Source of the DNA: a virus
Length of the DNA stretch: 42,365 nucleotides
Strand: one strand, 5' to 3'
Virus record (IMG/VR): IMGVR_UViG_3300037294_000660
Coordinates: 1-42,365 of that record
In this document: one piece after another, positions 1 to 42,365 of the stretch
How positions within the stretch are numbered: the stretch's first letter is position 1
Layout of the letters: each line of letters opens with the position of its first letter
Made by a program: the position numbers and the translations under genes
Notes under the pieces: model-generated
The model's database searches: none
Told to the model about the DNA's origin: nothing
What the model saw: the letters and a program-made list of their open reading frames with translations, nothing else

Positions 1-1221
1 ATGAGAATTATTACCCCACAAAATAACATTTTTGACACACAAGTTGACACAACAAAAATCTTTGTGCCAATGAAACATCACTTCACACTTCACAATTATT
101 CTGATAAAAAAGGAAAATCACATATTTACCTTCACGTAACCCAAAAAGGGGTTCGAGAAAGAATCGCACTTGAACTTTACGCAGAATGTAACTTTTGGGA
201 TGATAAAAAAGAAAGAATCAAAGATTCATCAAACGAATCTCAAGATTTAAACCTGATCCTAGATAACATTGAAAGCAAAATCACATCTATAAAAACATAT
301 TACAGACTGGCCGAAAAACTATTGACTATAGAAACCTTCATGGAAGAATTCAAAAATGGAGTTCCAAGAATAGACTTCTTAACTTTCTTTTCTTATGAAT
401 TGGATAAAGAATTAGGAAATAAGCACGCTAATACTATAAAAAAGCAAAAAAGTGTACTAAAAGCACTTCGAGGATTCAAATCAAAAATACTTTTTGGAGA
501 AATAGATAGAGGGTTGATTGACAAGTTTGAAACCTATAGAAAGAGACAGGGAATGAAAAAAACAACAATTAATTCAAACCTTGCAATCATAAAGAAGTTC
601 TTAAAAAAAGCGCAGGATGCAGGGATAAAAATGCCAATTACAATCAGTCAAATAAAAATAGGATCAACAAATGGAAATAGAGATAGCTTGACTGATATTG
701 AACTGAACAAAATGCGAGGTTATTTTGAAAGCAGCTACCTTCGAGACAATTACAAAGTGCCCTTGGCTTTATTCCTATTTTCCTGTTTTACAGGACTTAG
801 AATCTCCGATGCTCAAGAAATAGATGATAATACCATTGATAATGGTAATCTAAGTTTTGAAGCGATAAAAACAGGGAAATTCCAAAAAATAAGACTCAAC
901 AATTCTGCTAAAAATATAATTGCTCTATGCCCTGAAATCTTTAGTGAAAAACACTCTGATCAACATATTAATAGAAAACTAAAAGACATCTGTGAACTTT
1001 TGGGAATTAAGAAGAAAGTTACTTTTCACTATGCAAGACATACTTTTGCAACTAACTTTTTACGCCAAGGAGGGAAGGTAGAAGTTTTGCAAAAATTACT
1101 CAACCATGGAGACATCAAAGAGACAATGATCTATGTACATATTTTGCAAGAGCAGCAGGATTCTGAAATCATGCTGCTTGATAACATCCCTATTATAAAA
1201 GACTCTCCGTTTGAGCTGTAA
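1..1221 (+). CDS. int: Tyrosine recombinase / phage integrase
   Basis: Site-specific recombinase expected to integrate and excise the prophage. The C-terminal half carries the tyrosine recombinase signature: Arg267 in TGLRISDA, the HxxR pair His343/Arg346 in HYARHTFATNF, His369 in LLNHGD and the nucleophile Tyr378 in MIYVHI. A Lys near 290-295 may be the beta-hairpin lysine. Residues about 25-120 resemble the arm-type DNA-binding domain, and about 125-220 the SAM-like core-binding domain, of Bacteroidetes integrases. The length (406 aa) is normal for the family. The window begins at this ATG; Met24 is a possible alternative start. Its 3' end overlaps the convergent tail gene by 29 bp. The host attachment site is presumably just outside the window. 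The repressor lies at the far end, so the two genes would be adjacent in the circular phage. Confidence 0.93.
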   Translation: MRIITPQNNIFDTQVDTTKIFVPMKHHFTLHNYSDKKGKSHIYLHVTQKGVRERIALELYAECNFWDDKKERIKDSSNESQDLNLILDNIESKITSIKTYYRLAEKLLTIETFMEEFKNGVPRIDFLTFFSYELDKELGNKHANTIKKQKSVLKALRGFKSKILFGEIDRGLIDKFETYRKRQGMKKTTINSNLAIIKKFLKKAQDAGIKMPITISQIKIGSTNGNRDSLTDIELNKMRGYFESSYLRDNYKVPLALFLFSCFTGLRISDAQEIDDNTIDNGNLSFEAIKTGKFQKIRLNNSAKNIIALCPEIFSEKHSDQHINRKLKDICELLGIKKKVTFHYARHTFATNFLRQGGKVEVLQKLLNHGDIKETMIYVHILQEQQDSEIMLLDNIPIIKDSPFEL

Positions 1222-3085
1222 TATTGTACCATAAATGATCCAAACGTTCTTTTTCGATAGTAGATATTACATGGTAATTTCCATACGCATAAATCAAAGT
1301 CTGGATACTTATTTCTCTAAATTTCTCCACTGATATTAAAAAATTCCACTTCCATTCTTCAGAGTTTATCCTAAAATTCAGCCAGTATTTAAAATCATTC
1401 TCGGCTACAGCGGGTATCAAAACATTATCGTTATGAAAAGCTACTGGACTTCCCCCCTCTGGCACCGGATTCATGAAAACTAATCTAAGTTTAGAGGATT
1501 GGTCATCAAGTGTATAGGCAGTACTAATGCTATTTCTATTAATCACTGGAAGCGGCAATGCATCTATTTTTATCTCATTAATCTCATCTGAAGCGGCAAT
1601 TCCATTGATAGTAATTCCTGACTTATTTATAATTGCAGTGTCATATTTATAGACATCATTTGACTGACCGTCTGTAAATGATAATTCAAACTCTCGGTCT
1701 TGGTGAAAGATCCGTTCGGGCTCTTCAATATCGTATAGAGAAAAATCTACTGCATTCGCTCTATCTAATTTTGATTTAATTAAATTCATTGAAATTACTT
1801 TATCACTATTTGTAAAATCATAGTTTTTCCAGTTTTTTAAAGCAGTGATCACCTCTGTCACGCTCATGTCTGGAACAACTCTATTTAAATCAACTTCTTT
1901 TAGATTTAAAACAGAAAGAATGGGAGAACCATCTGGATTTCTCAATCTAACTGGAATAATCTTCAATGAAATAGCCTCTGGATAATCAGGAGTTTGAGAC
2001 GGAGTTGCATCTCGCCTTGGTTCTATTTTTCTAATTCTAATTTTATCCCCACTTTCTAAAGAAACCGCTAAGTCTAATTCAACGGTATAATTTAATTGGT
2101 ACTTCGTATTTGAGTTTTTATTATTTCCAGATATTCCACTTTGATAAATTATAGTGTTGTTTTTATAAATCACAATGCTAATATCAGTTGCATTTTTAGC
2201 AGTTCCAAAAGCATCAGTGTATCGGTATCTTAAATTAAAAATACTTCCAAAAACAATATAATCCCCTTTTTTATTAACTGTAATTTCTTTTTCAAACAGT
2301 ACATGCTCAAATCTGGATTTAGTGTAGGCAATTGAATTCCAATCTTTATTTTTAAAAGCGAATGGAGTTTCTAATTTTTCTGATCTTTCGTAATAATCAC
2401 CATCACGCCATATTAATGCACGATTAAAATCAACGTCATTTAAGATATCACCCGTTAAAGTATAACCGGCATATTCAATTGCTTTTTTCACGACATATAT
2501 GAGGTAAGGCAATGGCTGGATGATATTATTAATTTTATCGAGATTTGTTTCAGGAACTAATTCGTTTTCCACGAAAGAGCCATTGCGATACTGGTTGATT
2601 ATTTTTCCAAATTCATTCCACTCTTTGCTGGCAGGATCGTACTTATCAGTGTGCATCATTGGATAATTATAATTAGTCTCTGGATACCCTATTTTTATTA
2701 TCTCAGATGCATCTTCAATTATATTTTCGACAGTTTTTATTTCTAAAAGCAACTGAGATAGTTTTTTGTTAAAACTTGGAAAATCAGCCAATCCCGCATT
2801 GATGACAGCACTAATCGTTTTTCCTTTGATACTTTGAAACTCTAAAAAAGCATCGATAAGAAACCCATCTCTATCTAAAATCCCATTGTATATGCTTGCT
2901 TTATTCGTAGCATTGTAATGAGCTTCAAAACCACTATTTTTAGAAAAATCTGAATCTAAATACAAATCAAAAGGGAAAGAGAACTCTGTCGAAAACTGAT
3001 CTTTAAACCAGGAGTTTTGTTCAGAGAAAGTAACATTCAAGTACGTTAGATCTAATTTAAAATTAGCGTGGATAAATACTAGCAT
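1193..3085 (-). CDS. Putative tail tip / baseplate protein
   Basis: 630-aa protein encoded last in late block A, after the tape measure and a BACON-like protein. No catalytic motif was recognised. The N-terminus (FKLDLTYLNVTFSEQNSWF, then a segment rich in F, S and D) is beta-rich, with no signal peptide or membrane segment. The middle (about residues 230-380) is also beta-rich and suggests a carbohydrate-binding or structural fold. The ATG overlaps the end of the upstream gene, which suggests translational coupling. The 3' end overlaps the convergent integrase by 29 bp. Position after the tape measure is typical for distal tail, tail-tip or receptor-binding proteins of siphoviruses. The role is inferred from position only. 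Confidence 0.6.
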   Translation of the reverse strand: MLVFIHANFKLDLTYLNVTFSEQNSWFKDQFSTEFSFPFDLYLDSDFSKNSGFEAHYNATNKASIYNGILDRDGFLIDAFLEFQSIKGKTISAVINAGLADFPSFNKKLSQLLLEIKTVENIIEDASEIIKIGYPETNYNYPMMHTDKYDPASKEWNEFGKIINQYRNGSFVENELVPETNLDKINNIIQPLPYLIYVVKKAIEYAGYTLTGDILNDVDFNRALIWRDGDYYERSEKLETPFAFKNKDWNSIAYTKSRFEHVLFEKEITVNKKGDYIVFGSIFNLRYRYTDAFGTAKNATDISIVIYKNNTIIYQSGISGNNKNSNTKYQLNYTVELDLAVSLESGDKIRIRKIEPRRDATPSQTPDYPEAISLKIIPVRLRNPDGSPILSVLNLKEVDLNRVVPDMSVTEVITALKNWKNYDFTNSDKVISMNLIKSKLDRANAVDFSLYDIEEPERIFHQDREFELSFTDGQSNDVYKYDTAIINKSGITINGIAASDEINEIKIDALPLPVINRNSISTAYTLDDQSSKLRLVFMNPVPEGGSPVAFHNDNVLIPAVAENDFKYWLNFRINSEEWKWNFLISVEKFREISIQTLIYAYGNYHVISTIEKERLDHLWYNITAQTESLL

Positions 3086-4829
3086 TGGCGTTTTCTAAGA
3101 GGTTAAATTCAATGTCAAACCCTTCGTCACTGGAAGAAGTGTCTTGATTTGTAAGCTTTGCAGTCGTAGCGTCTACTTTTAAATAAGGACCTAAGGGATC
3201 ATCAATAGCGCACCATACATTTGTACTGCAAATTAAAGCATTAAGTACTTTATGATCTGCTTTCCCTAAATTACCCGTATTCACTATTAAGGATTGAGTA
3301 ATTTCGGCTTTTACTTTCTCATTGTAAGGGTGTAATTCTTTAAACTTAGGCGTGGTAGTTTGTTTTATATTAGAAAGAACCCTTCGCCTTCCAGACATCT
3401 CATAAGGCTCAATCACTCCATTTTTATTTTCGAATAAAAAGTAAGTGTTTTCCAAGCCATTCATAAACACAAGGAACCGCTGACTTCTTGTTTCTAACCC
3501 ATTAACAACGATTAAGTCGATGCTGTCTCCAGGCTTCATATTATTGATGAATCGATAATAGGAATAGATTACTTCATTCGGTTTTGGTACAATTTCGAAA
3601 TCCTCAATAACCACGTTGTTTTTCTTCACGATTATTCTAGGTGTTCCAAAATAAACAAACGAAGTTCCAATGTGCGATTGCGGTGTAATTCGAATAATAT
3701 CTTGCTGTGCCACGGTCAACAATGCCAATTGTCCAGTTGTCATGAATGGCTTGTGTCCTTTATTCATTTTAAACATAGGAATAGATCCAGAAACAAGACC
3801 AGGAAGAATAGCTCCAAATGATTTTTCCTGAAAAGAAATAGCAATCTCTGCAGGACGCATTTGGTTTTTGTAATAATTAGAATCAAAATTAGGCACAAAA
3901 TCACTTAATTTTTCTATCTCTTCCAATAGTCCATGAACAATATTCCCCACGTGAAAATCTCCTTTTCTTTGGAAAAACGGAAAATTATAGGTGCGATTGT
4001 ATATAATTGCTTCGTTTGTATTGATTTTAAAAACCATGATTTCGATATCAATTTTAACATAAGTACCAGGACTCAAAGAAGCAAATTTCAAATATTCCAA
4101 TTCTTCAGTAAAGTAAAGATTCCCTGGTAAAAATGGACATGCAACAAAACTAGATATAATAAGAACTACGGATACAGTGAACACATCAGATTCTATAGTA
4201 ACATTAAATGTTGTGGTAAATTCTCCAACATCCAATGTGTCATAATCGATTATAGTGGCTGTAATAGTAGTGTTTCCAGTTCCATTTTTTTGTGACAAAT
4301 GAAGCCAAGCGGGTAACACTGTGGCAATATTCCACGCTGCCTCAGTAGTAATTACAGTATTTTTTGAAGAGGTATCGGGGATGTTTATAATTCGTGCAAA
4401 AACTAAAGATAATGGAGTCACGCTATTAGCCGCAGGAGGGACAACAACTGTTTCATTAGTAATTGAAGTGGTTACTGGCGCAAAATTAGAAACTACCTCA
4501 AAGACTGCATTTTCAAAAGTAGCCATAATAGTAACAGTTCCAGTTCCACTATTTACATCATCATTAGTACTAGTAACTGTGAATAATCCTTCTGAATTAT
4601 AATCAGCGTTAAAAGCATTTTTATAATTAGTGGAGATAAAACCAAAATAACGATCAGGATGAAATGCATCGTCTGGCGCAAAAAGAGGAATAGAAACTTC
4701 GTTTGAATTCAGTCGCTCTTCGACAAACAGCTCATTTAAGTTCAGTCCGGTGGCTGTTTCTCTAATATTGATAAAATCATTGATATCAGGAACGGCATTA
4801 AATGTTAATGTGATACTAGAATAAGCCAT
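3063..4829 (-). CDS. Tail protein with a BACON-like domain
   Basis: 588-aa protein directly downstream of the tape measure (3-bp gap). Residues about 137-226 look like a BACON domain (Bacteroidetes-associated carbohydrate-binding, often N-terminal): PLSLVFARI, then AAWNIATVLPAWLHLS with paired tryptophans, then NGTGNTTITATI. BACON or Ig-like domains are used by gut Bacteroidetes enzymes and by some crAss-like phage tail proteins. The C-terminal two thirds is beta-rich with no motif I recognise. No signal peptide is present. Position and domain suggest a distal tail or adhesion protein. Alternatives are a generic Ig-like decoration domain or a tail-hub protein. Confidence 0.6.
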   Translation of the reverse strand: MAYSSITLTFNAVPDINDFINIRETATGLNLNELFVEERLNSNEVSIPLFAPDDAFHPDRYFGFISTNYKNAFNADYNSEGLFTVTSTNDDVNSGTGTVTIMATFENAVFEVVSNFAPVTTSITNETVVVPPAANSVTPLSLVFARIINIPDTSSKNTVITTEAAWNIATVLPAWLHLSQKNGTGNTTITATIIDYDTLDVGEFTTTFNVTIESDVFTVSVVLIISSFVACPFLPGNLYFTEELEYLKFASLSPGTYVKIDIEIMVFKINTNEAIIYNRTYNFPFFQRKGDFHVGNIVHGLLEEIEKLSDFVPNFDSNYYKNQMRPAEIAISFQEKSFGAILPGLVSGSIPMFKMNKGHKPFMTTGQLALLTVAQQDIIRITPQSHIGTSFVYFGTPRIIVKKNNVVIEDFEIVPKPNEVIYSYYRFINNMKPGDSIDLIVVNGLETRSQRFLVFMNGLENTYFLFENKNGVIEPYEMSGRRRVLSNIKQTTTPKFKELHPYNEKVKAEITQSLIVNTGNLGKADHKVLNALICSTNVWCAIDDPLGPYLKVDATTAKLTNQDTSSSDEGFDIEFNLLENANASIYPR

Positions 4830-4832
4830 AGT

Positions 4833-7800
4833 TTACAGTTTAGATTTTGATTCTAATTTTGTTACTTCTTTTATTTTGTCTCGCATTTTCTTAGCGGTTT
4901 TAATGTCATTTTCTAAGAAAGCAGGAATACCGTTTTCTTCTATTTTTTCTAATATTGCAGAGTTTCTATTTAAAGAATTAACCACTTGCTGATTAATTTC
5001 AGAACTACCAGAACCACTTTGAGCACTAGCAGATACTGTACTTTTTTCTTGTGGCGTTTGAGGGTTTTTCCCTTGGCGTTTTGCTTCGAGATAGCCAATG
5101 ATGTTAGGCACAACGGGGTCGTTAGAAAATAGCACCTTTTTTGGTACGACATATTCATCATAATGAACGGGACCAGGAGAGGATCGCTCGTCTCCAGAAC
5201 CGGTATATCCTCCATCATAGAAACCACTTTTATTAGGTAGAGGCTGTGCGATAGCCAATCCAAGTTGCACTAATCCCAAAGCACCTACGACAGCGGCCAT
5301 TGGTATTCCAACGACAAATCCACCTTGAGCTAAAGCCTTAGAAACTCCAATTGCGGTGTTGATTAAAATACTAGCAATTGCCATTATCTTCTCCCGCTTG
5401 GCTTGTTTGTACTCTAATTCAGCTTTCTTTTTAGCTAATTCAGAGTCTAATTTTGCTTTTCTGGCAATATAAACTTCCTGTGTGATATATCCTTTTTCTA
5501 ATTGAGAAGCTAGTTCAAGCTGCTTTTTCCTATTTGAAGATTCAAATTTTTGTAAGCTTCTTTTGTCTCCCATTTCTAAAAATTGAAAATAGATTCCAAA
5601 AGCATTTTTAACCGCACCAACCGCCATTTCAACAGCCGCAATTTTCTCAGAGAAAGTGTCAAAACTATCAAATGTTTTTTGCCATTGCTCTGGCGTAAAT
5701 CCTAGAATATCTATTCCGGAGAAAGACTTTATATCCTTTGAAGCATCAGGAGAAGCAGAATCTTTAGATCCATTTAGTGCAGCTATTTTTGCGGCTAAAT
5801 CATCATAAAACTTTAAAATAGCTTCCCGTTGTTCTGGAGGTAAAGTCGTGTTCTCTAACATTCCCTGCATTACTGCAGACAAATCCGTTAGATGCTTTAT
5901 TTGAAGTTGAATTTCCTCTTTCTGGAACTGCTCTTTTATTTTTTTCTTAGCTTCCTCAAGGCCGTGAACTTTTTTTATTTCATCTACTGATAGATAATCA
6001 GCTAATAGTGATTTAGCACTAGCCAAGTCTGTAATACTCGCTAATTCATTGTCGTGCTTCGTGTGTAAGTTTTGTAAATCACGGGCAATGGCTTCTTGCT
6101 TTTTATCAAAATCGACTTTTAAAAATTTTTCTTGTAGTTCTCCTAGTTTTAAATCACGCGTTTGATTTGTAGCAACTAACGTATCATTGTAAGCAGCCTG
6201 AATCGAAAGCCTTTCTTGTAATTGTTTTTTAAAGGAAACTAAGTCACCAGGTGATGTTTTAGAAGACGAAATACCTATTTTTAGTTTAGCTATAGCATCG
6301 CTTTCTTTTTGAATATTAGTTTTTAAATCCTCAATTTTACGATTATAGCTTGTGTTTAGTACTGCTTTTTCTCGCTCATAATCATCTTTGATTAATCCTA
6401 GTTTTAAATCCTCAGCTTCTCTACGGCTATCAAGTAATTCTTTTTGTAAATCATCTTCTAATTTTAACAGAGCGCCACTGTGTTTTTTAGCATCAGCAAG
6501 ATCCTTTACTCTTTTTTTATCGGCATCTTCGTCAACTAATGGACCACCATCTAAATTTGATGATGATTTAGGGTTTTTTATATCATAAATTCTTTGGTTT
6601 CCAGATTTAATCAAAGCCTCTTGAAAACCTATTTCCTTTTGAATTTGTTCAATTTTTCTTTGCGCTGCTTTTTCATCAAATGATTCCCCAAAACTTAAAG
6701 CCTCTTTTTTGGCTTTTTCAAGCTCTTTTTTTGCATCATCGATTGCCCATAATCTTCCATCTAGTTCTTTTCTAGCTGTTTTTTGAATTTCTTTAACAAC
6801 ATCTTCTTCTTTTCCCCCTTGATTAATGCCCGTATTAACTCTTTTATCAAAACTTTTGCGGCCTTCTTTTTGTCCATCTGTCCTTGATTTATTTTGCAGT
6901 TCATCCCAAGAATTGTTTAGCCTTAATAATCCCGTCAATGCATCTGATGCTCCATCAATAAAAAACTTAAAGAAATTAGAAACTACACCTCCACCAGAAC
7001 CAATTGATAAAATCAAACTATCGTATTTTGACTTTAAAAGTTCTGTTTTACTATTTACAGTGTCCATCTTAATGGCTGCCTGTTCCTCAGCAGTCCCTAC
7101 CTCTTCCATTTTAAGAATCAATTCCTGCAATCTATCGGTATGACCAATCACATTGATTGCTGCAGTAGCATTTTCTAAACCAAAAATTTTGATTATTGAG
7201 GCGTTGTCTTTTAGTAGCGGTTTTAATGTTTCTAATTTTTCCTGTATGGGAATTGTTTTGTCTTTTAAGAACTCTAAAGAGATACCCAAACGCTCAAACT
7301 CTTTTACGGCTTCCTTTGGCAAGGCGTCTGGCGCTGATATTTTTAATAATATATTTCTCAAAGCAGTTCCAGATTCCACTCCTTTTAATCCATTCTCAGC
7401 TAACAATTCAACTAATCCGACACTTTCCTTAATGTTGACATTAGAGCTTCTTGCTACTGCACCAAATTTTAATAAACCTTCTGTGATTTGGGGAATTTCG
7501 GCAGCTCCATACTTTGCGCCATTAGCTAAAGCATCAACAAAAACAGCCGCCTGACTTGCATCCACTCCATATTGATTCATAGCATCAGTCAAGGCGGTGG
7601 CTGCAGCAGGCATTTCCATACCTGAAGCTTTAGCTAAAAGTAAAACAGACTCTGTCACCTGGTTTAAGGCCTGAACATTTTCAAGCAGCTCCGGCTTTGC
7701 AGAAGCGATTAGCTTATACGCCTCTACAACAGCACTAGCCCCGCCAATTGTTGCCTTTCCTAACTCAATGGACTGTTTTCTTAAATACTCAAGGTCTTTT

Positions 7801-8201
7801 CCCGCAGCTCCGGTAATAGAGCTTAAGTCAGCAATTCCCTGCTCAAAATCGTTAATCGTTTTAAAGGCATTTTTCACCGACGAAACGAATCCTGATAGTA
7901 CAGCCCCGATAGAAAATGCAGCTAATAAACCAGTTCCAACAGGACCTATAATATTCTTCATTTTTTGAAGCATAGATGTAGATCCTGAAATTTCAGTTTT
8001 AAAAGTAGCTTGACGAGTAGTTAATTCTGATAAACTTTTGGTAAGTCTTTTTACTTCATCATCATAGTTAGCCGCTCCTTTATTTAAATTGCGTAGTTCA
8101 TTTCTAGTCCTACTAATCTCGCCTGTAATACCACGCATGGAGTTGACAACCTCTCTATCGTTTATGTAAATGTTGAGCCGTCTATTTATGTTTTCTGCCA
8201 T
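4833..8201 (-). CDS. Tail tape measure protein
   Basis: 1122-aa protein that sets tail length and is packed in the tail lumen. The N-terminal part resembles the TP901/PhageMin tape-measure core: a coiled-coil start (residues about 20-70), a hydrophobic segment near 83-110 (GPVGTGLLAAFSIGAVLSGF), then a helical stretch with a TFKTINDFEQGIADLSSITG-like region. The middle (about 440-840) is long, charged coiled coil (many KE/EK and Q-rich heptads). A second hydrophobic region lies near 937-985 (Gly/Ala-rich). Tape measures span about 0.15 nm per residue, so the tail would be roughly 170 nm. This is the longest structural gene. The ATG overlaps the previous stop by 1 bp. No peptidase or lysozyme domain was recognised. 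Confidence 0.92.
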   Translation of the reverse strand: MAENINRRLNIYINDREVVNSMRGITGEISRTRNELRNLNKGAANYDDEVKRLTKSLSELTTRQATFKTEISGSTSMLQKMKNIIGPVGTGLLAAFSIGAVLSGFVSSVKNAFKTINDFEQGIADLSSITGAAGKDLEYLRKQSIELGKATIGGASAVVEAYKLIASAKPELLENVQALNQVTESVLLLAKASGMEMPAAATALTDAMNQYGVDASQAAVFVDALANGAKYGAAEIPQITEGLLKFGAVARSSNVNIKESVGLVELLAENGLKGVESGTALRNILLKISAPDALPKEAVKEFERLGISLEFLKDKTIPIQEKLETLKPLLKDNASIIKIFGLENATAAINVIGHTDRLQELILKMEEVGTAEEQAAIKMDTVNSKTELLKSKYDSLILSIGSGGGVVSNFFKFFIDGASDALTGLLRLNNSWDELQNKSRTDGQKEGRKSFDKRVNTGINQGGKEEDVVKEIQKTARKELDGRLWAIDDAKKELEKAKKEALSFGESFDEKAAQRKIEQIQKEIGFQEALIKSGNQRIYDIKNPKSSSNLDGGPLVDEDADKKRVKDLADAKKHSGALLKLEDDLQKELLDSRREAEDLKLGLIKDDYEREKAVLNTSYNRKIEDLKTNIQKESDAIAKLKIGISSSKTSPGDLVSFKKQLQERLSIQAAYNDTLVATNQTRDLKLGELQEKFLKVDFDKKQEAIARDLQNLHTKHDNELASITDLASAKSLLADYLSVDEIKKVHGLEEAKKKIKEQFQKEEIQLQIKHLTDLSAVMQGMLENTTLPPEQREAILKFYDDLAAKIAALNGSKDSASPDASKDIKSFSGIDILGFTPEQWQKTFDSFDTFSEKIAAVEMAVGAVKNAFGIYFQFLEMGDKRSLQKFESSNRKKQLELASQLEKGYITQEVYIARKAKLDSELAKKKAELEYKQAKREKIMAIASILINTAIGVSKALAQGGFVVGIPMAAVVGALGLVQLGLAIAQPLPNKSGFYDGGYTGSGDERSSPGPVHYDEYVVPKKVLFSNDPVVPNIIGYLEAKRQGKNPQTPQEKSTVSASAQSGSGSSEINQQVVNSLNRNSAILEKIEENGIPAFLENDIKTAKKMRDKIKEVTKLESKSKL

Positions 8202-8677
8202 TAGAATTCTATTTGTGAAGTAATGTTAGTAATTCTGTTTTTTCCAAGGGAAGTCGCTAGTACTTCTAAGGCATTTGTTTGCTGTAGTGCTCTGGCAATG
8301 TGATTTGTTGCAGAATACCGTTCCTTTTTATTAAAAGCGCTCACTGTTCCTCCAGATCTGCTGTGAGCTTCAACCTGAGTGACTTTTTCATTTAAATGCC
8401 TTTGAAAAGATTTGACATTAGCTGCATTTCTTGTGGTGGCTTTTTGAGTTCCTGTTTTTGTAGAGCCAAAATGCTGGGTAAAGGAATATTTGGGAGAATT
8501 AATTACTAACCTGTCTAATCGGGCTTGTTTGTATCGTGCCAGTACGGTCGATTTCTCAAGAGTTCCTGATCGTCTATTGAAAGTGGCTTTTATTTTAGAA
8601 ATCAAGGAAGCCTTGAGCGCGATTCTAGCAATCGTTCCCGCTTTTCTTTCTTCTTGTTCAATATCAATTGTGGCCAT
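8201..8677 (-). CDS. Small basic structural protein, first gene of late block A
   Basis: 158-aa protein, rich in Arg, Lys, Ser and Thr, with no recognised domain. A TTG start upstream would add six residues, but the ATG at 8677 is favoured: it follows a purine-rich AAAAGGT and lies 15 nt after the -7 box of late promoter A, the same geometry as block B. It is immediately upstream of, and overlaps by 1 bp, the tape-measure gene. By position it could be a tail-completion, tail-assembly or minor head protein. Function unknown. Confidence 0.6.
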   Translation of the reverse strand: MATIDIEQEERKAGTIARIALKASLISKIKATFNRRSGTLEKSTVLARYKQARLDRLVINSPKYSFTQHFGSTKTGTQKATTRNAANVKSFQRHLNEKVTQVEAHSRSGGTVSAFNKKERYSATNHIARALQQTNALEVLATSLGKNRITNITSQIEF

Positions 8678-8692
8678 ACCTTTTATTTTTAT

Positions 8693-8728
8693 CAAATTTC
8701 AAGGAATTCAAGCAGTGATAAAAGGACA
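8693..8728 (-). promoter_or_regulatory. Late promoter A (TGTCC type)
   Basis: Minus-strand element: TGTCCTTTT (8728-8720), 19 nt, then GAAATTTG (8700-8693), a 7/8 match to the Bacteroidetes -7 box TAnnTTTG. It is followed by ATAAAAATAAA and the ATG at 8677. The geometry matches the four other copies in the window. No TTG -33 box is present; TGTCC occupies that position. Confidence 0.75.
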
Positions 8729-8731
8729 TAA

Positions 8732-8761
8732 AAAAACCATTAGCCGCGGCTAATGGTTTTT
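8732..8761 (-). terminator. Rho-independent terminator, moron unit / late block A boundary
   Basis: Perfect 30-bp palindrome. The stem half is AAAAACCATTAGCCG and it ends in T/A tracts on both strands. It follows the XRE gene (stop at 8782) and precedes late promoter A, so it separates the moron from the tail operon. Its CCATT..AATGG arms resemble the terminator at 9543-9570. Confidence 0.85.
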
Positions 8762-8781
8762 CATAAAAGTAAACTTATAGG

Positions 8782-9093
8782 TTAATTTTTAGGCAGTTTA
8801 TCAGGACGACGGCCCAAGGTTTCCATTGCTTTTTCCATTGCAATATTCAAATCAGTTTTACTTTCTTTATCTTCAAAAAAGAAATTTACATTTATGGCTT
8901 TGGCAATTATCAAGAAATTTTTTAAATCAGGCGTGAATTTAGCAGAAAAAAAGCGAGATACATTAGATCGTATTAAACCCGTTTCGTCAGCTATTTGCTG
9001 CTGTGTAATTCCTTTTTGTTGACGGATTTCGTCAAGTAAAAAAACGAGCAACTTCCATTGTTGCTCGTTTGTGTTTTGGTTTTCGTTACTCAT
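8782..9093 (-). CDS. XRE-family helix-turn-helix regulator
   Basis: 103-aa DNA-binding protein. Residues about 15-70 form a Cro/CI-type HTH: EIRQQKGITQQQIADETGL, then IRSNVSRFFSAKFTPDLKNF, and then a hydrophobic helix. No C-terminal peptidase domain is present. It is the second gene of a two-gene unit with the 88-aa gene (3-bp gap), bounded by a palindromic operator/promoter upstream and a strong terminator downstream. It probably autoregulates through GTATCATATTTGATAC (9460-9475). The pair could be an antitoxin-like or exclusion moron, but no toxin signature is visible in the partner. Confidence 0.8.
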   Translation of the reverse strand: MSNENQNTNEQQWKLLVFLLDEIRQQKGITQQQIADETGLIRSNVSRFFSAKFTPDLKNFLIIAKAINVNFFFEDKESKTDLNIAMEKAMETLGRRPDKLPKN

Positions 9094-9096
9094 TAT

Positions 9097-9363
9097 CTAT
9101 TTATTTTCAACTTCAACAATCCATTCATTAACTTGATCTTCAATTTGTCTTGAAATAATAGAAAACAAAGCTACATCTTTGGCAGAACCTTCTAATTCAG
9201 TCGCATCATCATAATCAGGCATATTTGAAGTTGTTGCTGAAAAAGTTTTGTATTCTCCTAAAAAGTATAATTCTACTGTAATTTTTTTATGACCATGGCC
9301 AGCAGTTAAAGATTGAGTGTAATTTATTTCTAACTCTGAGTTTAAAAAATTGATAGTTGTCAT
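9097..9363 (-). CDS. Hypothetical protein, moron unit with XRE regulator
   Basis: 88-aa acidic protein with no recognised domain. It has alternating hydrophobic residues in the middle (HKKITVELYFLGEYKTFSA) and a helical C-terminus (DVALFSIISRQIEDQVNEW). No signal peptide or membrane segment is visible. It is the first gene of a two-gene unit with an XRE regulator and has its own promoter. The ATG at 9363 was chosen because the leader from the TATCTTTG box ends there. Function unknown; a toxin or accessory lysogeny role is possible but unsupported. Confidence 0.7.
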   Translation of the reverse strand: MTTINFLNSELEINYTQSLTAGHGHKKITVELYFLGEYKTFSATTSNMPDYDDATELEGSAKDVALFSIISRQIEDQVNEWIVEVENK

Positions 9364-9434
9364 AATAATTTTTGCCGTATTTCGCAGTTGCCGCCTGCTT
9401 CTAATTTCTTTCAGCTTATTTGCTTTCCGATATT

Positions 9435-9475
9435 CAAAGATACAACTATATTCTATTTAGTATCATATTTGATAC
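9435..9475 (-). promoter_or_regulatory. Promoter with palindromic operator for the 88-aa/XRE unit
   Basis: TATCTTTG (9442-9435) is a perfect TAnnTTTG -7 box. About 17 nt upstream lies the perfect 6-4-6 palindrome GTATCA-TATT-TGATAC (9460-9475), which covers the -33 position. This is the expected layout for autorepression by the XRE protein. Confidence 0.7.
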
Positions 9476-9542
9476 ATTTATTTTTAATTTTACTGTAAAC
9501 TTTAACATTTTAAGCGGTTTTATTGACTTTATAAGACATAAA

Positions 9543-9570
9543 AAAACCATTCACGACGGTGAATGGTTTT
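9543..9570 (-). terminator. Rho-independent terminator after the 81-aa gene
   Basis: A 12-bp perfect stem, AAAACCATTCAC, pairs with GTGAATGGTTTT around a GACG loop, ending in T/A runs. It lies 27 bp past the stop of the 81-aa gene. Confidence 0.85.
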
Positions 9571-9596
9571 GATAAAAGTAACTTATAAGTTTATTT

Positions 9597-9842
9597 TTAA
9601 ATTCTTTTAAAGTACCAGGAGAAAACAAGCGGTTCAGATTCCTTTGGTTCAAACCCTAATTCAATCAGCGCCTCATAAACAACATGTTCATCAACAGATT
9701 GAAAAGGAATAATTCGCTGGAAGTTTTCGACTAGTTTGTCTGTAGTATATTCAAACTCTTTGCTCAATACCTCTGCAGGGGTATAACTCTGGGAAATGAG
9801 TTTTTTTACTTCGTTCTTATAATTTAAAATGAATATTTCCAT
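9597..9842 (-). CDS. Hypothetical 81-aa protein downstream of a structured RNA leader
   Basis: Small, mostly helical acidic protein (MEIFILNYKNEVKKLISQ start; SWYFKRI end). No known domain. It is the only gene between the structured RNA (9845-9998) and the terminator at 9543-9570, so it forms its own transcription unit. Either the RNA is the 5' leader controlling this gene or it is an independent small RNA. The start follows an A/T-rich leader without a clear Shine-Dalgarno, normal for Bacteroidetes. Function unknown. Confidence 0.65.
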   Translation of the reverse strand: MEIFILNYKNEVKKLISQSYTPAEVLSKEFEYTTDKLVENFQRIIPFQSVDEHVVYEALIELGFEPKESEPLVFSWYFKRI

Positions 9843-9844
9843 AG

Positions 9845-9998
9845 TAAAATCAGTTAAATAGGGAGCGCCCTTTGCGGTTGACCAACCATTACGAGGAATG
9901 ATTATCGGACGGTTTTTTTTCCCGCTACCCGAATCCTGAGAACTCCCTATTTAAACTAATTATAGGGGGAACTCCTCGTATTTTAAAATGATTGGTCA
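9845..9998 (-). ncRNA. Structured RNA / leader with pseudoknot-like long-range pairing
   Basis: Two long inverted repeats interleave. (A) 9854-9865 (TTAAATAGGGAG on +) pairs perfectly with 9943-9954. (B) 9879-9897 (TGACCAACCATT then ACGAGGA) pairs with 9973-9980 and 9987-9998 (TCCTCGTA and AATGATTGGTCA, 11/12) with a bulge. A further hairpin, CCCTAT/ATAGGG, lies inside. Because A and B interleave, they form a pseudoknot or two alternative folds. A perfect -7 box, TATATTTG (10009-10002), on the minus strand places the transcript start at the first base of stem B. Candidate families to test are Flavo-1 and 6S RNA; I cannot assign one. It may also be a cis-leader for the 81-aa gene. Confidence 0.6.
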
Positions 9999-10001
9999 GA
10001 G

Positions 10002-10009
10002 CAAATATA
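10002..10009 (-). promoter_or_regulatory. -7 box for the structured RNA
   Basis: TATATTTG on the minus strand is a perfect TAnnTTTG match, ending about 4-7 nt before the first paired base of the RNA. No clear TTG -33 box was found at the normal spacing. Confidence 0.55.
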
Positions 10010-10017
10010 AGGTATTA

Positions 10018-10512
10018 TTACATATTGAGTAATTTTTTCTTTTCAGATTCAAATTCCTCTTTATTCAAAGTGCCATCAGACAGGAGTTCTTTCAACTTTT
10101 TTAATTTATCGTATTTATCAACAGAGGCAGCAGAAGTGGGATTATTGGTTTCTTTACAATTTTTTATTTCGCAAGTAGCGATTGCCTCTTCAATTTCTAA
10201 AGAATAATTGGTGATATTACCACCACCAACAATAAAAAAAACCTTTTCGGCACCCTTAAATTTTACTACCTTAATTTTTTTAATAATTACGTTTAATCCA
10301 GCATAAGCTGATCCAATTTGGATTGCACTTCCTGCCATCCATCCAGACATTTTTAAATAAACGAACGTACCCTGTAAACCAGAACCACGTCCAAGGGTGA
10401 TTGAGTCTCCTTCTTTATAAGTGACATCATTTGCAGCCTTATACTCTTCTACTCTCCCTTGTCCATTGGCAAAAGCAGAGACAAACAATAATACTAACGC
10501 TATTTTTTTCAT
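10018..10512 (-). CDS. Secreted protein with C-terminal SHOCT-like domain
   Basis: 164-aa protein using the ATG at 10512; an upstream extension would precede the signal peptide and overlap the previous gene. Residues 1-19 are a Sec signal peptide (MKKIALVLLFVSAFANGQ, Bacteroidetes-style cleavage before Q/G). The middle is beta-rich and Gly-rich. The C-terminal ~30 residues (KYDKLKKLKELLSDGTLNKE and the following EEFE) match a SHOCT short helical domain. It lies between the terminator of late block B and the structured RNA. A TATATTTA box upstream could be its own promoter. This suggests a lysogenic-conversion moron that alters the host periplasm or envelope, not a virion protein. That role is inferred. 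Confidence 0.72.
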   Translation of the reverse strand: MKKIALVLLFVSAFANGQGRVEEYKAANDVTYKEGDSITLGRGSGLQGTFVYLKMSGWMAGSAIQIGSAYAGLNVIIKKIKVVKFKGAEKVFFIVGGGNITNYSLEIEEAIATCEIKNCKETNNPTSAASVDKYDKLKKLKELLSDGTLNKEEFESEKKKLLNM

Positions 10513-10543
10513 TTTTATATGTTTAGTGAATCGTAAATATATG

Positions 10544-10567
10544 AAAAAACCCACACGAATGTAGGGT
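10544..10567 (-). terminator. Terminator of late block B (UUCG loop)
   Basis: On the minus strand, ACCC-T-ACA, a TTCG tetraloop, TGT-GGGT and a T6 run. It has one bulged T. It lies 26 bp downstream of the last block B gene and separates it from the secreted SHOCT-like moron. Confidence 0.75.
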
Positions 10568-10592
10568 GAATAATACATAAATATGTTTTGTA

Positions 10593-10802
10593 CTACGATT
10601 CTATTTCTACTAAGTTTTCTAAGAGTTGGCATAAATTAAGATAAGCAGGAAGTAGTTCCTTTGCTGTAAAATTATCCGTTTCATCGTCTGGTATGTTTGC
10701 CATTGCCATTGCAAACATTTTGTGCAAAGCCATTCGATGTTGTGATAGTGTCAATGCGCTTTCAATAACTGGTTGTAAAATAAGGTTTAAATGGGTATTC
10801 AT
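10593..10802 (-). CDS. Small helical protein, last gene of late block B
   Basis: 69-aa, almost entirely helical, Met- and Leu-rich (HRMALHKMFAMAMANIP). No recognised domain or signal. It sits at the 3' end of late block B just before a terminator, 86 bp after the preceding gene. Possibly a small tail-assembly or chaperone-type protein by position; unassigned. Confidence 0.5.
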   Translation of the reverse strand: MNTHLNLILQPVIESALTLSQHRMALHKMFAMAMANIPDDETDNFTAKELLPAYLNLCQLLENLVEIES

Positions 10803-10888
10803 AAGGTCTGTTTTTTGTAGTTAAAAAGTGAAATTTGAATTTACATTTTTTTAAGACAATACTTACTGTTTTAAATAAACAACATAAA

Positions 10889-11410
10889 TTAGGTATTGTC
10901 ACAAAAAATATTCCCATCGCTCCATTTATCAGGATCTACCACAAGGGGCTCCAGCACTTTTAAATCAAAGTGAAATTCCATACCGTAAAAACCGTCTTGA
11001 CCTTCAGAGAGCACTTCATCATAGGTCACGGAGTCTTTGTCGAAATTATTGTATAACCACCCAATAGTAGGCATTTTACTTTGAATGTTTATCCTGGACA
11101 AAACTTCAAGTCCTATTTGCTCTGCATTAGATACAGCTAATCGCTGTGCGGGGTAATCATCTTGTTTTACTTTGGTAAATAAAATAGAAAAAGCGAGCGA
11201 ACGGTTATTGAATGTGCGCTGCTCACTTCCTGATAGTTTACCATAGTAATCAAAAAAAACTAATGAAGGAGATTGCAGTCCCGCAACGCTTGCCATCTTG
11301 CTGGCGAGTTCCTCAGCTGATGTGCTGCAATAGTCTTTTATATCTACGTGCTTATTTGCTAGTTTACTGAAATAGTCATCTACTTTCTTGAATGATAGGA
11401 TTCTTTCCAT
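10889..11410 (-). CDS. Putative tail completion / minor tail protein
   Basis: 173-aa soluble acidic protein with no catalytic motif recognised. The sequence (FFDYYGKLSGSEQRTFNNRS, then SLAFSILF, then a GFYGMEFHFDLKV C-terminus) resembles conserved unknowns in Bacteroidetes phages. Its small beta-rich build and place just before the tape-measure block fit a tail terminator or connector role. It begins 1 bp after the upstream gene. The role is inference. Confidence 0.5.
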   Translation of the reverse strand: MERILSFKKVDDYFSKLANKHVDIKDYCSTSAEELASKMASVAGLQSPSLVFFDYYGKLSGSEQRTFNNRSLAFSILFTKVKQDDYPAQRLAVSNAEQIGLEVLSRINIQSKMPTIGWLYNNFDKDSVTYDEVLSEGQDGFYGMEFHFDLKVLEPLVVDPDKWSDGNIFCDNT

Positions 11411-11411
11411 G

Positions 11412-12248
11412 TTACTTTATTGAATTTTGGCGTTCTTTTTCTTTGTTTCTTATTATGGATTCATCCAGCACCGCTAGGAACTTGGAAGCGTACACCTTCT
11501 CGGTTTGTTGATGATTCCCAAAAACTTGAATTTCATCCATGGCCATGGAATCAATAATCTTAGAGAACGGCTGGTAGGCTTTTAGTTTCTTGAGTGGTTG
11601 TGGTTCTAGCTCCTCTTCAACCTTACGCGGTTGCGGGAACACGTTTGGGTTTCTATTAATAAAGTTTTGGCGACAGCCTGCATACGCATGAGCAATCATA
11701 AACTTTAGCGGGAGCGGGATAGCATCGGTTACATTTGCGTTGCTCTCTAAACATAGCGTGGAAAACGGTTTACGAATATCATCTAGCGAAGGCGCGGCGG
11801 CCTTGGGGCGATATAAAATAGCGGTTAAGCGGTGCAGATCATCGGGGTTATTTTCCAGCGACCACTTATAATAAAATGTATCAGCATAAGAGAGTTCCTC
11901 AATGGTAACATTAGCCATACGTGGTGCGGGACCATAAATACTTGTGCGAAAAGGCCAGCGACCTATTTTTATTTTATCAGGAAAACGGGTTAGGAGTTCT
12001 TTCTTGTCAAAAATAAATGCTGTGTATTGCTCCAGCTCTGAAAATGGAACTTGACTCCAAAGAAATACCGCTTTTACAATGTTTTTTAAGGTAGGTTTTG
12101 GAACGACTAGAATACTCAAGATAGCTACTTTGAAAAGTTTGGTTTCTACTTGCTCATTGCGAGAATTAAACATGAAACGACCTATCATCCTGATTTGGTA
12201 TTCAGAAAGATCGTTCCATCGTTGTGGTATTTTAAATTTAATTTTCAT
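11412..12248 (-). CDS. Conserved phage protein, possible tail assembly factor
   Basis: 278-aa protein. It opens with IPQRWNDLSEYQIRMIGRFM, a start pattern (PxxWNDLSxxQ) common to unassigned Bacteroidetes phage proteins encoded near tail genes. The middle is helical and contains RWPFRTSIYGPAPRMANVT; the C-terminus is charged. No signal peptide is present. It overlaps the 61-aa gene upstream by 11 bp and is followed after 1 bp by the next gene, so it is operonic. Tail-assembly chaperones often lie upstream of the tape measure; the assignment stays tentative. Confidence 0.5.
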   Translation of the reverse strand: MKIKFKIPQRWNDLSEYQIRMIGRFMFNSRNEQVETKLFKVAILSILVVPKPTLKNIVKAVFLWSQVPFSELEQYTAFIFDKKELLTRFPDKIKIGRWPFRTSIYGPAPRMANVTIEELSYADTFYYKWSLENNPDDLHRLTAILYRPKAAAPSLDDIRKPFSTLCLESNANVTDAIPLPLKFMIAHAYAGCRQNFINRNPNVFPQPRKVEEELEPQPLKKLKAYQPFSKIIDSMAMDEIQVFGNHQQTEKVYASKFLAVLDESIIRNKEKERQNSIK

Positions 12249-12423
12249 CGAAAATGTTTTTAGCTGTGCGAACTATCTTCTTTTTTTCTAGAGAAATCCC
12301 AAGAGTTATTCTACCTAGTTCGATTAGTTGTTCATCGGTAGGCAACTGAAAAGATGCCGTGCAATCTATTTGATGGAGTAGAAAGGCTTTTTGAATGTTT
12401 AATTGTGCTAATGTTTCGTTCAT
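12238..12423 (-). CDS. Small hypothetical protein coupled to the tail gene
   Basis: 61-aa protein (MNETLAQLNIQKAFLLHQID start). The ATG at 12423 is preferred to an upstream ATG at 12450 because AAAGGAA lies just before it and the longer form would overlap the u-spanin-like gene. It overlaps the following 278-aa gene by 11 bp, suggesting translational coupling. No domain recognised. Confidence 0.55.
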   Translation of the reverse strand: MNETLAQLNIQKAFLLHQIDCTASFQLPTDEQLIELGRITLGISLEKKKIVRTAKNIFDEN

Positions 12424-12437
12424 AATTCCTTTACTTT

Positions 12438-13004
12438 TTAAACCCACCATATTTTAGCCGCTATTCTCTTAAACCACGCTTTTATTATCGATCTATTGTA
12501 ATACAATACTATGCCAGCAAGAGCTGCTATAATCAAACCTACAAAGGCATTACGCTTTCTTTCTAGTTTCAATGTTTGCTGATTAAATTCTGATTTTAAT
12601 TTTTTATTTTCTTCTATTTGGCGTTTCTTTTCCAGTTTAGCAGCAGCTATCAAACTAGCCTTTTCATCAGTAAAAGTTGTATTATTAGTTGTGGTTTCTT
12701 CCTCGACTCTTTCAGCATTATTAAAAGTTGTGGTATTGCCTTTTGAATCGGTTGTGCTTGATGGCTTTGTAGGGTCAACGGGACGAATAGTTGTCTTTTT
12801 TATTATGGTTGCAGTTCTGGAAAGGGTTTTTGTTTCTACTACTTTCTTCATGTTTGAATCTGACTTCTCAGTTTCATTTTCTTTATTCGACTCTTCTATC
12901 TCGATTACTTCTGTCAACTGTGTTTTATCCTTTTTTACCGATCTACAGCCACCTATTGCCGAGGTTAGCGTAATAATTGACAATAATAATATTAGTTTTT
13001 TCAT
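12438..13004 (-). CDS. Putative unimolecular spanin (u-spanin)
   Basis: 188-aa protein with both anchors needed to link the two membranes. An N-terminal lipoprotein signal has a lipobox ending in Cys20 (MKKLILLLSIITLTSAIGGC). A C-terminal transmembrane helix spans about 153-169 (AFVGLIIAALAGIVLYY) and is followed by a basic tail. Between them lie a Ser/Thr-rich segment with low-complexity TTT repeats (about 60-115) and a charged helix (about 115-150). This layout is that of u-spanins, which disrupt the outer membrane in the last step of lysis. It lies after holin-like, endolysin and lipoprotein genes. The alternative is an unrelated envelope protein with the same topology. Confidence 0.72.
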   Translation of the reverse strand: MKKLILLLSIITLTSAIGGCRSVKKDKTQLTEVIEIEESNKENETEKSDSNMKKVVETKTLSRTATIIKKTTIRPVDPTKPSSTTDSKGNTTTFNNAERVEEETTTNNTTFTDEKASLIAAAKLEKKRQIEENKKLKSEFNQQTLKLERKRNAFVGLIIAALAGIVLYYNRSIIKAWFKRIAAKIWWV

Positions 13005-13021
13005 GGTTTATAGTTTTAAAA

Positions 13022-13348
13022 TTATTCAACAACTCGATTAATCCATCCAGACAAAAATTTTTGCTGGCTTCTGTTTTTTTGAGCAATCCGATTGTAATAT
13101 TTTATTCTTTCTAGTTTAAATCTTTCAATAAATAAACTGTCGTTTTTTTTCTTGATAACCACTTGTAAGCTATCGTATTTTTTTTCTAGGTAAACTGTAT
13201 CTTTTATTACTATCGTGTCACATGGAGCTAATACAATAGGCTCTATTATCGATATTAAAATACCTGCCTCTAGTGGAGCTTGTATAATAGTTGGCTCTTT
13301 TGGCTTACAGCCAGTAAAAAAAAGCAGCATTATGATTAGATACTTCAT
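13022..13348 (-). CDS. Lipoprotein in the lysis cassette (possible o-spanin)
   Basis: 108-aa lipoprotein: the signal MKYLIIMLLFFTGCKP has a lipobox ending in Cys14. The middle is beta/hydrophobic (EAGILISIIEPIVLAPCDTI), and the C-terminal half is charged coiled coil. Its start overlaps the endolysin stop by 4 bp, and the u-spanin-like gene follows after 17 bp. It may be a second outer-membrane lysis factor, or the o-spanin with its inner-membrane partner elsewhere. It may also be an exclusion lipoprotein. Function not established by sequence. Confidence 0.6.
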   Translation of the reverse strand: MKYLIIMLLFFTGCKPKEPTIIQAPLEAGILISIIEPIVLAPCDTIVIKDTVYLEKKYDSLQVVIKKKNDSLFIERFKLERIKYYNRIAQKNRSQQKFLSGWINRVVE

Positions 13349-13758
13349 GTTTTTTGATTTAAAATGTTTAGAAAGGCATCATCCATGCGGGTGTTTTCTT
13401 CTATTTTTCTTGCGCGTTTAGCTAAGATTATAGATGTTTCAACACCTGCATTTACTCCCATGTCGTAGATGTCATTAGCTATGTCCTGGTTAGTAATTTC
13501 ATCTCCACGAATAGTATCCCAATAGTTTACTTTATAAATTGCACATGCCTTTATTTTAGTAAGGGTTTTCATTTCTTGAACCGAGGGAATTTTCTTTAGA
13601 TATTTCATTAGTACGGGAGCGCTAATTCCATGATTTGTGCCGACAAGTTTTCCTTTTCCTTTTAGACCCCCAGTCCAATTTCCATTGTCCTCTTTATCTC
13701 CAGTGTAGCCACCTTCAAATGTCCGAGTTCTTTTATCTGCAATTTCAAAGTTTGCCAT
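13345..13758 (-). CDS. Endolysin, GH108-type muramidase
   Basis: 137-aa peptidoglycan hydrolase. The N-terminal motif has the catalytic Glu15 in FEGGYTGDKEDNGNWTGG followed by GKLVGTNHGIS, the EGGY..D.G-T..GI pattern of the glycosyl hydrolase 108 family. NYWDTIRGDEITNQDIANDI and DMGVNAG are typical of the GH108/PG-binding-3 segment. It is shorter than the usual ~180 aa, with a shortened C-terminus. No signal peptide, so it is expected to depend on a holin. Encoded between membrane proteins and the spanin-like genes. Cleavage of host cell wall at lysis is the expected role. Confidence 0.85.
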   Translation of the reverse strand: MANFEIADKRTRTFEGGYTGDKEDNGNWTGGLKGKGKLVGTNHGISAPVLMKYLKKIPSVQEMKTLTKIKACAIYKVNYWDTIRGDEITNQDIANDIYDMGVNAGVETSIILAKRARKIEENTRMDDAFLNILNQKT

Positions 13759-13760
13759 CG

Positions 13761-13925
13761 TTACTCTTTTTTATTTTTTTCAAGCAAATACCATCGCCTA
13801 ATTGTGTAGCCTGATATCAATAGAAAAGAAATGAACTTCATTACTATGTCTAATTTTGAAAACGAAATGGCCGTGAAAAACAGGAATCCTGCCGAAACTT
13901 TTAGATCAAAGAAATATTGGTGCAT
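13761..13925 (-). CDS. Small membrane protein of the lysis cassette
   Basis: 54-aa protein from the ATG at 13925 (a TTG upstream would add nine residues with no support). It has hydrophobic segments near residues 10-25 (VSAGFLFFTAISF) and 30-42 (VMKFISFLLISGY), then a basic C-terminus. It sits between the larger membrane protein and the endolysin, a usual place for a holin or antiholin. Either this or the 113-aa neighbour may be the holin. Confidence 0.55.
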   Translation of the reverse strand: MHQYFFDLKVSAGFLFFTAISFSKLDIVMKFISFLLISGYTIRRWYLLEKNKKE

Positions 13926-13960
13926 CGTATTTTTATTTTGGCCGTAAGGCAATTACTAAT

Positions 13961-14302
13961 TTATTTTCTCGCTTTCAATTCTAATTTTTGAAACAAAGCA
14001 GTCAACCGATCACTTCCTATACCAATTAAGAACGCAGCCCATCCTGTTGCATCTTGGCCAATTAAATTAACCGAGAATCGAATTGTAAAAGCAATTGTCA
14101 AAACAGTAATTGCTAATTTTTGAATATTATCTTGCAGCAAAAACAAGATTGAAAACTTCTCAGGACTCCCAATAGATGATTCCTTCTTTCGATTGCCTCT
14201 AATGCCCATCATTAGCAATGCAGCCAAAAGGGCAATGAACAAATAGGCTAAGAAAACTGTTGGCTCCATATCGCCAAGTAATACACTTGTAAATTCTTTC
14301 AT
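13961..14302 (-). CDS. Putative holin
   Basis: 113-aa protein with hydrophobic segments at about residues 14-36 (TVFLAYLFIALLAALLMMGI) and 60-75 (KLAITVLTIAFTIRF), plus a weaker one near 85-97 (WAAFLIGIG). Its C-terminus is charged (FQKLELKARK). It is the first membrane gene of the lysis cassette, upstream of the small membrane protein and endolysin. Holins form pores that release endolysin. The topology fits; no family was assigned by sequence. Confidence 0.6.
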   Translation of the reverse strand: MKEFTSVLLGDMEPTVFLAYLFIALLAALLMMGIRGNRKKESSIGSPEKFSILFLLQDNIQKLAITVLTIAFTIRFSVNLIGQDATGWAAFLIGIGSDRLTALFQKLELKARK

Positions 14303-14328
14303 GATATTTATTATTTATTAATTATTTT

Positions 14329-15162
14329 TTATTGACCAATTGGAGGCTCTTGACCAGCACCACCGCCAGTGCCACCGTCTGATGTGTTCATGTTTACAAC
14401 AGGAGTACTCGCAGATTCTGCACCATTAAACGTTGTAATTCTAACTGCATAAAATTGATTGGCTTGTAATCCTGATGCTGTGAATGAAGTTGCTGAAGTT
14501 TGAGCAAAATAGTTGCCATCTAAATAAATGTAGTAACTAGTAGCATTTGCGCCAGCAGTCCATTGAAAAGATATAGAGCTAGTTGTTCTCCCAGTTTGAA
14601 CTAAATTTGTTGCTGGACTTGGAGCAGTTGAACACTGAACAATCTCAGCAATTCTAGGGTTATAATCTGGCACAATGTTAGGGTCATTGCCTGGAGGTGA
14701 AAAGTAATCTTGTATTCTATAAGTTGTGTTACCCGACTTATACCAATTTCCATTTATTTCACCTTCACTAACTACACTAGTCATTTGAGAATCATAATAT
14801 AATTTAGAATTAACAACTAGAGTAGCACTTGGCGAATATAAAGTCATTCCTGTGTTACCTCCAGCGCAAGCTGAAGCAGAAGTTTCAAAGTTGTAGTTAC
14901 CAAAGATAAAAGAGTAAGCAGTAGCCGCAGTAGACCAAGTGTTCCGTGGCACTAATTGGTTTGATGAATAAGGCGCCATAGGAGTAGTTGACAAAACATA
15001 CTTTGCCAATGCATCGCTTTTAGTCATGCATTGATTGCTGGTTACGTGAGATTGCCCTGATTTTAGTGTAAAACCTAAAGTTGAAGCTTGCGTAAAAGTT
15101 ACCATTTGGTTAGATGCCTGACCGAATGTCAATACTGTAAATAATATCAATAAATACTTCAT
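14329..15162 (-). CDS. Exported fibronectin type III tail/adhesion protein
   Basis: 277-aa protein with an N-terminal Sec signal (MKYLLILFTVLTFGQA, cleavage after TFG). A beta-rich, Asn/Ser/Thr-rich middle follows. A fibronectin type III domain lies at about 180-265: APSPATNLVQTGRTTSSISF, then W and TAGANATSYYIYLDG, then GLQANQFYAVRITTFNGAES. The C-terminus is Gly-rich (DGGTGGGAGQEPPIGQ). The gene overlaps the tail-fibre gene by 1 bp, so they are co-translated. A signal peptide on a protein encoded in a tail operon is unusual. It may be an accessory adhesin or a processed tail protein. Confidence 0.65.
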   Translation of the reverse strand: MKYLLILFTVLTFGQASNQMVTFTQASTLGFTLKSGQSHVTSNQCMTKSDALAKYVLSTTPMAPYSSNQLVPRNTWSTAATAYSFIFGNYNFETSASACAGGNTGMTLYSPSATLVVNSKLYYDSQMTSVVSEGEINGNWYKSGNTTYRIQDYFSPPGNDPNIVPDYNPRIAEIVQCSTAPSPATNLVQTGRTTSSISFQWTAGANATSYYIYLDGNYFAQTSATSFTASGLQANQFYAVRITTFNGAESASTPVVNMNTSDGGTGGGAGQEPPIGQ

Positions 15163-17645
15163 TATTTAGCTTTTAAAAGTTCAATTTCTTTCTCTAAATT
15201 CCTGATTTTCTCTACTAGGATTTCTATGTAGTTTACTGATAAATAACCTTTATCGTCCTTGTTTACTTGATCAGGATTTGTTGCTCTTACTTTTTGGGCG
15301 ATGTAGCCTATGTGGGTTTTAGTATCTTTCTTGTCTTTCCAAGTAAAGTATATGACATCGCCATCTCGTTTAATGATGTTTTTTAAACGGATGTCAGAAT
15401 TAAAAAAGCCACCAGATGCAGTGATTGTGCCATTGGTTGTAATACTTCCGCCAGAATTTATATTAACTAATCCACCTGCGGTGTTAAATTGAATCCCATA
15501 ATATCCTGAATAGTGAGTATTAGTTGTTCCACCAGTATATGCCATTCCATACCAAGGAATATTTGTTGCAAAATCATCAGGATAATTAGCAAGAGAAACG
15601 TACTTATTTATAAAAGCTTTCCCAAATATATAAGTATTTAAACCATTGAACTCTGCTGATTTTGTAGGGTTTTCATTTGCAGTACCTGACCAAAACCTAA
15701 TCGGTTGACCTCCTTGGTTAGACATAACATCCAAACCGCCGTTATTATTAGTGCTTATTCCATAGCCATAGTTACCAGCAACTAAACCTAAATTTAGGCT
15801 TGAGTTACTATTAACTTGACCATTTAACACAGGTGAACCAGCAGTTATTCTTACTGGTGCTCTAAAATCTCCAAAACCTGTAATTAAACCACATGCTCCA
15901 TAATTTGGACTAGCTGAGTTTCCATTTCTAATTTCTAAAATTCTAGTATTTGGGATAACTCCTAAAAATAAATCACCAGATGCCGCCGCACCAAACCTGA
16001 TAGGTGTTGTGCTAGAAAGATTGAGAGTAGAGCCTGTGTCAGGATTTCTAGATGTGACTGATGAAAAAGTTTCCGAATTTGCAAATCCTGTAAGGTTTCC
16101 AGTAAAACTTCCTATGAAATTAGGTGCCGAAACTGAACTTGTAAAACTGGCCGTAACATCATTGTTTATAGTCATTCCACCTTGCCAAGTTTTAGTGCCT
16201 GATATCATACCTATTCGTGCGTACCTGTCTACTGTACCACCATCTGTCTTAATTTGAACTCCACCACTATAAGCCCCTCCCCAAAAAGTTTTAAGAGTAG
16301 GATTACCGTCTCCTTTAACATCACCGCCAACGGTAAGATTATTTGTAGTTGAAATTGGACCCGTAAAATTAGCTCCAGAAATATTAGCCTTTCCGCTTAA
16401 ATCTTGGTCTCCTGTGTTTATTCCAGTTGCAGTTCCTCCCCCAGTAGCATACGTCACATTGCTAGCGCCTGTTACTAAACCTTTTCCGTTTACAGTTACA
16501 TTGTTAAAACTTCCAACATTACTGTTAACTGTTGCTAAGGTTAGTGCAGTTGAGCCTGTTACATCTCCTGTATGTGTGGAGTTTGTGATTTTAGCGGTGT
16601 TTAAATTTACAGCACTTGTAAAGTCTGTATTAGGAACATTTCCAAGTCCCACATCCCCATTATTCAGCACTACTGCTCCAACCTTGCCCGCTACACTTGT
16701 AACAGTTGATGCTGGTGTAAGTAATTCACTCCAATTAGCTAAAACTGACGAAGGACTTTGTCTTAAAATAAACGCTTTGCTTAAGTCTGATCTAATTGCT
16801 ACATCTCCTTGTTCTGCTTGGCTTAACCCAATCATTTGTGCTTCTGACGAAACAGGAAATGTTTCTGAAATTGCTAAAGCTGGTATTTGGTTGTTAGGAA
16901 CTTTTCCGTCAGACCCAAGTGTAGCCACTCCATTAGCTACTGCTTTTTCTGAGTTGTTTATTTTTGTATTGAGCCCATTAGTTACCGTTGTATTTGTAGC
17001 ATAATCGCCTGTAGCTTGCTTAGAATCTAAGGCACTTTGCAAACCTGTTACCGTTGCAATAGCCTGAACTCCTGTGTGTAACGTTCTGTCTCGTAATTGA
17101 GCATCTGTGCTGTTAGCAGTAAACCCACTTGGATTAGTGGCGTTGTAAGGAGTGAATCCAAGATTGTTTTGTTTCCCATCCAAAGCTGTTTGAAGTCCAG
17201 TTACAGTTGCAATTGCTTGTACCCCTGTATGCGTGGTTCTATCTCTTAACTGAGCATCTGTGCTGTTAGCAGTTGCCCCTGTGGCTATACCGTTTAACTT
17301 TACCTTATCAGTAGCAGGCATAAGTCCTGCTTCTGTGGTAGAAACCGCTGGAAGTATCGCTCCTGTACCTGTGGAGCTATACACACCAATAGTGTTGGCA
17401 GTTCGATTTCCTATAGAAATATTAGTAGCCGGATAAACGATAGTGGCTTTTACCTGATCTATTAAAACCAATTTAGATATCCCTTCAATCCTCTTAGTTG
17501 TTGGATTTCTAACCAATAGTGTGTCAGCAACATTGTTTAATATCAAGGCATTGTTATGCTTGATGCTTCCAACTGGCGTTGTAGTTGTTTGAGAAAAGGC
17601 TATTGTTGAAATAAATAGCAGTAAAAATAAAAGTTGTTTTTTCAT
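15162..17645 (-). CDS. Tail fibre with signal peptide and S74 chaperone domain
   Basis: 827-aa receptor-binding-type fibre. Residues 1-18 look like a signal peptide (MKKQLLFLLLFISTIAFSQ). Residues about 115-240 contain two near-copies of a TANSTDAQLRDR..HTGVQAIATVTGLQ..LD.KQ repeat typical of phage fibre shafts. A beta-helix-like, Asn/Gly/Thr-rich body follows. The last ~78 residues match the peptidase S74 intramolecular chaperone: SDIRLKNI at the self-cleavage serine (about 750), then HIGYIAQKV, then a coiled-coil end. The S74 domain trimerises the fibre and is then cut off. The signal peptide is odd for a virion protein. The gene lies in late block B after two baseplate-type genes. Confidence 0.85.
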   Translation of the reverse strand: MKKQLLFLLLFISTIAFSQTTTTPVGSIKHNNALILNNVADTLLVRNPTTKRIEGISKLVLIDQVKATIVYPATNISIGNRTANTIGVYSSTGTGAILPAVSTTEAGLMPATDKVKLNGIATGATANSTDAQLRDRTTHTGVQAIATVTGLQTALDGKQNNLGFTPYNATNPSGFTANSTDAQLRDRTLHTGVQAIATVTGLQSALDSKQATGDYATNTTVTNGLNTKINNSEKAVANGVATLGSDGKVPNNQIPALAISETFPVSSEAQMIGLSQAEQGDVAIRSDLSKAFILRQSPSSVLANWSELLTPASTVTSVAGKVGAVVLNNGDVGLGNVPNTDFTSAVNLNTAKITNSTHTGDVTGSTALTLATVNSNVGSFNNVTVNGKGLVTGASNVTYATGGGTATGINTGDQDLSGKANISGANFTGPISTTNNLTVGGDVKGDGNPTLKTFWGGAYSGGVQIKTDGGTVDRYARIGMISGTKTWQGGMTINNDVTASFTSSVSAPNFIGSFTGNLTGFANSETFSSVTSRNPDTGSTLNLSSTTPIRFGAAASGDLFLGVIPNTRILEIRNGNSASPNYGACGLITGFGDFRAPVRITAGSPVLNGQVNSNSSLNLGLVAGNYGYGISTNNNGGLDVMSNQGGQPIRFWSGTANENPTKSAEFNGLNTYIFGKAFINKYVSLANYPDDFATNIPWYGMAYTGGTTNTHYSGYYGIQFNTAGGLVNINSGGSITTNGTITASGGFFNSDIRLKNIIKRDGDVIYFTWKDKKDTKTHIGYIAQKVRATNPDQVNKDDKGYLSVNYIEILVEKIRNLEKEIELLKAK

Positions 17646-17649
17646 GGTT

Positions 17650-18090
17650 TTAAGAATTTGGTAATGAAACTGATATTGGTTTGTAATTAAGATAATTGTT
17701 TACGTTGTTGTCGCCTGTGAGATTAAGATAAATAGCCATTGGCCAGTATTCAAGATCAGCATCCGCTCCTGGACCAAAACCGCGAGCGTAATCACCAAGT
17801 TCAATAACACCAGTTAAGTTGTCGGTAATCTTCTGCACTAAAGTAAATTTAGATTGCAGTGGCACTAAATTTTCTTCGACAGCCAGTATAGAATCAGACA
17901 ATGTTTGAGCAGTGCCTTCAAAACCTCCTTTGTCTAATTTTAAAGAAATGTCGGTATTAGCAAACTCCTGTAAAATCAACAAAATTGCTTCGTAAGCATC
18001 TTTGGCAGCTTGTGCCGAATTCTCATCAATGATGATTTCTATACGTGGTATAGGAACTCCATTTACCTCTATGCTTATATTATCGCTCAT
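17650..18090 (-). CDS. Hypothetical tail/baseplate protein
   Basis: 146-aa protein with a beta start (ISIEVNGVPIPRIEIIIDE), a helical segment (QAAKDAYEAILLILQEFA) and a beta C-terminus. KLDKGGFEGTAQTLSDSI resembles short shaft motifs used in phage fibre attachment. It overlaps the previous gene by 4 bp and precedes the S74 fibre by 4 bp. Likely an adaptor or connector between tail and fibre; inferred from position. Confidence 0.5.
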   Translation of the reverse strand: MSDNISIEVNGVPIPRIEIIIDENSAQAAKDAYEAILLILQEFANTDISLKLDKGGFEGTAQTLSDSILAVEENLVPLQSKFTLVQKITDNLTGVIELGDYARGFGPGADADLEYWPMAIYLNLTGDNNVNNYLNYKPISVSLPNS

Positions 18091-18629
18091 CGTGTTCCGG
18101 TTTGTTTAACGGTTACTTTTCCTTCCACATAGTAGACATTAGAGGTTGGTTTGCTCATTAGAATGTCATAGTAGTAGCTTTCGTAAGTCAATACTTTCGC
18201 TTGATCGGCAGTTATGGCAATTGATAAAATATTATTATCGATACCTGAAATCGTAAGTCCGGAACCAACTGTCAATTCGATAATAGCAGGAGCAGACTTG
18301 CTGTGTTTTACTTGCAGCTTAATAGACGAGAACTGCTGAAGGTTGATGGCAACAGCATCTTTGTTGAAAGTCAAATCGAAGTTGTGATTTTCGTTTTGTC
18401 GAATAGTAAAATCATACTTCCCTATTGAATCTCTGGTGGATGTATAAGAACTTATTTCAGAGGTTACGGATATAGCACGAAACAAAATAGAATCTCCTAC
18501 TTGTTTACTCACGCAAGAAAGCGTACCCGCCTCGGCAAGTTGCTTTATGAACTGACTTTCTAACTCACTTTCACCTATGAGTTTTATATCGTCTATGCCG
18601 TTGGCGGTGGGTACTCTTACTATTTGCAT
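18087..18629 (-). CDS. Baseplate/tail protein, BppU-like
   Basis: 180-aa, first gene of late block B. The C-terminal half reads like a BppU-type Ig fold: a motif with SIKLQVKHSKSAPAI, then GLTISGIDNNILSIAITADQ, then TYESYYYDILMSKPT and VEGKVTVKQTG. Such proteins are receptor-binding-apparatus adaptors. The ATG at 18629 lies 16 nt downstream of the late promoter B -7 box. The connector gene upstream ends at 18686. Confidence 0.5.
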   Translation of the reverse strand: MQIVRVPTANGIDDIKLIGESELESQFIKQLAEAGTLSCVSKQVGDSILFRAISVTSEISSYTSTRDSIGKYDFTIRQNENHNFDLTFNKDAVAINLQQFSSIKLQVKHSKSAPAIIELTVGSGLTISGIDNNILSIAITADQAKVLTYESYYYDILMSKPTSNVYYVEGKVTVKQTGTR

Positions 18630-18645
18630 TTCAATTTATTTTTAT

Positions 18646-18681
18646 CAAAAATAAGTTCGTGTGTGATTTTTTAAAAGGACA
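18646..18681 (-). promoter_or_regulatory. Late promoter B (TGTCC type)
   Basis: TGTCCTTTT (18681-18673), 19 nt, then TATTTTTG (18653-18646), a perfect TAnnTTTG. It is followed by ATAAAAATAAA and the ATG at 18629. This is the best-formed copy of the five. Confidence 0.8.
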
Positions 18682-18685
18682 TGAT

Positions 18686-19639
18686 TTACAGGAACAACCC
18701 TGATTTCTTCTTTATAATCTTCGGTGTGATTCCCGTTTCTGTTTTGTCCTGGTATGTTGTGAAAATCAAAGGATTTGCTACTATTAATTTTTTCAACGCT
18801 TTTAGATATTCCTCACCTGCAGTTTGTTTTGCCTTACGAAGTCTTGCAAGCTTTTCCTCTGACAATTCTAGGTTTGTTTTTTCCCACGGCATCTGATCAG
18901 TAGATACGGTAAAAGAAGTTTCGGTAAAAGAGAAAGTTCCAGTGTCAGCGATTTTAGCAACGGTTAAGGCTACGATTGCTTTTTGTGCTAATTGCTGCGC
19001 TCGCGTAACTAGAATATCTGCAGAGGTTTTCTTTAAAAAAATAAGTGTAGCATCGCCTAGCATCGCGATTAAATATTGCTCCTCAACTTCACGCATGGAC
19101 GGCTTACAGGCAACGAATGTTTGGCGGCTTTTTTGAATATTAAAATAAAGATTGAAAGTTTCTGTTTGTGCAACAATCAAATTTTTGAATACAGTGTAGT
19201 ATTTTGAATCTCTCCAGGCCTCAAAATCAGCTATGTTTTCTTCCATGATCTGGAAAGCACTGTCAAGCGCTTCATTATATGTTTTCAAAAGCGAGCGGTT
19301 CAGGTCACGCTTATCCTTCCAGTCTGCATTAGAAGCCTCTTTGCTTTCAGAAGTTTTAGTTCCCGAATTTGTTATTAAAACATTAATTGTTGGCATAGCC
19401 ATGAACAAAGAATAGTTGGCAATAGCTTCTTCAAGGAACAACTTGACTTGATCGATAGGCTCAGAGCTTTCAACATCTAAAGGATGGATTACAATGAGGT
19501 CGTACTGCACTTGGCCGATAAGTTCCAGTATCATTTTTCGCTCTGCTCTTCGTGAAAAAGGAATTACTTTCTCAAAATCGAAAGTCGCCGCTACAATGAT
19601 GTGACGTTTTAAATCGGATATATTGTTAATTAGTCTCAT
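18686..19639 (-). CDS. Head-tail connector-type protein (DUF6712-like)
   Basis: 317-aa protein. The N-terminus (ISDLKRHIIVAATFDFEKVI, then FSRRAERKMIL and LIG) has the pattern of Bacteroidetes phage DUF6712-type proteins, which are encoded beside portals. The body is mostly helical. It begins 2 bp after the portal and ends block C before late promoter B. A head-to-tail connector or adaptor is the likely role. The family name is my recognition and needs an HMM search. Confidence 0.6.
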   Translation of the reverse strand: MRLINNISDLKRHIIVAATFDFEKVIPFSRRAERKMILELIGQVQYDLIVIHPLDVESSEPIDQVKLFLEEAIANYSLFMAMPTINVLITNSGTKTSESKEASNADWKDKRDLNRSLLKTYNEALDSAFQIMEENIADFEAWRDSKYYTVFKNLIVAQTETFNLYFNIQKSRQTFVACKPSMREVEEQYLIAMLGDATLIFLKKTSADILVTRAQQLAQKAIVALTVAKIADTGTFSFTETSFTVSTDQMPWEKTNLELSEEKLARLRKAKQTAGEEYLKALKKLIVANPLIFTTYQDKTETGITPKIIKKKSGLFL

Positions 19640-19641
19640 GG

Positions 19642-20973
19642 TTATTTATGGATTATATTTTCTTGACCGTTTGGATTTTTATCTAATGTGGTAAGGTTGA
19701 CACCTGAGAACATGCCTATTAAGCTTTTGTCCCAATTGTTGAATGCACGCCAAAACAACCAATCATCGGACACGTAAATTCTCTTTGGGACCAATGAAGC
19801 AGAAAGAACAGTGTAGGCTTCACGGATGTTAGAACCGGAACCGCCAAGGTTAGAACCACCAGGAGTTCCTGCTCCAATAATTGCGGGATTTACTCCGATG
19901 GCGAAAAGAATTTCAGAGTTGGCCGCTGAAGCATCTGGAAGGTAAGAGCCGTCTTTTAGTTTATCATCTATAGGCACTACCTCGATCCCTTTTACAAACT
20001 TTCCACCGTCTTCGAATATTGGAGAAATCAGTGAACGCCCACCCGCTTTGTTTCCTGATAAGTGTTCATCAATAGCTGCAGACAATTCCTCACGCATTTT
20101 CTGGCGTTTATCCGCGTCGAAATCATCCCATTCCTCTTTGTAAAAGTTTTCAAAATAATAATCAGAAACGTAGATCATGAATTTTATGTGTGCCTGCTGA
20201 TCAAAGAAGGCTTTTTTAAATTCAGGAACAGAGTTTGCCACTTCCATCCAGCCATTGCGGTCCACTGCGTGCCAACCTGCTTTAGGATAGTAATTTTCGT
20301 CAACGAAAGCATAGGAAGAACTTGTACAGAAATTATAGATCCCTTTTTCTTTGCAGATGTCTTTTATTTCCTGAGCCGTCATTCTATCTTTATCAAAGAA
20401 TGGAATAGGCGTAGAGTAGTTTTTATTTGATGTAGCCCAATCAGTATTTATAACTACTAATGGAATATTGCCTGCTTCATTCATTTTTGCAAAGCGACAA
20501 TGTGCGGCTTTGTGGCGAATTGCTCTGACTATTTTTTCTCCATTAACTGAAATAACGTGTTCCGTAAATGCAATTTCAAAAAGCGATAGGTCTTTTATTT
20601 TAGCAGCCCAATATTTGTCTAAATTGTTTTCAAAAACAAATGTTTCAATTTCTGCATAATCTTCGATCAATTCTTCTTGAAGCTCTACTTTGCCCGCGGT
20701 GTTTTTTATTTTTTTGTACAAACCAAAACCATTACCGTAAGTGGTAGATGATAGCGTGTTGATCCCGCCAACTGCAGCTCCATTTTTTAGAAACTTTTTA
20801 TTGTAGAAATTTTGTGGGTACAAGTTGTCAGCTCCCCATTGCACTATTTCAGCAGTAGTATTTTCGTTCGAAGGATCAATCTTAATTTTGATTGCCGTCG
20901 GAATGGATGAATTAACAAGCCCCGTCAATGCAACTGATACTTTTCCTACGTGTATGTTTTTAAAATGTTCCAT
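19642..20973 (-). CDS. Portal protein
   Basis: 443-aa protein of portal size. The C-terminal motif ANSEILFAIGVNPAIIGAGT, then PGGSNLGGSGSNIREAYTVL, is characteristic of Bacteroidetes phage portals. The middle contains FFDQQAHIKFMIYVSDYYFE and a charged helix. It precedes the connector and follows the 109-aa gene by 1 bp. It should form the dodecameric DNA entry ring and dock the terminase. No fused nuclease or protease was seen. Confidence 0.85.
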   Translation of the reverse strand: MEHFKNIHVGKVSVALTGLVNSSIPTAIKIKIDPSNENTTAEIVQWGADNLYPQNFYNKKFLKNGAAVGGINTLSSTTYGNGFGLYKKIKNTAGKVELQEELIEDYAEIETFVFENNLDKYWAAKIKDLSLFEIAFTEHVISVNGEKIVRAIRHKAAHCRFAKMNEAGNIPLVVINTDWATSNKNYSTPIPFFDKDRMTAQEIKDICKEKGIYNFCTSSSYAFVDENYYPKAGWHAVDRNGWMEVANSVPEFKKAFFDQQAHIKFMIYVSDYYFENFYKEEWDDFDADKRQKMREELSAAIDEHLSGNKAGGRSLISPIFEDGGKFVKGIEVVPIDDKLKDGSYLPDASAANSEILFAIGVNPAIIGAGTPGGSNLGGSGSNIREAYTVLSASLVPKRIYVSDDWLFWRAFNNWDKSLIGMFSGVNLTTLDKNPNGQENIIHK

Positions 20974-20974
20974 A

Positions 20975-21304
20975 TCAATATATTACTTCTAAGTCGTTGA
21001 ACTTAGTGATGTATAAAATGTTTAGTTTTTTTATTTGGCCAGAAATCAATTCTATATTTCTAGTTCTGTTTTGCCAATGGTTGGGATTCTTTCGTTCCAC
21101 TTCCTCCCGGTTGTAAAAAGCAAGTGGATTGAAAGGTTTTCCTTTTGTTTTTTTAGCCATCAATAATTTAGCGCCTTCATACCGTTTCAAAACCCCACCC
21201 ATTTTATTGTGACGGTTGTAGGTTCTGAACTCAATCGTGAAAGGAACTGCATCTCCTTTCGCATCGGTTTTTTTCATTTCTTCCAAAACCTGTATCATAA
21301 ACAT
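20975..21304 (-). CDS. Hypothetical protein before the portal
   Basis: 109-aa basic protein (VPFTIEFRTYNRHNKMGGVL, then KRYEGAKLL). No domain recognised. Start choice: the ATG at 21316 lies within 4 nt of the late promoter C -7 box, so a transcript from it would be nearly leaderless there. The ATG at 21304 is 16 nt from the box, as in block B, and was chosen. It may be a small head or packaging factor; position 1 bp before the portal supports only operon membership. Confidence 0.5.
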   Translation of the reverse strand: MFMIQVLEEMKKTDAKGDAVPFTIEFRTYNRHNKMGGVLKRYEGAKLLMAKKTKGKPFNPLAFYNREEVERKNPNHWQNRTRNIELISGQIKKLNILYITKFNDLEVIY

Positions 21305-21320
21305 TCTCTTAACCATGATT

Positions 21321-21356
21321 CAAAATTCGGTTTATAAACTATTTTTAAAAAGGACA
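21321..21356 (-). promoter_or_regulatory. Late promoter C (TGTCC type)
   Basis: TGTCCTTTT (21356-21348), 19 nt, then GAATTTTG (21328-21321), a 7/8 match to TAnnTTTG. Drives the portal block. The geometry matches copies A and B exactly. Confidence 0.72.
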
Positions 21357-21560
21357 GTATTTTTGAGTACAACTTTGTGCCTTCGGTATCAAAAAAAAAA
21401 ATTTAATGATATAATTTTCAAATACTTACAAAATTTAAAACCGTTTTAAATCTCTTTTCGTCTCGATGTTGACCGGCTTGCCCCTAATCTGTTTCTACAC
21501 TTGCCTTTTTCGAAAAAACGCGATATATGGTGGCGTTTATTTTAAAAAACCAAAAAAACC

Positions 21561-23159
21561 CTATTTTTTCAGCGTATGCCCTTTGAACAATGGCAAGAAA
21601 ACTTTGTCGTGTTTTTGTTTGATAAGCTTAAAAACCTGCTTACTATATCTCCAGTAGAGTGGGATATCAAAAGTATCAGAGAAGTGAGTCGCATGTTGCT
21701 GAGGCAAGACCTTAGACTTCTCGCTTCGTTTATCTTTTACAATTGTGTTGGATTTATTGCCAGCGAGAGCTGGAGCATTCTCTAATGATATAATAAGATC
21801 CTGGCAATTGTTCTCGTTGATTTCTATTGCAGGCAATCCCATTGTACCACCATGTTTCAATAAGTAATTGATCACTATAAACTTCTCGTTATGCGGTGGG
21901 TTCTCAGCACCCTTGCGCACCTTCACTATGACTTTCCAGCCTTGACGCTTTAAGCAATCAATCGCCTGCTCTGCAAACGTTACTCTAGAGTTGGGTGTCT
22001 TATTGTTACCATTACGGTCATAGTAGAACTCAATCAGGTTGTTAGACTTCTTCTTATCTTCATAGTAAGGAGCGAACTCTTCATCAATTAAATCATCAAT
22101 GATCTTGGGTGAGTTCACATAGAAAGTCTTGAGACAACGGTAGCGTTCGCCTTGGTCTTGTGATACCTTAAGCGTTATGATGTTACCCCAGTCAATGGTC
22201 AAGATAAGCGGCTTACTCTTCATGTAGTCCGTGTCCTGCTTACAATTGAAGTCCTTAGCCCTGGCACGCACGCCTATTCCTTCTAAGTATTCGTTATCAT
22301 AGGCATTGCGGTAGTAATGCTTCTTTGGGTCAAGCTGTGGGTAGAACCCATTGGTCACCTTGGCAGGGCGTATGTTCCTGATCTCAGCATCATAATGCAT
22401 CACGCTTGGTGCATTGTCTCGCATACGTTCAAACCAAGAGGCAGACAGGTTGTGTTTATTTACCGCTGCAGGAGCTTTCACAAATAACACCTTCCAAGGT
22501 TCTTTTTTAGCTAACGCATCCAAGTCCGTAAACCATTGCCCTTTCTTAGTCATTGCCACAGAAGAAGCATATATCTCAGCATTACACAACGGCTGATCTT
22601 CATATAAACCGCCACAAGTAGAGCGGTTTGTAGTCTGTACGTTATTAAATAACTTTACATTATCCAGCAATGCTGCCTCATCCCCAATTACGATTGAAGA
22701 GTTAAGTCCACGTCCGGCATCAGTTTGATCATTACTAACTAATTGCCAAATAAAACCATTGGAAAAGTGAATTGTATTGTCCCAGTTCTTACTAGGCGAC
22801 TGGAAAGGCATTTCAAAACCAAGGCTTTTTCCACACTTTCCTACGACATAATCGATGTCTTCATATATCCCAAACATCGCCAATCCCGCCTTAGTAGAGG
22901 GTAGTGTCCTGGATAAGATTTGCTGATACGTTTCGCCGACTATTATTCCAGTTGCTTTAGGCATTTGCATTACGGATTCTTTGACAAACCAGCCTAATAT
23001 TGTTGACTTCCCAGAACCACGAGCCCATTCTAAAACAATGGTTTTAATATACATCTCCACCAAAGTAATTAGATTCATTACCTTTTTACTAGCTTTGGCT
23101 ATCGTGACTATTTGAGCAAGATTGAGCTCGATTTCGTTATTCTTCATCTTCATCCTCAT
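21561..23159 (-). CDS. terL: Terminase large subunit
   Basis: 532-aa DNA-packaging motor. The ATPase has Walker A AxGSGKST at about 46-53 (EWARGSGKSTIL) and a Walker B-type acidic strand SSIVIGDEAALLD. The C-terminal nuclease domain starts with LILTIDWGN, an RNase H-like acidic residue in strand 1, and the protein ends with HATHFSDTFDIPLYWRY. It overlaps the small subunit by 23 bp. Its start may be Met1, Met3 or Met5, all in the same frame. No intein was seen. It is the last gene of late block D. Confidence 0.92.
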   Translation of the reverse strand: MRMKMKNNEIELNLAQIVTIAKASKKVMNLITLVEMYIKTIVLEWARGSGKSTILGWFVKESVMQMPKATGIIVGETYQQILSRTLPSTKAGLAMFGIYEDIDYVVGKCGKSLGFEMPFQSPSKNWDNTIHFSNGFIWQLVSNDQTDAGRGLNSSIVIGDEAALLDNVKLFNNVQTTNRSTCGGLYEDQPLCNAEIYASSVAMTKKGQWFTDLDALAKKEPWKVLFVKAPAAVNKHNLSASWFERMRDNAPSVMHYDAEIRNIRPAKVTNGFYPQLDPKKHYYRNAYDNEYLEGIGVRARAKDFNCKQDTDYMKSKPLILTIDWGNIITLKVSQDQGERYRCLKTFYVNSPKIIDDLIDEEFAPYYEDKKKSNNLIEFYYDRNGNNKTPNSRVTFAEQAIDCLKRQGWKVIVKVRKGAENPPHNEKFIVINYLLKHGGTMGLPAIEINENNCQDLIISLENAPALAGNKSNTIVKDKRSEKSKVLPQQHATHFSDTFDIPLYWRYSKQVFKLIKQKHDKVFLPLFKGHTLKK

Positions 23160-23715
23160 TTACATCTTCATAATCGATATCCTCTGAATTCATATCATTG
23201 AAATCAATTAAACCACCATCCTCTCGACCTTCTAATGATTTCAAGACAGAAGGATGTACTTTCAAGATGTAAGTCTGAGCTTTCAGTTTCTCTGGATCAA
23301 AATTTGGATCAGTATCTTTATCAAAACCACCAATTTTAATCCTTTGCGCGATCACTTTCAATTCTAATGCCCCGTCTTTATCCTTGATAGCTCGCTGTTG
23401 CAAACGCATTAGATCCTCCTCAATTAAGTAACGCTTGGCTTCCTTGTGATTTTTTAATATATCTCCGAAAATCGCCAAAGAATCATTGACATAGCGATAC
23501 GCCTGAGCACGGCTAGAACCATCATTCACTAACACCGAAACAGCCTGTTCCTTGGAATGATAATTTATCATCAAGTTCCACGCTTTGGATATTTTTATAC
23601 GAGTTTCTTCTTGTGACTCGCTTAATGTAACGGTGTGTTCACCCTTGAGATAGTACTTGCGTATTTTATCCAGGGTTGTGACTTTCTTTCGAAGAATGAC
23701 CGCATTAGAACTCAT
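23137..23715 (-). CDS. terS: Terminase small subunit (putative)
   Basis: 192-aa protein directly before TerL. It has an HTH-type region (SKEQAVSVLVNDGSSRAQAY, RYVNDSLAIFGD), helical central domains and an acidic tail (NEDEDEE). This resembles small terminases that bind the packaging site and recruit TerL. It is the first gene of late block D, downstream of the D promoter. The overlap with TerL supports the pair. Fold-level recognition only. Confidence 0.75.
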   Translation of the reverse strand: MSSNAVILRKKVTTLDKIRKYYLKGEHTVTLSESQEETRIKISKAWNLMINYHSKEQAVSVLVNDGSSRAQAYRYVNDSLAIFGDILKNHKEAKRYLIEEDLMRLQQRAIKDKDGALELKVIAQRIKIGGFDKDTDPNFDPEKLKAQTYILKVHPSVLKSLEGREDGGLIDFNDMNSEDIDYEDVNEDEDEE

Positions 23716-23733
23716 ATTGCTATTATTTTAATG

Positions 23734-23768
23734 CAAGGTCATAAACGGTAAGTGTAGAAAAAAGGACA
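23734..23768 (-). promoter_or_regulatory. Late promoter D (TGTCC type, weaker -7 box)
   Basis: TGTCCTTTT (23768-23760), then TGACCTTG (23741-23734). The spacer is 18 instead of 19 nt and the -7 box matches only partly. It directly precedes the small terminase gene. The TGTCC half is perfect. Confidence 0.6.
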
Positions 23769-23771
23769 AAT

Positions 23772-23802
23772 AAAAAAGCCCCACGTTTAGTGAGGCTTTT
23801 TT
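23772..23802 (-). terminator. Terminator between membrane moron and terminase block
   Basis: AAAAAAGCC, a C/A mismatch, CAC, a GTTTA loop, then GTG and GGCTTTTTT. It lies 3 bp past the membrane gene's stop and just upstream of late promoter D. Confidence 0.8.
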
Positions 23803-23805
23803 ATT

Positions 23806-25011
23806 TTATTTTGGTGTTGGTATTTTTGCTAATACTTTATTTAAAACACCCGTTACAAACTTTATTTTAGAAGGATCGTCTTCTTCTTTTTTTTCAATAG
23901 TATTGCTTTGCATTCGCTCAAAATAATTGATAATTTGGTTCCATTTCAAAGTTTCTCTCTTGTGCTCTATATTAACTTTTGATTCACTTATATGGATGTT
24001 TATTTCATTAGTATCGGGATCTTCGTAATCTTTAACTATTGCTAAACCATACTCATTTAATGCTTGAGCTATATTGCCAGAAACAGAATAAATAGCAGAC
24101 ATGTTTCTCTTATCTTGATTAATTTTTTCATAGGTAATTAGTAACCCTTTTATTAAAGCATAACCTCCTGTAAATACTGCACTTAAGCATAATGCCCAAG
24201 GTAATTTCAAAACTAATATTCCAAAAGCATAATTAATAATTGGCATTGAGCCTGCTTTGGCATCTAAAGCTAGAACATAAGCGTTATAATTGTCAAAAGA
24301 TTTGAGTAAATTAGGAATACTAATTGCGATCGTCAAGCCAATTGCTACAACTACAAGAACTATTACTGCCGTATAAAGTTTCATATTATTGTTTGTTTCT
24401 TCTATAAAATCTTTAAACTGATTAATTAGCCTTACCTTGCTTTTAGCATCTTGCTCTGCTGATCTAATTTTTTGTTTTGCATCCTGTTCTGCTAAATTAA
24501 TATCCTGTTTAGCAATATTTTCTGCAACTTTAATAGCGTGTAAAGCTTTTTCATTAGCCGTTTTAACCGTAGTATTAATCGAACTTATTTTACTTTCAAG
24601 CTCAATATTTTTCAAATTTATTTCAATATCTAATTCATCTCTAGTTTTTCTTAACTCTTCGATTTCTTTACTAATAATCGATACAAATGAATGAAATGAA
24701 GAACCTTCAACCGAATCTCCCTCCTTACCAATTAAATCATTTAAAGTAGATATTCTTGATTCTAGTTTCCCAATTTGCTTTTTCTTAGATGCAATATTTT
24801 TTTTTAATAAATCGTCATTTATTAAATGATCAAAATCTATGTGCTTAAAATCTTCTGCTAATTTCGAAAGTCCAGCATTACTATTTTCATAATGTTCAAT
24901 AGGCAAATAAGTGGCAAAACTCACTCCGTAAGCAGATACTAATTGAGGTAATTTTTCAATAATTAGTTTTAAATCACTAATGTGATCTTCATAATCTACT
25001 TCTTCTTCCAT
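23806..25011 (-). CDS. Coiled-coil two-helix membrane protein (moron)
   Basis: 401-aa protein from the ATG at 25011, which fits a TAGGTTTG -7 box just upstream. Residues about 45-200 are a long charged coiled coil with repeated AEQDAK motifs. Transmembrane helices lie near 208-232 (LYTAVIVLVVVAIGLTIAIS) and 257-285 (LKLPWALCLSAVFTGGYALI). The C-terminal third is soluble and ends in EEDDPSKIKF. No enzyme motif was found. The gene is bounded by its own promoter and terminators at both ends, so it is an independent transcription unit among late genes. That is the pattern of a lysogenic-conversion gene, for example superinfection exclusion or defence. The role is untested and I do not recognise a family. 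Confidence 0.65.
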   Translation of the reverse strand: MEEEVDYEDHISDLKLIIEKLPQLVSAYGVSFATYLPIEHYENSNAGLSKLAEDFKHIDFDHLINDDLLKKNIASKKKQIGKLESRISTLNDLIGKEGDSVEGSSFHSFVSIISKEIEELRKTRDELDIEINLKNIELESKISSINTTVKTANEKALHAIKVAENIAKQDINLAEQDAKQKIRSAEQDAKSKVRLINQFKDFIEETNNNMKLYTAVIVLVVVAIGLTIAISIPNLLKSFDNYNAYVLALDAKAGSMPIINYAFGILVLKLPWALCLSAVFTGGYALIKGLLITYEKINQDKRNMSAIYSVSGNIAQALNEYGLAIVKDYEDPDTNEINIHISESKVNIEHKRETLKWNQIINYFERMQSNTIEKKEEDDPSKIKFVTGVLNKVLAKIPTPK

Positions 25012-25035
25012 ATTTAATTTGTTTCGGTTAGAGAA

Positions 25036-25043
25036 CAAACCTA
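25036..25043 (-). promoter_or_regulatory. -7 box for the membrane moron
   Basis: TAGGTTTG on the minus strand is a perfect TAnnTTTG, 24 nt before the chosen ATG. The -33 region is T-rich with no clear TTG at the standard spacing. Confidence 0.5.
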
Positions 25044-25060
25044 CAAAAAAAATATAAAAT

Positions 25061-25087
25061 AAAGGCCTCATAATAAGTGAGGCCTTT
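25061..25087 (-). terminator. Terminator after the ParB-methylase gene
   Basis: A perfect 10-bp stem AAAGGCCTCA / TGAGGCCTTT around a TAATAAG loop, two bp past the ParB-methylase stop. A T-run follows on the minus strand. Confidence 0.85.
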
Positions 25088-25089
25088 GT

Positions 25090-26373
25090 TTATTCAAAAT
25101 ATTTATCAATTTCAATTTTCGATAAAACTTCTCCATTTTTTAAGAGTTCAAAGTCCAAGTGATTTTCACGCATGTACTTAAGCCATCTCCTCACATCGAC
25201 ATCAACATATCGAGGATCAAGTTCAATCCCGCGACATTGCCTCCAGTTCATTTCACAGCATATTAAAGTGGTACCAGAACCAAGGAATGGATCACCAATG
25301 ATATCACTCTGTTTTGAACTATTTTTCATCAAGTAAGTAAACAAATCAACAGGCTTCATTGTCGGGTGATCTTCACTTCTTATCGGTTTATTAAATTCAA
25401 TCACAGTGGTTTGCTTCCGGTCAGAATACCAGTTATGCGCAGCGCCTTCTTTCCATCCATAAAGTACAGGTTCGTGCTTCCATTGATAGTCTTGGCGACC
25501 CATTACAATAGAGTTTTTCAACCAAATAAGGCATTGAGCTAGTTTATAACCGCCATCCTTTAGCGCATTTCTAAAATTAGCACCTTCACTATCTGCATGA
25601 AAAACATAAATACCACCGCCTAATTGTGTATGATCACAAGCCGTTTTATAAAATTCAAATAGAAAAGTATAAAAGTCGGCACTTGTCATATTGTCATTTT
25701 CAATCTGCAACTTATCTTTAGTGCCCCCGGTATAATTTACGTTATATGGTGGATCAGTCAATACGAGATCAAATAATTTTTCCTCAAGTAATGCTTCATA
25801 AACTTCTGGCGATCGACTATCTCCACAAACCACACGATGCACGAGTTTCTTTTGTTTCGAATGCATCTCATAAACATCGCCTAAAACTGTGATAGGTTCT
25901 TTTGGCAAAACTGGATCAAAGTCAGTTTCCTCTTCAGATTGTAGTTCCATAGGCAAACCATCATCTGGCAATGGAATATCATCTACATTTAATCCAAGAG
26001 ACAACAAATCAATATCCGTAAAAATGGCATTCAAAATATCAATATCCCATTCTCCAACAGATACATTCGAGCGAATATTGTACTCTTTAAACTCTAATTC
26101 AGTCAGTTCGCGATTGGGAACACGAACATCAATCTCCTCTTCGCCTCTTCCTATTTCCAAAAGAACAACAACACGCTGATGGCCAGCAATGATGATGTTA
26201 TCTGTATTGATAGCAGGAATTTCGGCAAGATTGTATTTTTCTAAACTCTCTCTAAGTTTTTGTTTTTTGTCTTCAGACAGTTTTCGGGGATTGTACTCAT
26301 AAGGAATCAAATCCCTAACTTTTCTTTTTTGGGTGGACCACTCCAGCGGAGCTAATAATAATAAATTACTCAT
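25090..26373 (-). CDS. ParB-like domain fused to DNA adenine methyltransferase
   Basis: 427-aa fusion. Residues about 15-105 are a ParB/Srx-type domain with NPR (28-30) and AGHQR (63-67). Residues about 165-427 are a beta-class-order DNA methyltransferase: DPPY motif IV (207-210, TDPPYNVNY) precedes SAM-binding motif I FLGSGTT (363-369). N6-adenine or N4-cytosine specificity is possible; DPPY favours adenine. Such ParB-methylase fusions are common in phages and may protect phage DNA from restriction or mark packaging sites. It overlaps the 246-aa gene by 8 bp and is followed by a terminator. The ParB part may bind DNA or act as a CTPase; unproven. Confidence 0.88.
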   Translation of the reverse strand: MSNLLLLAPLEWSTQKRKVRDLIPYEYNPRKLSEDKKQKLRESLEKYNLAEIPAINTDNIIIAGHQRVVVLLEIGRGEEEIDVRVPNRELTELEFKEYNIRSNVSVGEWDIDILNAIFTDIDLLSLGLNVDDIPLPDDGLPMELQSEEETDFDPVLPKEPITVLGDVYEMHSKQKKLVHRVVCGDSRSPEVYEALLEEKLFDLVLTDPPYNVNYTGGTKDKLQIENDNMTSADFYTFLFEFYKTACDHTQLGGGIYVFHADSEGANFRNALKDGGYKLAQCLIWLKNSIVMGRQDYQWKHEPVLYGWKEGAAHNWYSDRKQTTVIEFNKPIRSEDHPTMKPVDLFTYLMKNSSKQSDIIGDPFLGSGTTLICCEMNWRQCRGIELDPRYVDVDVRRWLKYMRENHLDFELLKNGEVLSKIEIDKYFE

Positions 26374-27106
26374 CTTTCAAAATTTTTCTAATCGTTTCTA
26401 AATCAATTTTTAGTTGCTCCAGTTGTTCCAGTTTTCGGTTCAGCAAAGAGAGAAGTCCTCGCTCTTCAGGAGACGCTTTTACCTGCTCCTTCATGACATC
26501 GATTGTTTTCTCTCGTTTACTGATCCTAGACTGTAGGTTGTCCCGAAGCTTTACTAGTTGAATTCCGTTTAGCTTTTTGAAGTCCTCGCTTTCCTCCGTT
26601 GGCATAACTCTATTGTGATCTTTCCAGTGATCTAGAATCATCCAGGCTCTATCAATCTTGGTCCACAGATCTTCGAGTTGAATGATAATGGTAAGCGCAC
26701 TATTTTCGTCATCATCTTCAAGTAAATTCAATTGGAATTTGAGCTCACAAGAATGATAAAAATCATTCACACGTTGACGGTACGTAGAATGCAATTGCGG
26801 TGGATACATTGCCATCGTTTCTTTCTGAAAAGAAACAGCAACCGACTGTTTTATAATTTCCTGCAATAAAGGCTTGGCTTTAGGTATAGGATTAACCACA
26901 GCCATAGCCTTTTCTATTTTAGGAGTAATCGTAGGTTTTTCAGAAAACGAAGCCTTTTTGAGTTCGTATTTCAGTTTAAGAAAATTAGCTGTTGATTCCT
27001 TACCGAAGCTTCTCAGCACATTGCTATTGCAAGAGGCTAATTTGCTGTAAAGCAAAACCCCATCATCGTAAGAACCGGAATAAGCAAACCAACCATGGAT
27101 ATTCAT
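26366..27106 (-). CDS. Conserved phage protein upstream of the ParB-methylase
   Basis: 246-aa helical protein. The ATG at 27106 is preferred over the longer form, since the longer N-terminus would run through the terminator hairpin. The N-terminus MNIHGWFAYSGSYDDGVLLY matches a start pattern I recall in Bacteroidetes phage genes next to such methylases. Its C-terminus is a long coiled coil (EQLEQLKIDLETIRKIL). The middle holds a DDDENSALTIIIQ stretch. It may assist the methylase or chromosome-like binding. Unassigned. Confidence 0.55.
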   Translation of the reverse strand: MNIHGWFAYSGSYDDGVLLYSKLASCNSNVLRSFGKESTANFLKLKYELKKASFSEKPTITPKIEKAMAVVNPIPKAKPLLQEIIKQSVAVSFQKETMAMYPPQLHSTYRQRVNDFYHSCELKFQLNLLEDDDENSALTIIIQLEDLWTKIDRAWMILDHWKDHNRVMPTEESEDFKKLNGIQLVKLRDNLQSRISKREKTIDVMKEQVKASPEERGLLSLLNRKLEQLEQLKIDLETIRKILKDE

Positions 27107-27118
27107 AAAAAACCATTT

Positions 27119-27151
27119 AAAAAAAAGTCCGAGCATTACACCCAGACTTTT
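27119..27151 (-). terminator. Terminator of late block E
   Basis: Minus strand: AAGTCTGGGT, GTAAT loop, GCTCGGACTT (10-bp stem with G-U pairs), then a T8 run. It lies 32 bp after the last block E gene and within the leader of the 246-aa gene, so it may also act as an attenuator for that unit. Confidence 0.8.
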
Positions 27152-27182
27152 CACTAATTAAAAACCAATAAAAATGAAAAAG

Positions 27183-27488
27183 CTACTTAAATTCTGCTAT
27201 TCTCGCTTTTGCAACTTCCTGAACTTTCTCACTGTCAGGTTTTGCCAAAGCCAAAATTTCTACATCCTCGATGCGTCTTGCTTTTTTGATTAAATGCAAT
27301 AGATCTGCAATTTTCTCCTTTTTAAAAAGCTCCTCGGCACCAGGCTTTAATCCCAAATATTTAAATCCTCCTTTGTAGACTTCCAAGGAATTATTTGGAA
27401 TTCCGGTACGTAAATCAAACCTTGCCCCACCGTTTAAAACGAAGGAGCAAGGAATGGCTAGATTTACTATTTCAAAAAACTTATTCAT
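27183..27488 (-). CDS. Hypothetical structural protein, end of late block E
   Basis: 101-aa protein: N-terminal strand segment (AIPCSFVLNGGARFDLRT) and helical Lys/Glu-rich C-terminus. No motif recognised. Its ATG overlaps the preceding stop by 1 bp. Downstream of capsid and tail-tube candidate genes, so a head-tail or tail chaperone-type role is possible. Confidence 0.5.
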   Translation of the reverse strand: MNKFFEIVNLAIPCSFVLNGGARFDLRTGIPNNSLEVYKGGFKYLGLKPGAEELFKKEKIADLLHLIKKARRIEDVEILALAKPDSEKVQEVAKARIAEFK

Positions 27489-28048
27489 TATACAACTGCA
27501 GGCTCTTGTATTACCCCAGAGTAAACAATAGGCACACAGAAGGATTCAATGGTAAAATTTACCATTTTATCATCCTCACCACCTTTTCCAGTGGTAGACT
27601 TACCTTCAATAATATACGCCGCACTGTATTTATCCCCTACAAGACGTTTTTGTCCATCCCGTTCTGGAACTAAAAACAACATAGGCGTGTTCTTATGGGT
27701 TCTCATAAATCCAAGTGTAGTCTTGTCGTTTCCTGAAACTGCAAAAGCAAAGGAGCTTTTGGTTTTCTTATTACCTTTGTTCCCTACTAAATCACACATC
27801 ACTTCTCCGGTGTCTGGCATCAACACTATTTTTCCAAATCCTTTTCCAGCTTGAAAAACAATATCGGTAGTAACTTCTACTGCTGTTCCGTAAGTGTAGC
27901 CCACCTCACCATAATTTAAAGGCATCGGAAACGTGGTGATTTGAGGATGAATGGCATAGCGCACACCCACCTCAGAAACGCCTGCTTGTACTTCACCATT
28001 GATACAAGCTGTTAAATCTTCTACTGGTAAATCGTCAAAACAATTCAT
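27488..28048 (-). CDS. Putative major tail (tube) protein
   Basis: 186-aa beta-rich protein with no coiled coil or signal peptide. It contains GKGFGKIVLMPDTGEVMCDL, then LGFMRTHKNTPMLFLVPERD. Its place after the capsid and capsid-associated genes and its size fit the major tail-tube protein of siphoviruses. No homology was confirmed. Alternatives are a head-decoration or head-tail connector protein. Confidence 0.5.
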   Translation of the reverse strand: MNCFDDLPVEDLTACINGEVQAGVSEVGVRYAIHPQITTFPMPLNYGEVGYTYGTAVEVTTDIVFQAGKGFGKIVLMPDTGEVMCDLVGNKGNKKTKSSFAFAVSGNDKTTLGFMRTHKNTPMLFLVPERDGQKRLVGDKYSAAYIIEGKSTTGKGGEDDKMVNFTIESFCVPIVYSGVIQEPAVV

Positions 28049-28051
28049 AGT

Positions 28052-28618
28052 CTATTTTTTTAATGTTAAAAATGATAATTTTCCTGCAACCATTAAATCG
28101 ATAGCATCAACATCAGCGATCCATTCCTTTTGCGTTCTATGCTGTCCTAAGTATCTAAAGGATGCAGGTGCATCTTCTTTAAACATATATTCCAAGCCAT
28201 TTGCAGCCGTAGCCGCTTCATCAGTTCTACCTTCCTGTACTGGTTCTAAAACCACTTCGATTCCAGCCGCTTCATCTGCTTTTTTAGCCTCAAGAAGTGC
28301 AACCACTTCCTCTTTGCTTAAACTGTCAATATCTGATATACCTAGATAGTCAGACAATATGGCTAACAATTCAGCGTCACGAGCAGCTTTTGCAATTTCA
28401 TCAGCTACCTTTTGAAATTCAACAATTGCAGCGACTAATTCTTCTACTGATTTTCCTTCCACTACAAGACCTAATTCAGTTGCTTCTGTAACTATTTCAG
28501 CATCTTGAGCTATTTTTTTTTCTGCATTCACAATCGCTAATTTCAATTGAGAGGCAGTAAGAGCCTCGGCATTCTCAATGCCGAGCTCTATTGCTTTTTT
28601 CACTAATTCTTTACTCAT
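28052..28618 (-). CDS. Capsid-associated protein (HeH/LEM-like helical repeats)
   Basis: 188-aa protein with repeated helical segments resembling HeH/LEM/SAP folds: AIELGIENAEALTASQLKLA and YLGISDIDSLSKEEVVALLE. The C-terminus (FRYLGQHRTQKEWIADV, then AIDLMVAGKLSFLTLKK) is a pattern seen in phage head proteins. It immediately follows the major capsid gene. A decoration, head-fibre or connector protein is likely. Assignment is from position and motif reading. Confidence 0.5.
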   Translation of the reverse strand: MSKELVKKAIELGIENAEALTASQLKLAIVNAEKKIAQDAEIVTEATELGLVVEGKSVEELVAAIVEFQKVADEIAKAARDAELLAILSDYLGISDIDSLSKEEVVALLEAKKADEAAGIEVVLEPVQEGRTDEAATAANGLEYMFKEDAPASFRYLGQHRTQKEWIADVDAIDLMVAGKLSFLTLKK

Positions 28619-28632
28619 AATTTCCTAAAGGA

Positions 28633-29628
28633 TTAAATTACTTCTTCTGGGTAATACAACGCATTCAATGCTGCATCTCTCAATCCTCTTACTAAAATAG
28701 TAGGGGAGTTCAGTACTACCAACTCATTGACTGCATAGTCATACCCAAGAGTAAATTCTCCAAAAACTTTGATTTTGTAATCTAATTTTTGAACATCCGT
28801 AATTGTACCAGGGTTTTCAATCACATCAATCATACGCACTAAGTTTCCTTCCAGCGTAGATTCAAGAACCGCATCATTCATGTTAGGAACTGATATTATC
28901 GCACGCTTCCCTAAACGAGTCATCAATCCTTTAGAATCAGTGAAGTTTGTATTTTTACCATACAAGTCTTCATATTTCAAAGAATAATTCTCGGCATTGG
29001 TATCACTCATCTTGACGCTCTTAATCAAAGACTTGTATTGTTTTGGGATTGATCTCTCAAAATCCAGAACAACATCCAAGATGTTATTAGCGTCAATAGC
29101 ATCTGTAGGAATTACGAAACAAGGGTTTACCGTGTTCAATAATAATTTACGGTGAATTTCATTCAAACCATCCATTGATTTACCAAAAACCGTTGGTTGT
29201 GTAGCATCGTACACACCTGTAATAGACAACAAATTCACATCACTAATTACTTTAGCTTTCAACATTGTCATTACGTGCTTACTAATGCTTTTGTCCTTCA
29301 ACTCTACACCTTCATCGTATTTTTGCTCAACCCAAGAACCAATCACTTCAGCTGGAGTAAAAGCAAAATTCACTTTCTGGTGGTAGTTTTTCAACTGTTT
29401 TCCACGAAATTGCACATCGGCAGTTTCAGTCCAAGTAGTAGAGAATTGCTGCACTACGTGGCCCATTAATGAATTTACCGTAGCAAACTCACCACGGATT
29501 TTTGGAACTAATCTCGCGATCTTATTTAAAAGAATTTCGCTAGACATTATCATTCCGTTCAGAATAGTAGGATTCTGATCCTTGAAACGTTTTGTTTCCT
29601 CTAAAATTTGGTCGATGTTTACTGACAT
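28633..29628 (-). CDS. Major capsid protein
   Basis: 331-aa protein of major-capsid size, directly after the protease/scaffold gene. It has an N-terminal helical start, an alpha/beta core and an extended C-terminal region (VFGEFTLGYDYAVNELVVL) as in HK97-fold capsid proteins. No enzymatic motif. The gene order protease-scaffold, capsid, capsid-associated protein is classic for phage heads. The call rests on order and size plus resemblance to Bacteroidetes phage capsids. Confidence 0.82.
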   Translation of the reverse strand: MSVNIDQILEETKRFKDQNPTILNGMIMSSEILLNKIARLVPKIRGEFATVNSLMGHVVQQFSTTWTETADVQFRGKQLKNYHQKVNFAFTPAEVIGSWVEQKYDEGVELKDKSISKHVMTMLKAKVISDVNLLSITGVYDATQPTVFGKSMDGLNEIHRKLLLNTVNPCFVIPTDAIDANNILDVVLDFERSIPKQYKSLIKSVKMSDTNAENYSLKYEDLYGKNTNFTDSKGLMTRLGKRAIISVPNMNDAVLESTLEGNLVRMIDVIENPGTITDVQKLDYKIKVFGEFTLGYDYAVNELVVLNSPTILVRGLRDAALNALYYPEEVI

Positions 29629-29638
29629 GATTTAAAAA

Positions 29639-30082
29639 TTAAGCCTTGTTATACAATTCATTGTGACCATCTGTGGCATTCACAACGTTATCTTCTTTCT
29701 CAAATGAATCACCCTCTGCTTTTGGCGTACTCACCTTTGCACCGGGTTTCTTTCCATACTCAACTACGGTTGCGCCTAGCAATGTAATTTTGTTCTCCGT
29801 TGTCGCTTCCGCTTCCACTTTAGCATCAAGACCGGCAGCTGTCACAGCAGTATTAATAGCTCCTTCAATTGCAGTAACACGGCTTTCTGCTGTGGTTGCT
29901 TTTCCAGTTGCTGTAGCAACGGCAGCATCTTTTTCAACCAGTGCGTTTTCAATAGCTTCTAGTTGCGCTTCCGAAATCTGTATTCCACTCTTCCCGGTAA
30001 TTGTAGAAATAGTCCCAAGACCATCTCCTTCAATCCCAAGAATGCCTTGGATTACAGGAAAGCCTTTAGTCTTTTTTGACAT
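29639..30082 (-). CDS. Nested scaffold protein (internal start in the protease gene)
   Basis: An in-frame ATG at 30082 would give a 147-aa protein, MSKKTKGFPVIQGILGIEGD and following. It is preceded by a Shine-Dalgarno-like and A-rich AAAAAAGGAAACT and by a low-complexity Asn/Ser linker (NSNSNNNSKKE). This mirrors lambda C/Nu3, where the scaffold is translated from an internal start. The product is helical and acidic, as expected for a scaffold. The internal start is inferred from sequence. Confidence 0.5.
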   Translation of the reverse strand: MSKKTKGFPVIQGILGIEGDGLGTISTITGKSGIQISEAQLEAIENALVEKDAAVATATGKATTAESRVTAIEGAINTAVTAAGLDAKVEAEATTENKITLLGATVVEYGKKPGAKVSTPKAEGDSFEKEDNVVNATDGHNELYNKA

Positions 30083-30985
30083 AGTTTCCTTTTTTGAATT
30101 ATTATTTGAATTTGAATTTGAATTTTTTGCAGCTGCTAATTCGAAAACCTTTGCGATGGCAGTTTGAAGTGTGCCAATTTCGTCAACTAGTTTTCTTTCT
30201 AATGATTCCTGAGCGTTCCAAGTTCCACCTTTGAAAACATCATTTGGAACCGCAGAACGAACGGCCTTAATATCATTGATAAACTCCTCCGCAATAGGAT
30301 CAAGTTCGTTTTTAATATAAAGCTCAGGATTGCCTTTTAGCAATTGCTCGAAGGCGTTGTTCTTTTCTGTAGATTGCGTAGCATATTCTGTAATTACCTT
30401 AGCGCCTTTTTTCTCGTACATGCCAGAAACATCAATAAAATGAATCATAACACCAATGCTTCCAATGGCATCTGCACGTTTATTAGCCACAATATAATTA
30501 GCAGCACTAGCGATGTAGTAAGCAGCAGAACACATCAACCCATCTGTGTAAGCCACAACTGGTTTTGAGGTTTCTTTAATAAAATCGTAAAATTCAGGAG
30601 TTCCTGAAACTTGACCACCGCCAGAATCAATATCTAAAACAACCCCTTTACAATTTGGATCCTGTAAATAGGATTGCATCATTCTAGCTTTCGTTTTTGT
30701 CCCAGCAGGACCACACTCTTGATTGTATTTATAAATAGGATCTTTCAACCCAATTACAGCAACATAAGATTCGCTGTTATTTCCTTTATCAAAAGAAGCC
30801 GCTTTCAAACTGTGCTTTCCCTTTACTGCAATAAATACATCAGGGATTTTTATTTTTAGATCAACGACAGAAACAAGAGACTTACCTTCTATAATAGAAA
30901 AAAGAGAAGGCAGTAAAGCTTTCCCGTACTGTTCATGAATGAACCATTTTCCATTTATTAATGAATGAATGTTTTGTACGCTCAA
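29639..30985 (-). CDS. S49-family capsid protease with C-terminal scaffold region
   Basis: 448-aa maturation protease of the SppA/ClpP-like S49 type. It has DIDSGGG (118-124) and the likely nucleophile Ser153 in GLMCSAAYYIASAA, then ADAIGSIGVM, matching phage head proteases such as lambda C. The C-terminal ~150 residues are helical and Ala/Thr/Glu-rich (LEAIENALVEKDAAVATATG), typical of a scaffold, fused or translated separately from an internal ATG (see 29639-30082). The start is TTG at 30985; I found no in-frame ATG before the domain. It is the first gene of late block E, downstream of the TGTCC promoter at 31021-31056, with a longer leader than the other blocks. Confidence 0.85.
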   Translation of the reverse strand: MSVQNIHSLINGKWFIHEQYGKALLPSLFSIIEGKSLVSVVDLKIKIPDVFIAVKGKHSLKAASFDKGNNSESYVAVIGLKDPIYKYNQECGPAGTKTKARMMQSYLQDPNCKGVVLDIDSGGGQVSGTPEFYDFIKETSKPVVAYTDGLMCSAAYYIASAANYIVANKRADAIGSIGVMIHFIDVSGMYEKKGAKVITEYATQSTEKNNAFEQLLKGNPELYIKNELDPIAEEFINDIKAVRSAVPNDVFKGGTWNAQESLERKLVDEIGTLQTAIAKVFELAAAKNSNSNSNNNSKKETMSKKTKGFPVIQGILGIEGDGLGTISTITGKSGIQISEAQLEAIENALVEKDAAVATATGKATTAESRVTAIEGAINTAVTAAGLDAKVEAEATTENKITLLGATVVEYGKKPGAKVSTPKAEGDSFEKEDNVVNATDGHNELYNKA

Positions 30986-31020
30986 AATATAAAAGTTTTT
31001 CGTTAGTATTATTGACGATA

Positions 31021-31056
31021 CAATTTTACTACCATATTACACTTTTAAAAAGGACA
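31021..31056 (-). promoter_or_regulatory. Late promoter E (TGTCC type)
   Basis: TGTCCTTTT (31056-31048), 19 nt, then TAAAATTG (31028-31021), a 7/8 match to TAnnTTTG. It drives the head gene block; the leader to the TTG start is about 36 nt. Confidence 0.7.
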
Positions 31057-31061
31057 TTGTT

Positions 31062-31511
31062 TTATATAGAAACCTTGAGAAAATACGCGTTTCCACGACA
31101 AACGACCGTAAAACCATTGTCTTGTAATGGATTAGTGGTATTATCATCTGTATAGAGATAATCTAAAGGCATTTCATTACAGCCTATGATGATCTTTCCA
31201 TATCTATGGTGCAGAATCACAATTACCTTCCGGTTGTGAAGCAGTTCTAACCGTGCAGCTGTATCTGGCAATTGATTGTTTATTGCAATTTCAATCTTAT
31301 AATCGCGAATCAAGCCTCCATCAGTCATCTTGCTGGTAGCAGGATACTTCAAGTCTTCGAACATTGGTACAATAACAACGCATTGATCTTCATCATAATT
31401 AATGTCTCTTTTTTCTAAAACATATTTTAAAGGATAAAAAACACTCTTTGAGTCCAGGATAGAAACCTTAGTGATGTTTTTATAATTTTCGGAGGTGATT
31501 GCGTTGATCAT
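31062..31511 (-). CDS. Conserved phage structural-type protein
   Basis: 149-aa protein from the ATG at 31511 (a TTG upstream is less likely). It has a beta-rich core and a C-terminus NPLQDNGFTVVCRGNAYFLK, with GKIIIGCNEMPLDYLYTDDN before it, which resembles conserved small proteins of Bacteroidetes phages. No signal or enzyme motif. It ends just upstream of late promoter E, so it is not part of that transcript. A TTATTTTG box upstream may be its promoter. Possibly a head or neck protein; unproven. Confidence 0.5.
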   Translation of the reverse strand: MINAITSENYKNITKVSILDSKSVFYPLKYVLEKRDINYDEDQCVVIVPMFEDLKYPATSKMTDGGLIRDYKIEIAINNQLPDTAARLELLHNRKVIVILHHRYGKIIIGCNEMPLDYLYTDDNTTNPLQDNGFTVVCRGNAYFLKVSI

Positions 31512-31589
31512 AATAATAAAAGTCAATTAATTAATTTACAAAATAATGAAAATATCGTGTACAAATCGTGGGAAAGTTTATTTGTCCAC

Positions 31590-32030
31590 TTAGTTGTGTT
31601 TTACTTTTCGCATGATATCCTTTAATAATGTTTCAAATTTTATATCATCTTCGCTAATATTGTAATCAAATAAAAGCTGGCGAAGCGAAGTTTCCTTCTT
31701 CATTCCATTGAGTCTAAAATTAAGATCCACATAGGTTCTCATTTCTTCCCGGAAAACGTCATCGGCTCTTTGATTAAATTTCCTGATAATCTTAGAATCA
31801 ATGTGAATGCCCATATCCTCCATGTACCGCAAGGATATCTCTACTGGAAAAACAAGATCAAAACTCACTTTATTAAAAACAACATAGCGCTTCGATAGAA
31901 TGTCGAGAACCATACTTCCAAAAAAATCAGACTTGGTTACTACTAATTTTTCGCCTACTTTTTTTTGCAGATATTTATAAACATGCGGTTTTACAGGAAA
32001 ATTTATGATAACAGCGGAGCGTTCTGACAT
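31590..32030 (-). CDS. Candidate late-gene regulator (unassigned)
   Basis: 146-aa basic protein. The N-terminus SAVIINFPVKPHVYKYLQKK is a start pattern recurring in Bacteroidetes phages. The C-terminal helices (TSLRQLLFDYNISEDDIKFE, then TLLKDIMRKVK) could form a DNA-binding helical domain. No enzyme motif or signal. The gene lies immediately before the late blocks, as Mu C or lambda Q do. Its promoter shares GTCAATTAATT-N4-TAnnTTTG with the early promoter, and iteron-like GTTCCACA repeats lie behind it. It is therefore a candidate activator of the TGTCC promoters. The role is inferred from position and regulation only. Confidence 0.5.
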   Translation of the reverse strand: MSERSAVIINFPVKPHVYKYLQKKVGEKLVVTKSDFFGSMVLDILSKRYVVFNKVSFDLVFPVEISLRYMEDMGIHIDSKIIRKFNQRADDVFREEMRTYVDLNFRLNGMKKETSLRQLLFDYNISEDDIKFETLLKDIMRKVKHN

Positions 32031-32062
32031 CTTATTTTATTTTTAAATTATTTTTTAAAAAA

Positions 32063-32085
32063 CAAATATAAAGTAATTAATTGAC
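32063..32085 (-). promoter_or_regulatory. Early-type promoter for the 146-aa gene
   Basis: Minus strand: GTCAATTAATT (32085-32075), ACTT, then TATATTTG (32070-32063), a perfect -7 box. The first element and its 4-nt spacing are identical to those at the early promoter (41936-41958). No TTG -33 box; GTTCCACA repeats begin 17 nt further upstream. Confidence 0.65.
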
Positions 32086-32101
32086 TTTTTTTGGTTTTTT
32101 A

Positions 32102-32298
32102 GTTCCACAGTTCCACACACTGAAAATCAGCAACTTACATTGTGGAACCATTGTGGAACTGTGGAACCTCTTTGTTTATTTTAAAATAGTTCCACAAGTT
32201 CCACAGATAAAAACAAATAATAATTTTATCTAATTATCTATATAATAGATACTTATATACTATAAAATTAAAATTGTGGACTTGTGGATTTGTGGAAC
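32102..32298. repeat. Iteron-like cluster of GTTCCACA repeats
   Basis: Eight perfect copies of GTTCCACA or its complement TGTGGAAC: 32102, 32110, 32141, 32152, 32160, 32189, 32198 and 32291. Two shorter TGTGGA copies lie at 32275 and 32283. Tandem spacing is mostly 8-11 bp. The pair 32102-32117 is the perfect inverted repeat of 32152-32167 (GTTCCACAGTTCCACA). A very AT-rich stretch (32206-32274) lies inside the cluster. This fits a replication origin with iterons or an activator/operator array. The repeats match only part of the DnaA box (TCCACA). Confidence 0.65.
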
Positions 32299-32494
32299 TA
32301 TTTATATTTGACATTCTTCCTCTTTCATAAATCTTTTTTTAATTGGGGGATCGGGGGAAAAACAAAAAAAAGGGAATTTTTAATTTCTTCTCGATTTACT
32401 ATTTAATTCATTCCCGTTTTATGGTAGTATTGCGAGTCAACTAGTCCACTAGTCCACATATTTACAGTGATTTTTATAATTGGGGGCGCGAGGG

Positions 32495-32603
32495 AATTAC
32501 AGGTGCGAGATGTTTACGATAGTTTTTAATTACGGCTATTTAAAGGATAATCATTACTGGCCAGTAGACAGCTAGAAATACAATTACAGGTGAGGCATGT
32601 TTA
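32495..32603 (+). repeat. Direct repeats and palindrome in the control region
   Basis: Two 22-bp direct repeats, 32495-32516 and 32582-32603, share AATTACAGGTG and ATGTTTA (19 of 22 identical). The perfect palindrome TACTGGCCAGTA (32555-32566) lies between them. No gene was found on either strand in this stretch. They may be protein-binding sites for replication or regulation. The whole gap 32031-32793 otherwise holds only the iterons, a hairpin and the tRNA-like element. Confidence 0.5.
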
Positions 32604-32628
32604 GATTTTGAGAATATCTTATAAATAG

Positions 32629-32656
32629 AAAATCACCCCTTTTAAAGGATGATTTT
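32629..32656 (-). terminator. Possible terminator or hairpin
   Basis: AAAATCA / TGATTTT outer stem and CCTTT / AAAGG inner stem, with a small internal loop. On the minus strand it ends in a T-rich run. It would end transcription coming from the 74-aa gene and tRNA-like element. The imperfect stem makes it uncertain. Confidence 0.35.
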
Positions 32657-32666
32657 ATGTTTTATG

Positions 32667-32752
32667 AACCATATAAGGATTCGAACCTTTTAACCCCGCG
32701 TGACCCACGTGTCGCATAAAGTTCGTTAAAAAAATGCTTGCTGGTTATGGTT
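32667..32752 (-). tRNA. tRNA-like element (probably degenerate or a tRNA fragment)
   Basis: 86-nt minus-strand segment. The ends form a perfect 7-bp acceptor stem (AACCATA / TATGGTT). The 3' half has a T-arm with a perfect B-box GGTTCGAATCC. A CGTG-GGT-CACG hairpin sits where a variable arm would be. I could not fit a normal D-arm or a 7-nt anticodon loop, and CCA is not encoded. It may be a decayed tRNA, an att-like tRNA remnant or coincidence. Confidence 0.3.
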
Positions 32753-32793
32753 AAGGTTTTCTTTATTTCATATCGTTTGGGGTTTTAAGGGTT

Positions 32794-33018
32794 TTAAAAA
32801 GGTACTATTTCCTTTTTAGTAATTTTTTCTAAATTTGTTCTTAAAAATTTAAGCGACTTAAACTTCCCTGTGATAACATAGCCAATAGTACTTCCTTTTA
32901 ATACTTGCTTGATCAACCTTCCTGATTTACAATTATAGCACAATCCGCATTTTGTAAACACATAATTTGGCGCAAATGAAATGCGGTACTTTGCAATATA
33001 ATTAACAGTGATTATCAT
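32794..33018 (-). CDS. Small Cys-containing conserved phage protein
   Basis: 74-aa basic protein. It contains FAPNYVFTKCGLCYNCKS, a CxxCxxC-type cluster, followed by GRLIKQVLKGSTIGYVITGK, a pattern that recurs in Bacteroidetes phage genes. It may bind a metal or nucleic acid. It is read toward the tRNA-like element and starts just outside the restriction-modification cassette. Function unknown. Confidence 0.55.
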   Translation of the reverse strand: MIITVNYIAKYRISFAPNYVFTKCGLCYNCKSGRLIKQVLKGSTIGYVITGKFKSLKFLRTNLEKITKKEIVPF

Positions 33019-33123
33019 GGGTTAGCGTGTATTAAAATTAGGTTTAGTGAGTAGTTATAAGCCATTTTGTGAAAAACGAAACTGTAAGATATTTTTATTA
33101 ACTTGCGGACTTTTAAGAAAATT

Positions 33124-33963
33124 ATGGAAAGATCAATCGACATAGTAAATAATTCTGAACATTTAAACGAATGGGTTTTAAAAAGTATAAACCTATTTAA
33201 AGACACTAATTATTTAGATCAAATTCTTGCGGTTTATCCTTTTCAAATTGCATCTCCTGAAAGACTTGATTTAAATTTAAGACGAAGAATAATAAATGCA
33301 CATCAATCAAGAAGAACAAATGAATTAATACAAATTCTTGAAGGTTTAACTAAATTTCCTTACGAAGACCCGATTTGGTATTTACTAAAAAACATTGAAG
33401 GATGTGGTGTAAATAATCCAGTGCAAATTGAAAGAATTGCAAATTCTTTGTACTCAATGACTGCAGAGGAAACAGTCGTTAGACTTGAGGCTGCTCCAAA
33501 ATTAAATACTCAAATGGGACCAATGTTTAATGCTTGGTTAAGATTAAACTTTACTCCTTTACCATTAAATCTTTTTCAAGAATCAACAGAAGGAATTTGT
33601 ATTCTTGATGCTTCTGAAGAAGTTGGAAAATTATATATTAATGACATTCTCCATCAAAATTTAGACAAAAGACCTGATTTAATAGCAAAGGTAAACAATC
33701 AATTAATCATTGGAGAAGCAAAATGGATAGGACAACCAGGAGGAAATCAAGAGAAACAAGTACAAGAAGTAATAAAATTCTGCAGAAACCAAAGAGGTGC
33801 AGTAATTAGAATCGGAGTTGTAGATGGTTTCCCTTGGTCATTGTTTAATATAAATCACCGTTTAGTGAACAATAAAGAAGCTGTTAATATCCAAGAGTCT
33901 GAATATGATATTGTTAGTTCATTATTGTTGCACGAATATTTAGAAAAATTTCTTAATCAATAG
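33124..33963 (+). CDS. Putative type II restriction endonuclease
   Basis: 279-aa protein from the ATG at 33124 (an upstream TTG is less likely). Residues Pro184-Asp185 and Glu198-Ala-Lys200 (RPDLIAKVNNQLIIGEAKW) form a PD-(D/E)xK nuclease core. The N-terminal 150 residues are helical and could bind DNA. It converges with the adenine methyltransferase and overlaps it by 11 bp at the 3' ends, which supports a restriction-modification pair. Target sequence unknown. It may protect the lysogen against other phages. Confidence 0.78.
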   Translation: MERSIDIVNNSEHLNEWVLKSINLFKDTNYLDQILAVYPFQIASPERLDLNLRRRIINAHQSRRTNELIQILEGLTKFPYEDPIWYLLKNIEGCGVNNPVQIERIANSLYSMTAEETVVRLEAAPKLNTQMGPMFNAWLRLNFTPLPLNLFQESTEGICILDASEEVGKLYINDILHQNLDKRPDLIAKVNNQLIIGEAKWIGQPGGNQEKQVQEVIKFCRNQRGAVIRIGVVDGFPWSLFNINHRLVNNKEAVNIQESEYDIVSSLLLHEYLEKFLNQ

Positions 33964-35251
33964 AAACATACTCATAAAAATTACACTTAACTTTCTCTTT
34001 TTTAAATGTTTGTTTTATGACATCAAACGATTGGTTAGAATTATCAATACCTATCCAATTTCTCTTTAATAGATTTGCAACTAAAAGTGTACTTCCAGAA
34101 CCTGCAAAACAATCCATAATAAGAGAATCTTTATTTGAAGAATTTAAAATAATTCTTTTCAATAAATCGTGATTTTTTTGCGTAGGATATTCAACATATG
34201 AAAGTCCTTTATCTTTAAATGCCCAAACATCTTGGACTTTTTTTCCTTTATGTTCATTTGCAAAAACCATTTTTCTTGGATTTCCATTTGCAGACCATTC
34301 TATTAATCCTAAATTATCTAATCTAGTTAGTTCTTCTCTGCTGTATCGCCAATGTCTGCCTTTTGGTGGTAGAATTCCTTTCCATTCTTTTCCAGTGTCT
34401 CCATCAATAGTAATTCCCGGAGCGTGAATAGGATTTGTTGTATATCTACCATAAATAGGGTGAATTTTCGAAAAATTATCTATTTCTTCATCTTTTGTCA
34501 GAGGTTCTTTAATTTCATTCCATATATTTTTATCTCTATTTTTAGCGTAAAACAATATCATATCAGAATAATTACCATAAGCATTTCTAGAAAAATTTTT
34601 AGGATTGCATTTAATTCTAGTAATATCATTAATAAAGTTTTCATAACCAAAAACTTCATCCATAATTATTTTGACATAATGTCCAATTTTTTTATCAATA
34701 TGTAAATAAATACTTCCACTTTCAGACATAAAATCTCTTAATAAAAAAAGTCTTTTTCTTAAAAATTCCAAAAATTCACTATTAACTAATTTATCTGAAT
34801 AAGCGAGATCATTTTCAATATTTGAAAAATTCAATCCAGTTCCAAAAGGTGGATCAATATAAATTAAATCAACTTTACCTTTAAATTTTGGCAATAAAGA
34901 CTTTAAAACATAATAATTCTCTCCAAAAATCATTTTATTAGATAAAATTTGGTTTTCATCATTAATTGATTTCAAAAAACCTAAAGGCTTGTAATTTAAT
35001 ATTTCAATTTCATTAGATTTACCTTCATAATCTAAATAACAATTACGACTTTTCTTTAAATATAAAGTTTCAGGTTCAGAAACCATAGAGTTAGTTGATA
35101 AGAAATTTTCAAATTCTTGATACGAAACTCTATAACTTTTATTTATTTTTACAGCATTTAACTCTTTCTTTTGTATATATTTAGAAACAGTTTGTCTAGT
35201 AATTTTTAATGTTTTAGCAACATCACCTACGGTCAAAAAATTGTTTTCCAT
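33953..35251 (-). CDS. DNA adenine methyltransferase with N-terminal HTH
   Basis: 432-aa modification enzyme. Residues about 6-50 are an excisionase/MerR-like HTH (LTVGDVAKTLKITRQTVSKY). Motif IV DPPF is at 133-136 (YIDPPFGTGLNF), before motif I FAGSGST at 382-388: beta-class order, likely N6-adenine. The middle has RHWRYSREELTRLDNLGLIE and GNPRKMVFANE, typical of type II/III mod enzymes. It faces the restriction endonuclease, overlapping by 11 bp. The HTH may control the cassette. A TACTTTG box lies upstream near 35265-35271. Confidence 0.88.
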   Translation of the reverse strand: MENNFLTVGDVAKTLKITRQTVSKYIQKKELNAVKINKSYRVSYQEFENFLSTNSMVSEPETLYLKKSRNCYLDYEGKSNEIEILNYKPLGFLKSINDENQILSNKMIFGENYYVLKSLLPKFKGKVDLIYIDPPFGTGLNFSNIENDLAYSDKLVNSEFLEFLRKRLFLLRDFMSESGSIYLHIDKKIGHYVKIIMDEVFGYENFINDITRIKCNPKNFSRNAYGNYSDMILFYAKNRDKNIWNEIKEPLTKDEEIDNFSKIHPIYGRYTTNPIHAPGITIDGDTGKEWKGILPPKGRHWRYSREELTRLDNLGLIEWSANGNPRKMVFANEHKGKKVQDVWAFKDKGLSYVEYPTQKNHDLLKRIILNSSNKDSLIMDCFAGSGSTLLVANLLKRNWIGIDNSNQSFDVIKQTFKKEKVKCNFYEYVSID

Positions 35252-35320
35252 AATTCATAATTTGACACAAAGTAACACAAATTAACATATAAAAACAAGT
35301 GACATTTAAAAAAAAATAAA

Positions 35321-35460
35321 AACGGCTTATAACAGCACCTACAAAAAATTGGCGGTTCAGTGGTTAAATGAAACTTTGTGCTTCGTATCAAGTTTTGTGG
35401 TGGCGGACAGTTTAATGCTCCGAAATCGCCAACTTCTTGTAGCTGCAAACCGTTGTAGGC
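35321..35460. repeat. Folded repeat element at the edge of the R-M cassette
   Basis: Imperfect inverted repeats: AACGG (35321-35325) with CCGTT (35450-35454), and a 21-bp pair, 35335-35355 and 35426-35446, with about 17 of 21 matches (GCACCTACAAAAAATTGGCGG on the left). The segment would fold into a long hairpin. A translated ORF over it is likely a shadow. The design is reminiscent of, but does not match, attC-like cassette ends. No other gene is in 35252-35481. Confidence 0.5.
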
Positions 35461-35481
35461 AAATTAAAAAATTACTCGCTT

Positions 35482-35673
35482 TTATCGTATTATCATAAAA
35501 AGACTAAACAACTGCAAAGCTAATGTTGGCAATTGTATTCCTAAAATTATACTCCTGTCTAAATGGATAGCTTTACCTATCACGTTTGTAAATATTGCTA
35601 TTGGAATAATTGTCAACACAACCCAAAGGAAACCGCCTTTTTCTGCTAATTTTTTCATCTTAGATTTTTCCAT
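35482..35673 (-). CDS. Small membrane protein
   Basis: 63-aa basic protein with hydrophobic helices near residues 14-31 (GFLWVVLTIIPIAIFTNVIG) and 40-61 (IILGIQLPTLALQLFSLFMI). It overlaps the next upstream gene by 14 bp and closes the run of early genes. Function unknown. Confidence 0.5.
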   Translation of the reverse strand: MEKSKMKKLAEKGGFLWVVLTIIPIAIFTNVIGKAIHLDRSIILGIQLPTLALQLFSLFMIIR

Positions 35674-35815
35674 TTAAATAAAATAATGAAGTGATTAATA
35701 AAATAGCTGCTATAAACCCAATTGAAAACCCAAATAATCGGGCGACTCTTAGATCATACTTTTGCTCTTGTTGCGCATATTCGTAGCTGTAAAGTGGTTT
35801 GTTTTCGTTTTTCAT
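35660..35815 (-). CDS. Small membrane protein
   Basis: 51-aa protein from the ATG at 35815. One transmembrane helix (LFGFSIGFIAAILLITSLFY). It overlaps the 63-aa gene. The hydrophilic N-terminus contains YSYEYAQQEQKYDLR. Early small membrane proteins may alter host envelope or exclusion, but no evidence fixes a role. Confidence 0.5.
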   Translation of the reverse strand: MKNENKPLYSYEYAQQEQKYDLRVARLFGFSIGFIAAILLITSLFYLNGKI

Positions 35816-35819
35816 GACT

Positions 35820-36188
35820 TTATTGTTTAAAAATTTCTGTTTCAATTTGATCCTCGTAACTATTTATGGTAACAATTAATCCCGGGTTGTACTCCTCTTC
35901 AGTAACTTTCTTCCTTCCAACCGCCGTTTGAGTATAATAATCAGATTGGATCATCGAGCAGTGCTTTTGTTTCACAAACCCAAAACCTTCAAGTCCTTGA
36001 GCCGTACCGCTCATTGAAATTGCAACTGCTAGATGCTTTACAAAATCTTCTTGGCGACTTTCATCGTCAGTCGCCAAGAAGTGTTGAGACCATTCTTCAA
36101 TTGTATCATTGGTATAGATCGCATCATCTATTTCAATCTCGTATTCATCCGTTCTAACAACTTCTACTTTGTATTTAAGTATTGACAT
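35820..36188 (-). CDS. Hypothetical early protein
   Basis: 122-aa acidic protein, no signal or membrane segment (YKVEVVRTDEYEIEIDDAIY start). The C-terminus reads VTEEEYNPGLIVTINSYEDQ. In a tight run with small early membrane genes. No family recognised. Confidence 0.5.
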   Translation of the reverse strand: MSILKYKVEVVRTDEYEIEIDDAIYTNDTIEEWSQHFLATDDESRQEDFVKHLAVAISMSGTAQGLEGFGFVKQKHCSMIQSDYYTQTAVGRKKVTEEEYNPGLIVTINSYEDQIETEIFKQ

Positions 36189-36199
36189 GTTTTCGTTTT

Positions 36200-36418
36200 T
36201 TAAATGGTTCTTATGCTATTAAAAAGCCTTCTTATGATATAGCCCCTAGTAAATGAAACCACAAAAAATAGCAGTGTTATTTTTAAATTGGTTTCATGAC
36301 TAATGATAATTCCAAACTTTGGAAAAATAAAAAGCTGTACTGCAAAACTGGAAACTAATCCTACGATTGTGTTGGCTATGCTCTCTAGTACTGAGAGCCT
36401 TACTGGCTGGTTTTTCAT
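36200..36418 (-). CDS. Two-helix membrane protein (DUF7220-like)
   Basis: 72-aa protein from the ATG at 36418. It reads SVLESIANTIVGLVSSFAVQ, then LFIFPKFGIIISHETNLKI, then LLFFVVSFTRGYIIRRLFNS. The pattern of one conserved membrane helix pair ending in S-R-Y-I-R-R-L-F matches what I recall of the DUF7220 phage family. The family name needs an HMM search. Role unknown. Confidence 0.6.
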   Translation of the reverse strand: MKNQPVRLSVLESIANTIVGLVSSFAVQLFIFPKFGIIISHETNLKITLLFFVVSFTRGYIIRRLFNSIRTI

Positions 36419-36420
36419 AT

Positions 36421-36729
36421 TTATATTTTTTCCCATTTAAAACCTCCACCAAATTCTATGTTCCCATTCACAGCAGAATAAATTTGTTGTAATGGAACAC
36501 CTGTTTTTTGATGCGCTTCAACAACACTTTTAAACTCAATTTTTTCATTTCCGACATACTGAACTACCGGCTGACCTTTGTTACTGTTATACCAGTTCCC
36601 CTTTTTATACCCGAGAGGAGAATTGATTAAATTAACTAAATCCTCTTCAGTCCATTTAGAGCGGTTTTTATTCCACAAGTAATGATGTGGAAATTTTCTA
36701 AGCTGTTCTAATTCTTCTTGTTTTGTCAT
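36421..36729 (-). CDS. Stand-alone NUMOD1-like protein
   Basis: 102-aa protein. The C-terminal half (VVQYVGNEKIEFKSVVEAHQ, KTGVPLQQIYSAVNG, GGGFKWEKI) matches NUMOD1, a DNA-binding module normally attached to homing endonucleases. No endonuclease catalytic domain is present. The N-terminus is helical and charged (KRS..W-type). It overlaps nothing and lies within the early operon. It may be a relic or a free DNA-binding protein. Confidence 0.6.
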   Translation of the reverse strand: MTKQEELEQLRKFPHHYLWNKNRSKWTEEDLVNLINSPLGYKKGNWYNSNKGQPVVQYVGNEKIEFKSVVEAHQKTGVPLQQIYSAVNGNIEFGGGFKWEKI

Positions 36730-36751
36730 AGTAAATTTTTTTTTATTGGTT

Positions 36752-37030
36752 TTATAATAAATTGTTTCTTTTGCAAGTTTCCTTGTAGAGTTCTAGTATT
36801 TTTTCCCAAACAGAAGGCACTTTAATTCTTACCTTCTGCGGCCCTCTTGGAGTAAGTATCGATTCTTCTTTTATGTAAGAGGTGTTCTCATATATTTCTG
36901 AACCTACTTTCTCTCGACCGTTGCGATTGATAATGATCTTATATTTTCCAGAGTTTGATGCCTTCGGGTAAATAGTGATCAAATTATCATTGCATACTTT
37001 TGCGTATCGTTGAAACTCTTTTGCGTCCAT
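36752..37030 (-). CDS. Hypothetical protein after the primase-helicase
   Basis: 92-aa basic protein (KYKIIINRNGREKVGSEIYE). No domain recognised. It starts 2 bp after the primase-helicase stop, so they are co-transcribed. It may assist replication. Confidence 0.5.
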   Translation of the reverse strand: MDAKEFQRYAKVCNDNLITIYPKASNSGKYKIIINRNGREKVGSEIYENTSYIKEESILTPRGPQKVRIKVPSVWEKILELYKETCKRNNLL

Positions 37031-37032
37031 AA

Positions 37033-40000
37033 TTAAAAGATATCAGGTATAGTAATTTGCTTATCGTCATCCTCTCCAAAATCTACAATACCAAGGCGTT
37101 TCATTATCGAATAATTGAAAGCGTAACCACTCGTAGCCTTGCTCCCAATTCTTCTGGTTTTGTACGGGCCTATGTAATACTTCTTTGATTTCAAGTAGTT
37201 TCTTATTGTTGTCATCCCGATCAGTTCCTCTCCTTGGCGCTTAGTAACTTCCTTCTGGTAATCTTGCCAAACTTTAGAAAAATTGATAAATAAAATTTGA
37301 TCGTTGTCTTTATTATTAAAAGTCTCTACTTCGTTTTTCTTAGGAGAATACTTGAAGCTTCCAGCGCGCTCAATGTCATAATCCTCTCCATTTCTAACTA
37401 CCGTTACAGGCGTTCCTCCATGCTGTCCTGTGGGCGTGCTGGCTAGATATTCTACAATTCGCCAAAAAGCAGCTAGACCATCTGAGTCGGCAATAGTTTC
37501 TGAATTTTCAACAATTGAGTCCGTTGTGAGCTTTAAATAGTTCTCATAAGTAAAAGGAAAATTGAATTTATCCTTGAGCATTTTTACGGTAACCAAAAGC
37601 TGGAGGTAATTGTCAAAAACTCGGTTCTGGTACTCCTGATCCTTTAAGGCTGCTTTCAACTCCTTAGAAGTTTCCGAGTAGACTTTAGTTAAGTTTTTTG
37701 CAAATTCATCACGGTGCTTAATTGTGTCCAGGATAAAAGAGGAGATCCCTGTTTTGTTCCAAGCAATCAATTTATTGTAGTCTTCTTTTTCCTGAGAGGA
37801 AAACTCTCTATTTTCAAAGTTCGCAATTATTGATCTTGAAGGAAGCGCACCATCATCCCTAGTGGGTAAGTATTGCCCCGAATAGTAAACCGCTGAGTTG
37901 ATCTTATCTACCGTAGTTCTATTGCTTTCAAATCCTTTTCCTTTTTCACGCCCTATTCCGTTCCAGGTTCCTTTCAAAGTCTGGTGCATCGCTTCGTCAA
38001 TATCGTCGCGCATTTCGTCACAAAACACTATTGTGTTTTTGCACCTGGTTAATCTTCGAGACAAACCTACAAGTGTAGAAGTGTTCAGCTCCAGAGGATT
38101 TAAGTTCCAATAAAAAAACGCTTGCATACATGAGCCAAAACCTGATTTACCACTATCCTTTTGGCCAAAGCCACCAAATAAGGGAAAGAAGTTGTAATGC
38201 TGGATGAATAAATCTCTAAAATTTGCAGCTAAACAAAACGCAACCCCTAGTTTCCCTTTATCACCAAAAACCGTTACAATTTGGTTTGCCCATTGATCTA
38301 AGGAAACCGGGGCTTCTTTATGAATAAAGTGGCGATCATTCTCAAATGGGTCATCGCCTTCATTAGCTGATTTGTATATTTCAGAATGCGAGGGCGAATA
38401 GAAATGAGTGATATCAGAGCGGTATTCGCTTTCTGTTTTTTCTAAACCTTCCACATGCACAATGCCATATTTATTTACTTTGTGAAAACTCTTATCATGA
38501 TACACACCATCTGCAAAAGCAAAAAACCCTTGGCGCTGCTGCCCTAAAATCTTTAACTCAGAGGCTGTTATAAAATCGCTCAATAATTTTTGAGAAATCA
38601 GCATAAAATCAATTCCTTTTGATTCTGGTTCGAATGAGAAAAACCCTTCCATAATCAAACGTTCTTTAAATTTTGTCCAATTAATTAAATCAGTACTTTC
38701 AAAATCAATTAATCTTTTATGACCCAGCGTGTTAATTACTTCACATAATCTTTTATTATCCTGACGCCCTTCGACATGGAACAGAGCTTCTACTCTAAAA
38801 TTAGTCCCTTTGTAAAATGTCCCGCCACTGTTGAACCAGTACGCATTCTCAATTTGGCAAAAGCGGTATTTCAAATACTCCTCTTTATTGGCGCCTTCTG
38901 GAAGTCGCAAAAACTCATTTTCCTTTTTATCCGTTTCCTTTGAAGTTGCTTTTTTAGCTTTCTCGTTCTCTTCCTCTTTATAAGAAATGATCGATTGAAT
39001 TTGAGCCGGTTTTTGCTCGAGAATCTTAGCTACTTGTTTTACATATTCGGCTTGCAAAATCTTATTTGGAATCAAATTCAAAGTAATCGCAATCCCTTCC
39101 ACCGATTCTGCTAAAAGGGTTGGTTCATACTTAGGATAGTCAGCAAGCTGCTTGTCAATGTCTTTTTCGCAATCGCTAATTTGTTTAAAAATTTTAGCAT
39201 TTGATTTTTTGGCAAAATTGCGCTGGATAGAATCCATTTCTTTCATCAACTCATCAGTTACCAGTTTAAATCGCAATCCCTCAGCTGAGCCTTCAAAATC
39301 CTTACGTAAATCATTTTCTAACCAAACCAAGTCAGGGTGCTTCGCTTGCTGTTGTAAAACCTTGGCTTTCCACAGAATGGCATCTTCTTTTTTACTTTCA
39401 ATAAATTTATTGATATCCTCTTTTTTTGATAAGCTGTCAGGGTCTTCGCCTTCAGGACAAATCACCACTTCTACTTTAAAACCGTGGCGTAACAAGATGT
39501 CAATATCACGATGCACCGCTCTCATTCCTGCGGCATCCCCATCACGAAATAAAATCACATGTTTGCAAAAGCGGTTCAAAAGCTTGGCGTGGCTTTCCGT
39601 CAAAGCCGTACCACAAGTAGCCACAGCATTCAAACAATCTGCTTGATGCAAGGCTATTACATCCGTATACCCTTCTAATAGAATGGCTTTACCAGAGGTG
39701 TTTATTGTTTTTTTAGCTTGAAAAAGCCCGTAGATTACTTTATCTTTTTGGTACAATTTGGACTCCTTAGAGTTCATGTACTTAGCATATTTCTTTTCCT
39801 CTTCTTCTTCGCCTCTTCGCCCACCAAAACCTGCAATATTTCCCTTTTCATTTAGTATTGGAAACATTACTCTATTTCTAAAGAAGTCATAGGAAGCGCC
39901 ATCTTTTGTATTGGTAAAACCTAGATTTTTAGCTAGTTCAAAATTTCCATTATTGATCGCTGGAGTCGAAATAAAACTTTTCTCATTTGGTGAAAACCCA

Positions 40001-40473
40001 ACCATAAAGTCTTCTAAAATTTGATTCGAAAAACCACGATTTAACATCATTTGTTTTGCCCAATGATTTAATGGTAGTTCCGTAAATGCGTTCTGGTACT
40101 TTTCTGAGGCAAAGTCGACTAGTTTTTTCATGGAAAGAAACTCATCGTTTATTTTCTTTTGATCCTCGCTTTGATCGTCGTATTCCAGAACTATATTACA
40201 AATAGCTGCAGCCTTCTCGATCGCTTCATAATAGCCAATGGAATGCTTTTTCATGAGGAAAGAAACAGAGTTACCACCAAATCCTGCTGCATAATCAAAA
40301 AATACGTTTTTAACCATATTTACATGACAGCTAGGACTTTTCTCAGTTACAAATGGTGAAAGGCAAAAGAAAGATGATCCTTTTTTTACAAGTGTTTCAG
40401 TATTTTCAAAAACGGTATCAATTCTTGCTTCATCGATTATAGTATCAATAGATGTTTGTTTTATAAATCTCAT
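37033..40473 (-). CDS. Primase-helicase fusion (TOPRIM plus ATPase)
   Basis: 1146-aa replication protein. The N-terminus (about 30-75) aligns with a DnaG zinc ribbon, but its ligands are mostly lost: only Cys37 of the usual C-X2-H...C-X2-C remains (CLSPFVTEKSPSC, then FFDYAAGFGGNSVSFL). TOPRIM follows, with EGYTD (Glu267) and DGDAAG (Asp311). The C-terminal half has Walker A FGQKDSGKSG (Lys776) and Walker B NTIVFCDEM, with an arginine-rich segment after, as in phage helicases. It likely unwinds and primes the phage replication fork. Overlaps the 94-aa gene by 4 bp. Confidence 0.88.
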   Translation of the reverse strand: MRFIKQTSIDTIIDEARIDTVFENTETLVKKGSSFFCLSPFVTEKSPSCHVNMVKNVFFDYAAGFGGNSVSFLMKKHSIGYYEAIEKAAAICNIVLEYDDQSEDQKKINDEFLSMKKLVDFASEKYQNAFTELPLNHWAKQMMLNRGFSNQILEDFMVGFSPNEKSFISTPAINNGNFELAKNLGFTNTKDGASYDFFRNRVMFPILNEKGNIAGFGGRRGEEEEEKKYAKYMNSKESKLYQKDKVIYGLFQAKKTINTSGKAILLEGYTDVIALHQADCLNAVATCGTALTESHAKLLNRFCKHVILFRDGDAAGMRAVHRDIDILLRHGFKVEVVICPEGEDPDSLSKKEDINKFIESKKEDAILWKAKVLQQQAKHPDLVWLENDLRKDFEGSAEGLRFKLVTDELMKEMDSIQRNFAKKSNAKIFKQISDCEKDIDKQLADYPKYEPTLLAESVEGIAITLNLIPNKILQAEYVKQVAKILEQKPAQIQSIISYKEEENEKAKKATSKETDKKENEFLRLPEGANKEEYLKYRFCQIENAYWFNSGGTFYKGTNFRVEALFHVEGRQDNKRLCEVINTLGHKRLIDFESTDLINWTKFKERLIMEGFFSFEPESKGIDFMLISQKLLSDFITASELKILGQQRQGFFAFADGVYHDKSFHKVNKYGIVHVEGLEKTESEYRSDITHFYSPSHSEIYKSANEGDDPFENDRHFIHKEAPVSLDQWANQIVTVFGDKGKLGVAFCLAANFRDLFIQHYNFFPLFGGFGQKDSGKSGFGSCMQAFFYWNLNPLELNTSTLVGLSRRLTRCKNTIVFCDEMRDDIDEAMHQTLKGTWNGIGREKGKGFESNRTTVDKINSAVYYSGQYLPTRDDGALPSRSIIANFENREFSSQEKEDYNKLIAWNKTGISSFILDTIKHRDEFAKNLTKVYSETSKELKAALKDQEYQNRVFDNYLQLLVTVKMLKDKFNFPFTYENYLKLTTDSIVENSETIADSDGLAAFWRIVEYLASTPTGQHGGTPVTVVRNGEDYDIERAGSFKYSPKKNEVETFNNKDNDQILFINFSKVWQDYQKEVTKRQGEELIGMTTIRNYLKSKKYYIGPYKTRRIGSKATSGYAFNYSIMKRLGIVDFGEDDDKQITIPDIF

Positions 40474-40754
40474 AAAGAAGCGGCTATTGATGCGTTAATA
40501 CCTAATGTTTTCCAAGTGTTGAGAAGTGCAGGAGACTTCATTTGCGAAAAATAAAACTGGTGGTTGCTCCTTTCTTCTTTGTACTCCTCCATTGTAATTC
40601 CATAAAGATTAATTTGTTTGTGTAAGTATTTAAGTTCCTCTTTCAATGGAAAAGTAAGAGTGTCCATTTGTTTTTCAGTAAAAAAACCAGAACGTTCAAA
40701 GTTTTCTATTTGAAGCTCTATAAGTTCTATTTTTGGTATAATTAAATCATCCAT
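40470..40754 (-). CDS. Hypothetical early protein before the primase-helicase
   Basis: 94-aa helical acidic protein (KIELIELQIENFERSGFF). It overlaps the primase-helicase by 4 bp. No domain recognised; it may be a replication accessory. A terminator lies 29 bp upstream, so it likely has its own promoter or relies on readthrough. Confidence 0.55.
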   Translation of the reverse strand: MDDLIIPKIELIELQIENFERSGFFTEKQMDTLTFPLKEELKYLHKQINLYGITMEEYKEERSNHQFYFSQMKSPALLNTWKTLGINASIAASL

Positions 40755-40782
40755 ATAATTTGATTTTAAATGTTTTTCGGTT

Positions 40783-40808
40783 AAAAAAGCCCAGCATTGC
40801 TACTGGGC
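40783..40808 (-). terminator. Terminator after the early regulators
   Basis: GCCCAG / CTGGGC stem (perfect 6 bp), TAGCAATG loop, then T6 on the minus strand. It separates the regulator genes (41892-40867) from the replication operon. It could be the site of antitermination. Confidence 0.82.
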
Positions 40809-40866
40809 GATGGTAGTAGTGTCAAGCGTACAGCTTGAAAAAGGGTAAGAACGTGGGTAATGGGTT

Positions 40867-41022
40867 TTAAAACTTGGCTTTCGGGTTGATTGCCTTTATT
40901 TTTTTTCGATAAAAACGTATGATTATATTCTTATCACTAACGTTCAAATCAGGGTCTAGTTCGACCTCATTAATCTTTATACTTAGAATAGCTATTTGAT
41001 TTTTTTTAGTGATTACGAACAT
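40867..41022 (-). CDS. Small protein coupled to the LuxR-type gene
   Basis: 51-aa ORF from an ATG overlapping the last codons of the LuxR-type gene (start MFVITKKNQIAILSIKINEV, end IKAINPKAKF). It is basic and beta-like at the start. Overlap with the upstream stop suggests coupled translation. It ends 59 bp before the terminator. No family recognised; a small early regulator is possible. Confidence 0.45.
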   Translation of the reverse strand: MFVITKKNQIAILSIKINEVELDPDLNVSDKNIIIRFYRKKIKAINPKAKF

Positions 41023-41582
41023 AATTTCAAGATTTGAAAATTATAGGCGACTGCCACTAATCGAGGTCTGGATAAAATCCCCAGTTTTTCGTACAGTTTT
41101 TGTTTTTTGGTTTCTAAAGTATTTATACACACTTTTAATTTTTCGGCAATTACTGGAATAGTGTCTTCAGTGGCTAAAAGATGGATCATATTAATTTCAA
41201 AAGGAGTAATAATATGACCTTTGATTTTGAAGAAGCCGCAAACAATGCCTTCCATAGGACATTCACCTCTAAAGCCACACTCGTGATACTCTGATTCTGA
41301 AAACTTACCGTCAGCATAATCGGCCATGAAATCATAACCTCCAAACTTGCATTCAGCAAATTTTTCTAGTTGTTTTTCTAAAGTATTAAAGCCTGAAAGT
41401 TCTAATGCTTGCACCGTTGCCGGAGAAGAAAACATTTCCTTTTTTAGTACTTTAATAAAATCAATTGGTAATTCAAATAGGTTCTTCACAACACCTGAGT
41501 GTGTGGCCATTACTTTACCATTTACAGAAAACAACTCAATGTTTTCGTCAATTAAACCGCTTGGAATTTGTATATTTGTCAT
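41013..41582 (-). CDS. LuxR-type HTH regulator with a four-Cys motif
   Basis: 189-aa protein. The C-terminal ~60 residues (ITPFEINMIHLLATEDTIPV, IAEKLKVCINTLETKKQKLY, EKLGILSRPRLVAVAY) fit a GerE/LuxR HTH. The N-terminal half has Cys78, Cys102, Cys108 and Cys115 (HECGFRGECPMEGIVCGFF), which could bind a metal. It has no autoinducer or receiver domain. Encoded early between the early promoter and the replication genes. Candidate middle or late activator, or a sensor of redox or metal state. Confidence 0.7.
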   Translation of the reverse strand: MTNIQIPSGLIDENIELFSVNGKVMATHSGVVKNLFELPIDFIKVLKKEMFSSPATVQALELSGFNTLEKQLEKFAECKFGGYDFMADYADGKFSESEYHECGFRGECPMEGIVCGFFKIKGHIITPFEINMIHLLATEDTIPVIAEKLKVCINTLETKKQKLYEKLGILSRPRLVAVAYNFQILKLCS

Positions 41583-41610
41583 CGCTAGATTATTAGAAAC
41601 CTCGTAAGAA

Positions 41611-41892
41611 TTAATTTTCTTTTGAGGTTTTTTTTGTTAAACCAAATCGTTCTTTTACTTCTTTATTTTTATTACCAACTTCTACAAGTGCATTCATTAT
41701 ATCTTCATTAAATGCAGCTTCATCCGCTTTTTTGACCTTGATTATATAGCGCTTTGAAAAGCTTTTTTCAATTACTCCTGAGTCTTTCCACTTTTCTAAA
41801 ACAATTAATGTTTGTTTAACATAGTTGTGCGGTAGGTTTTCCAAAGCATCATTAATATCTGATGGGGTGACTCCATTGTTTTTATTTTCCAT
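41611..41892 (-). CDS. Early protein opposite the repressor
   Basis: 93-aa protein from the ATG at 41892 (a GTG upstream adds seven residues). It has helical segments (LIVLEKWKDSGVIEKSFSKR) and a basic C-terminus. First gene of the early operon, driven from the divergent operator region. It could be a Cro-like or anti-repressor protein, but no HTH is clear. Confidence 0.55.
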   Translation of the reverse strand: MENKNNGVTPSDINDALENLPHNYVKQTLIVLEKWKDSGVIEKSFSKRYIIKVKKADEAAFNEDIMNALVEVGNKNKEVKERFGLTKKTSKEN

Positions 41893-41935
41893 ATTATTAG
41901 TATCTTTGTTCACTGTTTATACGTTATTAGTTCAC

Positions 41936-41984
41936 CAAAAGTAAATCAATTAATTGACAAAGTCAATAAAAAACTTTACTTATT
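41936..41984. promoter_or_regulatory. Divergent early/lysogeny promoters with palindromic operator
   Basis: The palindrome ATTGAC-AAA-GTCAAT (41953-41967) supplies the -33 TTG for both directions. Leftward: TTG, 20 nt, TACTTTTG (41943-41936), a perfect -7 box for the early operon. Rightward: TTG (41954), 20 nt, TACTTATT (41977-41984), a weaker -7 box for the repressor. Overlapping TCAATTAATTGA (41946-41957) adds a second palindrome. A repressor bound here would shut both promoters. Confidence 0.7.
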
Positions 41985-41999
41985 TTAAAAATATTTATT

Positions 42000-42365
42000 A
42001 TGCACGTCCAAACCGAAAAAATTAAGCAACTGATTGAAGTGTATGGAAAGAGTCAAAATTATGAAGACAAAGCCCACACAAAGCGGTTTTGCGAAGACTT
42101 TTCATTGAGCTACACCCAGTGGAATGCATACCTTAGAGGAGCACAAAATATAGGTATAAAAATTATCGAGCAATTGATTGATATTTTTCCAAACTTAAAC
42201 TTGAACTGGCTTTTAAAAGAGGAAACGAATATGTTTATAGGACAAGATATACCAGGAATGGTATCAGAACCAAGTTCAAAATATGGTAAAAACATTACGA
42301 ATTTAGATCTATTAAAAAAACTAGAAGAAATACAAAAAGAAGTCCATAAAATGGCTGAAAAATAA
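42000..42365 (+). CDS. Repressor-like HTH protein
   Basis: 121-aa protein. Residues about 8-65 form a helix-turn-helix (QLIEVYGKSQNYEDKAHTKR, FCEDFSLSYTQWNAYLRGAQ, then IIEQLIDIFPNLNLNWLLKE). Its MF-G and coiled-coil C-terminus (LDLLKKLEEIQKEVHKMAEK) suggest dimerisation. It has no S24 autocleavage domain, so induction may need another protein. Transcribed away from the early operon and adjacent to the integrase in the circular phage. The window ends at its stop. Confidence 0.75.
   Translation: MHVQTEKIKQLIEVYGKSQNYEDKAHTKRFCEDFSLSYTQWNAYLRGAQNIGIKIIEQLIDIFPNLNLNWLLKEETNMFIGQDIPGMVSEPSSKYGKNITNLDLLKKLEEIQKEVHKMAEK

What the first reader, a model, noticed from the sequence alone, without database searches (positions are those of the whole stretch)
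8693..31056. Five copies of a phage-specific late promoter, TGTCCTTTT-N19-TAnnTTTG, co-ordinate the structural blocks
On the minus strand TGTCCTTTT occurs at 8728, 18681, 21356, 23768 and 31056. I noticed this 9-mer nowhere else in the window. Each copy lies just upstream of the first gene of a late block: tail block, tail-fibre/lysis block, portal block, terminase block, head block. A Bacteroidetes -7 box or near match follows after exactly 19 nt in four copies and 18 nt in the fifth (TATTTTTG, GAAATTTG, GAATTTTG, TAAAATTG, TGACCTTG). TGTCC takes the place of the usual TTG -33 box, so an activator or alternative factor is likely. Copies A and B also share TTTGATAAAAATAAA before the ATG. I know of no described phage promoter of this form in Bacteroidetes.
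Basis: partly seen in the sequence, partly recalled or inferred. Interest (0 to 1): 0.92.

Follow-up and report, generated by a model that had tools for sequence, protein, structure and literature searches.

The report
Phage late promoter across Bacteroidota phages
Five copies of a DNA switch that very probably turns on this virus's structural genes are real, and the same switch, with lineage-specific spelling, precedes structural genes in viruses across the Bacteroidota, always together with one uncharacterised protein that is probably its activator.

Summary
Confirmed and extended. TGTCCTTTT occurs exactly five times in the window, all on the minus strand, each before the first gene of a late block. 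In 20 related contigs (16 after removing near-duplicates) it precedes the orthologous block-first genes in 56 of 62 cases, against 3 of 246 elsewhere.

A sigma-A-type -7 box (A at offset 29, TTTG at 32-35) follows at fixed spacing, with A enriched at the predicted +1. The element therefore lies at about -40 to -32: the T run covers the -33 position and TGTCC lies just upstream.

It is a class, not one phage's promoter. Phages of Polaribacter, Flavobacterium, Bacteroides and Porphyromonas use it with lineage-specific spelling: TGTCCTTTT, TGTCCTAT, ACGTCCTA, TGTCACA, TGTCTTAA.

All 14 (near-)complete motif phages encode relatives of ORF 31590-32030, in the window just upstream of the late region. 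Five phages used as outgroup controls lack it. Spelling tracks this protein's clade. It has no Pfam, NCBIfam or solved-fold match.

Best reading: host RNA polymerase with sigma-A, plus a phage activator, probably ORF31590. Promoter role about 0.93; activator identity about 0.7, inferred. Nothing was tested at the bench. No prior description was found in the open-access papers searched.

The parts
8720..8728 (-). Late promoter A, upstream box TGTCCTTTT (predicted -40 to -32), neck/tail block
8693..8700 (-). -7 box of promoter A, GAAATTTG; predicted +1 at 8688 (A)
   Evidence: offset rule
8731..8762 (-). Intrinsic terminator-like hairpin and T run ending 2 nt before promoter A
18673..18681 (-). 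Late promoter B, TGTCCTTTT, tail-fibre/lysis block
18646..18653 (-). -7 box of promoter B, TATTTTTG; predicted +1 at 18641 (A)
21348..21356 (-). Late promoter C, TGTCCTTTT, portal block
21321..21328 (-). -7 box of promoter C, GAATTTTG; predicted +1 at 21316 is the A of the ATG of ORF 20975-21316 (leaderless transcript predicted)
23760..23768 (-). Late promoter D, TGTCCTTTT, terminase block
23733..23740 (-). -7 box of promoter D, GACCTTGC (TTGC type); predicted +1 at 23728 (A)
   Evidence: PMC9723704 SM5 motif
23768..23806 (-). Intrinsic terminator-like hairpin abutting promoter D
31048..31056 (-). Late promoter E, TGTCCTTTT, head block
31021..31028 (-). -7 box of promoter E, TAAAATTG; predicted +1 near 31016
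31590..32030 (-). ORF31590 (146 aa), candidate late activator; family found in all 14 (near-)complete motif phages, in the window just upstream of the late region
   Evidence: model pLDDT 87 with no PDB fold match
41013..41582 (-). LuxR/GerE-like early regulator (189 aa), rival candidate factor; missing from several motif phages
29639..30985 (-). Head maturation protease, first gene of the head block
23137..23715 (-). Putative small terminase, first gene of the terminase block (TerL follows, 21561-23159)
   Evidence: TerL PHROG hit; position immediately before TerL; conserved
20975..21316 (-). First gene of the portal block (portal is 19642-20973)
18087..18629 (-). First gene of the tail-fibre/lysis block
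8201..8695 (-). Neck-like gene, first gene of the tail block (TMP is 4833-8201)

Best explanation
The five sites are late promoters of one class. Host RNA polymerase with the housekeeping sigma factor melts DNA at the ordinary -7 box (TAnnTTTG or a TTG-type variant). The host -33 contact is replaced or supplemented by a phage-encoded activator that reads TGTCCTTTT at about -40 to -32, at fixed rotational spacing. The most likely activator is the product of ORF 31590-32030, made from the early/middle region and encoded just upstream of the late region. Once it accumulates it switches on all five structural blocks together, and terminators directly before two of the promoters separate those blocks. 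Shown: conservation, positions, spacing, strand, co-occurrence, and co-variation of the box with this protein's clade. Inferred: transcription start, activator identity, direct DNA contact, contact with sigma or RNA polymerase.
For: Counts above chance: five copies against 0.95 expected, and 62 against 9.8 in 16 non-redundant contigs. Ortholog-anchored: 56 of 62 block-first genes against 3 of 246 other genes (includes four near-duplicate contigs). Fixed -7 geometry with A at offset 29 and TTTG at 32-35, flat on the opposite strand. Unbiased word counts downstream of act-family genes: GTCCTTT is the top 7-mer in 56 non-redundant Bacteroidales-type loci (81 against 20.8 expected; 22 on the opposite strand); TGTCACA is among the top words in 20 Duneviridae-type loci (32 against 5.2; 6 opposite). 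With the -7 geometry: 85 against 1 and 26 against 0 by strand; box class against act clade p about 1e-21 by site, treating sites as independent. ORF31590 family in 14 of 14 (near-)complete motif phages and none of five controls, while LuxR is in 8 of 14. Different boxes in phages of one host genus: TGTCCTTTT (window), TGTCACA (laban6-1), TGTCTTAA (6H). Host genomes not enriched. BT-TP2's homologue is annotated 'transcriptional regulator' in its record.
Against: No transcript start, reporter or binding data. ORF31590 has no recognised DNA-binding domain in Pfam, PHROGs or NCBIfam and no PDB fold match. Other genes are also universal (packaging and head genes, and unknown late genes o26366 and o27488), so co-occurrence alone does not single it out. 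Box and act clade could co-vary simply because whole phage lineages do. Some act-bearing loci show none of the named boxes with this geometry (20 of 79 and 10 of 26), though several have a TGTCTTTT-type box and flanks reach only 10 kb.
Confidence: 0.74

Rival explanations
1. Same late promoters, but the factor is the early LuxR/GerE-like protein ORF 41013-41582, not ORF31590.
For: It has a weak GerE helix-turn-helix match, lies in the early region and is conserved in several related phages.
Against: Not detected in G009, G010, G339, BT-TP2 and two P. gingivalis phages, all of which have the promoters. Its position beside the repressor suggests an early switch role (inference).
Confidence: 0.1
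2. A host-encoded alternative sigma factor or activator recognises TGTCCTTTT.
For: The -7 box matches the host sigma-A type. Host ECF sigma factors and regulators were not excluded directly.
Against: The pattern is at background in two host Flavobacterium genomes and one Flavobacteriales MAG, and phages of the same host genus use different boxes.
Confidence: 0.05
3. A plain sigma-A promoter whose TGTCC is only an accessory or UP-like sequence, with late timing set by replication or read-through.
For: The -7 box is retained and the stretch just upstream of the motif is A/T-rich.
Against: Nine conserved bases, including GTCC, at a fixed distance and changing by lineage, are not expected of an A/T-rich accessory element.
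Confidence: 0.07
4. Not a promoter: an operator, terminator or packaging/replication mark that happens to lie between blocks.
For: Two copies abut terminators.
Against: Strict orientation, fixed -7 spacing, start-adjacent position and enriched A at the predicted +1 fit a promoter.
Confidence: 0.02

Closest known systems
Phage T4 middle promoters (MotA box, AsiA/MotA sigma appropriation; PMC2988021, PMC6755090)
   Same: A roughly 9-bp phage-specific box replaces the host -35 element while the host core box is kept; one host polymerase is redirected by phage factors.
   Different: MotA box is centred at -30, 12 +/- 1 bp from the -10 box; here the box is centred near -36 and its last base is 19 nt before the -7 box. 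Unrelated host sigma and sequences, late rather than middle genes, and no MotA or AsiA match.
Bacteroidota housekeeping promoters (-33 TTG / -7 TAnnTTTG; F. psychrophilum TSS map, PMC9723704)
   Same: The -7 box and its distance to the predicted start (box at -12 to -5).
   Different: No TTG -33 box; a conserved TGTCCTTTT-type element instead, found at late phage genes and not enriched in host genomes.
Activator-dependent late promoters of temperate phages (P2 Ogr, Mu C; from general knowledge)
   Same: A small phage activator, made before the late genes, switches on several late operons together.
   Different: No Ogr or Mu C family match for ORF31590; different box and position; different host phylum.
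Polaribacter phage Leef_1 (Helgolandviridae, PMC8776804)
   Same: Six TGTCCTTTT copies on the late strand, gp39 is an ORF31590 relative, similar gene order.
   Different: The word 'promoter' does not occur in the paper's main text; the proteins are only distantly similar (TerL 46%).

Membership tests
Bacteroidota sigma-A promoter | -7 box TAnnTTTG (or close variant) | tested here: met
   A29 and TTTG/TTGC at offsets 32-35 in the window and most relatives
Bacteroidota sigma-A promoter | -33 TTG box | tested here: not met
   TTTT occupies that position in all five copies; TGTCC precedes it
T4-type sigma appropriation | MotA and AsiA homologues | tested here: not met
   No such match in the Pfam/PHROGs scans of the window proteins searched; no PDB match for ORF31590
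T4-type sigma appropriation | Box 12 +/- 1 bp from the core box | tested here: not met
   19 nt from the box end to the -7 octamer; T4 value from PMC2988021
T4-type sigma appropriation | Phage factor contacts sigma region 4 | not testable with these tools
   Needs biochemistry
Phage-encoded alternative sigma factor | Sigma domain protein in the phage | tested here: not met
   None in the PHROGs/Pfam scans of the window ORFs searched; a few small ORFs under 75 aa were not scanned
P2 Ogr / Mu C late activators | Family domain in the candidate activator | tested here: not met
   No Pfam, PHROGs or NCBIfam match for ORF31590
Activator-dependent phage late promoter (functional kind) | Shared motif upstream of several late operons, absent from early genes | tested here: met
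   56 of 62 block-first genes; no exact match among 73 early-gene upstream regions
Activator-dependent phage late promoter (functional kind) | Late transcription depends on a phage protein | not testable with these tools
   Needs deletion and RNA data

The most novel reading that the evidence does not exclude
The ORF31590 family is a previously unrecognised, structurally novel class of promoter-specificity factor that controls late genes in temperate siphophages across the Bacteroidota. Each lineage has its own box (TGTCCTTTT, TGTCCTAT, ACGTCCTA, TGTCACA, TGTCTTAA, TGTCTTTT) at one fixed position above the host -7 box, giving a set of mutually distinct protein-promoter pairs.
Probability: 0.55. 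Interest if true: 0.86.

Novelty: new variant of a known kind. Interest (0 to 1): 0.76.

Why it matters
How Bacteroidota phages time their late genes is little described in the literature searched, although Bacteroidota dominate the gut and are common in aquatic systems. A shared late-promoter code with one candidate activator makes the question directly testable, gives a way to mark late operons in unannotated phage genomes, offers a family-wide function guess for an unannotated protein family, and could supply orthogonal inducible promoters for Bacteroides and Flavobacterium.

Tried and rejected
Host alternative sigma: rejected as the main idea because the pattern is not enriched in host genomes and boxes differ within one host genus. 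LuxR as the factor: demoted because it is missing from several motif phages. Gene o31062, between ORF31590 and the protease: only 6 of 14 phages. Fold search with two models gave no PDB match; the BFVD search found Leef_1 gp39, one uncharacterised 78-aa phage protein over 68 residues, and only weak ribbon-helix-helix-like hits. A first geometry scan with a strict -7 rule missed several phages and was replaced by word counts and a looser rule. Rfam: nothing. Genome-wide phylum search found only 4 of 396 genomes with the profile as first built, so the spread was followed through phage collections. Literature searches found no description of this promoter; subscription journals are not covered.
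Full report
The window is a temperate siphophage record from IMG/VR. An integrase lies at 1-1221 and a repressor-like gene at 42000 onward. The early region (LuxR-like ORF 41013-41582, primase 37033-40473) and all late genes run on the minus strand. Related prophages (ORF31590 72-76% identical) lie in Flavobacterium genomes, so the host is probably a Flavobacterium; this is inferred.

Observation. Shuffled sequence gives 0.95 copies on average. Near-copies with one mismatch are only slightly above background, so the exact word matters. Each copy precedes the first gene of a block: head protease, putative small terminase, portal block, tail-fibre/lysis block, neck/tail block.

Conservation. Relatives were fetched with ORF31590 and the large terminase, and whole contigs were read. 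The word stands at the same places in phages whose terminases are about 30-98% identical, while the sequence between the word and the -7 box varies freely. Starting from orthologous genes rather than from the motif, 56 of 62 block-first genes have an exact copy within 150 nt upstream. Among genes inside blocks or in the early region the figure is 3 of 246; those three (o26366 in Leef_1, o11412 in Leef_1 and one more contig) are genes that begin a block in the phage concerned. Four of the 20 contigs are near-duplicates; in the 16 others the word occurs 62 times against 9.8 expected.

Geometry. Relative to the first T of TGTC (offset 0), an A at offset 29, T at 33 and mostly TTTG at 32-35 are strongly conserved (that matrix was made from sites chosen for containing the word, so only the positions outside the word are informative). 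F. psychrophilum sigma-A boxes occupy -12 to -5 (PMC9723704), which puts +1 at offset 40; an A is enriched exactly there. The box is thus at -40 to -32: the T run lies over the -33 position and TGTCC lies just above it. Copy D keeps the same geometry with a TTGC-ending box, like the TAnnTTGY class in the same paper. In copy C the predicted +1 is the A of the start codon, so that messenger may be leaderless. Strong terminator-like hairpins lie directly before copies A and D.

Spread. Polaribacter phage Leef_1 has six copies, all on the late strand. Other phages have the same layout with changed spelling, found in several cases by counting intergenic words without a motif in mind and then by position: TGTCCTAT (G192), ACGTCCTA (G339), TGTCACA (laban6-1), TGTCTTAA (6H), TGTCCTTTT in Mea-Yong and Bacteroides phage BT-TP2, [TA]GTCCTTT in P. 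gingivalis phages. Downstream of ORF31590-family genes in IMG/VR loci, GTCCTTT is the most over-represented of all 7-mers in 56 non-redundant Bacteroidales-type loci, and TGTCACA is among the top words in 20 Duneviridae-type loci. Both sets show the same -7 offsets; the opposite strand is flat. With the -7 rule the counts are 85 against 1 and 26 against 0 by strand, and the two box classes are nearly exclusive to the two clades. These p-values treat sites as independent, which related loci are not.

Factor. A profile of ORF31590 finds relatives in all 14 (near-)complete motif phages and in none of five Bacteroidota phages fetched as controls (11b, RAP44, B40-8, P2559S, FCL-2). The other universal families are integrase, packaging, head and tail genes and two unknown late genes. 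The LuxR-like protein is found in 8 of 14; one of the six absences (G004) may be due to a truncated contig. In the window, and in the annotated P. gingivalis and BT-TP2 records, the gene lies just upstream of the head protease region. In Mea-Yong it lies near the primase, about 10 kb before the head genes, so the close position is common but not universal. It has no Pfam or NCBIfam match, only unknown-function PHROG matches for the Duneviridae members, and two confident models (pLDDT 84 and 87) have no PDB fold match. The N-terminal strand-helix-helix order resembles a ribbon-helix-helix fold, but no search supported that with confidence. It is the best activator candidate, not a proven one.

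Host factor test. In two host Flavobacterium genomes and one MAG the 9-mer is at background, and the strict full pattern is found in the prophages with one further hit in F. kayseriense. Phages of the same host genus use three different boxes. A host factor is therefore unlikely.

Comparison. The layout works like T4 middle promoters, where a phage box replaces the -35 element and the core box is kept (PMC2988021). It is not a member of that family: spacing differs and no MotA or AsiA homologue was found. It also resembles, in function, activator-driven late promoters of P2 and Mu (general knowledge), again without homology. Open-access literature searches found no earlier description, but subscription journals were not covered.

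Verdict. A real late-promoter class of Bacteroidota temperate phages, with lineage-specific boxes and a probable, uncharacterised activator family. The sequence evidence for the promoter is strong; the activator assignment and the mechanism are inferred.

Noticed in passing
window 31010-31028 (-) and the same place in about 10 relatives: The head promoter overlaps an inverted repeat (TAAAATTGTATCGTTA...TAACGATACAATTTTA) that starts in the -7 box; well kept in relatives, degenerate in the window. The left arm lies mostly upstream of the predicted start, so it looks like a DNA operator rather than an RNA hairpin.
   Followed up: no
window 9534-9570 (-): A strong terminator followed by TGTCTTATA without a good -7 box; possibly a decayed sixth late promoter before a small cargo block.
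   Followed up: partly
window 20975-21316 (-): The portal-block messenger is predicted to be leaderless: predicted +1 is the A of the ATG, and the 40-nt distance is kept in most relatives.
   Followed up: partly
G009 (L039-L041) and G010 (L042-L044): Two ORF31590-family paralogues about 1 kb apart in each phage.
   Followed up: no
window 26366-27154 and 27488-28048 (-): Two late-region genes with no family match that are conserved in all 14 complete phages; probably core virion or packaging proteins.
   Followed up: no
window 41876-41966: A divergent pair of ordinary TTG/TAnnTTTG promoters next to the repressor, probably the lysogeny/early switch.
   Followed up: no
L007 1-40 (in reverse numbering; G005 41959-41967): An inverted copy of the terminase promoter region at the contig end, probably an assembly artefact.
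   Followed up: no
L071, Microcystis phage Mea-Yong924-1: Labelled a Microcystis phage but carries the Bacteroidota-type late promoters and an ORF31590 relative; the named host may be wrong.
   Followed up: no

Follow-up and report, generated by a model that had tools for sequence, protein, structure and literature searches.

Locus and layout of the RNA

The stretch of DNA analysed here (the window) is a viral record of 42,365 bases with the gene content of a temperate flavobacterial siphophage. Its structural genes lie on the minus strand, with the tape measure gene at 8201-4833 and the endolysin gene at 13758-13345. On the same strand, an RNA of about 148 nt (about 10001-9854) occupies the gap between a signal-peptide SHOCT-domain gene (10512-10018), which sits in a moron slot and forms one flank of the RNA, and an 81-aa gene downstream (9597-9842). 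The SHOCT-domain gene has a counterpart in most of the relatives described below, not in all. The 81-aa protein belongs to no Pfam family and no PHROG family. AlphaFold predicts a confident small fold of mixed helices and strands for it, and a fold search with this model gave no significant match, the best non-significant ones being viral primase domains.

The promoter box TATATTTG (10002-10009, minus strand) is of the Bacteroidota -7 type TAnnTTTG and has a counterpart at the same place in all relatives; the window promoter shows no clear TTG at -33. An earlier note made from the sequence had this box begin the transcript at the first paired base. The box is present at 10009-10002, whereas the first helix, P1, starts 4 nt later. 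The 5′ arm of the transcript (9998-9971) contains two paired strands with 6 unpaired bases between them: UGACCAAUCAUU (9987-9998), which pairs with 9890-9879 to form helix P1, and UACGAGGAGU (9971-9980), which pairs with 9899-9890 to form helix P2. In position they are comparable to the upstream a1 site of phage P1 and to a b1-type site, respectively. Their common partner is the internal strand AUUCCUCGUAAUGGUUGGUCA (9879-9899), the proposed antisense arm a′/b′. Strand b, UUAAAUAGGGAGU (9942-9954), pairs with strand d, GCUCCCUAUUUAA (9854-9866), in a 13-bp helix that includes one G-U and forms the outer stem of a c4-like core. Helices P1/P2 and b:d interleave, which makes the fold a pseudoknot. 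The same two pairings had been described, as interleaved, in the earlier note, the shorter as 12 bp (9854-9865 with 9943-9954) and the longer as about 19 bp with a bulge (9879-9897 with 9973-9998). We recover both on the minus strand, the former longer by the G-U-containing extension and the latter as 9998-9971 with 9899-9879.

A bulged hairpin, UCGG[GUA]GCGG-loop-CCGU-CCGA (9905-9932), completes the core, and its strict form occurs once in the 42-kb window, exactly inside the RNA. The linker ACCGCAAAGGGC (9867-9878, conserved as ACCGYAAA), which contains ACCGCAAA, lies between helix P1 and strand d, and its CC pairs with a GG ahead of the bulged hairpin, as in the Rfam RNA c4-2. Strand d ends 12 nt short of the ATG of the 81-aa gene (9842), and an intrinsic terminator, AAAACCATTCACCGTCGTGAATGGTTTT-TTTATG (9543-9570), ends the short transcript after that gene. 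Further along the minus strand (8733-9570), a cassette encoding an 88-aa protein and an XRE regulator, with its own TATCTTTG box, lies between three intrinsic terminators; it resembles a moron that came in later and duplicated the terminator.

Relatives and covariation

Folding energies favour the minus strand (minimum free energy -47.3 kcal/mol, z -3.1, none of 200 shuffles as good), with a z score of only -1.4 for the plus strand. When the window RNA was shuffled, 4 of 400 sequences formed perfect helices that interleave, one of 10 bp or more and one of 6 bp or more; for the relative L171, none of 400 shuffles equalled its interleaved 12 and 9 bp. This energy and shuffle support is modest, and conservation is far stronger evidence.

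Nine relatives were found, all in Flavobacterium phages or prophages. The first homologue, L004, was reached through the 81-aa protein; L036, L037, L054, L060 and L082 through a DNA pattern; L169 and L171 through a profile of the 81-aa protein; and L178 and L180 via a neighbouring 173-aa protein. L054, in Flavobacterium kayseriense, is left out of the count because it is nearly identical to L004; L060 lies in a Flavobacterium MAG. Eight of the nine are recognized by a covariance model (L004, L036, L037, L060, L082, L178, L180 and L169), and L171 by its architecture alone. The model R1 was built from the window, L004, L036, L037 and L060, so that their scores of 153, 185, 186, 181 and 186 bits, respectively, are matches by construction; those of L082 (166 bits), L178 (158 bits), L180 (128 bits) and L169 (75 bits) are independent. 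Across genome samples of the genus, family and class, a match was found in 1 of 300, 1 of 400 and 1 of 400 genomes, each time in the centre genome itself, and the RNA is therefore rare.

Several other leads were discarded. A 16-mer of the 5′ arm used as a probe found chance sites only, the single hairpin match in a Streptomyces hpf leader (L057) was at chance level, the matches in L078-L081 fell inside coding sequence and that in L186 was a chance match within a helicase gene.

Covariation supports both helices, the check that the earlier note had proposed. For the nested helices, compared over seven sequences, 98.5% of cells are paired, four pairs are doubly changed and none of 500 shuffles reaches the score. 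For b:d and the core, over nine sequences, 93.1% are paired with six doubly changed pairs, and again no shuffle of 500 does as well; doubly changed cells number 9, against 1.8 expected, and pairing falls to about 53% or less when the partner is slid by one column. Helix P2 carries compensatory changes at two pairs or more. Because covariation keeps both helices, the pseudoknot is real, and because several changes are G-U pairs on the minus strand only, the strand is fixed. L171 keeps the layout with stems unrelated in sequence (UGCAAGAAUGUUU/GAACAUUCUUGCA and GAGUUUACCU/GGGUAAACUC).

Genetic context

Three contexts show that RNA and 81-aa gene are not bound to one another. In L169, a terminator abuts the promoter, the RNA follows with no open reading frame inside and a second terminator stands right behind it; the next gene encodes a 171-aa secreted protein. 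In L171 the gene downstream of the RNA encodes 78 aa, and in L005 the 81-aa gene is present without the RNA. L169 and L171 rule out the 81-aa gene as a fixed partner. The placement of the RNA in front of that gene, on which the earlier note had remarked, holds for the window, and the tie is loose. Terminators directly ahead of the promoter also occur in L060, L171 and L178. All RNA-bearing relatives have a counterpart of the intrinsic terminator after the 81-aa gene. Between the RNA and the open reading frame that follows it, no terminator stands in eight of the nine relatives. The slot that houses the RNA lies ahead of the tail genes and is variable, with varying moron-like secreted genes.

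Likely kinship to c4-type RNAs

A search of the window with all Rfam families returned no match, in line with the earlier note, which could name no RNA with certainty. Its two candidates, Flavo-1 and 6S, fell away, with no match even at E 10 in 9780-10060. HEARO/OMEGA RNA (RF02033), suspected from the GGGTAGCGGG core, had no Rfam match either, and the same was true of the podophage matches described below. The covariance model for C4 (RF01695) matched neither the window nor the relatives, and that for c4-2 (RF02944) found nothing in the window at E 10, which counts against a c4-type reading; given this lack of matches, the window RNA cannot be placed cleanly in either Rfam family. L171, by contrast with the window, matches c4-2 over its full length, and the kinship of this one member to c4-2 is established: it scores 27.1 bits (E 8e-4 in 241 nt, 2e-5 in the contig), a value that, like the 9.7 bits of L169, does not reach the c4-2 gathering score of 41 bits. 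R2, a model of the Bacteroidota core, finds neither phage P1 c4, L171 nor Vibrio phage VP5, which also counts against a c4-type reading. The earlier description of the RNA as unassigned fits the Rfam result; it missed the likely kinship, a layout shared with the phage c4 and c4-2 antisense RNAs.

The c4-2 RNA, a phage RNA, is in Rfam clan CL00128, of which we take C4 to be the other member. In its consensus, the outer stem is followed by UAU-GGG, then by a GGuAgC hairpin capped with a tetraloop, a second element and finally CCC-UAAA; UAU-GGG and CCC-UAAA form an inner step, and an ACC-UAAA precedes the closing stem. In the window the corresponding places are taken by strand b, then AGG, the hairpin UCGGGUAGCGGG, the antisense arm and lastly ACCGCAAA, as mapped by eye; for L171 the mapping was made by covariance model. 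The window and its relatives share with c4-2 the outer stem, the GG/CC pair, the GGGUAGC hairpin and CC-UAAA, with covariation. Unlike c4-2, the window RNA has a longer outer stem, an A-rich 9-nt loop at the hairpin tip and, in place of the second hairpin, a strand whose partner is the 5′ end of the transcript.

C4 is processed out of an operon transcript and represses an antirepressor operon in trans. No antirepressor was identified beside the window RNA. In the phage P1 record, the order is promoters, a1, b1, C4 RNA, a2, b2 and a 73-aa icd, and C4 is complementary to the upstream a1 and b1 and to the downstream a2 and b2. Promoter, upstream complementary sites, RNA, short spacer and small open reading frame likewise follow one another in the window. 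The window RNA differs from C4 of phages P1 and P7 in lacking any sequence match, in its Bacteroidota host and in its downstream genes. C4 is described as an antisense repressor (Citron and Schuster 1990, in the passages of PMC8201110 and PMC2864571 that cite it).

The antisense arm of the window RNA is complementary to the 5′ leader over 12 and 10 bp, and an equivalent exists in every member, as one 13-bp block in L171. These stretches of 10-12 bp each (19-23 bp in all) compare with 7-8 nt in phage P1, and self-complementarity so much longer than the phage P1 sites counts against a c4-type reading. Complementarity of the arm to the start region of the next gene, the counterpart of a2 in phage P1, reached p 0.003 in L004 and p 0.02 in L082. 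It was suggestive in L036 (p 0.06) and also in L171, where 8 bp cover the start codon (p 0.12); all p values are uncorrected for the eleven sequences tested. The pairing in L004, L082 and L171 favours a c4-type reading. No such start-codon target is seen in the window (p 0.34), L037, L060, L178, L180 and L169, which again counts against it.

The bulged hairpin in other phage leaders

The pattern CGGGTAGCGGG..CCGTCCG also matched podophage leaders between scaffold and capsid genes. Among 84 leaders, some found by the pattern itself and most through the capsid protein, 24 carry the hairpin CGG[GNA]R..Y-CCG, against 0.5% of shuffled leaders, and 17 carry a permuted form. The podophage hairpin stems covary (GCGG/CCGU, GCUC/GAGU and ACCC/GGGU). 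The podophages with the hairpin include relatives of the very abundant pelagiphage HTVC010P. HTVC010P-like podophages (L083-L098, L101, L152, L016, L018, L034, L042 and L046) have a conserved leader RNA immediately ahead of the major capsid gene; it contains two bulged hairpins, of which one is permuted, and in several of these phages an H-type pseudoknot as well. Vibrio phage VP5 (L191, NC_005891.1, 5838-6004) has a sigma-70 promoter within an inverted repeat; both forms of the bulged hairpin come next, ahead of the major head protein gene, and that gene has a terminator behind it. In the podophage loci L083-L161, the stretch 400-650 nt past the capsid stop is strongly enriched in sense intrinsic terminators, with 21 of them in 12.5 kb; elsewhere their density is 0.02-0.10 per kb. 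The cluster is reminiscent of T7, which has a terminator after its capsid gene.

None of the podophage and VP5 leaders tested is known to Rfam. Like the window RNA, the HTVC010P-like and VP5 leaders carry the bulged hairpin right behind a promoter; unlike it, podophage leaders usually have two hairpins around an H-type pseudoknot and precede a capsid gene. The full models R1 and R2 found no match in these leaders beyond the hairpin. Its recurrence may reflect either common descent or convergence. A broader reading, which seems doubtful to us, is that phage leader RNAs of a wide and so far undescribed class share the bulged GGGUAGC...UCC hairpin as a functional module and act on the transcription machinery right behind structural-gene promoters; such a class would take in flavobacterial siphophages, HTVC010P-like and VP5-like podophages and c4-type RNAs.

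Interpretation

With the structure, its conservation, the promoter box and the terminator established, we favour a reading of the RNA as a divergent c4-type antisense RNA, at roughly even odds (about 0.5), and we infer its antisense action, target and biological role. Its probable role is to control the small transcript at whose head it stands. It would be a promoter-driven, pseudoknotted RNA of about 148 nt on the c4-type antisense plan, in which the outer stem b:d encloses the GG/CC pair and the bulged GGGUAGC hairpin. Next comes an antisense arm, whose complement lies right at the start of the same transcript, much as that of C4 lies in a1/b1 of phage P1. Driven by a promoter of its own within the moron slot ahead of the tail genes, the RNA would mask or modulate the transcript of the following small open reading frame through this arm, and transcription would stop at the terminator after that frame. 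The arm may also act in trans on the matching transcript of related incoming phages.

The terminators admit a different account, in which RNA polymerase, bound during elongation by the nascent RNA, would pass the terminators that lie between this promoter and the tail genes. The model for this is HK022 put, a two-stem RNA that binds the β′ zinc-binding domain of RNA polymerase. Like put, the window RNA is a phage RNA directly behind a promoter, with internal loops in its stem-loops and terminators downstream. A sense terminator separates the RNA from the tail genes in every RNA-bearing relative (in L169 there is also the one directly behind the RNA), whereas L005/L184, the sole RNA-less phage compared, has none in that interval; in the window, no TAnnTTTG box separates the 158-aa gene from the last terminator; and the podophage leaders with the bulged hairpin also lead to a terminator 400-650 nt past the capsid gene. 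However, the head region of the window has further strong terminators with no such RNA before them, and moron cassettes bring a promoter and a terminator anyway. The sequence and the internal loop of HK022 putL also differ, which rules out identity with put, and put has no interleaved long helices. We consider put-like antitermination unlikely.

Two further accounts concern what follows the RNA. A free-standing moron non-coding RNA that in trans either targets a host factor or serves as an anti-defence decoy, the adjacent open reading frame being a passenger, would suit L169, in which terminator, promoter, RNA and terminator stand together with no frame inside, as well as the terminators directly before the promoter in L060, L171 and L178 and the variable moron-like secreted genes of the slot. 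The uninterrupted frame behind the RNA in eight of nine relatives speaks against it, as does the fact that the data point to no host target or defence system, and we hold it to be quite unlikely. Equally improbable in our view is a cis-acting 5′ leader that does no more than stabilize its mRNA or adjust how the next gene is translated, for instance as a two-state switch between a:b and b:d. The RNA does stand at the 5′ end of the transcript and runs straight into the 81-aa gene in most relatives, and strand b of L004 can pair locally (-15.4 kcal/mol) or with d (-13.8 kcal/mol). In the window, however, the local hairpin is weak (-9.0 against -18.0 kcal/mol for b:d), the following gene varies among relatives and L169 has nothing to translate ahead of its terminator. 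The earlier note had offered a pseudoknot or a two-state switch; the pseudoknot stands, and the switch is possible but unproven.

If the c4-type reading holds, the architecture of these RNAs would extend to Bacteroidota phages, where Rfam misses it. The pseudoknot, proven by covariation and flanked by a promoter and a terminator that are both defined, lends itself to tests in a non-pathogenic host. The hairpin before podophage capsid genes hints that phage late operons commonly begin with a structured RNA that current libraries miss.
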